DNA of 64,000 bases from Panopea generosa (lineage: Eukaryota > Mollusca > Bivalvia > Adapedonta > Hiatellidae): positions 48,270,807 through 48,334,806 of the forward strand of contig CM055895.1 of assembly GCA_029582155.1 (NCBI GenBank), in the 5' to 3' direction. Made by a program: the position numbers and the translations under genes. The notes under the pieces are model-generated. The model worked only from the letters and a program-made list of their open reading frames with translations, had not been told where the DNA came from and made no database searches. Below are positions 1 to 64,000 of the stretch, in pieces. Each line of letters opens with the position of its first letter. The first letter of the stretch is position 1.

Positions 1-1640
1 TGGTTTACAGTACAAACAGGACTTTGTACATTATGACAGGCTTTTGCACATTATTGTATTGAAGTGTGTGTATGTGCAGTAAATACTATTTGTGCAGGAC
101 TTTGTACATTACGACAGGTATTTGTACATTATTGTGTTGGAGTGTATGTACGTGCAGTATATACTGTGTGTTGTGCAAGACTTTGTACATTATTACAGGC
201 TTTTGTACATTATTGAATTGGAGTTTGTGTATGTGCAGTATATATCATTTGTGCAGGCCTTTGTACATTATTGTGTTGGATCATGTGTACGTGCAGTATA
301 TACTATTTGTGCAGGACTTTGTACATTATGACAGACTTTTGTGCATTGTTGTGTTGAAGTGTGTAGTGCAGTATATACTATTTGTGCAGGACTTTGTACA
401 TTATGACAGGCTTTTGCACATTATTGAATTGGTGTGTGTGTGTGTATGCAGTATATACTATTTGTGCAGGCCTTTGTACATTATGACAGGCTTTTGTTCA
501 TTATTGTGTTGGATCGTATGTGCGTGCAATATATACTATTTGTGCAGGACTTTGTACATTATGACAGACTTTTGTACATTGTTGTGTTGGAGTGTGTGTA
601 CGTGCAATATATATTATTTGTGTAAGACTTTGTACATTATGGCAGGCTTTTGTACATTACTGTTATGGAGTGTGTATACTGCTTGTGCAAGACTTTGTAC
701 ATTATGACAGGCTTTTGTTCATTATTGTGTTGGATCGTGTGTATCTGCAGTATATACTACTTGTGCAGGACTTTGTACAGTATTGTGTTGGATCGTGTGT
801 ACGTGCAGTATATACTATTTGTGCAGGACTTTGTACATTACGACATTTTTTTTTGTACATTATTGTATTGGAGTGTGTGTACGTGCAGTATATACTATTT
901 GTGTAAGACTTTGTACATTATGACAGGCTTTTGTACATTATTGTGTTGGATAGTGTGTATGTACAGTATATGCCATTTGTGCAGACCTTTGTACATTATT
1001 GTGTTGGATCGTGTGTACGTACAGTATATACTATCTGTGCAGGACTTTGTACATTACGACAGGTTTTTGTACATTATTGTGTTGGAGTTTGTGTATGTGC
1101 AGTATATACTATTTGTTTTTGTGCAGGATCGTGTGTACGTGCAATATATACTACTTGTTATGCAAGACTTTGTACATTATTATAGGCTTTTGTACATTAT
1201 TGTATTGGAGTGTGTGTATGTGCAGAATATACTATTTGTGCAGGTCTTTGAACATCATCGGGTTGGATCGTGTGTACGTGCAGTATATACTATTTGTGTA
1301 GGACTTTGTTCATTATGACAGGTTTGTGTACATTATTGTGTTTGAGTGTGTGTACGTGCAGTATATACTATTTGTGCAGGACTTTGTACATTATGACAGA
1401 CTTTTGTTCATTATTGTGTGGGATCGTGTGTACGTGCAGTATATACTATTTGTGCAGGACTTTGTACATTACGACAGGCTTTTGTACATTATTATGTTGG
1501 AGTGTGTTTATGTGCAGTATATACTATTTGTGCAGGACTTTGTACATTATGACATGCTTTTGTACATATGTTGGAGTGTGTGTATGTGCAGTATATACTA
1601 CTTATGTAGGCTTTTGTACATATGTTGGAGTGTGTATGCA
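1..1640. repeat. 78-bp minisatellite array
   Basis: About twenty diverged head-to-tail copies of a unit of roughly 78 bp. Each unit contains GACTTTGTACATTATGACAG, a second TTTTGTACATTAT and then GTGCAGTATATACTATTTG. Copies vary by internal loss of the GACAGGCTTTT part. The array decays after about 1560 into TGTACATATGTTGGAGTGTG variants. Long open frames run through it in more than one frame, rich in Cys, Tyr and Val; they reflect the lack of stop codons in the unit and are not genes. The array is cut by the left edge of the window. Confidence 0.93.
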
Positions 1641-2094
1641 CAGTGTGTACTAGTTTGCAAGCTTCTGTACATGTGTATGTATGCATGCTTGTGTGCGTGA
1701 ATATGTGTCATATGTGCACAAACGAATCGAAAGTACTGTTAAAAAGTCTAAGTACTGCGAAGTTATTAATACTAGTTATTGAAACATTCCTCACTATATC
1801 ATTTTATGTTGTTCCTAATTTTTACACAATATATTATAAAAATGATGTTTAGACCAGTCTGCTCCGAAACAGACAATAAAATGAATATCATGCTACTTAT
1901 CACAATTACCAGTTTTTTAGTTTTTGGTTTTAAGAATATCTCAATTTCATTTAAAAGCCCGGTAATTTACCATTTTGTTTTCTTTTTATTGTCTTTTTCT
2001 TTCGGTGCTGAAGGGCTGTTAGTTGGGCGAATGTCGATTTTGTGTTTTAGTTCCAGATGGTTGCTCTCAATTGTATTTCCTGTAATTTTACCTA

Positions 2095-2475
2095 ATGGGT
2101 AGTGATATAAACACTTGGAGAGTTACCATCGGGAACTTCTACAACAAAACACATTCAGTGTCAAGATCATGTATGTTTAAAAATATTCCTATGTACTTGT
2201 ATTTCTTGATGTTGTTTTTGAAGTTACTTAATCTTTATGCCGTTCAAATATCTCACGTCACATATGCTTTTTTATTGGACAGTGTCTTAAACCTAGAATT
2301 TACAATCGTTATTATGTTGTTAGTGCTCTTGTCTGGGGATATTGCCGAAAACCCAGGTCCTTTATTAGAAAATAAGAGCACACACTGTATTTCTATTCTA
2401 CATATCAATATCCGAAGTATTCGAAACAAGTTTAACTACATAAAAAATAATTTTATGGATTTTGATATACTTTAA
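2095..2475 (+). pseudogene. LINE ORF 5' part: 2A-like motif, then start of AP endonuclease
   Basis: This open frame of 126 codons ends at a TAA at 2473-2475. Its middle holds a hydrophobic run followed by SGDIAENPGP (about 2332-2361), which resembles the 2A ribosome-skipping motif D(V/I)ExNPGP but has Ala where the consensus has Glu. Directly after come ILHINIRSIRNKF and DFDIL, the first strand and N-x-R motif of an apurinic-type endonuclease. The stop falls just before FTETHL, which carries the endonuclease glutamate and continues in the same frame after the stop. The product is therefore truncated in the endonuclease. CR1-group elements are known to carry 2A-like peptides at this place. Confidence 0.75.
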
Positions 2476-2621
2476 TTTACTGAAACTCACTTAACTGATG
2501 AAATTGCAAATATTGATATTAATTTAGATGGTTTCTCAGACCCATTTCGTAAAGACAACACAGCTCATTCTAGTGATATTTTAATCTATGTTTCAAATCA
2601 TCTCATTTCAAAAAGTGACTA

Positions 2622-3509
2622 GACTTAGAATGTCCGTTAATTGATTCTGTTTGTGTTGAAGTGAAGCACAAAACGGACCGATTTTTTATGTGCTGTGTAT
2701 ACCGTTTCCCAAACACGCCTGTAGCATTTTGGAATAATTTTAACACATGTATTGAAAAAGCTCTTGATTTGTCAAAAAATATAGTTTTAGTAGGCGATAT
2801 TAACGAGGACCAATTAAATACTAACAATAATCATCTCAGAAATACTATACTTATTAACAATCTGACAAATGTCATTACAGAACCAACCAGAGTAACGGAA
2901 ACTACTTCAACTCTGATAGATCCTATACTTATATCAGATACATATAAACCTCTCAATTCTGGAACTTTAGATGTTCCGAATACAATAAGCGACCATAAAG
3001 CTACTTATATTCATATCCCATTTTCACTGTTTACACCTCCTGCTTTAACTAGAAAAGTGTGGTTTTATAAAAGAGGTGATTATGACAAACTGAATGACAT
3101 GATAAATAACTTTGATGCGGAGTTTATTTCCTACATTTCCATAAACGCAGCGTGTAAACGTTTTTCAGAAACAATTTTAGATTTTATGCAAAAATGTATT
3201 CCCTCCAAAGATATAACCATCAGACCTACTGACAAGCCATGGTACGACTCTGAAATCAGAAGGACAACTAGACTACGAGACAGACAAAGGACAAAATCAA
3301 TACGAACGCAAAGAACAGACGACTGGACTAAATACAAACAGTTAAGAAACAAAGTTAATAATTTGAAAACGCATGCTAAAGAACAGTACTTTAATAATAT
3401 AGAAACTTTAGTTTCAGACAGCAGAAATAAAAATCCAAAACTTTTACTAATATTACATTTCCAAATGAAAACTCGAAAACTTATAATTTTCTTTCTAATA
3501 TTATTATAA
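2622..3509 (+). pseudogene. LINE endonuclease C-terminal half and linker
   Basis: After a frameshift near 2620 the endonuclease continues with CCVYRFPNTP, then LVGDINEDQL (metal-binding GD-N strand, about residues 45-54 of the open frame), and ISDHKATYI, the catalytic SDH near residue 108. The rest is a basic linker toward the reverse transcriptase. The last codons after about 3465 are in a shifted frame. The correct reading passes through SEIEDTIDV and DPNKSFGNDKISQKVLK, the start of the RT region, just upstream of the next open frame. Confidence 0.78.
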
Positions 3510-3589
3510 CAAAGTCTGAAATAGAAGATACGATTGACGTCCTTGACCCTAACAAATCTTTTGGGAATGATAAAATAAGTCAAAAAGTT

Positions 3590-5125
3590 TTGAAGTATAC
3601 AAAATATAATATTTCTAAACCTCTAGTACTGTTATTTAATAGATCATTAATCAAATGTGAATTTCCAGATTTATGGAAATCAGCCCTAGTAATGCCACTT
3701 TTCAAAAAAGGTAAAACAAACCTAGCGTCTAATTATCGACCAATTTCACTCTTAAGCTGTATTGGCAAGTTAATGGAAAGACTTGTGTACAGACATATAT
3801 ATAATTTTCTTGTTGATAATAACCTCATTTATAAGCTACAATCTGGATTTCTCAAAGGACATTCCACGGTTTATCAACTTTTAGATATATATCATCAAAT
3901 TTATCAAGGCATAGATAATAAACAATTCGCTTGTATGGTATTCTGTGATGTATCGAAAGCATTTGATCGCATGTGGTTAAAAGGTCTTTTGTTCAAATTA
4001 AAGCAAAATGGTATAAATGGTAGTCTTCTTAATTGGATCGACAGTTATCTAAACAAACGTGAACAAAGAGTATTTATAGGTAATAGTTTCTCAGAAATAA
4101 AAGAAACAACTGCCGGAGTTCCCCAAGGTTCTGTATTAGGCCCTTTATTATTTTTAATTTACATTAATGATATAGCCGAAAATTTGTTAAGTATTACACG
4201 AATATTTGCAGATGATACATCTCTTGCTTTTACATCTTCAAATTTAACAGATTTAGAAGGTATAATCAATAATGATCTGATCGTTATATCAAAGTGGGCA
4301 AAACAATGGTTAGTGAATTTTAATCCCCAAAAGACTAAAGCTATACTTTTTACTCTAAATAGAAATGTTTCAAATCCGAATTTATTGTTTGAAAATGTTT
4401 TAGTTAATTTTGTAGAACACCATAAACATTTAGGTGTTACTTTTAGTCATGATGGAAAATGGCATCAACACATAAATAATATTGTTTCATCAGCTTCAAA
4501 AATTTTAGGCATGATGCGAAAAATCAAATTTACACTAAATCGGAAATCTCTAAACCAAATATATATATCATTTCTGCGACCAGTTTTCGAATATGCATCA
4601 AGTGTTTTTGATAATTGTTCCCAATATGAAAAAGACAAACTAGAAAAAATACAACACGAAGCAGCTAGAGTGGTTACTGGTTTGACGCGTTCAGTTTCTA
4701 TAAATAAGTTATACACTGAAATCGGATGGTTATCGCTATCAGAAAGAAGAAAATATCAAAAATATATTGTTGCATATAAACTTAAAACAGGAATTCTACT
4801 CGATTATTTATGTTCTCTTTTTCCAGAAACAGTAGGAGTAAATACACCTTACAACTTACGAAATTCTTCCGATTATGTTGTTTTTAACACAAGAACACAA
4901 CTATTTGCAAATTCGTTTATTCCGTCATGCGTATCTATTTGGAATACACTTCCCGAGTACATTCGTAACTCAGAGACATTATCAATTTTTAAAACTCGTA
5001 TAACAAACATGTATTTTAAAACGCAAATAGTACCATCTTATTATCTAACTGGTAGTCGAATTTTATCAGTTTTCCACGCTCGTTTGAGAAACGGATGTAG
5101 TCATCTAAGTTCGATACATTTTTAA
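3590..5125 (+). pseudogene. LINE reverse transcriptase
   Basis: This open frame of 511 codons is a complete LINE-type reverse transcriptase core. In order it shows NYRPISLLSCIGKLMER (RT1), LQSGFLKGHST (RT2), FCDVSKAFDRMW (RT3, first catalytic Asp), TTAGVPQGSVLGPLLFLIYI (RT4), RIFADDTSLAF (RT5, catalytic FADD near residue 206) and HLGVTFSHDGKWHQHI (RT7). The thumb and a C-terminal region with YNLRNSSDYV and FANSFIPSCVSIWNTLPEYI follow, as in CR1/L2 relatives. The annotated Met is only the first in the open frame; the domain begins upstream across a frameshift. It cannot give a full protein because flanking parts lie in other frames. Confidence 0.92.
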
Positions 5126-5376
5126 ATTCTTTAACACTTGATGCAAGATGCGACGGATGCGGTAATGAAAAAGAAGACGCCGAGCACTACTTTATGCAAT
5201 GTTCTATATATACTGATGAACGATTTCGTCTTTTTCGTTCCACACACCGTTTTCATCCCTTAAGTACACGAGTGTTATTATTTGGTAAGAGTACATATAC
5301 CAGTGACACAAATACATTTATATTTACACAAGTACAACAATACATTAAAGACACGAAACGTTTTGTCAACAATTGA
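5105..5376 (+). pseudogene. LINE C-terminal cysteine-rich block
   Basis: After a frameshift near 5105 the LINE frame resumes with CDGCGNEKEDAEHYFMQC, the CxxC...H...C signature found at the C-terminus of many CR1/L2/jockey-group reverse transcriptases. It is followed by YTDERFRLF and ends at a stop at 5374-5376. It overlaps the last codons of the preceding open frame in another frame. Confidence 0.75.
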
Positions 5377-6390
5377 CTCTCGGCATCATACCCAATTTTA
5401 TGCAGCCCTTCAATGCACTGGAACGATAGTATGACAGCACTTGAAAACATATTATGTATTTTCTCTCTTTTTTTCATCTAATTTATTATTTTTTTTTATT
5501 TATCTCTTCAATTTTATTGTTGGTTTACATCCTATTGATTGTTAAAATTGCCATCTTGAGTCTAATGTTATTTGTATATTGAAAGGGGAGGGTCGTAACT
5601 AATGTTGCTAGAACTCGTGGCCCAACCCGTTTGCTATGTGAATTATGCAATACAATATGTTTAAACTAATGTTTACTGTTTGTTTCTCAGTGTATGATCA
5701 ATTTCTTACATTTCGTTTCGGTAAGATACAAAAGGTTCATCGTTGTCATTAGTCTATCACTGGGTCTTGCATTTTATTTCGGTAAGATTCATTATAGATG
5801 GACAGTGCTATTATTTCACTTATATTAGTGTAAGGTATACTATATGACAGTTAAAAAGCTCTACTGATTTTTATAAAATCATAATTTATTTAGTTATTTT
5901 AACAAATCCATCATGTTATGAATACTCTTTCAATATGACATCATATTAGGCGTATCCTATGTTCATTTTTCACTTGTAACTCATTGTATATTGTTCATTT
6001 ATATGTAAATATTTACTGCAATTTGTATATATGTTATTATATGCCCTCCAATTATGGAAGAGATAAAGAAATACTGTCTTTATATTTTATTAATACTTAA
6101 TTTATATATACTTGTCATATACGTGTACTAATTCGTTTGCCCGTCCGTCCGTCCATTCATTCAAAAACATTCTCGGCTTATCGTTTTCCGGTTTTAATGG
6201 TATTGTTTACTCACTCTAAAAGTGATATTAACAACCGCCCCAGGGGAGTAGCTAGCTGAATAGGGGCAAATCAATGATTACGTTTCTGAGTTCGACGAAA
6301 CATTACGTACGCATCCCAGATGTCTAATGCAACACCACGGTATTTACATCTGTACTTATAACACAGTTACAGCTGTTTATATGTATATAA
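5377..6390. other. no gene seen: LINE 3' untranslated part, then upstream region of the Gpc1-like gene
   Basis: A+T-rich DNA without a coding frame. The first 700 bp probably belong to the LINE 3' end. From about 6120 a short CCGTCCGTCCGTCC run and single-copy sequence lead to the first ATG of the next gene. I could not identify a promoter with confidence. Confidence 0.5.
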
Positions 6391-6567
6391 ATGACGAAAC
6401 AGAATATAGACAGTAAGACAGTGCGGTTTGTTTTGGGAAGTGGAGTGAAAATGTGTTCGGATAAAAAATTTAATTTGAGATCCAGATCGAAGAACAACTC
6501 AACAAATACAGAGCAGAATGGAATAGACTACCTACAGCTGGAGACGCCCATCCCGGGGGAGGATCAG
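6391..6567 (+). CDS. Gpc1-like exon 1 (candidate, N-terminal cytosolic part)
   Basis: 59 codons from an ATG immediately preceded by an in-frame TAA, ending at a good donor CAG|GTACGT in phase 0. The peptide is polar, with basic KFNLRSRSK and acidic [11 protein letters not shown] parts, fitting a cytosolic N-terminus. It has no recognisable domain. Its link to exon 2 works only if the extra base in exon 2 is discounted, so it is a candidate rather than a firm call. Confidence 0.5.
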
Positions 6568-7326
6568 GTACGTTGTATTGGATAACTTTATAATGTAAAC
6601 AATATCGTATTACTGGGAATTTGTGTACACGTGTCACACTTGTGTCGTGAACGACGCGGAAATGAATCACTTTTAAATGTATTTTATTAACATACTATAA
6701 GATGTTTTCAGTACAATAGAAGTCAAATTTAAAATACACCAGGAAGTATTTATTAACATGTAATTGAGTCACTGATTATACATTTTCAAGGAACGAAACA
6801 AATATACGTTCTAAAATTATAAATTTGATTTTCATGTTAATAAGCGACATATGCCACACTTCAAAATTTGTATACTATTATGTTTATGATGTAATATAGA
6901 TCTACTTATATCAAGGAACTATATAGATATCTACACAAATCCTTGCTGGCATCATATAGACTAGTATGAGTAGATATAATATAGAATTTCGGCATGTAAG
7001 ACAGAGATACTTCTTATGTAGGAATAATGATGGGTAATTATTTATAATCACATAGTCAGTTATAACGTTTATAATTCATCCGATATGTCATATTTCTTAT
7101 CATCTGCCATCAACACTATCACCACAACCACCACCACCATCATCATCATCATCATTATCATCATCATCTTCATCACCATCTTATCATAATCTTCATCATC
7201 ATTATAGTAGTAGTAGTGGTGGTGTTGATGGTAGAAGTAGTAGTAGCAGTAATAGTAATATTACTAATAGAAGCGGTAGTAGTAGTAGTAGTGGTATTGG
7301 TGGCGGTAGCAATAGTAGTAATAATA

Positions 7327-7358
<32 letters not shown>

Positions 7359-7515
7359 TGTAGTAGTGTCATCATTCTTCGTATTCTTCTTCTTAGTAGC
7401 AGTAGTAGTAATAGTGGTAGTGGTAGTAGTGGTATTGGTGGTGGTAGCAATAGTTGTAATATTATTATTATTATTAGTAGTAGTAGTTGTAGTAGTAGTA
7501 GTAGTAGTTGTTGTT

Positions 7516-7560
<45 letters not shown>

Positions 7561-7645
7561 TCATTCTTCGTCTTCTTCTTAGTAGTAGTAGTAGTAGTAG
7601 AAGAAGTAGTGGTAGTGGTAGTAGTGGTATTGGTGGTGGTAGCAA

Positions 7646-7698
<53 letters not shown>

Positions 7699-10600
7699 TC
7701 ATTTTTCGTCCTCTTCTTCTTAGTAGTAGTAGTAGTAGTAATAGTAGTAGTAGTGGTGGTAGTGTTAGTGGTAGAGGTAGTAGCAGTAGCAGTAGCAAAA
7801 ATTATTATGATATATATGAAGGGCAATGTTCAATCCGGTCAGTTAGTTACATATAAACATGTATATCCATTCCATATTCCAGGCACCGAAATATGAATCC
7901 CGTCTTTGTGAGAAAGGTTGTGTTCACCTTAACGACCGCTGCTATGATTGGTCTCTCCCATGCCATCGTCTGGGCTCAGTGGGCTGTGCCCATATTTTAC
8001 GCTTTGGTAACGCCTATTATTGTTGGTATTAAGACAACGGTATACTGATAAGTTAATATTACATATGTTCTTGGTTAATCTAAACGTTCATACCCATAAA
8101 CGCATCCCCGCCCCTCAATCGCGCTGTTTTCCCCCAATCCCAAAGCCTTGAGCTTGGGCTTCTTCACAATTTACAGGAAAGCGTCTGTGCGACAAAAAAA
8201 AAAGAATTTTTTAAAACAAAGTCTGCCTATTAACGACCTCTACGATGAGGTTTGTATTAAATTAGATTATATGCACTTGATAAGATAAAACTAATTAGTT
8301 TATTAATGAAAACAAACCAACATTTTTTCTTACAATCTTCCAGGAGAAACAAATGGCAGTACTTCATGATGGATTTCTGCTTCATCGGAAACACCCTATT
8401 GTTGACATACCTATGGTAAGTACACGAGAAATAAATGTACATGGATACAGAAATTTACTGCGTATGACAAATTTTATTGGTTTTTACTAACAATATTAAA
8501 TGACCAGAAAAATATCAAATGTCAACATGAATCAATTATAAAACCATGTAAAAATAAAATTGCACATATATACCACGTTTATCACTATAAATGATTTCAC
8601 TTTATAGTTACCATGTATTTGTCTGATTATAACGTTTGTGATGTTAACCACGTGCAGGTCACTATAAAGCATGTTGTGTTTACCACGTGCAGTTCACTAT
8701 AAAGCACGTGTGATGTTTACCACGTGCATGTCACTATAAAGCATGTGGTTTACCATGTGCAGGTCACTATAAAGAATGTGTGATGTTTACCACATGCAGG
8801 TCACTATAAAGCATGTGATGTTAACCACGTGCAGGTCACTATAAATCATGTGTGATGTTTACCACGTGCAGGTCACTATAAATCATGTGTGATGTTTACT
8901 ACGTGCATGTCACTATAAATTAAAATTTACAAAACACTAACAAATCCAAGTTGATATGATAACAGTTGACGAGTATAAAACTATAATATATTGCGGACAA
9001 ATGACGTTACACACGTGTGCTGACTGTACAAGTGTGTCTAAACACATGTATGGTAATATACAGAACAGAACATCAATTTATTCAATATAACTTGAACATA
9101 TACAGTTCATCGTTATTTACACAAACAATACAAAACATGCATGCAGCAATACGAGAGTGAACATAATTATGTTACATACATGAACATATTTTGAAGTAAA
9201 TAATAAAACAAATAGTTACAATGTACATTTTCAAACCAGTTGTTTGACTTTAAAGCATTTGATCTTTGCTTAAATGCCTTGATACATAATTTGTTAATAT
9301 AGACTTGTTGTCCATCGTTCTTTGTTACAGGGTACCAGGGAACGGATATGTGTTTCAGGCTGTTTTCGCTCTAGCTAATGGACCGGTTTTGGCGGGATCT
9401 TTTTTGTATCGTAACTCGTTGGTGTACCATCATCACGACAAAGTCACGTCCCTCTACATCCACATACTTCCGCCTGTCGTTACATTCTGGTAGGTAACCT
9501 TTGTGATTATAGTTAGATAAGAACTCGTCTATTTTGATCACTTTTATTGGTAGATCACAAATGACGGGACTATCTAAAAGTACAGTAATCACAAGTTGTA
9601 TTAATGTGTCTATATTATTCTCTATCTCCCCCAAGTCTTTGGAATGTGTTTACTGAGGTAATTATATAAACTGAAGTAACTATATAACAAGGACTGATTA
9701 ATTATGTGCATCAGGAAGACATTTAGAATTAACCTTTCTGGTCGAACACTGATTAAGAATGTGTGTACATTTGTAATTAAAAAGATTGAAACTGTCCTAT
9801 AAAACACTGATTAAGAATGTATAAAATTAACGCAGTTTAAACTATCCATCAAACACTGGAGAAAGGAGTATTCTGTAGACATATCATAGTCTGCGGGTTC
9901 GTGTGGATCCCCTGGTGACAGTGGCTGATGGGCATTGTTGTGATATCCGAGACACAGGTGTTTGACTTTGGATACTGGATACGTAGGTGGATACGGAATC
10001 GGTGATATTGAAAGCCGTCGCAGCGGTGTACCACACGCTTAGAGCGGGCAGGTGTGCTTGTGGTCTCATCCAACGTTGGTGGTTCCAGCATGGTGGAAGG
10101 TGGAGTATGAGCCATGGTGGTTCGTAAATTGTCCTTAACCGGTGACATAGGACTCTCTGTAGGTACATGAATTGTTAGCGATAAAGCAGGGCTGGGTGGC
10201 ACGGCCTGTTTGATGGGTATGGACTTTGTAGGAATTTCAGGTGCGTTGTATGGCCTGAAAATACCATTCTTCATGTCATCCTCGATATTGATTCGTGGTC
10301 TCTGGGGATAGACTGGAACATATTTGCGTAAGAATTTTTCTGTTGCGTAGTGTCACTCTACCAGAGCCATCAATTCTCACAACATACTGGTCATGTTGGC
10401 GTACCTCAATTATTATGCCAGTTTTATCCCGTTTTCGACAGCAGTTGCTGTGGGGGAATGCCACAGACGAAAGGCGATGGTGAACTCCCCAGGTTTTCAA
10501 GAATTCACGTGTTTTGGCGGCGGTGAACTCGGGGCCTCCATCGGATGAAAGCTCGTCGGGAATGCCATATGTTACAAATGCTCTGCGAAGACAGTCAATT

Positions 10601-13600
10601 AGACCAGTGGCGCCACCTGAGTTCAACGATGGGCCAGTTAGAGTATCTGTCGACAATCACCAGATAGTTGATTCCTTTGTAATGAAAAAAATCTGCGCAC
10701 ACACACTGGAAAGGGTTTACTGGTGATTTTGCAGGGCTCGGTGGTGCACTTTGTTGAGATGGTGCCATTCTGTTTCATTGATTGCAGCTGTTCCTGAGAG
10801 TGGTGATTGCGGGGGTGATTCCAGGCCAGAATGCAGATGCCTCGGCTCTTGCGATCATTGATGACACGCCTTGGTGCGCAGCATGTAGCGCTCTCAGACA
10901 GTCTTGCCGGAGTGCGGGTGGAATCACAACACGGTCTTTGTAGACTACTACACCATCCACGGTGTACAGATGATCGCGGAATTGATGGTACTCACAAAGT
11001 GGTTCAGGCAACTCTTGGCGGAATTCCGGCATTCCATCTTCAACTATGTTGACTAAAGTGGACATATTCTCATCACTGGTAGTTGCAATGCGAACCTTGC
11101 TTGTCCCAGGTGACGGATTGTAATGTGTGCAGGGATGAAGTTACAGCAAGGTGTACAGTGTCTCGCTATCATCCTGGTATATCTCTATGCTTCGAGTGCC
11201 AGCAAGAAAGGCATGGCGATGGTAATATAGACCCAGATGCTTCAGTAAGTGGCATATGTGTAATAGTGGAGATGTCATCTCGTAGATGCATCTTGGAAGG
11301 GTAACTGTCGCCTGTGGGGTGGCGGGAGACAGTATCGGCAGCCCTATGTTTCACTCCGGGTACGTGGGTCATGTGGAATCTGTACCGGAGGGTTTTTGTT
11401 TCAAGTTTCGAAGTCGTGTGTTCGATATATCATCGAGTGACCGGTCTCTAAATAACTTGGTCCACGGCGATAATGAGCTCCTCGCATCTTAGAACGATGT
11501 GACGAGACTTGTCCAGCGCATCGGCAACAGCTTGGGCTTCTCCCTCCACTGGAGCATAACGAGATTCAGCACTGTGTGTGAATCGGCTACCAACATGTGT
11601 TATTCTCCAACTTGTTGGGCAACAGAACAGCTCAGTCTTAGTGCAGCTACAGTGTTTTTGAAAGAGCCAGAATCCTATCCCGACTTTAGACCAATCTGTG
11701 GCAAGGCATGTCGGTTTGAACTTATCGAAGATCCGTACGCCCTCTTCTACCTCGCTCACAATCACTCGCTTCGATTCTGCCAGTAGCTCTTCGAGGTTTT
11801 CATTCCAATGAAAGGGTGTGTCTGGCTTAAAGAAGTCACGGAAGGGAAGCATTCGGTAAGTCATGCTAAAGGCATATGAAATCTGGCTGATGAGCCCAAA
11901 CCAAGATCGGATGTCCGTTGAATGTGGGAAATCAATGATAGCATTACGGAACTTTCTGCAAGGTCTTACAATGTCTGCAGTGATTTCGAAGCCTGCAAAT
12001 TCCACTGTTTCCTGTCCAAAGATGAACTTCTCCGGATTGAGGGTTATGCCGTTCCTACCACATATGTCCAGCCAGTTGCATGCCTGGAAAAAGCTTCCTC
12101 CAGACTGTTGGACCAGAGATGTGTGTCATCGATGCACTTAGTCTTGTTTGGGACCTATGCGCAAATCTCATCAAACAGTCTCGAGTAGCCATCGCCCGAC
12201 GCAATGTAGCCCTGTGGTGCGGTGCAGTAACGGTATCTTCCCCAGGGGGTGATAAAGGTGGTAAGATGCCTATTTCTTCTCTGAGATGGACACTGTGATA
12301 GCCATTCCATGCATCAAAAACAGACTTTATTGTCCCCTGTGGCACTGATCTTGCTTGATGGAATGATGACTGCATGTGGTGGGTCTCACGTGCGGTGTGT
12401 GCATTCAAAGGTTGCAAGTCAACGGTGCGCCTCGGTTTGCCATTTTTCTTGGCACAAACGACCATCCGATGGCACCATTTCACTGGTTCACCAACCGGTA
12501 CTGGCTCGATCACTCCTAATCTGACATCTCTATCCAGTCCCGCTTTGATATCGTTTCGCCAATGAATAGGTACTGGCACAGGAGTGTGTATCGCTACAGG
12601 TGTGGCAGAAGGGTCCACCATAAGTTGAAGTGGGGGACCCTCCATCATAGGTAATGGCAGATGTTCACTCGTGTTGAATGTGCTAGACTGGTAGTGGTTG
12701 AGCAGATATTGTCGGAGTGCCTCACGGTTGTTCTCATTTGCAGGGAATGGCAGCTTTGTAGGAGGAGGTGGTGGTATCTGGCGGCGTGGGCAGTTGCATT
12801 CAGTGGCTAGCCCTATGTCATTGCTATCACTAGCAGGTGGACCATTGTTCAAGGTGTGAATTGTCTGGTTGCCGTTAATATCACCAATCATTGGAAATGT
12901 GTCTGTAATCATTTGAAGGCAGACACAGGCCTCCCTGCTGATGTAGAGCTTTTCTGAGTTGTCGGTAACATATGTTATCTGACGGGTCTCGATCAGGTTG
13001 CCCTGTTTGTCTTTGCCGGCGAATAGAAGTATGATTGCACCTAGAATGGTTATCCCTTTGTTGTTGGCAGCATGTATCTTTAATGTAACGGAGATAAGGT
13101 CGCTCTTCTTCATTCCGAGTCGATAGATGACCTTGATGCCTGCTAGACAACTCTGGCAACCGGTGTCGGCCATGCAGGGGAGGATGACCGACTTAGGTGT
13201 AGAGGTGAAATGGAAGCCGAGTGATTTATAATCCTCGCGATGGACTCCCACAGTCAGTTGACAAATGGCTGTGATTTGGAGGGACGCTTCATCCAAGTAT
13301 CAGACAGCTGGCTGTGAAGGTGATGGTCAAGAGTAATGGACTTACTATCGCGGTGCTGACCAAGGTTGTTGATAGCGCAGAGGGAGTCGAACACGACACC
13401 TTCATTCTCGGCAGACGATTTTGCCATAGGCTCAAATTCGTTTTTATTCCTACACATTGTCAAAGTGGTGGTTGATTCCACAATGTTCACATGTATGGCC
13501 ATAAGCTGCACACTCTTTTTTTCTAATATGTGGGGACGAGCGAATCCCGTCCTTTCTTTCCACAGTAAGAACACAACTCGTGTTTGTCAGTGTTTTTTTT

Positions 13601-16600
13601 GTTCGCGCCGGTTGCGATCTTTCATGGAGTCACTTGATTTACTCGACGTTTGTATGAACTACTAGCTGCTTCTGCACCATGAGTGTGAGTGTCCAGTAGA
13701 CGTTAAACAGAACGTTTGCCAGATTCTTTGGCCTCAACAATTTGAATACTTCCTCTAATGTCATCTCCTGATTTTTGTCACCCAGGAGGTCGAGCTGGAT
13801 TTCAGTGTTATCTAAGCCTCGACTAAGCACATCACGAAGAACTGCCTCTGTATAGTCAACATTCTCATCATAACTGGGGCATTTGATAACACATTTTCAG
13901 ACTCCTGCCTGGCCACAGAGCCAGGCACCAAATGAGCGAATCGGTTCATCTCTGTCTTGGCGCATATTGTGAAGAGTGACCCGAGCAACCATGGTATTTT
14001 CTTCTCTCACGGCGAGTGTGTTCATAACCATAATGACTTCTGCCTCGGATTTATTTGTTAATGTTCTACCAGCTGTAAGAGTAAGATCCTTTCGTAAGTG
14101 CTCATCGCAACACTCTAACAGTTGAATCACTTTATCCTTGCCGGAAATTTTGATGGCTTCAACATAATCAGTCCATCTTGATAGGAAATATGACCAGTCC
14201 TCACTGGTGCCGGCAGATGATATGATTGGTTGTTTGACTTTTTTAACCTTTGCGATAGCAGCAGGTGATGCGGTGGCATTATGGATGGTTGCATAAGTGG
14301 TGATTAGAACTGCGGCCACAATGGCATACACGTCAAGGGTGGCGTATTCACCGACTGTAATAGGGCAGTCTTTCAATGGCATCTTTTAGCAGGTGTGTAG
14401 ATTCAGTGAGTGGTGGTAACTGGGTATTGTATTAGCTGTCAATGAAGTCCCATCATAGATAAGAACTTGTCTATTTTGATCACTTTTATTGGTAGGTCAC
14501 AAATGATGGGAATATCTAAAAGTACAGTAATCACAAGTTGTATTAATGTGTCTATATTATTCTCTTATAGTTAACGGATGATAGTCCGTTCCGGTTCAAT
14601 TTTCCGGGTCATTGTCTATTGCAAATGAGTCGCTAGTGTGATGTTTACATCACCGTTTATATCGATATAAATGTTACTAATAACACCGCTATATTTCCAC
14701 CAGTTGGAAGTTAATTTGATGTTCCTTTTGCGACTTTTGACATTTAAGCTCTTCAACATTGGAGGCAGAGAATGTTAGTATTGGGGTTTGTTGCATGCAA
14801 TCGTGAAACATCGGGTATATCCGTATCCTATGTATAATACTGTAACGCCTGTCAGGGTCGATATGCATAAACGAGGATTTTTATAAGTAGATTATTGTAC
14901 ATTGAGTCAAGAATAAATCAGTTTATGTACACATACGTTTTTAATGTATTTTAACAGTTAGTCATCAGGCATACGGTACAGTAGAGTTATTAATTAATAC
15001 AACGTATATAATTCCAAAATGAGTCCGGGTATTTTATATGGGGACCGTATGCTAAACGGTGACTAATTATTACCTTGCGTGGGAAAAAATCGCTGGAAAT
15101 ACCCAGTATGACTCATTTATATAGGCAGAAAATCTATCAGGGTGGCGAAAACAACCAATAGAAACGCGAGTTATAAATACTTGAACCAATGAAAACACGG
15201 ATAGACTTCGATCCGTTCTACCAAGTCGATCAGTTTTCCGCCATCTTGATAGATATTTCAATGAAAACAAATGTTTGTAACATGAAAACTATAGCAAATC
15301 TAAGAAATATTTTATCTGTCGTGGTCCTAATCAATACTTTGGAAGACAAAGATGTGATTGATATAGGATGAGGTATGGAAATATATACGAGTTAGTACAA
15401 AAATCAACCGATAGAAAACTCTATCGCGACTGAGGCGAGCGATAGACATTTGAAATCTAGCGCTTTCGTAACTTTTACAATAATATATGAACCAACTTAT
15501 AAATAGTACTTGAACTTGAAATAATATGACAGGATCTTACCGGAATGATTATAGGTTAAAAAATGAGTGGTGATTACTTCAGATTTCTTCAGGATGTCCA
15601 GTTTCTCACAAATGAATGAGGAACGCTGAGATAACCGGAAGTGGTAGAAATATTATCAAACAAATGAAACAAATGGGAATCTGAAGTAATCATACACTAC
15701 ATTTGAGAATAATTAATATACAATGTTGCGTTACCTAATTCGAATGGCTATTGCTCATGAAATTGTGAATTAAATCTTATTTATGTTAATGAAATTATAA
15801 TAGAAATGTCTTTCATGTCTATCTAGTCTATCAGAGTTCTATCAAGTCTTATAATATATCCTAACCTAGTAATTTAGTGTTCATGAGGTTGTGATGAAAA
15901 GTCTTATTCATATTTATTTATATTTAATGGAATCATGGTTGATGTATTTATCACAATACACCTCGTGTATATCTCTAGAATACACCAACGCTACACCAAC
16001 GCTATTCGCCTGTGTTACACATTATGTGAAAGTAACACATTATGTATCTGTCATTAAGTTGAATATGTGACGTTATTGTATCGATTTTTTTGGTTAGGTC
16101 GCATGAGCGACCGCACCGTTAAGAAATTGACTCAGGGCGCTGCCATATTGAACCGTCACGATCACGTGTTAAAAACACGGCATTCGCCACATGGCGGTTG
16201 CTATTGTTTTTCTTAACAGTGCATCAATGGAATGTACAAACCGCTATTGATATTAAAACATAGTCATATTCCGACCACTTTCCGGCTAAAAGGAAAATTC
16301 AAATTCGGTGTGTGTTATAATTGATTGTGTCGTTTAATGCACTAATTGAGATCATCATGAATTGTTCTTTGCATATTTAAACAGGGAAAAAATGAGTATG
16401 CCTTAAATCAAAGAATTTTCCTAAACTCCTTGCTTAAATGAGGTCTTGAAACTTATCTTTTTTGACAATTTATTGCCGTTTCTGACAGATTCCTACCAAG
16501 TTTATGTAAATAATTTTGAAACAACGATGCATTTACTCAATAATTATAATATGCTGAACCTATAACGATGGAAATAATAACAAAATTTAACAGCTACAAT

Positions 16601-19600
16601 TTTTTTTTTACTCGATATAACAGAAATATAAAGATAGTTTTCTGGTGTGACATATTTTCAGCACGTCGTTAGAATCAGATACATCGCCGAACATACACAA
16701 GTTTTGGAAACTAATTTTTAACTGTTGTTTTTTAAAATAATATATCCACAAATTAGTTTAAATATGGATACGAATTATTTTAAGATATATTATGATCGCA
16801 GTAGTAAATTGTATAGAACATAGCAGTAAGTACGTTAGACAATATACAAGGTAAGTTTCTTAAATATGCAAATGTCAATACATATTGATTGAGATCAGTA
16901 CATTTAAACATCAACGTTACTATCAGGCACACCTGCAGCCGAGAATTCGCTGTGTAAGCCGGAACCTTGTCGGTATTTGGTATCACCCGTGTATTTAGCA
17001 CCCTTTACACATTCATTCACTTTAATTGCCACATCGTTTATAAGACCTAACCATTGGATGCTTTTTAAAAGCAGCCAACTTGTTTATTTATACACTCGAC
17101 ATGGGTTATGTTTATAGGGAAATTAAAAATATCAGTTTTGATTAACCAACGTTTATATTTTCTACGTACATGTTTATAAGGTGGCATAAGGGGGCCGCCA
17201 TTTTATTTTATTATGTGACTAAAAGTAGTTCCAAAATGGCGCTTTATTATGTCAGAGGTCTATTGCGTAGCATAAAGGCCGAGGTGATCAGATTGAGTTG
17301 CATGGTGACTATTGGAAGACGAAACACGTTTGGTATGAATATTTTATTCAAGAACTGAACGAATAATATCCAGTTCATCAATTCAGTTGTAATACTTCGG
17401 ATGTATGAAGTTAGATCCAGTTTAATCAAGTCTGGCCGCTCTCGGGTTGTAAAACTCAGTGTTGCATTCGGTTGCTTGCAAGGTTTTTTACATAACCAAT
17501 GTACACAAGATAAAATGAATATATACCCACAAATAAACGTCATGCTACTGTTTTACGCAACATGCTCACTATTAATACTAATAAAGCCTCACTTCCTGGG
17601 CTTTACTGGGCCCATGCCTCTATATATAAATTAACATGTGCTTTATTTAATTTATTAACATTATTTAATATTCAACAAGGCCTTACTATCTATTTTCTTT
17701 TTTTTAGTATACGATGGTTTCCGGTAGATACTTCACTATTTTGGTACCATCCATTTGTCGTTAAGATGTCGGAATTTCACCTGGTGTGGCTGTATGCAGT
17801 GCCGTTTTTTATCTTCTTTATTCACTCGGTAAGTCGTAGTGTGAGACTTAAATATGTAGTGCCAGTTTCTATCTACCTCAATCACGGTAAGTTGTAGTGT
17901 GAGACTTGGATATGCAGTGTCAGTTTGTACCTACCTTGTTCACTCGGTAAGTTGTAGTGCGAGACCTGGATATGCAGTGTCAGTTTATACCTACCTTGTT
18001 CACTCGGTAAGTTGTAATGCGAGATCTGGATATGAGTGTCAGTTTGTTCCTACCTCGTTCACTCGGTAAGTTATAGTGCGAGACTTGGATATGCAGTGTC
18101 AGTTTGTATCTACCCTATTCACTCGGTAAGTCGTAGTGTGAGACCTAAGTATGTAGTGCCAGTTTCTATCTATCTCAATCACGGTAAGTTGTAGTGCGAG
18201 ACCTGGGTATGCAGTGTCAGTTTGTACCTACCTTGTTCACTCGGTAAGTTGTAGTGCGAGACCTGGATATGCAGTGTCAGTTTGTATCTGCCCTATTCAC
18301 TCGGTAAGTCGTAGTGTGAGACCTAAGTATGTAGTGCCAGTTTCTATCTACCTCAATCACGGTAAGTTGTAGTGCGAGACCTGGGTATGCAGTGTCAGTT
18401 TGTACCTACCATGTTCACTCGGTAAGTTGTAGTGTGAGACCTGGATATGCAGTATCAGTTTGTACCTACCTTGTTCACTCGGTAAGTTGTAATGCGAGAT
18501 CTGGATATGAGTGTCAGTTTGTACCTACCTTGTTCACTCGGTAAGTTGTAGTGCGAGATCTGGATATGAGTGTCAGTTTGTACCTACCTTGTTCACTCGG
18601 TAAGTTGTAGTGTGAGACCTGGGTATGCAGTGCCAGTTTGTATCTACCCTATTCACGCGTTAAGTTGTAGTGTGAGACCTAGATTTGCAGTGCCAGTTTG
18701 TACCTACCTCGTTTGATCAATAAGTTGTAGTGTGAGACCTGGGTATGCAGTGCCAGTTTGTATCTACCCCATTCACGCGGTAAGTCGTGGTGTGAGACCT
18801 AGGTTTGCAGTGCCAGTTTGTAACTACCTCGTTCAATCTGTAAGTTGTAGTGTGATACCTGGTTATGCAATGCCAGTTTGTATCTACCCCATTCACGCGG
18901 TAGATCGTAGTGTGAGACCTAGGTTTGCAGCGCCAGTTTGTATCTACCTCATTCACTCGGTAAGTCGTAGTGTGAGACCTAGAGTAGCCTGGTTACATAA
19001 GGCGTGCGTGGACAGCCTTTTTATGGTTTGGATATTGGACCTTCTGTCCATAACTGCCAGGAGGCGTAAACTGGATTAAGGGATTCTAGACCTTTTCTTT
19101 CAAAGTGTATATTTGCAACGAAAAAACCCACGAGGCTCGTTATTTAGTAGGAATACACTAATCTAGTGTTTTATTAATTCTTTTGACTAAAATATCATGG
19201 TGAAGGCTCATCAATCGCAACATGCTGGAAACTGATTTCAAGAGAAGAAAATAAGTAAATGTAATCCGAATTAACATAAATTTCGGTTTTGTAGTATATA
19301 AAGTACATTTGGTCACTCTCTTATTGTGTCAAAACTGTATAAATGTCACTATTTTAATTTTACTATTAAGTAACATTGTATTATGGATCGATGGCCCAAG
19401 ACTGCTGAAATAAACTTTGTAACTTGTAATAATGCTTGATGATATGATAAAATAAAATAAAATGAACTTAAAATAAAAATCAACTTACGGACGTCCAATA
19501 TGTCGCACCCGTTTAATTAAGAGAGTCTGTGTCGCAGCCAGGTATCTGTTTTAATTCACGACAGAGTCCGACATTTTAGCTGCATCAGTCTATGGAACCG

Positions 19601-20674
19601 ACTGGTCAGTTGTCAGCATAATACTAGTCATGTAACATGGTCATTTGTTATTATTGTTTGTTTTACAGACTTTTTTTTATTAAGGTTGCGTTCAATTAGG
19701 CTTCACATTTGTGTAATTGTATTGCTTATATTTGATAGTTATCATATCTAAAACCAAACATTCATTTGTTGCGTTTTTTTCACAGGCTTTGTACTGTTTA
19801 TTAGTTAACATACTGTTGCGACCAAAAGACCTGTATGTGACCAGTTATAGTTACCTAGCTGTGAAGTATGCAAAGCTTAATATTCTAGGTGGACCAATGT
19901 AAGTTTATAATAAAATAACCTTAATTTAATGTAAGAAATTATCATCTAACTTCCCATATTATTCTTGTAACAGGGCTGCATGTTGGCTTCGTCTTACATC
20001 AGTGGTGGTAAAGCCTGTCTTTCGAGTGGTGTGTTAACGGTTCGATCCCAACCGAGTGATAACAAATACTTTACAATGTCAGCAAACAGGTTTCCCGTTT
20101 AAACATAAACATTTTCTGTTAGGCTAACGGGAGTCGTCAAATGGAAACCTAGTTGTATGACGTCCATTTTAATACGACTGTACTATTTAATGTTGAAAGT
20201 GACGCCAAACATCATCAAACTGAACAATTTGACAATATATACTGTATTAAAGTTCCATAATGGACAATTCTATTACATATTACTACCATGTGCATAAATA
20301 AACTATAAGAGTACATGCCTAGATGCGTGCGTGCGACTCATATGGGTTGACTCTCCGCATACGCCATGCAAACATTGGTAATAATACTTGTCAAATAGGT
20401 TTACATGTAGTTGTTAATATATAACTTCCTACACATGAATGGCGTAAATATATATTTGTTTGTTATTGTGTTTTACAGAGGACACTTCGTCGCTTACTAC
20501 GGGGGTAGTTGGATCTTCTGCTTGTCATCCCTCACGTTGTCGCTACTCGCATTTTCTTCATTTCCCGCACACTGTGCAATACTGGCAGCATTGTTCCTTG
20601 CGGTGGTGTGGAACGGTGCGAGTTACTACGTGCACGTCTTCAGTGAACGTGGATTTGATGACGTAAACGGATGA
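6391..20674 (+). CDS. Gpc1 / DUF2838 family glycerophosphocholine acyltransferase-like membrane protein, seven exons
   Basis: Suggested structure: 6391-6567, 7883-8047, 8344-8415, 9331-9489, 17708-17828, 19786-19898, 20479-20674. Exons 3-7 use consensus GT..AG borders and join in one frame. They encode, in order, [73 protein letters not shown] and [18 protein letters not shown]. These match the conserved Gpc1/DUF2838 blocks (KWHYFLxDFCY, SLVFxxxDKxxSVxIHLLP, RW, VWNGxxF). Several hydrophobic segments indicate a multi-pass protein, probably of the ER. The yeast enzyme acylates glycerophosphocholine with acyl-CoA to give lyso-PC. The expected length is about 333 residues if exon 2 had one base fewer; as read, exon 2 breaks the frame and its donor is AT, not GT. 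So this may be a damaged allele, an assembly error or an unusual intron. The N-terminal exon is the least certain part. Confidence 0.82.
7113..7800. repeat. trinucleotide microsatellite, (ATC)n then (TAG)n
   Basis: Intron 1 of the Gpc1-like gene. ATC/CACCAT repeats at about 7113-7200 pass into TAGTAG runs with GTGGTGGTAG and TTCTTCGTCTTCTT interruptions. The same block pattern (TAG run, ATCATTCTTCGT, TAG run) recurs three times, so the array also has a higher-order unit of about 180 bp. Long open frames here (poly-Thr, poly-Leu, poly-Val) are composition artefacts. Confidence 0.95.
7883..8047 (+). CDS. Gpc1-like exon 2 (first membrane segments; frame and donor lesions)
   Basis: The acceptor is TTCCAG. 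From exon 1 the frame starts as [11 protein letters not shown] and then runs out of frame. The frame one base later reads [13 protein letters not shown] and [20 protein letters not shown], the first hydrophobic segments expected before KWQYF. The switch falls at GAGAAAGGTTGTG, near 7914. To join exon 3 in phase the exon must end at 8047, where the next bases are ATAAGT, a perfect donor except for A instead of G at its first base. An ATG at 7893 in the hydrophobic frame could be an alternative start. Confidence 0.6.
8344..8415 (+). CDS. Gpc1-like exon 3
   Basis: 72 nt between TTCCAG and TG|GTAAGT. It encodes [20 protein letters not shown], matching the family block KWHYFLLDFCY, which is the strongest family signature in the protein. 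Phase 2 at both ends. Confidence 0.9.
8636..8925 (+). repeat. CACGTG-containing minisatellite in Gpc1-like intron 3
   Basis: About eight copies of a 33-38 bp unit, GATGTTTACCACGTGCAGG followed by TCACTATAAAGCATGTGT. Most copies keep the palindromic E-box core CACGTG. Lies between exons 3 and 4. Confidence 0.88.
9331..9489 (+). CDS. Gpc1-like exon 4
   Basis: 159 nt between TTACAG and TG|GTAGGT, phase 2 to phase 2. It encodes [32 protein letters not shown] and [12 protein letters not shown], the conserved FALANGPL, SLVFxxxDK and HLLP blocks of the family. Confidence 0.92.
9514..9623 (-). repeat. 3' LTR of the gypsy element
   Basis: 110 bp, the element's downstream LTR because the element reads leftward. 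It holds AATAAA on the minus strand (9543-9548). The ends are TAGATAAG and ATTCTCT on the + strand, not the usual TG..CA. The left flank is the target duplication TATAGT. Confidence 0.88.
9624..9632 (-). other. polypurine tract of the gypsy element
   Basis: Reads GGGGGAGAT on the minus strand, immediately upstream of the 3' LTR, where plus-strand DNA synthesis is primed. Confidence 0.7.
9849..10274 (-). pseudogene. gypsy polyprotein C-terminal tail
   Basis: An open frame of 141 codons after the integrase: proline- and threonine-rich, with basic [12 protein letters not shown] near the middle. It resembles the variable tails after integrase in this group; I recognise no domain. It is in a different frame from the integrase fragment. 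Confidence 0.5.
10276..10750 (-). pseudogene. gypsy integrase core, internally deleted
   Basis: The core begins with [20 protein letters not shown] (first catalytic Asp), shifts frame near 10650, then gives [18 protein letters not shown] (second catalytic Asp). After VAFPHSN, where the segment with the catalytic Glu should follow, the sequence jumps to [18 protein letters not shown], the barrel-like domain normally found more than a hundred residues later. The third acidic residue is therefore missing and the enzyme cannot be active. Confidence 0.85.
10775..11065 (-). pseudogene. gypsy integrase N-terminal zinc domain
   Basis: Open frame with [19 protein letters not shown], then [19 protein letters not shown] and a Cys pair NSCNQC, the HHCC zinc-binding domain of gypsy integrases. 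It precedes the core on the minus strand in the expected order. Confidence 0.85.
11169..12005 (-). pseudogene. gypsy RT C-terminal part and RNase H
   Basis: Two open pieces in different frames. 11448-12005 has [20 protein letters not shown] (end of RT palm/thumb), [15 protein letters not shown], then [18 protein letters not shown] (RNase H Asp) and [16 protein letters not shown] (RNase H Glu). 11169-11372 continues with [19 protein letters not shown], the usual linker between RNase H and integrase. Confidence 0.85.
12055..13296 (-). pseudogene. gypsy protease and reverse transcriptase N-terminal part
   Basis: Open frame of 413 codons. The protease has [13 protein letters not shown] with the active-site DTG near residue 42. 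After a linker comes [38 protein letters not shown] and [16 protein letters not shown], the first RT blocks, and [12 protein letters not shown] with the first catalytic Asp. The frame then shifts near 12275. In other frames the [10 protein letters not shown] block and CIDDTSLW (catalytic DD, near 12120-12150) are visible. Confidence 0.87.
13450..13590 (-). pseudogene. gypsy gag zinc knuckle region
   Basis: Outside the longest open frame, one minus-strand frame reads [18 protein letters not shown] followed by a further Cys codon across a stop. This is a C-x3-G-x2-C-x2-C-x4-H type knuckle as in gag of this group. It lies between gag and protease as expected. Confidence 0.65.
13639..14382 (-). 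pseudogene. gypsy gag-like capsid region
   Basis: One frame with a single TGA at 13894-13896. It contains [34 protein letters not shown] and [20 protein letters not shown] followed by [15 protein letters not shown], the pattern of gypsy capsid proteins. After the stop it continues with [20 protein letters not shown] and [10 protein letters not shown]. The Met at 14382 is close to the 5' LTR (14456), leaving a short leader. Confidence 0.8.
14456..14565 (-). repeat. 5' LTR of the gypsy element
   Basis: 110 bp, same length as the 3' LTR, with AATAAA on the minus strand (14485-14490). Flanked on the right by the target duplication TATAGT (14566-14571). The adjoining internal sequence on the minus strand, TGATGGGACTTCATTG, is where the tRNA primer site should lie; I could not assign the tRNA. 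Confidence 0.88.
15131..15262. repeat. small inverted repeat in intron 4
   Basis: Left arm ATCTATCAGGGTGGCGAAAAC pairs with right arm TTTTCCGCCATCTTGATAGAT with about three mismatches, spaced by roughly 90 bp. Possibly a remnant of a short TIR element; no target duplication identified. Confidence 0.45.
16113..16222. mobile_element. 110-bp MITE-like element with terminal inverted repeats
   Basis: Ends GCACCGTTAAGAAA and TTTCTTAACAGTGC are inverted repeats with one mismatch over 14 bp. The interior holds further inverted pairs (CCATATTG / CACATGG). Small size, terminal repeats and no coding content suit a non-autonomous DNA element. Superfamily unknown. Confidence 0.5.
17708..17828 (+). CDS. 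Gpc1-like exon 5
   Basis: 121 nt between TTTTTAG and TCG|GTAAGT, phase 2 to 0. The split codon with exon 4 gives Cys, so the peptide reads [17 protein letters not shown] and then a membrane segment [16 protein letters not shown]. The last 30 or so bases of this exon plus its donor are the seed of the tandem array that follows it. Confidence 0.9.
17829..18982 (+). repeat. 60-bp minisatellite made from the exon 5 / intron 5 splice junction
   Basis: About nineteen tandem copies, most 58-60 bp. Each unit repeats the end of exon 5 (TATGCAGTGCC...ATTCACTCG) plus the donor and first intron bases (GTAAGTCGTAGTGTGAGAC). About sixteen copies keep GTAAGT by my count. In several later copies the exon frame is open and still encodes degenerate versions of [12 protein letters not shown], for example [13 protein letters not shown]. 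The true exon 5 is the first copy. Confidence 0.9.
19000..19785. other. intron 5 remainder, no feature seen
   Basis: Low-complexity A+T-rich intronic sequence up to the exon 6 acceptor. Nothing recognised. Confidence 0.55.
19786..19898 (+). CDS. Gpc1-like exon 6
   Basis: 113 nt between CACAG and AT|GTAAGT, phase 0 to 2. It encodes [20 protein letters not shown] and [10 protein letters not shown], matching the family segment LYxLxVNxLxR...TSYR. Confidence 0.88.
19975..20215 (+). mobile_element. old tRNA-derived SINE in intron 6
   Basis: Head with box-A-like AGTGGTGGTAAAGCC and box-B-like GGTTCGATCCC about 35 bp apart. The 3' part ends in TGAAAGTGACGCCAAACATC, the same 3' module as the SINE at 51968-52285. 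Degenerate, sense to the host gene. Confidence 0.6.
20479..20674 (+). CDS. Gpc1-like exon 7 (C-terminus)
   Basis: 196 nt from TTTACAG to a TGA at 20672-20674. It encodes [14 protein letters not shown], a long hydrophobic segment and [18 protein letters not shown], the C-terminal WNGA motif of the family, then a short polar tail FDDVNG. No AATAAA is obvious within the next 100 bp. Confidence 0.9.
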
Positions 20675-21208
20675 AAAACACGAGTCAATGAACGTCTCAC
20701 ACCACTATTACATTTCCCATAGGGCTCCATTGTAACATTTATGTCCAAAACACAGTGAAAAAGCAAAATCTGCAGCATGTCTTGGCTAAAATTCTTCACT
20801 GGTTCAAGATATGTAATTTTAAAAGGGAAAAAGCATACCTTGACCAGGTTTTTTTTAATTCAATGCTTCTTTGAGACCTATCAATTTCAGGAGTAATAAT
20901 ATGTCAACTATTCGCCCACGATGCGGTTCGAACCAACGATTCTGAAACGACACAGAATTGTCCAAAAAGCTGGTATTGGCATCAAATTTTCAGTGGTGGT
21001 TTCTAAAACACTAACCATTTAACTCATGCTAGGAAAAAATATATCACTTCAGTACAAAGCCCTGAAAAATAAGAAAAAGAGAACTAAAGTTTTATTTCTA
21101 CCTCCTTCATCTGTACTCAAGGGAGACAATAGTGGTGTGAATCAATTAATTAATTTAAATAGCTTGAAACAAAGTAATGACACAGAAACAAAAAAAAAGA
21201 ACAATTAC

Positions 21209-21274
21209 CTTTCCCGGCATAACCATTGTCGAGCTGGCAAATGGCAGGTGTATTGTGCAGGACGGTGGTCTGGT
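21209..21274 (-). CDS. symmetric 22-codon mini-exon, unknown gene (repeat 3)
   Basis: 66 nt flanked on the minus strand by TTTACAG and AAAG|GTAATT, phase 1 at both ends. It encodes a peptide ending PAICQLDNGYAGKG. It is similar to the exon at 21582-21650 (PCVQLDHGYAGIG) and has the same phases. I do not recognise the protein; a secreted or extracellular repeat protein is possible because of the paired Cys/Gly-Tyr pattern. It would run convergent to the Gpc1-like gene. Confidence 0.45.
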
Positions 21275-21581
21275 CTGTAAATGTATTTTATAATCTCTAC
21301 ATTTCTTAAATGAATCTGTTAACAATTCATAAATTAACTTTAAATCTAAGAAGCGCAATATGTTGAGTAATGGGTATAAATATTACAATTTGAGTGAAAT
21401 TGTTTTAACTTGCAAGAAAATAATATATATGGCTATATGAACATCCTATATGAGGTATTATGGGGCAGGTAATAGTAACCAAGATAATAGGTCAATCAAA
21501 TGAATGCTCCCTGAAATGATATTTGACTAGAACCTGTGTTCTTCAAATATTTATTGTTTTTTTTACAATAAGATTAATTAC

Positions 21582-21650
21582 CTATCCCTGCATAGCCATG
21601 GTCAAGCTGTACACATGGAAGTTGCTGATACTGTGTAGCTGTAGACCTTT
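21582..21650 (-). CDS. symmetric 23-codon mini-exon, unknown gene (repeat 2)
   Basis: 69 nt between TTTACAG and ATAG|GTAATT on the minus strand, phase 1 at both ends. It encodes ATQYQQLPCVQLDHGYAGIG. Together with 21209-21274 it suggests tandem duplication of a small class 1-1 exon. Function unknown. Confidence 0.45.
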   Translation of the reverse strand, partial: KGLQLHSISNFHVYSLTMAMQG

Positions 21651-21886
21651 CTGTAAATGTATTGTATATATATATATATTTATAAAACATACCAGTCTGG
21701 TACCATTTATATAGGCTCCTCTGAAAATTATCAGCGGGAATAACAAAATAAAAAAGGTATAATTAAATAAGAAAAGTTATTTTTAAAGAATCACTCAAAT
21801 TTTGTACCACGGTCACCCATTAATTTAAGTATTCCTTTCATATAAATTCTATAACTTGATTCAATTTACACTTGCATGGTTCTTAC

Positions 21887-21950
21887 CTTCTATGACTTGA
21901 ATATGACACGGCCCATCAGCAGTGCATATACCATCATCATGCAGCACATC
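21887..21950 (-). CDS. mini-exon candidate, unknown gene (repeat 1)
   Basis: Minus strand, donor GAAG|GTAAGA, phase 1 at the end. It encodes LHDDGICTADGPCHIQVIEG, whose GPCHIQVIEG part resembles PCVQLDHGYAG of the next exon. The acceptor is not clear, so the left border is approximate. Confidence 0.35.
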
Positions 21951-22426
21951 TCTTTGTTAACAATTTATTAACAAACTGACAGTTACATATACATGTATAT
22001 CACTTTATTTTTTTTTCTGTATTTAATTTAAGAAACGATATTGTCTTTTTCTTAGAGAACACATAGAGAACACTTAGGAACTGTCATTTAAAGAACAGGT
22101 ATGGTAAGTAAATTAATTTTGAATATTTATGTTAGTATGGGTTTGTACTTAAAGATAATATAACATTGGGAGACTGACTAATATTTACTACCCTTGCAGT
22201 AAAAGTTGACGATTTAAGTAATATGCAGATGACTGATTGCGATGAAAGTTCAGAGCTTAAATGAATCACTCTCGAGTCTACTTCCTAGGTAAAAGCAGTA
22301 CCGAGTGTCGTTTTATGAAAGGCATCAAACCAGCAACCTCTAGTGTGAGGGACCAACACTCGGAGTGTCCAATAATTACACTAACGGGTACTGTTCCGCT
22401 TCAGAAACTTTTATTAAGTATTAAAA

Positions 22427-23908
22427 CAAGAGGGCCTGAGGACGCTCTACTGACTCATAGTGGCCATAGTACTTTCTGAAATTCTACTATGCAATAGAAA
22501 CATCGACCATCTTGAATTTTAGATAGAAAAAATAAATCTTTTGTATAGTCTCCTATGCAATAGAAACATCGATGTGAAGTTTCAGTTTAATTGGCCTAGT
22601 GGTTTCAAAATAAATGAAAAAAAGGGAACTTTCTGTTTTCCCACAGTATCCCTATGTAAAATTCTAAGTCCCCTTACAGGGCCCCTATATATTTTAGCCC
22701 CTAAATTCTTATCTGCAATCAAACTCCTACACTTAGTGATAATTTATATCAAATATATACAAATCTGACATACCGGTTCTTAAGAAAATAATTTTACTAA
22801 TTCCCAATTTGTACCCTTTTGGGGCTTCTCCTGACCCCTTAAGACATAGGAACCCAGTCATATTTATAAATCTTAACCTTCTTCACCTAACAATGCTTTA
22901 GTGAAAATATAGTCAAAATCATTTCAATTTAAAAAAAAATAAAAATATTATATTGACATGTGTCCCCTAATTGAACTCTCGGGGCAGGGTCATTTTAATC
23001 CTAGGGACACCATTTGAACAAATCTAACAGAACTATAGTTGGTCATCATTACTACTTAAACATTTTGAAAATCTGTTGGGCCGTGCATGAGAAGAAGATT
23101 TTTTAAGTTTTGGACTATTTTTAGTACAGTGGCCATCTTGAATTTCAGATCGAAAAAAAAAATCTTTGGAATAATCTCCTATGCAATAGAAACACCCATG
23201 TGAAGTTTCAGTTTAACTGGCCTGTGGTTTCAACACAGATGAAAGAAAAAGAGAATTTTCTGTTTTCCCATAGTATCCCTATGTAAAATTCTAAGTCCCC
23301 TTACAGGGCCCCTTTAAATTTTAGCCCCTAAATTCTTATCTGCAATCAAACACCTACACATAGGGATAATTTATGCAAAATATGAACAAATTTGACATAC
23401 AGGTTCTTAAGAAAACGAATTTAGTAATTCCGAAATTGTATCCTTTTGGGGCCCCCTCCTGACCCCTTAAGGCAGTGGAACCCAGTCATTTTTACAAATC
23501 TGAACCTCCTTTATCAAACAATGCTTCTGTGAAGATATAGGCAAAATCATTTCCATTTAAAAAAAAATATATAAAAAAATATTATAATGACATGTGTCCC
23601 CTAATTGAACCCTAGGGGCGGGGTCATATTTAAGCCTAGGGACACCATTTGAACAATTCTAACAAAACTATAACTGGTCATTATTACTACATAAACATTT
23701 TGAAAATCTGTTGGGCCGTTCATGAGAAGAAGATTTTTTAAGTTTTGGACTATTTTTAGTAAAGGCGGTCATCTTGAATTTCAGATCGAAATAAAAAATC
23801 TTCTGTATAGTCTCCTATGCAAGAGAAACACCCATGTGAAGTTTCGGACGACGGACGACAGACAACGCGCCATCGCATAAGCACTTCTGGCCTTTGGCCA
23901 GTGGAGCT
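22427..23908 (+). mobile_element. dispersed repeat element, copy 1 (CAAGAGGGCC...GGCCAGTGGAGCT)
   Basis: Starts AAAA|CAAGAGGGCCTGAGGAC and ends with a hairpin CTGGCCTTTGGCCAG then GGAGCT|AAAA. The interior is about two tandem copies of a 630-690 bp module (CCATCTTGAATTTCAGATCG ... GTGAAGTTTCAGTTTAA ... CCCCTTACAGGGCCCCT). Before the end is a GACGGACGACAGACAACGCG segment. A second copy at 28529-29904 has the same ends and the same AAAA flanks. No coding frame. Non-autonomous; class uncertain. Confidence 0.75.
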
Positions 23909-24840
23909 AAAAACTGACAAAACCCAAAGTTCTTGGTTATGTACAGTATTAATGTAGTGTCTTTAAACTGTAGAAACATGTTTTATTAATGTATTGAATG
24001 TTCATACTCACTTACAACTACCTCGCTGTTAAGCTAGCTTTTATATAAAGACATAGTTAAGCAAAGAAGTATGGGTTAGTACTTGGATTGCTGATCGCGT
24101 CACTTTATTTAATTAACAATATTTGATAGAGACACGTACAATATACAGTTAAGCTATAATAATACGAACAACATACAATGATATACCAACTATAAATAAT
24201 ATAAAGAAAATAATTCAATTAAAGAGTGGAGCGGTAGTCCAGTGGATAAAGTGATCATGAATCGTTTGAAGCCAAGTTAATATTACGTTTTCAGATGAAT
24301 GTGAATTCAGGAGTCATTGTGTTGATGCGTTATATAGCTAAACTTCTGATTACTTTATTGTTTACACAATACCTTCAAAGGTTATCCGACATGCTGGTAT
24401 GTCTGCTTTTTTTAAGATTACAAGCTAGTCATTTTGTATTGCATTCAGCGGAGACACAACTAAACACGAACATTCCCTCAATATTGAATACAGCATATAA
24501 ATATAAGACTTTTTCCAAACCCAACCGGTAAATTAATAATCATGTCCAGTTTTTGTATCATTAAATTATCTAAGCAGGCAGCTTGTTCGGGCTTGAGATG
24601 GTTAATGTGAGAAAAATGTTTACGCAAGGTTAACTGGGGACCAGTTTGTAGTGCTCTTCAATTGGAGGTACAGAAAACATACAATTTTATAGTCACGATC
24701 ATTGGGTGCTTACATTTGAATTAAAAGTGAATACTATGCCAAATGAATACCGGTACGAAAAAATACAAGAAAGAGGGGAAAACAAGAGTAAGATAACATG
24801 TTTTTTTAGTTTATAAACGATGAATCAAAATATTAATAAT
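23909..24840. other. no gene seen
   Basis: A+T-rich intergenic DNA. A fragment near 24235 (GGTAGTCCAGTGGATAAAG) looks like a SINE box A, but no box B is visible. Confidence 0.5.
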
Positions 24841-24849
24841 AAAGTTTTG

Positions 24850-25135
24850 CTGCTTATTCAAAAAAGTGATATCACATAGTTGAAACTAGTATTCAAGAAG
24901 TTGATATCACTTATTCATTTCAAATAGTTGATATCACTTATTCATTTCAAAAAGGTGATATCACTTATTCAAATGAGTGATAATTACTATATGTGATTTT
25001 ACTCATTTAATTGTTTTAAATAGGTGATATCACCTATGCAAAAAGGTTGATATAACTTGATTGAATAAATTGTATCACTTATTTTAATTGATCAGGTGGT
25101 ATCACATATTTAATAAGTGATATCATCTAATTTCC
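24850..25135. repeat. array of GTGATATCAC-type palindromes
   Basis: About ten irregularly spaced copies of (G)TGATATCAC(TTATTC), a 10-bp palindrome with the core TGATATCA, separated by 10-40 bp of A+T-rich sequence. Directly upstream of the 58-bp satellite. Confidence 0.75.
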
Positions 25136-25204
25136 TATTTGAAACTAATGTATGTGGTGCTGTTTTACTATTTAACCTCGATAAGTGGTATTACTCACTT
25201 GAAC

Positions 25205-27480
25205 TTAGTCTCAGTACCAATGGACTGTTGGAGGCCAATAGAGGCCATATTATTGATACTACTCAGCCTCAGTACTAATGGACTGTTAGAGGCTGATAGA
25301 GGCAATATTACAGATACTACTAAGCCTCACTACTAATGGACTGTTAGAGGCTGATAGAGGCCATATCATGGATACCAATAAGCCTCAGTACTAATGGACT
25401 GTTAGAGGCTGATAGAGGCCATATTACGGATACTACTAAGCCTCAGTACTAATGGACTGTTAGAGGCTGATAGAGGCCATATTATGGATACTACTTAGCC
25501 TCAGTACTAATGGACTGTTAGAGGCTGATAGAGGCCATATTGTGGATACTACTCAGCCTCAGTACTAATGAACTGTTAAAGGCTGATAGAGGTCATACTG
25601 TGGATACTACTTAGCCTCAGTACTAATGAACTGTTAAAGGCTGATAGAGGTCATATTATGGATACTACTCAGCCTCAGTACTAATAAACTGTTAGAGGCT
25701 GATAGAGGCCATATTGTGGATACTACTTAGCCTCAGTACTAATGGACTGTTAGAGGCTGATAGAGGTCATATTATGGATACTACTAAGCCTCAGTACTAA
25801 TGGACTGTTAGAGGCTGATAGAGGTCATATTATGGATACTACTTAGTCTCAGTGCCAATGGACTGTTGGAGGCCAATAGAGGCCATATTATGGATACTAT
25901 ATAGTCTAAGTACCAATGGACTGTTAAAGACTGATAGAAACCATACTATGGATACTACTCAGCCTCAGTACTGATGGACTGTTAGTGGCTGATAGAGGTC
26001 ATATTATCGACAGTACTTAGCTTCAGTAAAAATGGACTGTTAGAGGCTGATATAGGCCATATAATGGATACTACTTGGCCTCAGTACTAATGGGCTGTTG
26101 AAGGCTGATAGAGGCCATATTATGGATACTACTTAGCCTCAGTACCAATGAACTGTTTGAGGTTGATAGAGGCCATATACTGGATACTACTCAGTCTCAG
26201 TACTAATGGACTGTTAGAGGCTGATAGAGGCCATATTATGGATACTACTCAGCCTCAGTACTAATGGACTGTTATAGGCTGATAGAGGACATATTACAGA
26301 TACTACTCAGCCTCAGTACTAATGGACTGTTAGAGGCTGATAGAGGCCATATTGTGGATACTACTTAGCCGCAGTACTAATGAACTGTTATAGGCTGAAA
26401 GAGGCCATATTATGGATACTACTTAGCCTCAGTACTAATGAACTGTTATAGGCTGATAGAGGCCATATTATGGATACTACTTAGCCTCAGTACTAATGAA
26501 CTGTTAGAGGCCGATAGAGGTCATATTGTTGATACTACTTAGCCGCAATACTAATGAACTTTTAAAGGCTGATAGAGGCCATATTATGGATACTACTTAG
26601 CCTCAGTACTAATCGACTGTTAGAGGCTGATAGAGGCCATATCATGGATACTACTCAGCCTCAGTACTAATGGACTGTTAGAGGCTGATAGAGGCCATAT
26701 TACAGATACTACTAAGCCTCAGTACTAATGGACTGTTAGAGGCTGATAGAGGCCATATCATGGATACCACTAAGCCTCAATACTAATGGACTGTTAGAGG
26801 CTGATAGAGGCCATATTACTGATACTACTAAGCCTCAGTACTAATGGACTGTTAGAGGCTGATAGAGGCCATATTACAGATACTACTTAGCCTCATTACT
26901 AATGGACTGTTAGAGGCTGATAGAGGCCATATTACAGATACTACTTAGCCTCAGTACTAATGGACTGTTAGAGGCTGATAGAGGCCATATTACAGATACT
27001 ACTAAGCCTCAGTACTAATGGACTGTTAGATGCTGATAGAGGCCATATTACAGATACTACTCAGCCTCAGTACTAATGGACTGTTAGAGGCTGATAGAGG
27101 CCATATTACAGATACTACTAAGTCTCAGTAATAATGGACTGTTAGAGGCTGATAGAGGCCATATCATGGATACCACTAAGCCTCAGTACTAATGGACTGT
27201 TAGAGGCTGATAGAGGCCATATTACAGATAGTACTAAGCCTCAGTACTAATGGAATGTTAGAGGCTGATAGAGGCCATATTATGGATACTATTTAGCCTC
27301 AGTACTAATGGACTGTTAGAGGCTGATAGAGGCCATATTACAGATACTACTAAGCCTCAGTACTAATAGACTGTTAGAGGCTGATAGAGGCCATATTATA
27401 GATACTACTAAGCCTCAGTACTAATGGACTGTTAGAGGCTGATAGAGGCTATGCTTTGGATACTACTTAGCCTCAGTACT
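25205..27480. repeat. 58-bp satellite array, about 39 copies
   Basis: Near-perfect head-to-tail units of exactly 58 bp in the intact copies (starts at 25441, 25499, 25557). Each reads CCTCAGTACTAATGGACTGT then TAGAGGCTGATAGAGGCCAT and ATTATGGATACTACTTAG. AGAGGC/GCCTC inverted pairs could fold each unit. The length is not a multiple of three and no frame stays open. The array stops exactly where the inverted duplication begins at 27481. Confidence 0.95.
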
Positions 27481-27617
27481 CACAAAAGTCATCATATCTA
27501 ATAATTTTTATTTTAAGCATTTCAATGAGAAAATATATGCAAAGAAAAATAATGATTAAGAAGAAAGTAAGGTTTTGCAAAATTCTGTTAAATAATGTAA
27601 GTGCTAGGTGAATACCA

Positions 27618-27971
27618 TTTCTGATAGTCAAATGCTGGGGTGCCCCTGTCACGCCTGCTAAACGCACTAATGGTACAGTCGCCTGTACCATACGTACAAC
27701 TTCCAGTTCAGCATTAAATGTCATCAAAACAACACGTGGAAGGTAAGAAATATGTGATTTTTCAATATCAAAATTGTTTTTAAAAATCTAAATCCATAGT
27801 TCGTCCCGTTTTATAAGCTTAAACAATTTTGATATTGAAAAAAAAACATATTTCTTACCTTCCACATGTTGTTTTGATGACATCTAACGCTGAACAGGAA
27901 GTTGCACGTATTGTACAGGCGTCTGTACCATTAGTGCGTTTAGCAGGCGTGCCTGTGCTTAATTGACCTGT
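27618..27971. mobile_element. foldback (long inverted repeat) insertion
   Basis: Arms of about 130 bp (27650-27781 and 27822-27951) are reverse complements at roughly 90% identity, separated by about 40 bp. The outer ends of the arms read CACGCCTGCTAAACGCACTA. The partner arm at about 48420 lacks this piece: there CTTCTCCA continues straight into CTATTCACCTAG. No coding frame. Confidence 0.82.
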
Positions 27972-28019
27972 GGAGAAGCCTGAATATCTTATATCAATCA
28001 TTAGAGAGACTGTTGCCGG

Positions 28020-28310
28020 AAGGTTGTAGTTGTTGTATGGGGTTTATTGTAGCTTTCAATTGCGTTTCAGTTATATCTTGACAGTGTCTACTTGAGACAG
28101 TATTCTGAGCTCTGCCACAATGGAGTATCATGCCACAAATACATCGTATGATATGTATCCAGTTTAAGTAATAAAACAATAAATGTTGTGGAAATTACTA
28201 AAAGTTGACATAATATATCAATTAATCTGATGTACTGATTGATTTACAACAAAATTACTTTTCTGCACTTTGTTCCCCCACCCTAAGAAAAAATACAATG
28301 AAAAAATTGA
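28020..28310 (-). mobile_element. SINE 3' module (headless copy) in inserted piece
   Basis: On the minus strand it contains GGCATGATACTCCA, AATACTGTCTCAAGTAGACA and a tail near ATACAACAACTACAACC, the same 3' module as the complete SINE at 51968-52285. I see no tRNA-like head. The whole piece is missing from the duplicated partner near 48365. Confidence 0.65.
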
Positions 28311-28528
28311 TGAATAAAAATATAAGCATTTCAATTTACAAATATATATCTTATAGTAAAATCAATGCTGACAGTGTAAATTTAGAAATAAAAAACTGTT
28401 GGTTAAAAAACTGAAGGGTTATACTCTCAAATATATTTCAAACACCGCTACTTTAAGTTCACAATGAACATGTACCTGATATAACATATCTTATACTGAT
28501 ATCAACATTTACTATTCTAGAATTAAAA

Positions 28529-29904
28529 CAAGAGACCCAAGAGGGCCTGGGGACGCCGTACTGACTCATAGTGGCCATAGCACTTTTTGAAATTCTCCTA
28601 TACAATAGAAATATCAGGGCAGGGTCATTTTTAATCCTAGGAACACGTTTTGAACAAATCTATCAAAACTAAAGTTGGTCATCATTAGTACACAAACATT
28701 TTGAAACTCTGTTGGGCCGTTCATGAAAAGAAGATTTTTTAAGTTTTGGATTAGTTTTAGTAACGGCGGCTGTCTTGAATTTCAGATCGAAAAAAAAACA
28801 AATCTTCTGTATAGTCTCCTATGCAACAGAAACATGCATGTGAAGTTTCAGTTTAACTGGCCTAGTGGTTTCAGAATTGATGAAAGAAAAAGAGAATTTT
28901 CTGTTTTCCCATAGTATCTCTATGTAAAATTCTAAGTCCCCTTACAGGGCCCCTATAAATGTTAGCCCCTTAATTCTTATCTGCATTCAAACCCCTACAC
29001 ATATGGATAATTTATGCCAAATATGAACAAATCTGACATACTGGTTCTTAAGAAATCGATTTTAGTAATTCGCAATTTTTACCCTTTTGGGGCCCCTCCT
29101 GACCCCTTAAGACAGTGGAACCTTAAGAAATCTTCTGTATAGTCACCTATGCAATAGAAACATGCATGTGAAGTTTCAGTTGTTTAATTGGCCTAGTGGT
29201 TTCAGAATAGAAGATAAAAAGAATTTTCTGTTTTCCCATAGTATCCCTATGTAAAATTCTAAGTCCCCTTACAGGGCCCCTATAAATTTTAGCCCATTAA
29301 TTCTTATCTGCATTCAAACCCCTACACATAGGGATAATTTATGCCAAATATGAACAAATCTGACATACTGGTTTTTAAGAAATCGATTTTAGTAATTCGC
29401 AATTTTTACCCTTTTGGGGCCCCTCCTGACCCCTTAAGACAGTGGAACCCAGTCATTTTTACAAATCTGAACCTGCTTCATCAAACAATGCTTCTGTGAA
29501 GATATAGGCAAAATCATTTCCATTTTAAAAAAAATTATTATAATGACATATGTCCCCTAATTGAACCCTCGGGGCGGGGTCATCTTTAAGCCTAGGGACA
29601 CCATTTGAACAAATCTAACAATACTATAGTTGGTCATCATTACTACATAAACATTTTGAAAATCTGTTGGGCCGTTCATGAGAAAAAGATTTTTTAAGTT
29701 TTGGACTTTTTTTAAGAACGGTGGCCATCTTGAATTTCAGATCGAAAAAAAAATCTTCTGTATAGTCTCCTATGCAACAGAAACATGCATGTGAAGTTTC
29801 AGTTTAATTGGCCTAGTAGTTTCAGAGAAAGTGCTGCTAACAGACGACAGACGACAGACAACGCGCCATCGCATAAGCACTTCTGGCCTTTGGCCAGTAA
29901 AGCT
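28529..29904 (+). mobile_element. dispersed repeat element, copy 2
   Basis: Same ends as copy 1 (CAAGAG...GGCC start, CTGGCCTTTGGCCAGTAAAGCT end), again flanked by AAAA on both sides, and again with internal duplication of its module (compare 28795-28985 with 29125-29315). The empty site in the partner arm is near 48160. Confidence 0.78.
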
Positions 29905-30024
29905 AAAAATCAATAGACGAGTATGGAAAATTATCAAGGCTACGAATTGACCAGGGCTAGGGTTCACATTAACTTAGGTTAGGGTACGAATCGACCAGGG
30001 CTAAGGTATGAAATGTCAGGAAAT

Positions 30025-30234
30025 TTACCTCTTGAACTTATAAAAATTGAGTGGTCTATTCCAGCAGTTTCTGAACACTGTATCAATCTGTTGTATGATA
30101 GTCTCGAAATAAAACATCATGATCGCCTTCAGCTGTTCATGCTTTCTCCCATCAATTAACAGATTGTCGCGATTATCATTAAACATCACACAAAAACTAC
30201 ACCAAAAACTACAGTTCCTACCGTAAGCCGTCAT
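30025..30234 (-). CDS. first exon of an unknown gene (arm 1 copy)
   Basis: 69 codons from ATG; the exon probably ends at AAGAG|GTAAAT near 30027. It reads MTAYGRNCSFWCSFC, DNRDNLLIDGRKHEQLKAIM, FYFETIIQQIDTVFRNCWNR and PLNFYKF. Cys pairs suggest a zinc site, but I cannot name the family. A 12-nt duplication (SFWCSF) is absent from the 47343 copy. The conserved 5' flank (CCAATTATCCTAATT, CTTTCGGTCCAGTGG) is shared with that copy. The next exon is not identified. Confidence 0.5.
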   Translation of the reverse strand: MTAYGRNCSFWCSFCVMFNDNRDNLLIDGRKHEQLKAIMMFYFETIIQQIDTVFRNCWNRPLNFYKFKR

Positions 30235-30325
30235 CGTTGTTGTTGTTATCTCTTTCCGACCACTGGACCGAAAGTAGTCCCAATGGCTGGTACTTATCTC
30301 CGAGCTTAATTAGGATAATTGGCTT

Positions 30326-32373
30326 GGTCGTCCAGTGCGTTGAATGTTGGCACAATGTGTTCCAACGGTAGGAATGGGAGTGACAACAGCTTTCAGATGA
30401 ACTGATACTTGTTCTTCCTCTGTATGTACGTCGTAGCCCGGCGATATATTCTCTGCGACCAGTGGAAAACACACCCTTTATCGTCACCTCTGGGAATACA
30501 GCACGTATTGCCTGCCAAGCAGCTGAAAGTATAAAATAAATATTAATAAATATTTAAAAATCACTGTGGGTGGAAATAAAAATGTGATGATTTGTTTATT
30601 ATTATTATTGTTTGTTTTGTATATTTGCTGAATATTTTGAAAGCTTTTAAATATTTAGATAATATCATTAAAGAATATTAAAATATATGGTTATTATTTC
30701 GTACATACCTGCCTGAAAATCCAACATGAATTCTTGGACAATTGGGTTGTCGAGAGTGTCCTGTAACCGCTGTAATGATAAAATCAAAATGTAAATTATA
30801 ATACATCAGAGTGAAAAATGTAACTGGATTTATATTATAAAATACTGGGATATTAATAGAATATATTATACTGAATGAGTTCTAGGTCACCAATATAGTA
30901 TTAATGTACGTACCGTATTATTCAGTTATAAATATAGAATATAATAATAATAATAAACTCGATATAGTCTTTATTTTGACGCATTGACATAATACAAAAT
31001 GCCAATGGCACTTGTTTGGTGTCTTCTCCTTTTTTCACAAAGGCATGTATAGACATCAACTGGTAGAACGGATCTTTTGTAATCTTAAATGTACCGTCCA
31101 TGTACCAACGCTTGGCCTGATAGTTGGGACAACTATTCCGGTGTGGCCAATATCACGTGTCTGGCGCCGTCCACTGTTATATGTCATCTACCAAGAAATC
31201 ATCAGCCTGGATGAAGTCACGATTGATCTGAAAATATAAAGACGAGCTACATGAAGACAGTTGTTACTATTTGTTATCATATAAGTAGTTAAAAATGTTA
31301 ATCATTTTTCCATTGAAATATATAAAATGTTAAAATTATTTCTCTATTGAAATATATAAAATGTTAAAATTATTATTCTTCTATTGAAATATATTACTTA
31401 CGACTTACCTCAAAAGAAATATCTCGTGGTTCTGCTGGTCTCTGTTTTTGCCGATGCAATTTTGGGAAGACAGTGATCTGTTTCTTTGATGGTATCCCTC
31501 ATCACCGTTTCAACTATATCTGCAGCTGGTCCGAAAATTTGTGAATGTGCTAGTTCCTCACGTTTGTTGTTATCTTCACTTTGTTTTTCGCACCAGGATT
31601 GGTTGCATGTTCGTGTAAGTTGGATCCTCTGATCACCAAACTGCTTCACAAATGAATGGCATGGCATAATCTTGTTCCTGACTGAGCACGTCCAATACGT
31701 GTATCCATCTTTGGAACGCTGAAAAAAAGAGTTTCGTATGAGAATTACATATAGCAAAAACCAAGTATTTTAAGTGATGTAATATATTTAATATTTAAAT
31801 TTAATTGTTATTAGATGGTTTTTATTGCATATTAAGTTTTTTTTTATTATATCAAGGTATATTTTGTAAGAATGTATAGACAAAACACTATTTACCTTCA
31901 CTGTATATTTGAATCTGTCACTGCTGGCAAGCTTACGATTTCCTCGTTTTTCAATTCCACATCGGCTATTTACCTGAAATATAGTATGTGATATATTAAC
32001 ATATATTTAACATCATTATCATTCTCACAATTTATAAATACTGATGATAGTATTGTATAAATATATTATAAATATTACTTACTCTTCCAAAATTGGTACT
32101 GGTCTAACGAAACTCCTGTTCGAAATGTGGTTTCCAGTTCAGTTTCCAACATCGCCATGTCCTCAGCATCATGGCGTGATTACATTGCTGCCAATGTGCT
32201 GTTCACTGTATCAGCGCCATGCGTGATGATACTTGATATCTCCAAACTGGTGTCCTTGGATACCGTGAAGGTCACATTCATCGTGTCTACTTCAGGGCAA
32301 TTTGCGCAGCTCCATCTTCTTGTCATTTCTCCCTTCATCGTTTGTCAGTACTCAATATGAGAAATACCTGGAA
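30326..32373 (-). pseudogene. broken FLYWCH zinc finger / MULE transposase gene
   Basis: Minus-strand exon candidates: 32083-32370 (N-terminal; MKGEMTRRWSCANCP, with a TAA near 32180), 31896-31973 and 31409-31718 (FLYWCH finger: KLASSDRFKYTVK, RSKDGYTYWTCSVRNKIMPC), 30985-31227 (RWYMDGTFKITKDPFYQL with MULE catalytic DGTF, and FVKKGEDTKQVPLAFVL), 30709-30769 (LDNPIVQEFMLDFQ) and 30326-30522 (AAWQAIRAVFPEVTIKG then a one-base shift before the CVFHWSQ block). Borders mostly fit GT..AG. Stops and shifts show it is dead. FLYWCH plus MULE is a known Mutator-like transposase arrangement. Its 3' end abuts the 5' flank of the exon at 30025-30234. Confidence 0.78.
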
Positions 32374-32483
32374 AAAAAGAAATAAGTATTGTATTATACT
32401 GGTTTGTATCTACTTTCATTAATTCCAATTATATAATAGTTTTAATATGTTTCTCATCTAATTTCACTTTGTTATAGAAGGCA

Positions 32484-32591
32484 CGGTGTAAAACGCTGAC
32501 GCTTAAGCTGACAATATAGGTTTCCTTCTTTGTGCATATCGGTTTCCTTCTTTACCTATATTGTCAGCTTAAGCGTCAGCGTTTTACACCG
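32484..32591. repeat. perfect 38-bp inverted repeat with 32-bp loop
   Basis: Arms 32484-32521 and 32554-32591 are exact reverse complements (CGGTGTAAAACGCTGACGC at the outer end, GACAATATAGGT at the inner end). The loop holds TTTCCTTCTTT twice. It lies between the MULE fragment and the first TATA-joined array. Confidence 0.9.
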
Positions 32592-32616
32592 ACCCGTTAT
32601 AGAAAATTAACCTGTA

Positions 32617-35600
32617 GGCATAGTGCCACCATTGCAAAAAGGAAGTGCTTCTGTGGGGTAGTCGCATAATGGCGGTTATAAATAATCCTCAATTCTTCTT
32701 CTTTAAAAATGCATTTTCCTTATTTTAATGCTCATTTTTTTATTTGAATGGCATTATTGATGTATTTTGAACATTTTGATAGCATTGTCATGTTTGAATT
32801 GTGAATTTAGAAAAAAAAAATGATGCTTGTAAATTTGGGTATGAATTCATGATTTCGGAAGTCTACTTTCACTTTGTCACCAGTGTACACACTGAGCAGA
32901 AAAAAAATCTCTTATATGACACATGACCCCTACTTTTCTCATCATATTTTGATAGTGCAGAGGTTGACAAACAGTAAAATTTAGGTTTCACTTTTTTCAT
33001 TTGGGACCCTCTATGAATGACAAGCCTTCAAACTTTTATTATTTACTATAGAATAAAGAACAAAAATCAATGGTGGGGTTACACCTATAAGAGAGACTTG
33101 AGTGAAATGGGGGTGATTTTCCAAAATGTTAATTGTAGGTAAAATTACCTCTTTTTTACACTCTCATAGTATTAAATGACAAATTGGAGACATTTGCTTC
33201 ATACAAAAAAAACATTGTGGCAAGTGTATGCCTCAAATAAAGCATATATGTGCATATTTACATTGAAATTTCATGAAAAATCACAAAATTTTGAAGATTT
33301 TTTATTTTGGATGATTTAAATGTGCAATTTTTAGCATGTACATTGTGTTGAATAATGTATTTTGGTAAGATAATGTCTTCAGTGTATCATGAGACTATTT
33401 TGGTGTAAAAATTTTAATGGAATTAGGTAAAAAAAAATTTTTTTTGGTAAAATTAGTCAAACACATCAAAATTGCATGTCGGTCAACATCTCGCGCCTGT
33501 ATATAATGATCATGTAAAAAGTGGTATTTTGACAAAAGTTTCAGTATTAAATGCCTGCAACTTGGCAGTATTTCTTCAAATTGGTAGTACTTAGTAAAAA
33601 TGAGGTAATTATGAAATTAAAAAAAAAGAGTTTCCTTATAGGCATAGTGCCACCATTGCAAAAAGGAAGTGCTTCCGTGGGGTAGTCGCATAATGGCGGT
33701 TATAAATAATCCTCAATTCTTCTTCTTTAAAAATGCATTTTCCTTATTTTAATGCTCATTTTTTTTTATTTGAATGGCATTATTGATGTATTTTGAACAT
33801 TTTGATAGCATTGTCATGTTTGAATTGTGAATTTAGAAAAAAAAAATGATGCTTGTAAATTTGGGTATGAATTCATGATTTCGGAAGTCTACTTTCACTT
33901 TGTCACCAGTGTACACACTGAGCAGAAAAAAAATCTCTTATATGACACATGACCCCTACTTTTCTCATCATATTTTGATAGTGCAGAGGTTGACAAACAG
34001 TAAAATGTAGGTTTCACTTTTTTCATTTGGGACCCTCTATGAATGACAAGCCTTCAAACTTTTATTATTTACTATAGAATAAAGAACAAAAATCAATGGT
34101 GGGGTTACACCTATAAGAGAGACTTGAGTGAAATGGGGGTGATTTTCCAAAATGTTAATTGTAGGTAAAATAACCTCTTTTTTACACTCTCATAGTATTA
34201 AATGACAAATTGGAGACATTTGCTTCATACAAAAAAAACATTGTGGCAAGTGTATGCCTCAAATAAAGCATATATGTGCATATTTACATTGAAATTTCAT
34301 GAAAAATCACAAAATGTTGAAGATTTTTTATTTTGGATGATTTAAATGTGCAATTTTTAGCATGTACATTGTATTGAATAATGTATTTTGGTAAGATAAT
34401 GTCTTCAGTGTATCACGAGACTATTTTGGTGTAAAAATTTTAATGGAATTAGGTAAAAAAAAAATTTTTTTGGTAAAATTAGTAAACACATCAAAATTGC
34501 ATGTCGGTCAACATCTCGCGCCTGTATATAATGATCATGTAAAAAGTGGTATTTTGACAAAAGTTTCAGTATTTAATGCCTGCAACTTGGCAGTATTTCT
34601 TCAAATTGGTAGTACTTAGTAAAAATGAGGTAATTATGAAATTAAAAAAAAAAGAGTTTCCTTATAAGAGAGACTTGAGTGAAATGGGGGTGATTTTCCA
34701 AAATGTTAATTGTAGGTAAAATTACCTCTTTTTTACACTCTCATAGTATTAAATGACAAATTGGAGACATTTGCTTCATAAAAAAAAACACATTTTGGCA
34801 AGTGTATGCCTCAAATAAAGCAAATATGTGCATATTTACATTGAAATTTCATGAAAAATCACAAAATTTTGAAGATTTTTTATTTTGGATGATTTAAATG
34901 TGCAATTTTTAGCATGTACATTGTATTGAATAATGTATTTTGGTAAGATAATGTCTTCAGTGTATCATGAGACTATTTTGGTGTAAAAATTTTAATGGAA
35001 TTAGGTAAAAAAAAAATTTTTTTGGTAAAATTAGTCAAACACATCAAAATTGTATGTCGGTCAACATCTCGCGCCTGTATATAATGATCATGTAAAAAAT
35101 GGTATTTTGACAAAAGTTTCAGTATTTAATGCCTGCAACTTGGCAGTATTTCTTCAAATTGGTAGTACTTAGTAAAAATGAGGTAATTATGAAATTAAAA
35201 AAAAAAGAGTTTCCTTATAAGAGAGACTTGAGTGAAATGGGGGTGATTTTCCAAAATGTTAATTGTAGGTAAAATTACCTCTTTTTTACACTCTCATAGT
35301 ATTAAATGACAAATTGGAGACATTTGCTTCATAAAAAAACACATTTTGGCAAGTGTATGCCTCAAATAAAGCAAATATGTGCATATTTACATCGAAATTT
35401 CATGAAAAATCACAAAATTTTGAAGATTTTTTATTTTGGATGATTTAAATGTGCAATTTTTAGCTTGTACATTGTATTGAATAATGTATTTTGGTAAGAT
35501 AATGTCTTCAGTGTATCATGAGACTATTTTGGTGTAAAAATTTTAATGGAATTAGGTAAAAAAAAAATTTTTTTTGGGTAAAATTAGTCAAACACATCAA

Positions 35601-36796
35601 AATTGCATGTCGGTCAACATCTCGCGCCTGTATATAATGATCATGTAAAAAGTGGTATTTTGACAAAAGTTTCAGTATTTAATGCCTGCAACTTGGCAGT
35701 ATTTCTTCAAATTGGTAGTACTTAGTAAAAATGAGGTAATTATGAAATTAAAAAAAAAAGAGTTTCCTTATAAGAGAGACTTGAGTGAAATGGGGGTGAT
35801 TTTCCAAAATGTTAATTGTAGGTAAAATTACCTCTTTTTTACACTCTCATAGTATTAAATGACAAATTGGAGACATTTGCTTCATAAAAAAAACACACAT
35901 TTTGGCAAGTGTATGCCTCAAATAAAGCAAATATGTGCATATTTACATTGAAATTTCATGAAAAATCACAAAATTTTGAAGATTTTTTATTTTGGATGAT
36001 TTAAATGTGCAATTTTTAGCATGTACATTGTGTTGAATAATGTATTTTGGTAAGATAATGTCTTCAGTGTATCATGAGACTATTTTGGTGTAAAAATTTT
36101 AATGGAATTAGGTAAAAAAAATTTTTTTTGGGTAAAATTAGTCAAACACATCAAAATTGCATGTCGGTCAACATCTCGCGCCTGTATATAATGATCATGT
36201 AAAAAGTGGTATTTTGACAAAAGTTTCAGTATTAAATGCCTGCAACTTGGCAGTATTTCTTCAAATTGGTAGTACTTAGTAAAAATGAGGTAATTATGAA
36301 ATTAAAAAAAAAAGAGTTTCCTTATAGGCATAGTGCCACCATTGCAAAAAGGAAGTGCTTCCGTGGGGTAGTCGCATAATGGCGGTTATAAATAATCCTC
36401 AATTCTTCTTCTTTAAAAATGCATTTTCCTTATTTTAATGCTCATTTTTTTATTTGAATGGCATTATTGATGTATTTTGAACATTTTGATAGCATTGTCA
36501 TGTTTGAATTGTGAATTTAGAAAAAAAAAATGATGCTTGTAAATTTGGGTATGAATTCATGATTTCGGAAGTCTACTTTCACTTTGTCACCAGTGTACAC
36601 ACTGAGCAGAAAAAAAAATCTCTTATATGACACATGACCCCTACTTTTCTCATCATATTTTGATAGTGCAGAGGTTGACAAACAGTAAAATGTAGGTTTC
36701 ACTTCTTTCATTTGGGACCCTCTATGAATGACAAGCCTTCAAACTTTTATTATTTACTATAGAATAAAGAACAAAATTCAATGGTGGGGTTACACC
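32617..36796 (+). mobile_element. composite array 1 of elements A and B: A-B-A-B-B-B-B-A
   Basis: Element A (about 470 bp, starts GGCATAGTGCCACCATTG, ends GGTGGGGTTACACC): 32617-33085, 33641-34111, 36327-36796. Element B (about 547-550 bp, starts AGAGAGACTTGAGTG, ends AAAGAGTTTCCT): 33090-33636, 34116-34662, 34667-35215, 35220-35768, 35773-36322. Every internal junction is a single TATA. The whole array is flanked by TGTA (32613-32616 and 36797-36800), a 4-bp target duplication. The ends of A are imperfect inverted repeats (13 of 18). All copies point the same way. No coding frame. Confidence 0.9.
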
Positions 36797-36800
36797 TGTA

Positions 36801-37130
36801 TTAGACCAACGATGCTGCCAGCAGTTGCATATATCGCACTGTAATGGATGCTGCCTCTTCGTAACATGACGCAAAGGTTATACAGGATTGTTCACTTTCT
36901 CCGAACCGGAAGTAGAGTGAACCAGTCTGTCGAGTTTGAAAAAGTGAAAGTAGACATTCCCGGGAATTCTCGAAAATTCCCGGTTACCATGTGGATCAGA
37001 AAGGAAGAGGATATTTATCAAGAAGGTTCCCCTGTCACTGCGCATGATTTTTTCATATTCGCAATATCTCTCCTGCGGATATGAAAAAACAAAACCTCCA
37101 ATTTTGGAGAGTATTGAACCTTCTTGACGT
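36801..37130. repeat. dispersed CCGGAAGTAG...TTCCCGG sequence, copy 1
   Basis: About 36895-36990 carries ACCGGAAGTAGAGTGAACCA, GTCGAGTTTGAAAAAGTGAA and TTCCCGGGAATTCTCGAAAA. The same string occurs at 59650-59765. An open frame of 78 codons crosses it but has no recognisable protein. Confidence 0.6.
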
Positions 37131-37379
37131 TTATCTGTTTTATATTACATTTTTCTGCATTGTGAAGGAAAAATGATATTGTTTTGACGAATATAAAATA
37201 TATTTTTCTACATTGTGAATGAGAAATAACATTTAGACATTGATTGGTAGGTGTTTTCGATCAGAGTTCTGTAAATATCATAATAATGTGACTTTAAAAT
37301 TTGGTTTTACCAGTGGGAGTTTGTTATTTTTAGGTTTTTATGAGTATAACAATGTAATCGATAACTTATGTACCTTCAT

Positions 37380-37450
37380 TACAAAAATGGTTACCAACCC
37401 CCCCCCCCCCCAGTCCCCCCCCACCCGCCCTCCCCCTTCCCTTACACACA
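37380..37450. repeat. C-rich low-complexity run
   Basis: CCCCCCCCCC runs broken by AGT, ACCCG and TT. Comparable homopolymer runs occur at 46157-46173 (G), 46640-46657 (GT then G), 48785-48802 (C) and 60121-60160 (C then A). Confidence 0.85.
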
Positions 37451-37746
37451 TACAAACATGTATATGGAACTGCCATTATAAGAGTTTAAAAGCAAAAACA
37501 TCAAAATAATACACCGCATTAAAATGCACCCCACCCACAAACAGATCTATAACAGTATACTGCAGTCTCAACAAACGTTTACTCTTTGAGACAAAATGAC
37601 AGTGATTGTTTGTATTTATACTTATTAAAGAGTGGTTTAAAATATTAAATATTGTTCTGTAACTTCTGTGTATCAATATTAAGTGTGTTTTTTATTGTAG
37701 AAATTGTAAATACAGAAAAGAGGTAATACTTTCTTAGCTTTACACA

Positions 37747-37853
37747 GGAAGTCTATCAGGGAGAAAGTCTTTGTAGTACAAGAAAGTACAAACTCCTCCA
37801 AGGAGTGAGATGTCAGTTCAAGTCTGACCTTGGACAAATTGATAGACTTCCAT
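37747..37853 (+). ncRNA. tRNA-like element closed by a 12-bp stem
   Basis: GGAAGTCTATCA and TGATAGACTTCC are perfect inverted repeats at the ends. Inside are a D-arm-like TAGTACAAGAAAGTACA, a hairpin ACTCCTCCAAGGAGT and a T-arm-like GTCAGTTCAAGTCTGAC. It looks like a tRNA-derived repeat or decayed tRNA, not a normal tRNA gene. The D-arm is close to that of the element at 38949-39017. Confidence 0.45.
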
Positions 37854-38948
37854 TTCATTTTTCATAATGATATATAATAAAGGCTTTCAATTGTGCAATG
37901 ATGTGGACTTTGGTTAAAATATTTGGTATGAAATATGGCTTATTTATACAAATAAGACAATCATTAAGCAAAGTTTAACTTATAAACTTTTTAACTTTTT
38001 AAACCCTATTTAGTTTCCATTCAGTAAGACAAATTGAAATGAAAATAAAGAATATTGAAATACTTGCATACAATCATTCAGTCTGTATGTCAACTATATA
38101 TATAGTGTGTTATTGTCAGTCACTTCAATTATTAATTATTGTATTCTATTTTTTTAATAATGTTAAACTTAAACCTAAAATAATAATGGTGTGTATGGCA
38201 TGCTATAAGTACAAGCATTTAGTTATTTAAGATTTGGAGATACTAATTAGTTTGAACTTTTGATATATGACACTGTCAAAGGTTCACGTACAGCAAGCCA
38301 AAAATAGAATTAGTAACATATTTTATGGTCATTTAGCGAAGAGAGTGGACATCTGATATATAGAAAAACATGCGTTATGTGTTAATGATGTGCAATGTTG
38401 AAACAATAGAAACTGCATTTCGTTTCTCTATGAAAATCAGTTGAATTTGGGTAGTGCTAAAAGTACCAGTTTGCATTTCATTGGCACCATGATGTTGCTT
38501 TGCTTTTAGCTTGTAGGACATTACATTTCATGGGATGCTTACTGTAACCTAGGTAGCCATAAAGATGTGCACAACTGTGCTTATTCAACAGGACTTGGAA
38601 CAAAGTCACTATTCAAACAATGACATTAAATTGGTAGCTAAATATTTCTGTTTTTTTAAATATAAAAACAAACATCATCATAGTTATTCTTTCATCTTAA
38701 ATAATTTGAAAATATATTGTAAATTATACAATTCTGAGTTTTCATTGAAAGATGAAAAACATTCTCTAGTCTAGTTCGGACTTCAGACATTAATCTAGCC
38801 TGTTTTTCATCACTGGATCAAACTCAAAATTATGCTACCATTCCTGAAATAAACACAAACTTATTTACTAATATAAGCATTTTTCACTATCCTCATTTCA
38901 TAAATTCAAAACTGATTTACAATACGTAGTATGAAGCCTCCAACAGGT
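37854..38948. other. no gene seen
   Basis: A+T-rich DNA with only short open frames lacking recognisable domains. Confidence 0.5.
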
Positions 38949-39017
38949 ATCCTTAGTTGGGATTGAACCAACATATTCCATCTTAAAGACAGATGTACTT
39001 CATTGTACTATAAGGAT
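38949..39017 (-). ncRNA. tRNA-like cloverleaf, copy 1
   Basis: 69 nt on the minus strand fold as acceptor ATCCTTA/TAAGGAT (7 pairs), D arm GTAC-AATGAA-GTAC, an anticodon arm with loop CTTTAAG, and T arm GTTGG-TTCAATC-CCAAC. The anticodon in this fold is UUA. A second copy of the same length lies at 49296-49364, with similar flanks (AGCCTCCAACAG). Likely a tRNA-derived dispersed repeat rather than a functional tRNA. Confidence 0.5.
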
Positions 39018-39239
39018 GCATTTTGAAGCTGCATTAAACTTACACTGTACATTAATTATGATAGTTCAAATTCCTGTTTTATTTTTAAGCCTTACAGTAA
39101 TTCAAGCTTTAGAAATGTTTGCTTTTAATTATCAATTTTGTAAAAATTAAATCGTCACCATTAAGCAAACTTAAATAAACCGACAATTGGAAAACTTTTT
39201 CAATAATTTTACACTCTTTTTACAGCGACACACATACAC

Positions 39240-39655
39240 ATACAGGTATGAAGAGGTACATAGGTAAGAGAAGTAAACTTACCTTGACACACATACACTC
39301 CTTGTACATAGGTATGAGGAGAGAGCACCTTACCCCAACACACATACACTCCTCATACATAGGTATGATGAGAGGGAGACTTACTTTGACACACATACAC
39401 TCATCATATATTGATATGAGGAGAGGGAAACTTACCTTGACACACATATATTCCTTGTACATAGGTATGAGGAGAGAGAAACTTACCTTGACACACATAC
39501 ACTCATATATGGGTTTGAGGAGAGACAATCTTACCTTGACACACATACACTTTCATACATTGGTATGAGGAGAGGGGATCTTACCCTGACACACATACAC
39601 TCTTATACATTGGTACGAGAAGAGGGAATCTTACCCCGACACACATAAACTCCTT
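39240..39655. repeat. 60-bp minisatellite (CTTACCTTGACACACATACA), left of the OTU gene
   Basis: Seven or so units of about 60 bp: GGTATGAGGAGAGGGAAACT, TACCTTGACACACATACACT, CCTTGTACATA. On the minus strand each unit contains CAAG|GTAAGT, a consensus 5' splice site. The unit is related to that of the array at 41690-43960. Open frames on both strands with a 20-residue period are artefacts. Confidence 0.9.
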
Positions 39656-39716
39656 TTTTCTTCTGCGTTGCCTTGAAACTGAATTGTTTTTCTATTTTCT
39701 TGTTTGATGAGATTTT

Positions 39717-41168
39717 TTACTTAGGCGTAAGTTTTTCTATTGTGTTTATTGTGCTATGAGTAGAATCTATACATATAACATCAGGGGCATAATGTTTAAA
39801 TTCTATAGCCTGTTCTTTGGTCATCAGAACCAACATGACATCTTCTTTCCTAAGTTGGATAGAATTAGATTGTGTGTGTTGCTGCTTATATAACAGCACA
39901 GGATTATTGGGGAGTGACTGCAGAATTTGAACTCTTAAATGCACTGATGTTGACTACTAATATTTTGTACCATGGATAAACGTGACCTAATCTGATTCCT
40001 TACAGGTTCTGGGATAGGAAGGAAACGAGTTTGATTTAAACCAGTTGCGTGAAAATGAGTCTGTATGTACTTCACAGAAACAACCCCAGAACTTTGCACT
40101 ATTACATTCATTCTTGATGGGCAGATCTTACCTATTTTTGCTGAGCCTTTACGTGCACGTTTATTACTTAAAACAGCATTCTTAATGTTATTACTATTTT
40201 CACTAAGTTTTGAACCACTACGATAACATATAAAGTTCTTGTATACTTTACCACAGACCTTTTTCGTAGCTTAGCACTTAAAACACACATTATTTGTACA
40301 TTCCTCATTGGATTTCCAACACATAAATTCCTGTTCAGTTTTAAAATTAAATGTTTGTATTGCCATTTCAGTTCCATGGATAGTCTTAAGGTGTTCAGCC
40401 ATTTTATCTACTGTCCTAAACTTTTCAGAACAAGATGGTACACTGCAAGGAATTGAAGTCAATGGTTTTTCCTTTTTGTCTAATGGACTAGAACGGCATT
40501 TACGACTATGTCTTTTCAATTTTTTCTTTGAAGAGAAATACATATTGCAATGACTACAAACAGTTCCAACAAGACAAGAATCTTTACCTAATGGTGGGTT
40601 TATGTAAACGTGATCAGTAAAGCTACTGCAGACTGCTACTATCAATGTTATCAAATGCTACTGATGGATCTAAAGTTATTACACTCTCGTTGAAAGAAGT
40701 ACTTTTTAAATCATCTACAACAGAAGTATTACCACAATTAAGTAATTCATTTGCTACATTCTGGTAAGGAAATGTGGATCCAGTGACATCATCAATTGCA
40801 ATATCAAAATGATCTCCTACCTTGGTTGTATACAAAATATGAATAGGAGCTGTTGATATGTAACTGTTTTGTTCATTAAAAGTGATAGTATTAACAACAT
40901 TATTATCATTAACACCTTGTGTAACAAAAATATTATGCCTGAAATGCCTACTTAAAGCGACTATACACTCAAATCCAGCATATACACCATCTAAAGATAA
41001 CCCGTTTAAATCGTCACTCATTGATCCTTGGATAAAGAAATCATTGAAATCATCTTCATGTTCCCTAATATAAGACACTGCAATTTGCCGTAACTCGGAA
41101 TAACTACTTTCATGACCAAATAATCCGAAACTAACAGCTCTAAATATACAATTGCCATCTCCATACAC
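39717..41168 (-). pseudogene. broken OTU-protease / C2H2 zinc finger / DDE transposase gene
   Basis: Minus-strand order: an OTU cysteine protease domain (40623-41168) with YGDGNCIFRAVSFGLFG, catalytic Asp/Cys at residues 4-7, and late GDHFDIAID with the His. After a one-base overlap/shift come two C2H2 fingers (40271-40654): CSHCNMYFSSKKKLKRHSRKC and CSVPSCSEKFRTVDKMAEHL. A basic region and THFHATGLNQTRFLPIPE follow in shifted frames (about 39950-40260). Last is VLMTKEQAIEFKHYAPDVIC then IDSTHST (39717-39944), the first strand of a MULE/ZSWIM-like DDE transposase, which ends right after. It is probably a transposon-encoded fusion, now inactive. The N-terminus before Met is not clear. Confidence 0.72.
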
Positions 41169-41689
41169 ATGCCGCCTTATTAAACCAAAATACGAATATA
41201 TTCATCCTGATTAAATACATTAAGAGGTACAAGAGCTCTACTACATATGTCTACACATTGCATGCTGAAACTGTTCATCCGAAACAAAAGTTGTTTTCTA
41301 CCATTACAATTAACTACAAAATAGTATGTTCACAGACACATGCTTGTATTTGTGAAAAAATATATCACCGAAGTTAGTATAGTATTTCACAAATCAATAT
41401 CAATTTTGATGTGCAGAAAATATTTAATTTCCAATAAATACTTAATAAATTATAAAAGTATTCTTTAGTAAAATATACTTCAATAACTATTAATTACTAT
41501 TTGAATATTACTAGTATTTGTATTATCTTTCTTTTGTTGTTATACTAGATCAAAGGCATCTGGAGCTATCTGGTTGTGTAAACCGGAACCATCAGTCTTG
41601 AAAGAGAAATACATTAATATTAATGATCAAAACATTTGGAGTACACTCAGTTCTTTCCTTTAATCAAAATCAATAGGTATCAGGTGAGT
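41169..41689. other. no gene seen
   Basis: A+T-rich spacer between the OTU domain and the minisatellite. An acceptor-like ATCAG just upstream of the OTU Met on the minus strand leads into an in-frame stop, so I found no upstream exon. Confidence 0.5.
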
Positions 41690-43960
41690 TTAACTTACTG
41701 TGACACACAAACACAGATGTCACGTGAGTGAAACTTAACTTGACAAACATACACTCTTCATAAACAGGTACCAGGTAAGTAAAACTTACCTTGAATCACA
41801 TACACAGGTGTCAGGTGAGTGAAACTTACCTGAACACACATACACAGTTGTCAGAGAGTGAAACTTATCTTGGTTCACATACACTCTTCATACACAGGTG
41901 TCAGGTGAGTGAAACTTACCTTGACACACATACACTCTTCATACACAGGTGTCAGGTTAGTAAAACTTACCTTGACACACATACACTCTTCATACACAGG
42001 TGTCAGGTTAGTAAAGCTTACTTTGACACACATAAACTCTTCATACACAGGTGTCAGGTAAGTAAAGCTTACCATGACACACATACACTCTTCATACACA
42101 GGTGTCAGGTTAGTAAAGCTTACCTTGACACACATACACAGTTGACAGGTGAGTGAAACTTACCTTGGCACACATACACTCTTCATACACAGGTGTCAGG
42201 TTAGTAAAACTTACCTTGACACACATATACTCTTCATACACAGGTGCCAGGTTAGTAAAAGTTACCTTGGCACACATACACTCTTCATACACAGGTGTCA
42301 GGTTAGAAAACTTACCTTGACATATATACACTCTTCATACACAGGTGTCAGGTGAGTGAAACTTATCTTGACATACATACATTCTTCAAAAACAGGTACC
42401 AGGTGAGAGAAACTTACCTTGGTACACATACACTCTTCATAAACAGGTACCAGGTGAGTGAAACTTACTGTGACACACATACACAGGTGTCAGGTTAGTA
42501 AAACTTATTTTGACACATATACACTCTTCATACACGGGTACCAGGTGAGTGAAACTTACTGTGACACACATACACAGGTGTCAGGTGAGTGAAACTTACT
42601 TTGACACACATACACTCTTCATAAAAAGGTACCAAGTGAGTGAAACTTACCTTGGTACACATACACTCTTCATAAACAGGTACCAGGTGAGTGAAACTTA
42701 CCTTGACACACATACACAGGTGTCAGGTTAGTAAAACTTATTTTGACACATATACACTCTTCATAAACAGGTACCAGGTGAGTGAAACTTACTGTGACAC
42801 ACATACACAGGTGTCAGGTTAGTAAAACTTATTTTGACACATATACACTCTTCATACACGGGTACCAGGTGAGTGAAACTTACTGTGACACACATACACA
42901 GGGGTCAGGTGAGTGAAACTTACCTTGACACACATACACTCTTCATAAACAGGTACCAGGTGAGTGAAACTTACTGTGACACACATACACAGGTGTCAGG
43001 TGAGTGAAACTTACCTTGACACACATACACTCTTCATTAACAGGTACCAGGTGAGTGAAACTTACTGTGACACACATACACAGGTGTCAGGTGAGTGAAA
43101 CTCACCTTGACACACATACACTCTTCATAAAAAGGTACCAGGTGAGTGAAACTTACCTTGGCACACATACACTCTTCATAAACAGGTACCAGGTGAGTGA
43201 ATCTTACTGTGACACACATACACTAGTGTCAGGTGAGTGAAACTTACCTTGACACATATACACTCTTCATACACGGGTACCAGGTGAGTGAAACTTACTG
43301 TGACACACATACACAGGTGTCAGGTGAGTGAAACTTACCTTGACACACATACACTCTTCATAAAAAGGTACCAGGTGAGTGAAACTTACCTTGGCACACA
43401 TACACTCTTCATAAACAGGTACCAGGTGAGTGAAACTTACTGTGACACACATACACAGGTGTCAGGTTAGTAAAACTTATTTTGACACATATACACTCTT
43501 CGTAAACAGGTACCAGGTGAGTGAAACTTACTGTGACACACATACACAGGTGTCAGGTTAGTAAAACTTATTTTGACACATATACACTCTTCATACACGG
43601 GTACCAGGTGAGTGAAACTTACTGTGACACACATACACAGGGGTCAGGTGAGTGAAACTTACCTTGACACACTTACACTCTTCATAAACAGGTACCAGGT
43701 GAGTGAAACTTACTGTGACACACATACACAGGTGTCAGGTGAGTGAAACTTACCTTGACACACATACACTCTTCATTAACAGGTACCAGGTGAGTGAAAC
43801 TTACTGTGACACACATACACAGGTGTCAGGTGAGTGAAACTTACCTTGACACACATACACTCTTCATACACGGGTACCAGGTGAGTGAAACTTACTGTGA
43901 CACACATACACAGGTGTCAGGTGAGTGAAACTTACCTTGACACACATACACTCTCTGTTA
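41690..43960. repeat. minisatellite with splice-donor motifs on both strands
   Basis: About forty units, mostly 57-60 bp, of CAGGTGTCAGGTGAGTGAAA, CTTACCTTGACACACATACA and CTCTTCATACA. A second subtype has GGTACCAGGTGAGTG and CTTACTGTGACACAC. Subtypes alternate, so there is a higher-order period of about 110 bp from 42430 on. Each unit carries CAG|GTGAGT on the + strand; the TTACCT subtype also carries CAAG|GTAAGT on the minus strand. Related to the array at 39240-39655. Confidence 0.93.
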
Positions 43961-44272
43961 AACAGACATTTGATCATTGATTTTCAATTAAAACCTTTAC
44001 ATCAATCATTACTGACTGCAAGTCTAGTAACACATGCTGTATAAATGAGGTGAATATTTGTATCAAGCTATATCAAATTCATTTCAGGGATTAAGATCAT
44101 TTGGAGCAGTCAGCAGACACTGTGCTAATTTGAACTTTAAACTGTATGACCTAGACTTGATCTAATACTTGAAAGGACACACAGTTTTGTATGATGCTAT
44201 TCTTATATCATAAAATAGAAGATAAAAACTGACAACAAAAAAGTTATAAGAAATATATTGTTTTAATTATAC

Positions 44273-44335
44273 CTGGATGACTTCAGATAGTGCCTGATCA
44301 GGGCTAACTACCAGTACATAGTCATTTGGCACTAC
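44273..44335 (-). CDS. mini-exon candidate, unknown gene (repeat a)
   Basis: 63 nt between TTACAG and CCAG|GTATAA on the minus strand. It encodes VVPNDYVLVVSPDQALSEVI plus Gln. It resembles the two candidates at 45000-45059 and 45397-45448, which also start GTAGTGCC. Unknown protein. Confidence 0.42.
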
Positions 44336-44379
44336 CTGTAATATATGCAAATATTTGCTTCTTTAAACCTATATAAGGG

Positions 44380-44570
44380 TTTCTCCATGACCTATTGGTC
44401 TAAGGCGCTGTTTCAAGATCATTGACCTCTCACAGCTAAGGTCATAGGTTCGAGATCCACTTGCTCCAAAAACTTCAATAGAGGAAGTTTGCCAGTTACT
44501 TGTGGAAGAACAGCGCTTATACTCGGATTCATTATGAGGTCTTCTACCACCAATAAAACTGGATAAGCTA
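44380..44570 (+). mobile_element. tRNA-derived SINE (class II tRNA-like head), copy 1
   Basis: Head with CTATTGGTCTAAGGCGCTG (box A) and GGTCATAGGTTCGAGATCC (box B) separated by a long spacer, as in tRNAs with an extra arm. Then a body TTGCTCCAAAAACTTCA ... AGTTTGCCAGTTACTTG. The same body recurs at 49920-50100. Confidence 0.6.
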
Positions 44571-44999
44571 TATATAGCCTGAAATGTGTTAAAAATAGCT
44601 TTGGTGCTATTGCCTTTGCATTATTTATGTTACATAAATGCTTCAGGAACTTTTAAACTATGGTTGATTTTCATTCTATAAATAATTTATAACGATTAAA
44701 TGACAAAACAAGACTGAATCAATTTTTTAAACTGAGTCTGATTATTTGTCATAATGCAACACCATGGACTGTTGTCATATTTATCTTGATCTTGGACTCA
44801 TTATCCAAAAGGCTACAGAGGTAATTGTCAGTATATTTATGTATAAAAGTTGCAAGTGCATATTAATTGTTTTGAGGCATTTCAATAAAGAATATTTATT
44901 CAACATGTTTTTTTCTCCATTGGTACTTGTATTGTTTTATTTACTAAAAATAACTGTGAATGTATGAAATGAGATTATTAAAATACAACTTTATTTTAC

Positions 45000-45059
45000 C
45001 TGGGTGATCCTATCTGGTGTAAGACCAGGACTGACAGCAACATGCTGATTTGGCACTAC
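45000..45059 (-). CDS. mini-exon candidate, unknown gene (repeat b)
   Basis: 60 nt between TTGTAG and CCAG|GTAAAA on the minus strand, encoding VVPNQHVAVSPGLTPDRITQ. Same start and spacing of Pro residues as the neighbour at 44273-44335, suggesting exon duplication. Confidence 0.45.
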
Positions 45060-45396
45060 CTACAATCGACAACATTTAATGTTAGCTAAGTTGTATAGAT
45101 CTATTACATTATTGAAATTGTAAAAAATATTTATACATTAGTTACATTTTAATAAAATTAGTCCAATCAATCAGACATTTGAAATGCTATTGCAGCCTCA
45201 TCAAAATTTGATAGATTATAATAATATAATTACATAATGTCATTCACACACAAATTCAGTGAATCCTGGACAATTGAATAGAACTGATGACACAGCTCTG
45301 TAAACAACGACAAAACGTGTTCCTTTAAAGAAAAACATATTGTAGAATGTGGGAAGATATATGTAATTGTATTGTTTAAATGCAACTCTATATTAC

Positions 45397-45448
45397 CTAC
45401 AGGTGCAATTCCTGGAAAAGGATCTACAGCAAACTGTGTCGGCACTAC
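45397..45448 (-). CDS. mini-exon candidate, unknown gene (repeat c)
   Basis: 52 nt between TTGTAG and TGTAG|GTAATA on the minus strand, encoding VVPTQFAVDPFPGIAPV. The length is not a multiple of three, unlike the other two, so it may be decayed or use another donor. Confidence 0.35.
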
Positions 45449-45759
45449 CTACAATCACGGCAAGTGAATATTTCATGATATCAACTTATTTGTGTGCTAA
45501 CATATTAAAGTTTTGTTTGATATTTTAATGTCTTTATTTTTTTTGTCCAAAGCAATATTTAATTGTGTTATTAATGTTTGTTTGAATATTTAGCATCATT
45601 ATTATGCCACTGATGGCTAACAGACGATCAGTTAAGCTAACAACTTGGTTCCTGGAAGGTTAACCAGTACCAGTGCTTGACACACCCCATCTCTGCAAGC
45701 AACTGACAACTTTCCTACTTCAGCATCAGTAACAAATGACAATATATATCAATCATCAC

Positions 45760-45838
45760 TGAGACGGTGACTGTGTGGTGATTTGAACTATGACAATGAA
45801 ATGATAGTCAGACATGCTACTGACTGAGCTAACCGGGC
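45760..45838 (-). mobile_element. tRNA-derived SINE head, GCCCGGTTAGCTCAG family, copy 1
   Basis: On the minus strand GCCCGGTTAGCTCAGTCAGT, then AGCATGTCTGACTATCA and a degenerate box B TAGTTCAAATCACC. Related copies at 53199-53275 and 61050-61142. Confidence 0.6.
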
Positions 45839-46149
45839 ACACCTATTGATGGAATCTAAAATGATATACATACCATTTAATGTATTTAAGTGTATTCATT
45901 TCATTTTTAATGGATATTCTTTATCTTACAATGGTTACCCTAAATAATAACACATTATTTCTTTTAAACAATTGTAAAGTATTCTCAGTGACTCTCCTGT
46001 CATTCTTTTTAAACTCAATTTATAAGAATTTATTTTAACAATTAAACTACCATTATAGTTGTGCTCATCAGAAAAAAACAACAACACAATGACAGGATCT
46101 GAAAACATAAATTGCAATGGATACAATTAAACCATTTTCAAAGATTGGT

Positions 46150-46250
46150 AGAATGTGGGGGGGGGGGGGGGGGGAGTCAAATGGATAGAGTGTTGACTTC
46201 TCATGCCTGAGGTTGCGGGTTTAATCCAAAGCTTGATCAGATGCCTCTCA
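46150..46250 (+). mobile_element. tRNA-like SINE head after a poly-G run
   Basis: AGTCAAATGGATAGAGTG (box-A-like) and GCGGGTTTAATCC (box-B-like) about 30 bp apart. No body recognised. Confidence 0.4.
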
Positions 46251-46659
46251 TAAAACAGTTACTCACCAGCACAGTTGGCTATATAATGATTCAAACTCTT
46301 TACCCCTTGACTGAAAGTGTGACACATTACCCACTTAGTGCAACATATTGCAATTTCTTGAAAGCCTTGTAAAGATTTTTTATTTTGCTTCTTTGGTGAC
46401 AACAAATCGGATGTCAAAATAATTAAAAAGCTGTGCATTAACACCTTATTTATGAGCTTAGTTACCAACCAAGATATTAACCCTGCAGTGGACGGATGTA
46501 CACACACCCTTAGTATAATATTCTTTATTAAATTATCAACCAGACCATACATTGATTTATTGACATGCAATTTAAAACTAAGGCTATTATAGTCAATTAG
46601 TATACTAAACACTTGGTGTGTTTGTTGTGTGTGTGTGTGTGTGGGGGGGGGGGGGGGTG

Positions 46660-46840
46660 TTAGTAGTACGAGAGCACTGAATCTATGTTCGATAGGGGTG
46701 GGTGGGGGTGCTGGAGTTCGATCCTCCGCCACGACTATGTGTGGTGTCCTTGAGTAAGACGCTTTTCCCGCATATGCTTAGTACTGGTTCTACTAAGGAA
46801 GAGCGTGATTTGTCAAAGTTGTAAACTGGTACCAAGTTTC
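46660..46840 (+). mobile_element. tRNA-derived SINE with TGTGTGGTGTCCTT module, copy 1
   Basis: Box-B-like GGAGTTCGATCCTCCGCC, then TATGTGTGGTGTCCTTGAG, CAT of GCATATGCTTAGTACTGG and TTCTA. The same module occurs at 60841-60972 on the other strand, where a complete head is present. Box A is decayed here. Confidence 0.6.
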
Positions 46841-47249
46841 ACAATTGTAGCCTAGTAAAATTAATAAGTTTGAACTAAACTCTAGTTTACATGTACATGA
46901 TTGACTTAAACAAAACATAAACTAAGATTATCACATGTACCTGCGTTTACATCCAACCACTAATTCCATGTAAAAGACATTATTATTACCGAAAGCATTA
47001 ACATTTCATGTTTACTGTCAATCTTGGATTTTAGCGGTAAATAGAAAAATCCGAGTATTCCGAATGTTACAAGTTGATCATGCGCATTGACAGGGAACTT
47101 TCTTGATATTTAGCCTCTAACGATCAGAAAACGCTTCACTATCTAGATTTGATCCCTCCTTCTGTGTCATGTGACGGTTTTGGCACCGCCTTGATGGACA
47201 TTCGGAGCTCCTCGGACACTGCTCTAACGTTTTGGCATCGGACCACCTC

Positions 47250-48556
47250 GCCAATTATCCTAATTGAGCTCGGAGATAAATACCAGCCACATTTGTACTA
47301 CTTTCGGTCCAGTGGACGAAAATAGATAACACTACAACAACAATGGCGGCGTACGGTAGGAACTGCAGTTTTTGTGGGATGATTAATGATAATCGCGACA
47401 ATCTGTTAATGGATGGAAGAAAGCATGAACAGCTGAAGGCGGTCATGATGTTTTATTTCGAGACCATCATACAACAGATTAATACAGTGCGCAGGAACTG
47501 ACAGAATAGACTACTCAATTTTTACAAGTTCTAGAGGTAAATTTTGTCGTAGACTAACCGGTTTTCGCGTAAACGTAAACAAGTTTCTAATTTCATGCAC
47601 TTTGTAAACATTCAATTATTTCAATAAAGTGCAATTGATAACATCACGGTTTAATGCAACTGTTTAAGTACTACATCAAATCCCAACTATACAGCTTCAG
47701 TAAATATAGAAATTATGATTGATAATGGAAAATATGATTATCCAAGTTGAAATTGATTAATTGAATGTTTAGTGTCATTTTTATGCCATCAACATCTAAC
47801 ATATGATTAGCGGTACTTGAATCTCATACTCAAAGAGAGGTAAGCCAGTAAGTGCCTATTTCACTAAGTACTGCGGTTGAATTTAATGCTCGCATCTTCA
47901 ATTTCCCCTTTATCGCACTTCTATAATTTGTGTAAAGTTTACTGCATAAGCTTAAATTCAGAGTACCTCGGCGATCTCTAATACAGTCGAAGTGTACACA
48001 CTGTAAATTGTGTATTGGTGTGTGTTATCGCATTGTTCAAAAGGTGTTATTGGACTCTACAATGCTTAATTGCTTTCAATTACAGTCGTTTCATAACCTG
48101 GTTGATTCGTACCCTAGCCCTGGTCGATGATAATTTTCCATACTCATCTATTAATTTTTTCAATTCTAGAACAGTTGATATCAGTATAAGATATGTTATA
48201 TCAGGTACATATCCCTTGTAAATTAGCGATGTTTGAAATATATTTGAGAGTATTAAAACCCTTCAATTTTATTACCAATAGTTTATAATTTCTAAATTTA
48301 CACTGTCGGCATTGGTTTTACTATTAGATATATATTTGTGAATTGGATTGCTTGTTATATTCATTAACCTTCCGGCAACAGTCTCTCTGATGATTCATAT
48401 AAGATGTTCAGGCTTCTCCACTATTCACCTAGCACTTACATTCTTTAACAGAATTTTGCAAAAGCTTACTTTCTTCTTAATCATGTTTTTTTCTTTGCAT
48501 ATATTTTCTCATTGTAAATTTTATTTAAAATGAAAAACAGTTATATGATGACTTAA
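47250..48556. repeat. inverted duplication, arm 2 (unfilled partner of 27481-30325)
   Basis: Matches the reverse complement of arm 1 from the common 5' flank (CCAATTATCCTAATT at about 47252) through the exon at 47343 to TTTTCTCATTG near 48510 and GATGACTT near 48552. It lacks the three insertions of arm 1, with empty sites near 48160, 48365 and 48420. Confidence 0.88.
47343..47501 (+). pseudogene. first exon of an unknown gene (arm 2 copy, truncated)
   Basis: Reads MAAYGRNCSFCGMINDNRDN, LLMDGRKHEQLKAVMMFYFE and TIIQQINTVRRN, then TGA at 47499-47501 where the arm 1 copy has CWNRPLNFYKF. A second stop (TAG) precedes the shared donor-like AG|GTAAAT. Without the 12-nt duplication seen in arm 1, this copy shows the likely original RNCSFCG. 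The stops suggest this copy is dead. Family not recognised. Confidence 0.55.
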
Positions 48557-49295
48557 CCTGATTAATAAGTTTTATTAGTGAAATATATTTCAATGAATGT
48601 CTTTCACACTTTCACAGAGCTTGAAAATGTGTTTAATTAAGTGTTCTTACCCTACTAGGCTAGTGCTTGCATTCCTTCCTGTGGAGAACCCTGACATTAT
48701 CTATCATTTTCTTTCGTCTCTCAAAGCTGATTCAAGTGGGAGAAATCATTGGTTACCTGCGGATATCAAATGCCATGAAAGATCACAATACCACCCCCCC
48801 CCCCCCCGCCCCACAACAAGAGGTCTCTCGACAAGATATATTAGTTAAATGACATCAACTGTAATGTGCAAAAAATGCATGTGTATGTTGCCAATTGCTC
48901 CGAACCGAGACAACAAATAGTTTCCAAAACAGTTACAAACCAGTTTGGACTCAACATCGGTCCTAAAATGTTAATGTAGAAATAAGAAAAAGTTAAACAT
49001 TAGAGAGGAAGCTGACGGAGGTTTGTTTACTAGTATAATTAATAAGTAATATTTTTAGTATAATTAATATAATACACTTGCATTCATTCTCTAGTTTGGG
49101 CTGTTTCTTTATATATTCAGCTAAAATTATAACACAATACATACTTATATACATAATGGTTCCTGGTGTTGAGTACATCTTTATCTTTATAGTGTAATGT
49201 AGCACACTTTTCTATATGAAAAGAACTCCAGGTTCAAGTCCTGGTGAAGACCTCAACACTTTCAATCATTGCATAGTAAGAAGCCTCCAACAGAT
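48557..49295. other. no gene seen
   Basis: A+T-rich DNA with a poly-C run near 48790; no recognisable frame. Confidence 0.5.
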
Positions 49296-49364
49296 ATCCG
49301 TAGTTGGAATTGAACCAACATCGTCCATCTTAAAGATGGATGTACTTCATTGTACTATAAGGAT
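49296..49364 (-). ncRNA. tRNA-like cloverleaf, copy 2
   Basis: 69 nt, same fold as 38949-39017: acceptor ATCCTTA/TACGGAT (one mismatch), D arm GTAC/GTAC, anticodon stem TCCAT/ATGGA with loop CTTTAAG, T arm GTTGG-TTCAATT-CCAAC. Anticodon UUA. Flanked like copy 1 by AGCCTCCAACAG. Confidence 0.5.
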
Positions 49365-49919
49365 GCATCTTGAAGGTACATTTAGGCACGGCACACTAAT
49401 TATAAATATAACCCTAACTAAGCATGACCCAAAAGTGATTGCAAAATCAGTACATTCCACTCCTATTGATTTGGGTATAAATAATGCAAGTCCCATTTTA
49501 TGAATAATTGCAGCATGCACAATAGTCATGTTACATTTGTATACATTCATATATTTAAAATGAAACTCTTGACTACTATTTTAAGATATTATTATATCAT
49601 GACTTACCAGTTGTATTCTGTGTAATTTAGTTTTGTTGCATGAATTTGTTCTATAATATGAACAAATTATCACAGTTTACTTAATTAATAAATTCACATT
49701 AAAGTATCTAAAAAAAGGTTATTGATAATGGATAGTTTTCACAAAAAAACATAGTAACAAACAAACAAACAAATATTTTATTAGACATAAAAACAGCACT
49801 TGGGTGTTTTATACTCATACCACAAATATCAATGTAAATATAAAACAAAAATTAATCATAATATTGTCAATATTCATCCAAATGAACCCAAAGTTGGCCC
49901 CTGCAGAATATCATTTTCC

Positions 49920-50100
49920 TATGATCCTCTCAAGATGATGATTGCTTATCTCTCACTGCTAAGGTTGTAGGTTAGAGTCATGATTGCTCCAAAAACTTCA
50001 TGCGAGAAAGTTGGCCAGTTACTTGCGGAAGTGTGGCCACCAAAAACTCTATATGTTATTATATAAACTGAATGTTTTGAAAATGGCATTAAAACCCATT
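49920..50100 (+). mobile_element. tRNA-derived SINE (class II tRNA-like head), copy 2
   Basis: Degenerate head (box B AGGTTAGAGTCA) followed by ATTGCTCCAAAAACTTCA, GAAAGTTGGCCAGTTACTTG and CGGAAG, the body shared with 44380-44570. Confidence 0.6.
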
Positions 50101-51955
50101 AAAAAAAGGTATATTTTCTGGAAATACAATCATTTTAAATATTGATAAATATTTGAACATGCGAAATAATTTTGTGAAATGTAGCCAAGGTGTTTGTCTA
50201 TCAAGCCATGGGTTGCAAGTTTGGTCTGCTGTTAAGCATTATGGCCTCTCAAAATCAACATCCAATACTGGATCTACCCAGGACATGAACTCAATATTAA
50301 TTCACAAAAGCTGTATGATCATTTGACAATCACAGCTGAAGCTGCACTTAAAAACTTTAATAATATAGAGACGTTTTTTTAAAAATTTACTTGCATTAAT
50401 TTTATCCATCCTGTGTCGCACTATAATGAGTAAGGCCTTAGGCCTTCTAAAGGACCCCTTATAAATTTCATGCATGGTTAATCATTCCCATGAGTAGGGG
50501 TTTGAAGTACAAATCAAGATGCAGGGGAGTAACGGGGCCCCTTAAATTGTATTACACAGGAATATTTGTGGAAAATAGAAAATAGTGTCACCATGTAATA
50601 ATTCTTATAATATTTTTATGAATAATATTTAATATTGTACCATATTGCTATATTAGAAATTTCTGTAATTAATACAGTTATTATGATTAGATAAATAATC
50701 ACTTGTATATAAACAATCCTCAGTTTTATCAAAGCGTACAAGTAAATAAGCCTATAGTCATGAGGTGTCACATATGTTGTACATCTTGGGCTGGAAGGAA
50801 ATAATAGTGCCAGAATGTTTGCACATTAGTTGTCACAAATTGGGAACATCCTGTATAGTGTAAATGACATGTTGTTTGAGTGATTGGTATAAGTAGTTAA
50901 TGAATGGAACTGACCAATGAAAGAAAGGATTCATTAGGTTGTTAGGGAGTTTAAAGACTATGAGAGAGATGATTGAGTGGTACTAAATATGGGAGGAGTC
51001 TGAGAAGAAAGAGTGTGAAATATGAAAGTATGTAGGTAGTAAGAAAAGGGAGGTTGAAAGGTTAAGTAAGGAAAAAGAGATTGAGGGGTTAGAGTAGGTT
51101 GAGAAGTGCAGGTTAAGATAGTTAGGAAATAAGGAGAAAGAAAGTTAAATAGGGAACATTTGAAGTGAAGAAGAATTAAGATGTTAATGTTAAAGTGAAC
51201 TGTGAGATATGAACTTGATGATTAAATGGAAATTAAAATGATGTAAATTGAATACAAGTGATATAGTAATAATTGAACATTCCCCTAATAGAGATAACGT
51301 TAATATATGGCCAGTTACATACGGCTGATTACAATATTCTCATTTTGTCATTCATTTCATTTGTGTAAAAAAAATGATCAATCTGAACCATTGTGTAATA
51401 AAAATTCAAAATAATTAGACTTGGTTCAATAAAGAAGATTATACTCCCATAAATGTCCAGGATGGACAAAAAAACGGCTTAAATGGGAAGGGTGATGGGC
51501 TTATGACATTATTCTGTTGTTTTTGTATTGAACTTTTTCTTTTATTAAAATGTTCAATTTTTAATTTTCATTATAATTATAGTTTGACATTTGAAAAAAA
51601 AAATCCAGTGGATTAAAAAAAAACAGAAGTTTTTTACAGGTTTTGTAGTTAAGCTGTTGTAAATATTTAAGTAGACTTTATTGTTTCCATCTATTTTTCC
51701 CATACAATTATTATTATTATGAAAAATGCAAATATTTATACTTTAAAGTATTGAAAGAATATGAGAAAAAACAAGCAGTTATAGCAGTTTCAGATGATGC
51801 TGATGTCTGTAAATAAGTAAATGTAACATATATTCTTTAAATCAAAACAGATAATACTGCATACACTTTCTTTGAGATAAAAATATAGTATACAAGTATG
51901 TAACATACAACATATATGGTTATGATGAATACTTCAATGGAGTTATCTTATTTAG
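50101..51955. other. no gene seen
   Basis: A+T-rich sequence; a purine-rich stretch at about 50930-51190 (GAGAGATGATTGAG, GGAAAAAGAGATTGAGGGG type). A possible old SINE body lies near 50180-50345. No frame recognised. Confidence 0.5.
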
Positions 51956-51967
51956 TTTTTTCAACGC

Positions 51968-52285
51968 CAACTGCGGCGTGGTCTAGTGGTAGAGCGTCCG
52001 CCTCGCATGCGGAAGGTCGTGGGTTCAATCCCCGGCCGGGTCATACCAAAGACTTTAAAAATGGTACTAGAAGCTTCCTCGCTTGACGCTCAGCATTTAG
52101 AGGAGAGTTCTAGGTCTGGTCGGCTCCGGTGTCAGTATAATGTGACTGGGTGGGGTATCATACCATGTGTCTGCGGCATGATACTCCAGTGTGACAGCGC
52201 TTACAATACTGTCTCAAGTAGACACCGTCGCGATATGACTGAAAAATTGTTGAAAGTGACGCTAAACACCATACAACAACAACAA
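51968..52285 (+). mobile_element. complete tRNA-Ala-derived SINE with 11-bp target-site duplication
   Basis: Head GCGGCGTGGTCTAGTGGTAG (box A TGGTCTAGTGG), anticodon arm CCGC-CTCGCAT-GCGG with anticodon CGC, and GGGTTCAATCCC (box B). The body includes GGCATGATACTCCA and CTGTCTCAAGTAGACAC. The tail is ATACAACAACAACA. Target duplication TTTTTCAACGC at 51957-51967 and 52286-52296. The body is shared with 28020-28310 and 19975-20215. Confidence 0.85.
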
Positions 52286-52299
52286 TTTTTCAACGCACT

Positions 52300-53198
52300 G
52301 AGTGTGGGTTTTTGTTTCACCAACACCTTCTTTGAATTACTGTCTTAACAGATTTTAGAATGGTGGTTTGCCTATTCTGTAACCAGTTGGACAATTGCAG
52401 AATCCAGTGCAAAAACACTGTTACCTAGAATATATTTCTGTAAACTTACGTTTCCTTGAAGTACTAGTGTGAATGACTGAGTTTGTGTTGGTGAGGCGTT
52501 GGCCTGCTCTCTGCTCATATGGTTTTTGACTGAATTTAAAGAGCAAACTTTCCTTACTAGTAAATGTTTTTTTTCTTAATGTTAGAACAAACTGAAACAC
52601 ATTGGTTTGTACAGTTATTGTATAACTTACCAGTATTTGATACATAATACATAAAAAAAAACTCAGAGTTAATAAATTTACTAAAGAACTTGGAAAGTTT
52701 GCCTCTTAATTTGCAAATATGAAAATGTTATATCAGAAATTTTGTACAGACTACATCATAATTTGTATTTTTTACATTTAATTTTGTTAAATGTTACAAT
52801 GAAATAAAAAATTAGCTTTATATTGTGAAACTGAAAAAAAATCCAATGGTTATTATAAGCCAGTACAGCATTGTTAAACTAAGATCTGCTATACTTTGTA
52901 TAACAACTTATTGAATATCCATATTTAGGTCAAAACAATGCCGTTATCACAATGAAATGGTATATGGCACACTTTATGATCTTGGTCATTGAAAATGATT
53001 CAATTACAGCTATATGTTTTGACTGATAGACCGGTTACCATTGTCTAATTATTAACAACTATGACAGGGAGACAATGTGACCTTTCTAAGCAAAAGAGTC
53101 AGAGCAGTACAAAAAGAATGGTGTTTTCTTTGAAATAGACGAAAATTCAACTTGATATTCAAGGTGAAGTGTTTGGTGTATAGTCCCAGAGACAGCAG
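52300..53198. other. no gene seen
   Basis: A+T-rich intergenic DNA; only short open frames. Confidence 0.5.
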
Positions 53199-53275
53199 GG
53201 CCTGATTAGCTCAGTCGTTAGCGTGTCTGACTATCAATCCAAGGATCATGTATGTGAGTGTTATGTTACAATGTC
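53199..53275 (+). mobile_element. SINE head, GCCCGGTTAGCTCAG family, copy 2
   Basis: GGGCCTGATTAGCTCAGTCG, TTAGCGTGTCTGACTATCAA, then a decayed box B. Matches the heads at 45760-45838 and 61050-61142. Confidence 0.55.
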
Positions 53276-54129
53276 ACCAGATTAAAAGAATCATATTTAA
53301 TTAAGTAAACAAGAAGACATATGCAACAACATTCTCTTTACTAAAAAAATATAATTTTTGGAAGAAATACAACTAAGGTCTCCAAAAGGTATCAGTGTAT
53401 CGTAACCTGTAAAAATAAAGGTCCGTGAACGAATGTGATATGTGTTTACAACTGTCACACGCTACTGTATGGGGCGGCAAAATCTGATGTTGGAAGAACT
53501 TGTGACCAAACCCCAGTTTTACATTACACATAGAAATAAAATAAGTTTAAATCATATACCAAATGTCGGACTGTCGATACAGTAGCGATAGATTTAAGTC
53601 CCAGGTGCGGTACTGGATTAGGTACTAAAATGTGCACCGACAACGACTGGTATTACCCATTACCTTATTTCACAGTCGATGTAAGATATTATTTTTTAAA
53701 CCTAGTTAATTGCTTATAGAGAGTGGATTTTCACATTTACAATGTAAATATTGTATTAAACATCTGCATCCCATTCAGGGTTTCGAAAGGAAATAATATA
53801 ATCTCTTATGGGCCAAAATGTTGTCATGTTATGGGGATTATATTTAACATCGATTTATAAAGGTTAAATTAAAAAGGTTACCCTCTCAATATGCACCTCT
53901 TACAACTTCCAAAAAAACTTGCAGGTTTGTTCAAACGCAATCTTTCATATATGTATGTCTGGGGGGTTTGAAAGTGTAGTTGGTTTTACCGCTAAAACGT
54001 TTAATGTACTCATTTTTACAGTGATGAAATTATAATAATTGTATTAAATCGATATTTAACATGAGTTTATATCAACCACACCACCCGATCCCTGGTATTC
54101 ACTAGTATTGCTTTAATTGAGTACTATGT

Positions 54130-55031
54130 TCACTCTTAATATCAAACAGTTCATTTTTTGAAAGTTTTATATATTCTTTTCTGAGAATATTTCAACGTGT
54201 TTTGAGTCCTTAAACATGAAATTATATGAAATAACCATAATGGCAATCAATCATCCTTTACAGATGTTTTAACGTAGCATAAATTGACTTCACTAACTTG
54301 TTCTGATATTCTTATATGGGAAACTGTACCATTATTTCAATGTTGTGCATACATACTTTTCTGAGAATATTTCAACGTGTTTTCAGTCGTTAAACATGAA
54401 ATAATATGAAATAACCATATGGCAATCAATCATCCTTTACAGATGTCTTAACGTAGTATAAATTGACTTCACTAACTTGTTCTGATATTTCTTATATGGG
54501 AAACTGTACCATTATTTCAATGTTGTGCATACATACTTTTCTGAGAATATTTCAACGTGTTTTCAGTCGTTAAACATGAAATAATATGAAATAACCATAT
54601 GGCAATCAATCATCCTTTACAGATGTCTTAACGTAGTATAAATTGACTTCACTAACTTGTTCTGATATTCTTATATGGGAAACTGTACCATTATTTCAAT
54701 GTTGCGTATACATTCTTTTCTGAGAATATTTCAATGTGTTTTGAGTCGTTAAACATGAAATGATATGAAATAACCATAATGGCAAACAATCATCCTTTAC
54801 AGATGTCTTAAGGTAGCATTAATTGACTTCATTAACTTGTTCTGATATTCTTATATGGTAAACTGTACCGTTATTTCAATGCTGTGTATGCATTCTTTTC
54901 TGAGAATATTTCAACGTGTTTTGAGTCGTTAAACATGAACTGATATGAAATAACCATAATGGCAATCGATCATCCTTTATAGATGTCTTAACGTAGCATT
55001 AATTGACTTCACTAACTTGTTCTGATATTCT
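54130..55031. repeat. 180-bp tandem repeat, about five copies, split by array 2
   Basis: Units of 179-180 bp start with CTTTTCTGAGAATATTTCAA (at about 54176, 54357, 54537, 54715 and 54895). They continue through TCATCCTTTACAGATGTC and GTTCTGATATTCTTATATGG. The last unit is interrupted at TTCTTATA by array 2 and resumes at 58106 (TATATGGGAAACTGTACC), continuing to about 58290. Confidence 0.9.
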
Positions 55032-55035
55032 TATA

Positions 55036-58000
55036 GGCATAGTGCCACCATTGCAAAAAGGAAGTGCTTCCGTGGGGTAGTCGCATAATGGCGGTTGTAA
55101 ATAATCCTCAATTCTTCTTCTTTAAAAATGCATTTTCCTATTTTTAATGCTCATTTTTTTATTTGAATGGCATTATTGATGTATTTTGAACATTTTGATA
55201 GCATTGTCATGTTTGAATTGTGAATTTAGAAAAAAAAAAATGATGCTTGGAAATTGGGGTATGAATTCATGATTTCGGAAGTCTACTTTCACTTTGTCAC
55301 CAGTGTACACACTGAGCAGAAAAAAAATCTCTTATATGACACATGACCCCTACTTTTCTCATCATATTTTGATAGTGCAGAGGTTGACAAACAGTAAAAT
55401 GTAGGTTTCACTTCTTTCATTTGGGACCCTCTATGAATGACAAGCCTTCAAACTTTTATTATTTACTATAGAATAAAGAACAAAAATCAATGGTGGGGTT
55501 ACACCTATAAGAGAGACTTGAGTGAAATGGGGGTGATTTTCCAAAATGTTAATTGTAGGTAAAATAACCTCTTTTCTACACTCTCATAGTATTAAATGAC
55601 AAATTGGAGACATTTGCTTCATAAAAAAACTCATTTTGGCAAGTGTATGCCTCAAATAAAGCATATATGTGCATATTTACATTGAAATTTCATGAAAAAT
55701 CACAAAATTTTGAAGATTTTTTATTTTGGATGATTTAAATGTGCAATTTTTAGCATGTACATTGTATTGAATAATGTATTTTGGTAAGATAATGTCTTCA
55801 GTGTATCATGAGACTGTTTTGGTGTAAAAATTTTAATGGAATTAGGTAAAAAAAAAAATTTATGGGTAAAATTAGTCGAACACATCAAAATTGCATGTCG
55901 GTCAACATCTCGCGCCTGTATATAATGATCATGTAAAAAGTGGTATTTTGACAAAAGTTTCAGTATTTAATGCCTGCAACTTGGCAGTATTACTTCAAAT
56001 TGGTAGTACTTAGCAAAAATGAGGTAATTATGAAATTAAAAAAAAAAGAGTTTCCTTATAAGAGAGACTTGAGTGAAATGTGGGTGATTTTCCAAAATGT
56101 TAATTGTAGGTAAAATAACCTCTTTTCTACACTCTCATAGTATTAAATGACAAATTGGAGACATTTGCTTCATAAAAAAACTCATTTTGGCAAGTGTATG
56201 CCTCAAATAAAGCATATATGTGCATATTTACATTGAAATTTCATGAAAAATCACAAAATTTTGAAGATTTTTTATTTTGGATGATTTAAATGTGCAATTT
56301 TTAGCATGTACATTGTATTGAATAATGTATTTTGGTAAGATAATGTCTTCAGTGTATCATGAGACTGTTTTGGTGTAAAAATTTTAATGGAATTAGGTAA
56401 AAAAAAAATTTATGGGTAAAATTAGTCGAACACATCAAAATTGCATGTCGGTCAACATCTCGCGCCTGTATATAATGATCATGTAAAAAGTGGTATTTTG
56501 ACAAAAGTTTCAGTATTTAATGCCTGCAACTTGGCAGTATTACTTCAAATTGGTAGTACTTAGCAAAAATGAGGTAATTATGAAATTAAAAAAAAAAGAG
56601 TTTCCTTATAGGCATAGTGCCACCATTGCCAAAAGGAAGTGCTTCCGTGGGGTAGTCGCATAATGGCGGTTGTAAATAATCCTCAATTCTTCTTCTTTAA
56701 AAATGCATTTTCCTATTTTTAATGCTCATTTTTTTATTTGAATGGCATTATTGATGTATTTTGAACATATTGATAGCATTGTCATGTTTGAATTGTGAAT
56801 TTAGAAAAAAAAAAATGATGCTTGGAAATTGGGGTATGAATTCATGATTTCGGAAATCTACTTTCACTTTGTCACCAGTGTACACACTGAGCAGAAAAAA
56901 AATCTCTTATATGACACATGACCCCTACTTTTCTCATCATATTTTGATAGTGCAGAGGTTGACAAACAGTAAAATGTAGGTTTCACTTCTTTCATTTGGG
57001 ACCCTCTATGAATGACAAGCCTTCAAACTTTTATTATTTACTATAGAATAAAGAACAAAAATCAATGGTGGGGTTACACCTATAAGAGAGACTTGAGTGA
57101 AATGGGGGTGATTTTCCAAAATGTTAATTGTAGGTAAAATAACCTCTTTTCTACACTCTCATAGTATTAAATGACAAATTGGAGACATTTGCTTCATAAA
57201 AAAACTCATTTTGGCAAGTGTATGCCTCAAATAAAGCATATATGTGCATATTTACATTGAAATTTCATGAAAAATCACAAAATTTTGAAGATTTTTTATT
57301 TTGGATGATTTAAATGTGCAATTTTTAGCATGTACATTGTATTGAATAATGTATTTTGGTAAGATAATGTCTTCAGTGTATCATGAGACTGTTTTGGTGT
57401 AAAAATTTTAATGGAATTAGGTAAAAAAAAAAATTTATGGGTAAAATTAGTCGAACACATCAAAATTGCATGTCGGTCAACATCTCGCGCCTGTATATAA
57501 TGATCATGTAAAAAGTGGTATTTTGACAAAAGTTTCAGTATTTAATGCCTGCAACTTGGCAGTATTACTTCAAATTGGTAGTACTTAGCAAAAATGAGGT
57601 AATTATGAAATTAAAAAAAAAAGAGTTTCCTTATAGGCATAGTGCCACCATTGCCAAAAGGAAGTGCTTCCGTGGGGTAGTCGCATAATGGCGGTTGTAA
57701 ATAATCCTCAATTCTTCTTCTTTAAAAATGCATTTTCCTATTTTTAATGCTCATTTTTTTATTTGAATGGCATTATTGATGTATTTTGAACATTTTGATA
57801 GCATTGTCATGTTTGAATTGTGAATTTAGAAAAAAAAAAATGATGCTTGGAAATTGGGGTATGAATTCATGATTTCGGAAGTCTACTTTCACTTTGTCAC
57901 CAGTGTACACACTGAGCAGAAAAAAAATCTCTTATATGACACATGACCCCTACTTTTCTCATCATATTTTGATAGTGCAGAGGTTGACAAACAGTAAAAT

Positions 58001-58105
58001 GTAGGTTTCACTTCTTTCATTTGGGACCCTCTATGAATGACAAGCCTTCAAACTTTTATTATTTACTATAGAATAAAGAACAAAAATCAATGGTGGGGTT
58101 ACACC
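55036..58105 (+). mobile_element. composite array 2 of elements A and B: A-B-B-A-B-A
   Basis: A: 55036-55505, 56611-57080, 57636-58105. B: 55510-56056, 56061-56606, 57085-57631. Every junction and both outer flanks are TATA (55032-55035 and 58106-58109). The uninterrupted 180-bp repeat shows TTCTTATATGGG at the target, so TATA is a 4-bp target duplication. Copies share variants absent from array 1, such as GCTTGGAAATTGGGG in A and TTATGGGTAAAATTAGTCG in B. Identical 77-codon minus-strand frames in B copies are not genes. Confidence 0.9.
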
Positions 58106-58290
58106 TATATGGGAAACTGTACCATTATTTCAATGTTGTGTATACATTCTTTTGTGAGAGTTAGTAACATGTTTTTGTCGTTAAACATGAAATGATATGA
58201 AATAACCATAATGGCAATCAATTATCCTTTACAGATGTCTTAGAGTAGCATAAATTGACTCCACTCACTTGATCTGAAATTGTTATATAT
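58106..58290. repeat. continuation of the 180-bp tandem repeat
   Basis: Completes the unit interrupted by array 2 (TGGGAAACTGTACC...) and one further decayed unit (GTTAAACATGAAATGATATG, TTATCCTTTACAGATGTCTT). Beyond about 58400 the similarity fades. Confidence 0.8.
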
Positions 58291-58399
58291 ACATTCTTTT
58301 ATGGGAATTATAAACATGTTATGAGCTGTAAAATTAAGAAATGATATTAGGTAGCCATAATCACAATAAATTACCCTTTAAAGATGACTGGAATGGAGC

Positions 58400-59400
58400 A
58401 TAATGGTATACACCACGTACCCTATATATCTTATTCGACTTAATAGAGTGCACTGTTTTGCTATTAAGATATCAATACCTTCCCGGTCCCACAACCAGCA
58501 GGGAGACTCCTGTCGCACACTTGTTTAAATGACAACATAATAAAATGTATAAATTGGATTGAACGACAGTCATTTTTTATTGATTAAAAACGCTCTAGAA
58601 CACAGCACCCTTCCCAAAAATTGAAATACCCAGGGACTACGCCGATAGAATAAAAACATAGAGCGGCTGGAATATTAAACCCGACTTTAGTTATTAAAAT
58701 GTAAAACAATATCAATAAAAATGCTTAAACTGGCCTGATGTAACATAAAATCATTGAGGCATTCTTGTCAATCAATGTCTAATTTACAGTTATAATAGTG
58801 AAGTAAGAGGCGGAGTTTGTATGCATGGGCGGGATCAAATCAAGTTAGTGAACGATGTAAGCTCAAGTTGGTGGAAGAAAATGTTTGCGGTTACCATAGG
58901 TAACATACAAGAAGGAATTTCTATACAAGTCTTTGATACAAATCAGGCGAACAAATTTTAAAGTAGTATAAAAACTCGCGCGACTGGTCGATGTATATTC
59001 GGAATAGTTTATCAGTCTACAACTGTGAGTATATTTACACTAAGTTTCAAGTTTCATTCAGTAACTAGGTCAGTATGGGCGTCCGTTATATACAACTTAC
59101 AAGACTGCATAGTTTATATAATGTATTCTATATATATGTTATTGCACGTCTCTTAAGAGCCTTTTAAATATTTTTTGCGTCTCTCGTACAGCAGATCAGA
59201 TATCCAAATAATAAAAAAGCTGTCCATTCACGCCTTATTTTATCGGGCTAAGTTCCGAACTAAAAGTGTCTTCTAAATAGCTGTAGATCTAATGCAGTGT
59301 GCAGATCTGGTTTGATACAAATTACATAATTATACATGTAGCCGCAGCACTTTTGGTAATTTGTGCATTTTCTGTATCTTATGCGGTTTACTGCAGTGGT
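58400..59400. other. no gene seen
   Basis: A+T-rich DNA. CATAGGTAACATACAAGAAG (about 58900) recurs at about 59762 as CATAGGTAACATACACGAAG, a direct repeat of some 38 bp. Confidence 0.5.
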
Positions 59401-59402
59401 TT

Positions 59403-59438
<36 letters not shown>
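59401..59438. repeat. (TA)n(GA)n microsatellite
   Basis: TATATATATA passing into GAGAGAGAGA. Confidence 0.9.
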
Positions 59439-59439
<1 letters not shown>

Positions 59440-59649
59440 CTATCCACCATTATCCGGGGAGTCTGTGAGCTATTTTTAGACAATCTATTTATAGCTCATA
59501 TCTGATCTGTCGATCTCTGCTATACTAGTAAGATAAGGCTTGTGGTTCGAAGTCTGATTTTCTTTGTTTCTGCTGTCAGAGGGTGAATAGGGGTGTGATG
59601 ATGGGGGTGTTTGTTGATTCATTTGTTTCAAGTAAATGTCGCCTGTACC

Positions 59650-59770
59650 TTCTCCAAACCGGAAGTAGAGTGAACCAGTCCGTCGAGTTTGAAAAAGTGA
59701 AAGTAGATAATCCCGGGATTTCTCGAAAATTCCCGGGAATTCTCGAAAATTCCCGTTTACCATAGGTAAC
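59650..59770. repeat. dispersed CCGGAAGTAG...TTCCCGG sequence, copy 2
   Basis: AACCGGAAGTAGAGTGAACC, GTCGAGTTTGAAAAAGTGAA, then CCCGGGATTTCTCGAAAATT and a second CCCGGGAATTCTCGAAAATT, so the last 20 bp are tandemly doubled relative to copy 1 at 36895. Confidence 0.7.
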
Positions 59771-59793
59771 ATACACGAAGGAATTTCTATACA

Positions 59794-59795
<2 letters not shown>

Positions 59796-59837
<42 letters not shown>

Positions 59838-60550
59838 CTTTATTTTTCGAAGGTAACATATAAAGAGTACGTAATATAATATCACATATAACTTATTTTC
59901 AATATGGCCTTCAACAACAACAGTAATAAAAACAATAATAAAACGATTGTCCATATAAGACCTACTTTCTGAATGATATGCTTAGATAATAATCAATCAA
60001 GAAGTTTAAATTGATATTGATCAATATGAACTGGACAAACACATTTAACTTTAATTATAAAAGTATTGTAAATTATTCAACGAAATTATACACTCAAATT
60101 AGAATAATAATCAAAAATAACTCCCCCCCCCCCCAAAAAAAAAAAAACAAACAAAAAAAAAAACAATGATCAGACACACTATTATGCATACAGTTTACTT
60201 TGAGCCTGAGTAGTTTATATTTATTTGTGTTTGTAAAAGATTTTTTTTTTAAGATTTTGTTTGAAAGTGCATAATTTGTTATTTTTTCTAATGTCAGTTG
60301 GAATTGTTCTCCACAAATGTTCAGCTTTGTAGTTTAATGATTGTTTTAAATCATACTGGACTATTTCAGACATTTTCCAAGAGTTATCCGATAGTTGCCG
60401 TTGCGCATTTCGATGATATTGGAGATGACTCCAATTACTTCCCTTAAACCGTGATAAAACATACAGGTATCGTTCCGCTCTGACACTAAGATCAAGTAGG
60501 CGTGACGTATTATATGCCCTCGGGATATATCTATTCGTTTTGATAAGCAA
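59796..60550 (-). mobile_element. 5'-truncated LINE fragment with (TTA)n tail
   Basis: Minus strand: the C-terminal part of a LINE reverse transcriptase (60221-60550), an A+T-rich 3' part, and an end TTCGAAAAATAAAGTTGTTA followed by TTATTATTA repeats (59796-59832 as AAT on the + strand). Ending in short A/T-rich repeats is usual for CR1/L2/RTE-like elements. 5' truncation is typical of target-primed insertion. Confidence 0.75.
60221..60550 (-). pseudogene. LINE reverse transcriptase C-terminal fragment
   Basis: 109 codons with RYIPRAYNTSRLLDLSVRAE, DLKQSLNYKAEHLWRTIPTD and FKQNLKKKIF. This is the pattern of the post-thumb C-terminus in jockey/CR1-group LINEs (SLxYxGxxLWNxLPxxIRxxxxLxxFKxxLK). 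No catalytic domain remains. Confidence 0.7.
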
Positions 60551-60840
60551 GTTTTGGTGATTTTGATGTGTAGTATAAAAAAGAAATTAATGAATTTTAC
60601 TTATTAATAAACGCATAAATCATTTGATTAAATTTAATGTGCAAAATTATAACATAGATTAATGATTTTAATTACAAATTTCATTATACTTTGATAAAGT
60701 TTATTTTATTATCAGTCAACAGATAAAGATTGATAATTTTGTGTTACTGTTATTGATAAATTTAGTTTAAATTTATTTATTTTACTTCGATTGTGAAACA
60801 AGTTCTTTCAACTTAGGCAAATCACGCTCGAAGTCTTTCT

Positions 60841-60972
60841 GGTTAGAACCAGTACTAAGCATATGCGGAAAAGTGTCTTGCTAAAGGACACCACACATAG
60901 CCTTGGCGGAGGATCGAACCCACGGCCCTCCGATCATGGGTTCGTAGCTCTACCACTGGTCCTCGCGCTCCA
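60841..60972 (-). mobile_element. tRNA-derived SINE with TGTGTGGTGTCCTT module, copy 2
   Basis: Minus strand: GAGCGCGAGGACCAGTGGTA (box A GACCAGTGGTAGAGC), GGGTTCGATCCTCCGCC (box B), then TATGTGTGGTGTCCTTTAG, CAAGACACTTTTCCGCATAT and GCTTAGTACTGGTTCTA. Same body as 46660-46840. Confidence 0.75.
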
Positions 60973-61049
60973 CAAGAATCTATTACGGTTATTAGATTAT
61001 ATAAACTTATATTTGAAGAGACAGAATGACAATAAAACATAATGTTGTA

Positions 61050-61142
61050 AATCAATCATCACAGACTGGTGCCGTCGGGGATTCGAATTCACGACCCGAG
61101 GGTCGATAGTCAGACGCATTACTGTCTGAGTTAACGGGACAA
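61050..61142 (-). mobile_element. SINE head, GCCCGGTTAGCTCAG family, copy 3
   Basis: Minus strand: GTCCCGTTAACTCAGACAGT, AATGCGTCTGACTATCGACC and GAATTCGAATCCCCGACGG (box B). It matches the other two heads in the box A and anticodon-arm region. Confidence 0.65.
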
Positions 61143-61376
61143 GTGCTATGATATTCAAATGCTATTTTAAACTTCATGTTGTTGTTTTTTAAAATATAAA
61201 TATTATGGTTGTTTGAAACAGACATCTTTATATTAGCGCATGCGTTTTTAATAAAGCCTAAAACGGTATTTGACCAAAATCCATTTTTAACAACTTCTTT
61301 AAAGTACCTCGTGTTTAATATCATCAGATTATATTGTTACAACAGATTAATATTTTTCGCATACCACTTTGATATA

Positions 61377-61439
61377 CAGTAGAACTTCGCTGGCTATTTT
61401 GTTCAGTCCCGTCGGGTTCGATCCATCAAAGTTCTACTG
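61377..61439. mobile_element. 63-bp TIR element with TA duplication (pogo/Tc1-like remnant)
   Basis: TA|CAGTAGAACTTCG ... CAAAGTTCTACTG|TA: an 11-bp perfect terminal inverted repeat CAGTAGAACTT flanked by TA on both sides. CAGTAGAACCTCG-type ends are typical of pogo-like MITEs. Extremely short. Confidence 0.65.
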
Positions 61440-64000
61440 TATTCATCTTTATGTACTTGGAATAAGTTCTATCATTCCGATTTCATTCAGCCATTTACAA
61501 GAGTTAAGCACTTTTTTTCAACACAGGAACAAAAATAGTCGTTACATATGCTATGGTAATGTAACTTCACAAAATAAGTATATATATTTTTTTCAGAAAT
61601 AGTTTTAAGTGAAAATTGCAGCGTATTTTAGTAAGCTAATAAATGTGAATAGCTGATGTATTACGCAGCAGTTTTACAAATCTCTTTGCTTTGATTTGTA
61701 ATACCGCAATTATCTAAAGCTTTATATTCCATTTAGTGTTTCATGTTTAACAAAGTAAACACTAAAACATTCACAAAATATTTCTGACTGATCATGTCAT
61801 GTTAGTACTCTATTGAAACACGCGATATGTTTTAAAATAGATATTTAACAATACAATGTGCAAAGTCACTCATATCAATATCAAGACGTCCCTAACTGCA
61901 GTAAAGTACAAGGTTAATGTGACATACGCAGAAACGCTTTGCATAACAATACAATGTGTCCGGGAGGTGTTTTTTCCGTCACCCTTGAAATATAATTACT
62001 CAATTACATTCTAGCAGGTTATATTATAACCCCCGATAAAATTACAAGTTTTGCCTTCGGGACAGGGGTAGGGGGTATTTAAGTTTATAAATGACACTGG
62101 CTTATCGCATTGTTTGAGACTTGAAACACAGACAGCGGGGGGAGGGGGGAGGGGGTTTGCTCCGGGTTTTTTGTACAAGGATTATTAGATTTGAATATTA
62201 TTTCACTGATCTTAGGAAAACGTTAAAATTAAAAATTCTGTAATATTTATATACATTTGATATTGGATTATCTTAACTAACTTGTTTTAAAAGTTAATTA
62301 CACGATATCTATGCGATGACTAAAAACCGAACATAAACATGCACTAAATGAAACATGTTTGCAGTTAAAATATTTATTTCGGATTATCAAACTTTAGGAA
62401 GTATTCTCAGTACCATTATATTTCTTTACATAATTATATTTTCGTGCCGCAAAACACCATTCATTTCATAGGTATTATCTTTCTTTTCGTCTTATCTACA
62501 CATCATATAACAAAACATAAATTATACATGAACGTTTAAACTTGTACATAGCCATTCTAAAAGAATTATAAGAGACATTTTAAAACATAAATTATGAATA
62601 TCAATACAAAGCACATTTTTTTGACATGATAAAACTCTATGTAAAGTACTGCTAATCTTTATACTAGAATCGGCAATGAACTAAGTTTTTAATTAAAAAG
62701 ATGAAGAAGAAAAAGAGCACTATTGTACATATTTAAAAATATCTTTAAAAAAAAGATTATCGTTTTTGATCAGATCATTTGCGAACTGATTAGCAATATG
62801 TTCTTATACGTGGAGATTTGTTTTAATTTAGTAATTCAAAACAATGATATGCTTATTATGCTGTATTAACATTATTATCAACCAATTACATTATTAAATC
62901 TCTTTATTCAATTAACATGCCTCGAGTAATGTATTATTGTTATCTAATCACTGGTTTTGATATTTAAGAATCAAGTGATATAAATAAATTGAGTATTCCA
63001 ATTATACAAACTCTTTAATTAATTTTCTTTCTATGTCCACTGAATTATTTTATAACAAAGACATTCAAACATAAATTTGTACGAAAAAAAACCCCATTAA
63101 ATAATGTTTTAGATTACAAAAGAAATGTACTTGAATTTGAAGCTTTTTGAAGGTTCTTTAGTTAAAATATGAAATTAAAAAAATCTATGCTTTAGACTAT
63201 AAATAAAATACATAATCAACACACACACTTTAAACTACACTTAACTTGCAATATCACCATGTGTTTATAAATATTTCGGGGCTGAAAAACATCTGCATTG
63301 CATATAGCCGGCTGATATAGCGATATACATGCTGTATTTAATTGGGTACAATAATACGCTGTACATTAGGCACACAGAAAATAAATCCGAATTACATTTT
63401 ATCTCATTTTCAAATCAAAATGGAAGCAAGATGCAATTATCATATTTTTTATATCTATATATCATCGCAAAGAGAATTTTATTTGCAATAAACATATACG
63501 TTGTAATAGGTTGGCAAATAATCACAACTAAGGTTTGTAAGACCTTAAAAATGACCGAAAACGTGTTTTGAGTATTTTTTATATAGAATATATAAAGACC
63601 ATATATGCTGTTATAAAACTAAAAAAGGAAGCAAGAAAACGTAAATATATTTTAATTTTTATTTTATCATAATAAAGGTTATATTTTTAACTAAATGACT
63701 AGACGTTGACAATTTAATATTGAAACAGTTATAACGATAAAATTAAATTTCTCCTATATGTTTCTATGTAAACCAAATATCACGGTTTAGCCAGGTTAGT
63801 GATAAAAACTGTCGATATCAAGGGGGATAACTTCTCTCGATAATCCAGTGAAATGTCTGAAATAGTCCCACATGTAATTATTGCGAGGTCTCACCAGGAC
63901 AAGATCATTATTTTGTTTGGATCGAAGATTATATTTTTCATTATTTGTAAATGACAAAATATTGGTGATGTAATCAGGTGTAAGTTCATTTATAGCTTTA
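61440..64000. other. no gene seen
   Basis: A+T-rich DNA without recognisable genes or repeats. Short open frames (for example 63329-63571) have no domain or splice support. Confidence 0.55.

Follow-up and report, generated by a model that had tools for sequence, protein, structure and literature searches.

Two composite arrays in the Panopea generosa window

The window analyzed here, a 64,000-nucleotide stretch of contig CM055895.1 of the bivalve Panopea generosa (GenBank assembly GCA_029582155.1), contains two composite arrays of two kinds of units, A (469–471 bp, n = 6) and B (546–550 bp, n = 8), in the order A-B-A-B-B-B-B-A in array 1 and A-B-B-A-B-A in array 2. All 14 units (6 A and 8 B) lie on the plus strand, and each of the 12 internal joints (AB, BA and BB four times each, AA never) is a single TATA. 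Array 1 runs from the left outer target duplication, TGTA (32613..32616), through A unit 1 (32617..33085, 469 bp), B unit 2 (33090..33636), A unit 3 (33641..34111), a run of B units 4–7 with single-TATA joints (34116..36322; individually, 34116-34662, 34667-35215, 35220-35768 and 35773-36322) and A unit 8 (36327..36796) to the right outer duplication, TGTA (36797..36800). Array 2 lies within a 180-bp tandem repeat, between TATA duplications (left, 55032..55035; right, 58106..58109), and consists of A unit 1 (55036..55505, 470 bp), B units 2 and 3 with a TATA joint (55510..56606; individually, 55510-56056 and 56061-56606), A unit 4 (56611..57080), B unit 5 (57085..57631) and A unit 6 (57636..58105). 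The joined flanks of array 2 match three uninterrupted copies of the 180-bp repeat at 77, 77 and 75 of 80 bases, which agrees with the original prediction that the target of this insertion is known; the predicted order, strand, coordinates, TATA joints and outer duplications of both arrays are likewise correct. Outside the two arrays, the window contains no further full copies of A or B, and no open reading frames of at least 110 aa are listed within the arrays. An Rfam search of the window produced two tRNA matches, both outside the arrays. Comparison of the BB joint with both array targets gave weak evidence of a common target context (0.059 across ten columns and 0.11 across twenty), and the idea was rejected.

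Both units had been described as TIR-type elements, a designation that fits A but not B. The ends of A, which starts with GG and ends with CC, form an imperfect inverted repeat (TIR) with 13 of 18 end-anchored matches, a score equaled by a fraction of 0.00022 of 100,000 random stretches of the window (the test was run on an array 2 copy; the ends are identical in 6 of 6 A units), whereas the ends of B match at 5 of 18 positions, and 57% of random stretches are as good.

The copies resemble each other by array, as predicted: the identity of A units is 99.1–99.8% within arrays and 97.7–98.7% between them, and that of B units is 97.1–99.1% within array 1, 99.8–100% within array 2 and 96.0–97.8% between the arrays, with the split between array 1 and array 2 receiving 100% ultrafast bootstrap in the unrooted trees of both A and B. 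Within array 2, B units 2 and 5 are identical over 547 bp, an observation that would suit an assembly artifact; we consider such an artifact extremely unlikely because array 1 shows 0.9–2.9% difference among its B units and the genome contains 1,193 occurrences of the A-B joint. The candidate origin of B unit 2 of array 1 (1B2) as a mosaic of 1B4 and 1B7 was dropped after a non-significant chimera test (permutation 0.74). The argument for tandem growth that had been drawn from the uniform orientation of all 14 units overcounts, because 14 units produced by recombination or taken from a concatemer do not amount to as many independent trials.

Genome-wide copies, flanks and joints

The 1.47 Gb home genome contains 5,738 5′ ends of A and 1,604 starts of B. 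Examination of 32 A-B-A copies identified exact 4-bp outer duplications, of ten different sequences, in 27, and TATA at 62 of the 64 inner joints; in the remaining five copies, the duplication is 5 or 6 bp long, or TTGA stands behind an additional TATAA. Solo A units have equal 4-bp flanks in 19 of 20 cases. Over these 52 copies, the duplication is 4 bp long in 46, 5–6 bp in five and irregular in one, and the 46 exact duplications start with T in 45 cases and end with A in 42. In 27 of the 32 A-B-A copies, then, two copies of A bound a block with one outer duplication, the arrangement that defines a macrotransposon or composite transposon. A-B-A is a mobile unit in its own right, and the prediction that A...A moves as a block with a variable interior is borne out by outer duplications that vary between copies around inner joints that stay TATA. 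Helitrons, described as producing no target duplication (PMC9659126), were ruled out by the duplications present in the family.

Many solo B copies with duplications of their own had been named in advance as evidence against block movement; inspection of the 70 exact B starts on C1 revealed none that stands free (63 of the 70 were judged by the 5′ neighbor alone). A by itself has the properties of a MITE (about 470 bp, non-coding, with the 13/18 TIR and, at 19 of 20 solo copies, 4-bp duplications), which B, given its ends and the lack of free-standing copies on C1, does not share. Insertion of A and B as separate elements, one at a time, into a shared TATA duplication would have a counterpart in the tandem insertion via a shared duplication outlined in a review (PMC12628747), but is very improbable here: B has no TIR and does not stand free among the C1 starts, and TATA persists at the inner joints regardless of the outer duplication.

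The claim that arrays always start and end with A holds in the window but not in the genome, where locus L048 ends in B and, on C1, 3 of the 70 B starts are preceded by other DNA. Elsewhere in the genome, A-A joints occur as well (loci L030, L007 and L078). At locus L010, an opposite-strand A adjoins an array. A search of viral contigs with the exact 18-mer of the A 5′ end produced just two matches, both in unrelated sequence, and three other patterns produced none; an exact search of the genome contigs set also yielded no matches.

Coding relatives and the origin of B

Copies of the form A′-X-A′ (about 4.3 kb) encode a PF20700 Mutator-like transposase along with a His-Me-finger endonuclease. 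Three coding loci have direct A′ ends and 4-bp duplications: locus L079 reads TCAA-A′-TATA-X-TATA-A′-TATA-X-TATA-A′-TCAA, and two more coding copies with direct A′ ends have the duplications TAAA and TTTA. Profile matches in the X frames include PF20700 (E 5.6e-35, one frame) and PF05551 (E 8.2e-12); the four frames scanned additionally gave PF13392 and an EcKL match too weak to pass its cut-off, and no reverse transcriptase was detected among these four pieces. The superfamily, left open in the original prediction, is thus narrowed because coding relatives with direct A′ ends carry the PF20700 transposase. This domain is that of the Mutator superfamily; Mutator target duplications, however, are 8–11 bp long, whereas here 4 bp is found in 46 of 52 copies, with some of 5–6 bp. 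The long direct repeated ends and the added endonuclease frame also distinguish the family from PF20700 Mutator-like elements.

Positions 35–547 of B align to the final 514 bases of X (62.7% identity, E 3e-41), and B is thus a remnant, in shrunken form, of the coding interior's 3′ part. Identity is about 85% between A′ and A yet only 63% between X and B; A and the interior therefore did not simply diverge in step. Distant coding relatives are arranged head-to-tail at regular spacing, and in one distant array the flanks of A″ are TTTA and TAAA, inverted rather than direct.

Direct repeats, a fixed 4-bp duplication, solo A, tandem copies and ends that are alike would also be compatible with a miniature LTR retrotransposon (TRIM), with A as the LTR and B as the interior, accompanied by solo LTRs and LTR tandems. 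However, LTRs have TG...CA ends, whereas A has GG...CC ends with a 13/18 TIR; X matches a DDE-type transposase family, with no reverse transcriptase in the four pieces scanned; and B-B runs without A occur, making this identity of the family very unlikely. The LTR retrotransposon tandems described as common in plants (PMC11899658) are similar to the arrays in that direct repeats alternate with interiors and the repeat comes first and last; the arrays differ in their GG...CC ends with a TIR and in that the scanned pieces gave no reverse transcriptase.

Likeness of the two A units of a copy

Across the 32 A-B-A copies, the distance between two As is 0.88% within a copy vs 1.59% between copies (0 of 20,000 permutations as low), and in six copies the two are identical. 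Because the As are more alike within a copy than between copies, A probably was doubled at or soon after the birth of a copy. There are no separate lineages of 5′ and 3′ As (5′-5′ distance 1.71%, 3′-3′ distance 1.47%), and distances of A correlate at 0.67 with those of the other A of the same copy and at 0.33 and 0.29 with those of B. The own partner is the nearest neighbor of just 12 of the 32 5′ As, and the within-copy distance reaches 4.08%. Gene conversion, or excision from homogenized arrays, could likewise make the two As alike.

With moderate confidence, we interpret the arrays as members of a non-autonomous family of DNA transposons, A-(interior-A)n, presumably moved by the PF20700-type transposase of a coding relative. 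The approximately 470-bp A with its 18-bp imperfect TIR serves, in the same direction, as both ends of the mobile unit, in addition to occurring alone. The transposase of A′-X-A′, linked to A only by position, presumably acts on the A ends and would insert A...A as one block, generating a 4-bp duplication. Both ends of a new copy would derive from one A, either when (A-B)n-A is cut out of a circle-derived concatemer or through a replicative, cointegrate-like insertion of an A-B circle; unequal exchange may have changed the array length afterwards. Counted against this explanation were the low share of partners that are nearest neighbors, the 4.08% maximum, the other ways of making the two As alike, the unequal divergence of A and the interior, a few B without A on one side and the opposite-strand A at L010.

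In bacterial IS26 translocatable units and Tn3-type cointegrates, circular units are bounded and linked in tandem by direct copies of one element, all oriented the same way. Tentatively, the PF20700 lineage might move in a comparable manner, with a one-A circle inserting replicatively and one A becoming two direct ends; tandem (A-interior)n-A arrays would then be a normal product of transposition and not an accident. The bacterial systems share with the arrays the direct copies of one element in one orientation and the tandem units; unlike them, the family has a eukaryotic host and a different transposase family, and the resemblance between a copy's two As is the sole, indirect hint of replicative insertion.

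Plain cut-and-paste macrotransposition is a rather unlikely alternative. A would have entered a tandem B repeat, unequal exchange would have multiplied it, and two direct As would have moved the stretch between them; the likeness of the As would come from gene conversion or excision from a homogenized array, and the inner TATA would be the fossil duplication of the first A. This scenario accounts for the single orientation, for A at both ends and for TGTA outside vs TATA inside array 1, and long arrays able to homogenize the As do exist. A documented case of macrotransposition by direct elements comes from maize (PMC9910405, PMC4270019), where the outer ends of two linked Ac/Ds elements move all that lies between them; as described there, such macrotransposons or composite insertions are occasional products, whereas here A...A is the common form, with a transposase gene between the As of the coding relative. 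Separate 5′ and 3′ A lineages are not observed, B is a remnant of X rather than a free satellite, and the A″ flanks (in one distant array) are inverted; the B-X alignment, the A-B-A data and these flanks also make it less likely that the inner TATA is a fossil duplication left by A in a satellite of B.

Homologous capture, whereby an A-B circle recombines into a resident solo A to yield A-B-A with the old duplication, would need no transposase to place A at both ends and all units in one orientation, and solo A is common. Nevertheless, we regard it as quite improbable: the resident and incoming A should be as different as As of separate copies, but about half that distance is seen and 6 of 32 pairs are identical, and the coding form has the same layout.

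Relation to other transposons

A DNA transposon normally consists of one inverted-repeat pair around a transposase. The family described here is present in thousands of pieces, and a same-direction repeat at both ends of a mobile unit is unusual for a DNA transposon: the common form has long direct terminal repeats, each a TIR-bounded unit also found alone, with the transposase between them in the coding relative. With such a layout, a transposon has a simple route to satellite-like arrays, and a doubling step becomes testable in eukaryotic transposition: doubling predicts that a copy's two ends are alike, which plain cut-and-paste of a block does not, unless conversion evens the ends out.

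The statement in the original prediction that no described family behaves like this was too broad, since tandem arrays of a full-length MITE (CMITE), along with a composite element, CMITE-IN, have been published for Acropora corals (PMC2872659), and replication slippage was suggested by the authors as the origin of the arrays. A piggyBac-type CMITE was rejected for the present family, in which TTAA accounts for 4 of the 27 A-B-A duplications and 2 of the 19 solo A duplications. Both systems contain short TIR elements in tandem and a composite element built from them. As described in that report, CMITE is about 100 bp long, has piggyBac-like ends and duplicates TTAA; in CMITE-IN, the MITE lies within direct repeats of 23 bp rather than at both ends; and the system lacks a transposase between two MITEs.

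Organization of the two arrays

Both arrays in the window, A-B-A-B-B-B-B-A (array 1) and A-B-B-A-B-A (array 2), have the structure originally described: adjoining units, all on the forward strand, are connected by a single TATA at 12 of 12 internal joints, and the outer flanks are TGTA/TGTA in array 1 and TATA/TATA in array 2. The empty target site of array 2 was found in three uninterrupted copies of the 180-bp repeat (77, 77, and 75 of 80 bases). The original description of both units as TIR-type holds for A, the ~470-bp repeat that forms both ends of the mobile unit and has an imperfect TIR (GGCATAGTGCCACCATTG vs GGTGTAACCCCACCATTG, 13 of 18 matching), and fails for B, the interior unit of 546–550 bp, in the ends of which no TIR was found. 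If units were ordered at random, arrays that both end in A and lack A-A neighbors would arise with a probability of 0.007 (0.021 for ending in A alone). The argument from the common orientation of the 14 units is not supported because these do not count as 14 independent trials. Just left of array 1 (window positions 32471–32604), lies a foldback element whose inverted arms are long (~108 bp, 74% self-match) and which has GTTATAGAA on both flanks, likely a 9-bp target duplication.

Abundance and genomic context of A and B

The home genome searched spans 1.474 Gb in 39 contigs, with the window at C2:48270807–48334806. Allowing at most one mismatch, the 18-base A 5′ end produced 2,880 + 2,858 matches genome-wide (control 1 + 1) and the 20-base B start 701 + 903 (control 0). 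The same-direction joint of A end, any four bases, and B start occurs 551 + 642 times (control 0); the four bases are TATA in 99 and TGTA in 1 of the 100 joints listed.

A search for solo B with its own duplication, suggested as a check on the block model, turned up no free-standing B among the 70 exact B starts listed on contig C1. An exact A end precedes 49 of these and another B, judging by spacing, 14; inspection of 61–71 bases on each side of the other seven revealed, on the 5′ side, diverged A (3), B (1), or other DNA (3, two of them identical over the 61 bases there) and, on the 3′ side, A sequence in all seven. At locus L048, A-B occurs without a second A. Two B copies, L105 (C1:20673622–20673682) and L107 (C1:21936588–21936648), have a common non-A 5′ sequence, possibly a third unit type.

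The mobile unit

We parsed 96 genomic loci (L003–L099 except L079): 60 best hits from searching with A and B, a set biased to window-like copies and including some overlapping ones; 16 from the first listed A positions on C1, mostly apparent singletons; and 20 picked from isolated AB joints on C1. Of these, 32 were clean A-B-A and 20 were solo A; the other 44 were set aside as longer arrays, truncated, matching on both strands (L010, L045, L071), or clipped at the stretch end. Equal 4-bp outer flanks, of ten different sequences, border 27 of the 32 A-B-A (TAAA, 6; TGTA, 5; TATA, 5; TTAA, 4; TACA, 2; five singles); the remaining five have 5-bp TTATA, TTCAA, and TTGAA, 6-bp TATAAA, and TTGA behind an extra TATAA. 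The inner joints are TATA in 62 of 64 cases, with one TACA and one TCCTTATA. Varied outer duplications combined with nearly constant inner joints indicate that A...A inserts as one block, which supports the original suggestion. Solo A has equal 4-bp flanks in 19 of 20 cases and 5-bp TACAA in one; such copies bear insertion marks of their own or are remnants of A-B-A after recombination.

Other arrangements were also observed. L030 (C11:43888017–43891489) consists of A units only, in tandem, all eight joints seen being TATAA, and ~35 kb at C3:41156517–41191787, read in parts, is rich in one-strand B units with A between many of them.

A coding relative and the origin of B

Three A spaced 3.85 kb apart in the A 5′-end listing for C1 led to L079, a minus-strand locus with the structure TCAA-A′-TATA-X-TATA-A′-TATA-X-TATA-A′-TCAA, where A′ denotes A-like ends (~85% identity to A) and X a coding interior. 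The L079 frames are interrupted by stops and frame changes. Frames of X match a Mutator-like transposase (PF20700, 5.6e-35) and His-Me-finger endonucleases (PF05551, 8.2e-12; PF13392, 8.2e-6), and two other pieces of X gave no domain match; among PDB sequences, there were weak matches to I-PpoI (best E 0.021) and none to the transposase piece. Positions 35–547 of B align to the final 514 bases of X (62.7%, E 3e-41), which identifies B as the remnant of an X-like interior.

A protein search of the home genome yielded 141 matches, seven of which, besides L079, show 93–96% identity over 272 residues and lie in open frames of 479–672 aa (one with an internal stop), three being 672 aa long. At the two of these three whose surroundings were read, the outer 132–161 bases of A′ are present as direct repeats at the spacing expected; the duplications are TAAA and TTTA, and the two copies measure 4,323 and 4,320 bp overall.

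The same search detected distant copies (31–34% identity) evenly spaced on one strand: five at 4,168–4,169 bp and three at ~6.7 kb on C13, six at ~5,075 bp on C1, and pairs on C16, C15, C12, and C11. These regularly spaced same-strand groups of 2–6 suggest that tandem growth may be common in the PF20700 transposon lineage. The 1,301 bases read from the five-copy C13 array include a 458-bp A-like unit, A″, whose first 17 bases (GGTCAGCTACCACCATT) are exactly inverted at its end and which has GG-N7-CCACCATT in common with A. A″ is flanked by TTTA and TAAA, that is, inverted 4-mers, so that, judging from this one array, the TATA at the inner joints of A-B-A more likely belongs to inverted ends than represents a fossil duplication.

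Origin of the two ends of a copy

Were cut-and-paste of the whole block the only way for A-B-A to move, the 5′ As would be expected to form one lineage and the 3′ As another. Such separate lineages were not found, which speaks against this mode as the only one: across the 32 A-B-A, the mean A distances are 1.71% (5′-5′), 1.47% (3′-3′), and 1.59% (5′-3′ between copies), and 0.88% within a copy (n=32, range 0 to 4.08%), with identical pairs in 6 of 32 copies and a mean as low as the within-copy one in 0 of 20,000 permutations. Matrix correlations of pairwise distances are 0.67 between the two As (0 of 5,000 permutations) and 0.33 and 0.29 between A and B (109 and 154 of 5,000). The signal, though strong, is not absolute, as the own partner is the nearest neighbor for just 12 of the 32 5′ As. 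The simplest interpretation is that both ends of a new copy come from a single A, as they would if a concatemer formed from a circle were cut at A ends or, alternatively, if insertion were cointegrate-like. Gene conversion or excision from homogenized arrays could mimic this likeness of the two As.

Published parallels and other features

Tandem full-length MITEs and the composite CMITE-IN have been described in Acropora, the authors suggesting replication slippage for the MITE arrays (PMC2872659). Reviews cover tandem insertion via a shared duplication (PMC12628747) and satellites derived from MITEs (PMC9659126, PMC6947457), and tandem MITE insertions are reported at cod inversions (PMC12368964); macrotransposons (PMC9910405, PMC4270019, PMC1562414) and LTR tandems (PMC11899658) are also treated, and a Repbase overview is available (PMC4455052). 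A DNA transposon with directly repeated ends may already have been described.

The window contains several other features. At 27650–27951 lies a hairpin-like repeat whose 113-bp inverted arms (92% complementary) are separated by 76 bp. Two minus-strand stretches, 38946–39017 and 49295–49364, are tRNA-like, carry a stop anticodon, and may be heads of tRNA-derived SINEs. At 2086–5125 and 10276–14385, there are a non-LTR-like reverse transcriptase frame (RVT_1) and disrupted LTR-type fragments (RNase H, H2C2 integrase zinc finger). Adjoining minus-strand frames at 40271–41201 match an OTU-like cysteine protease and, slightly under the cut-off, a C2H2 zinc finger.
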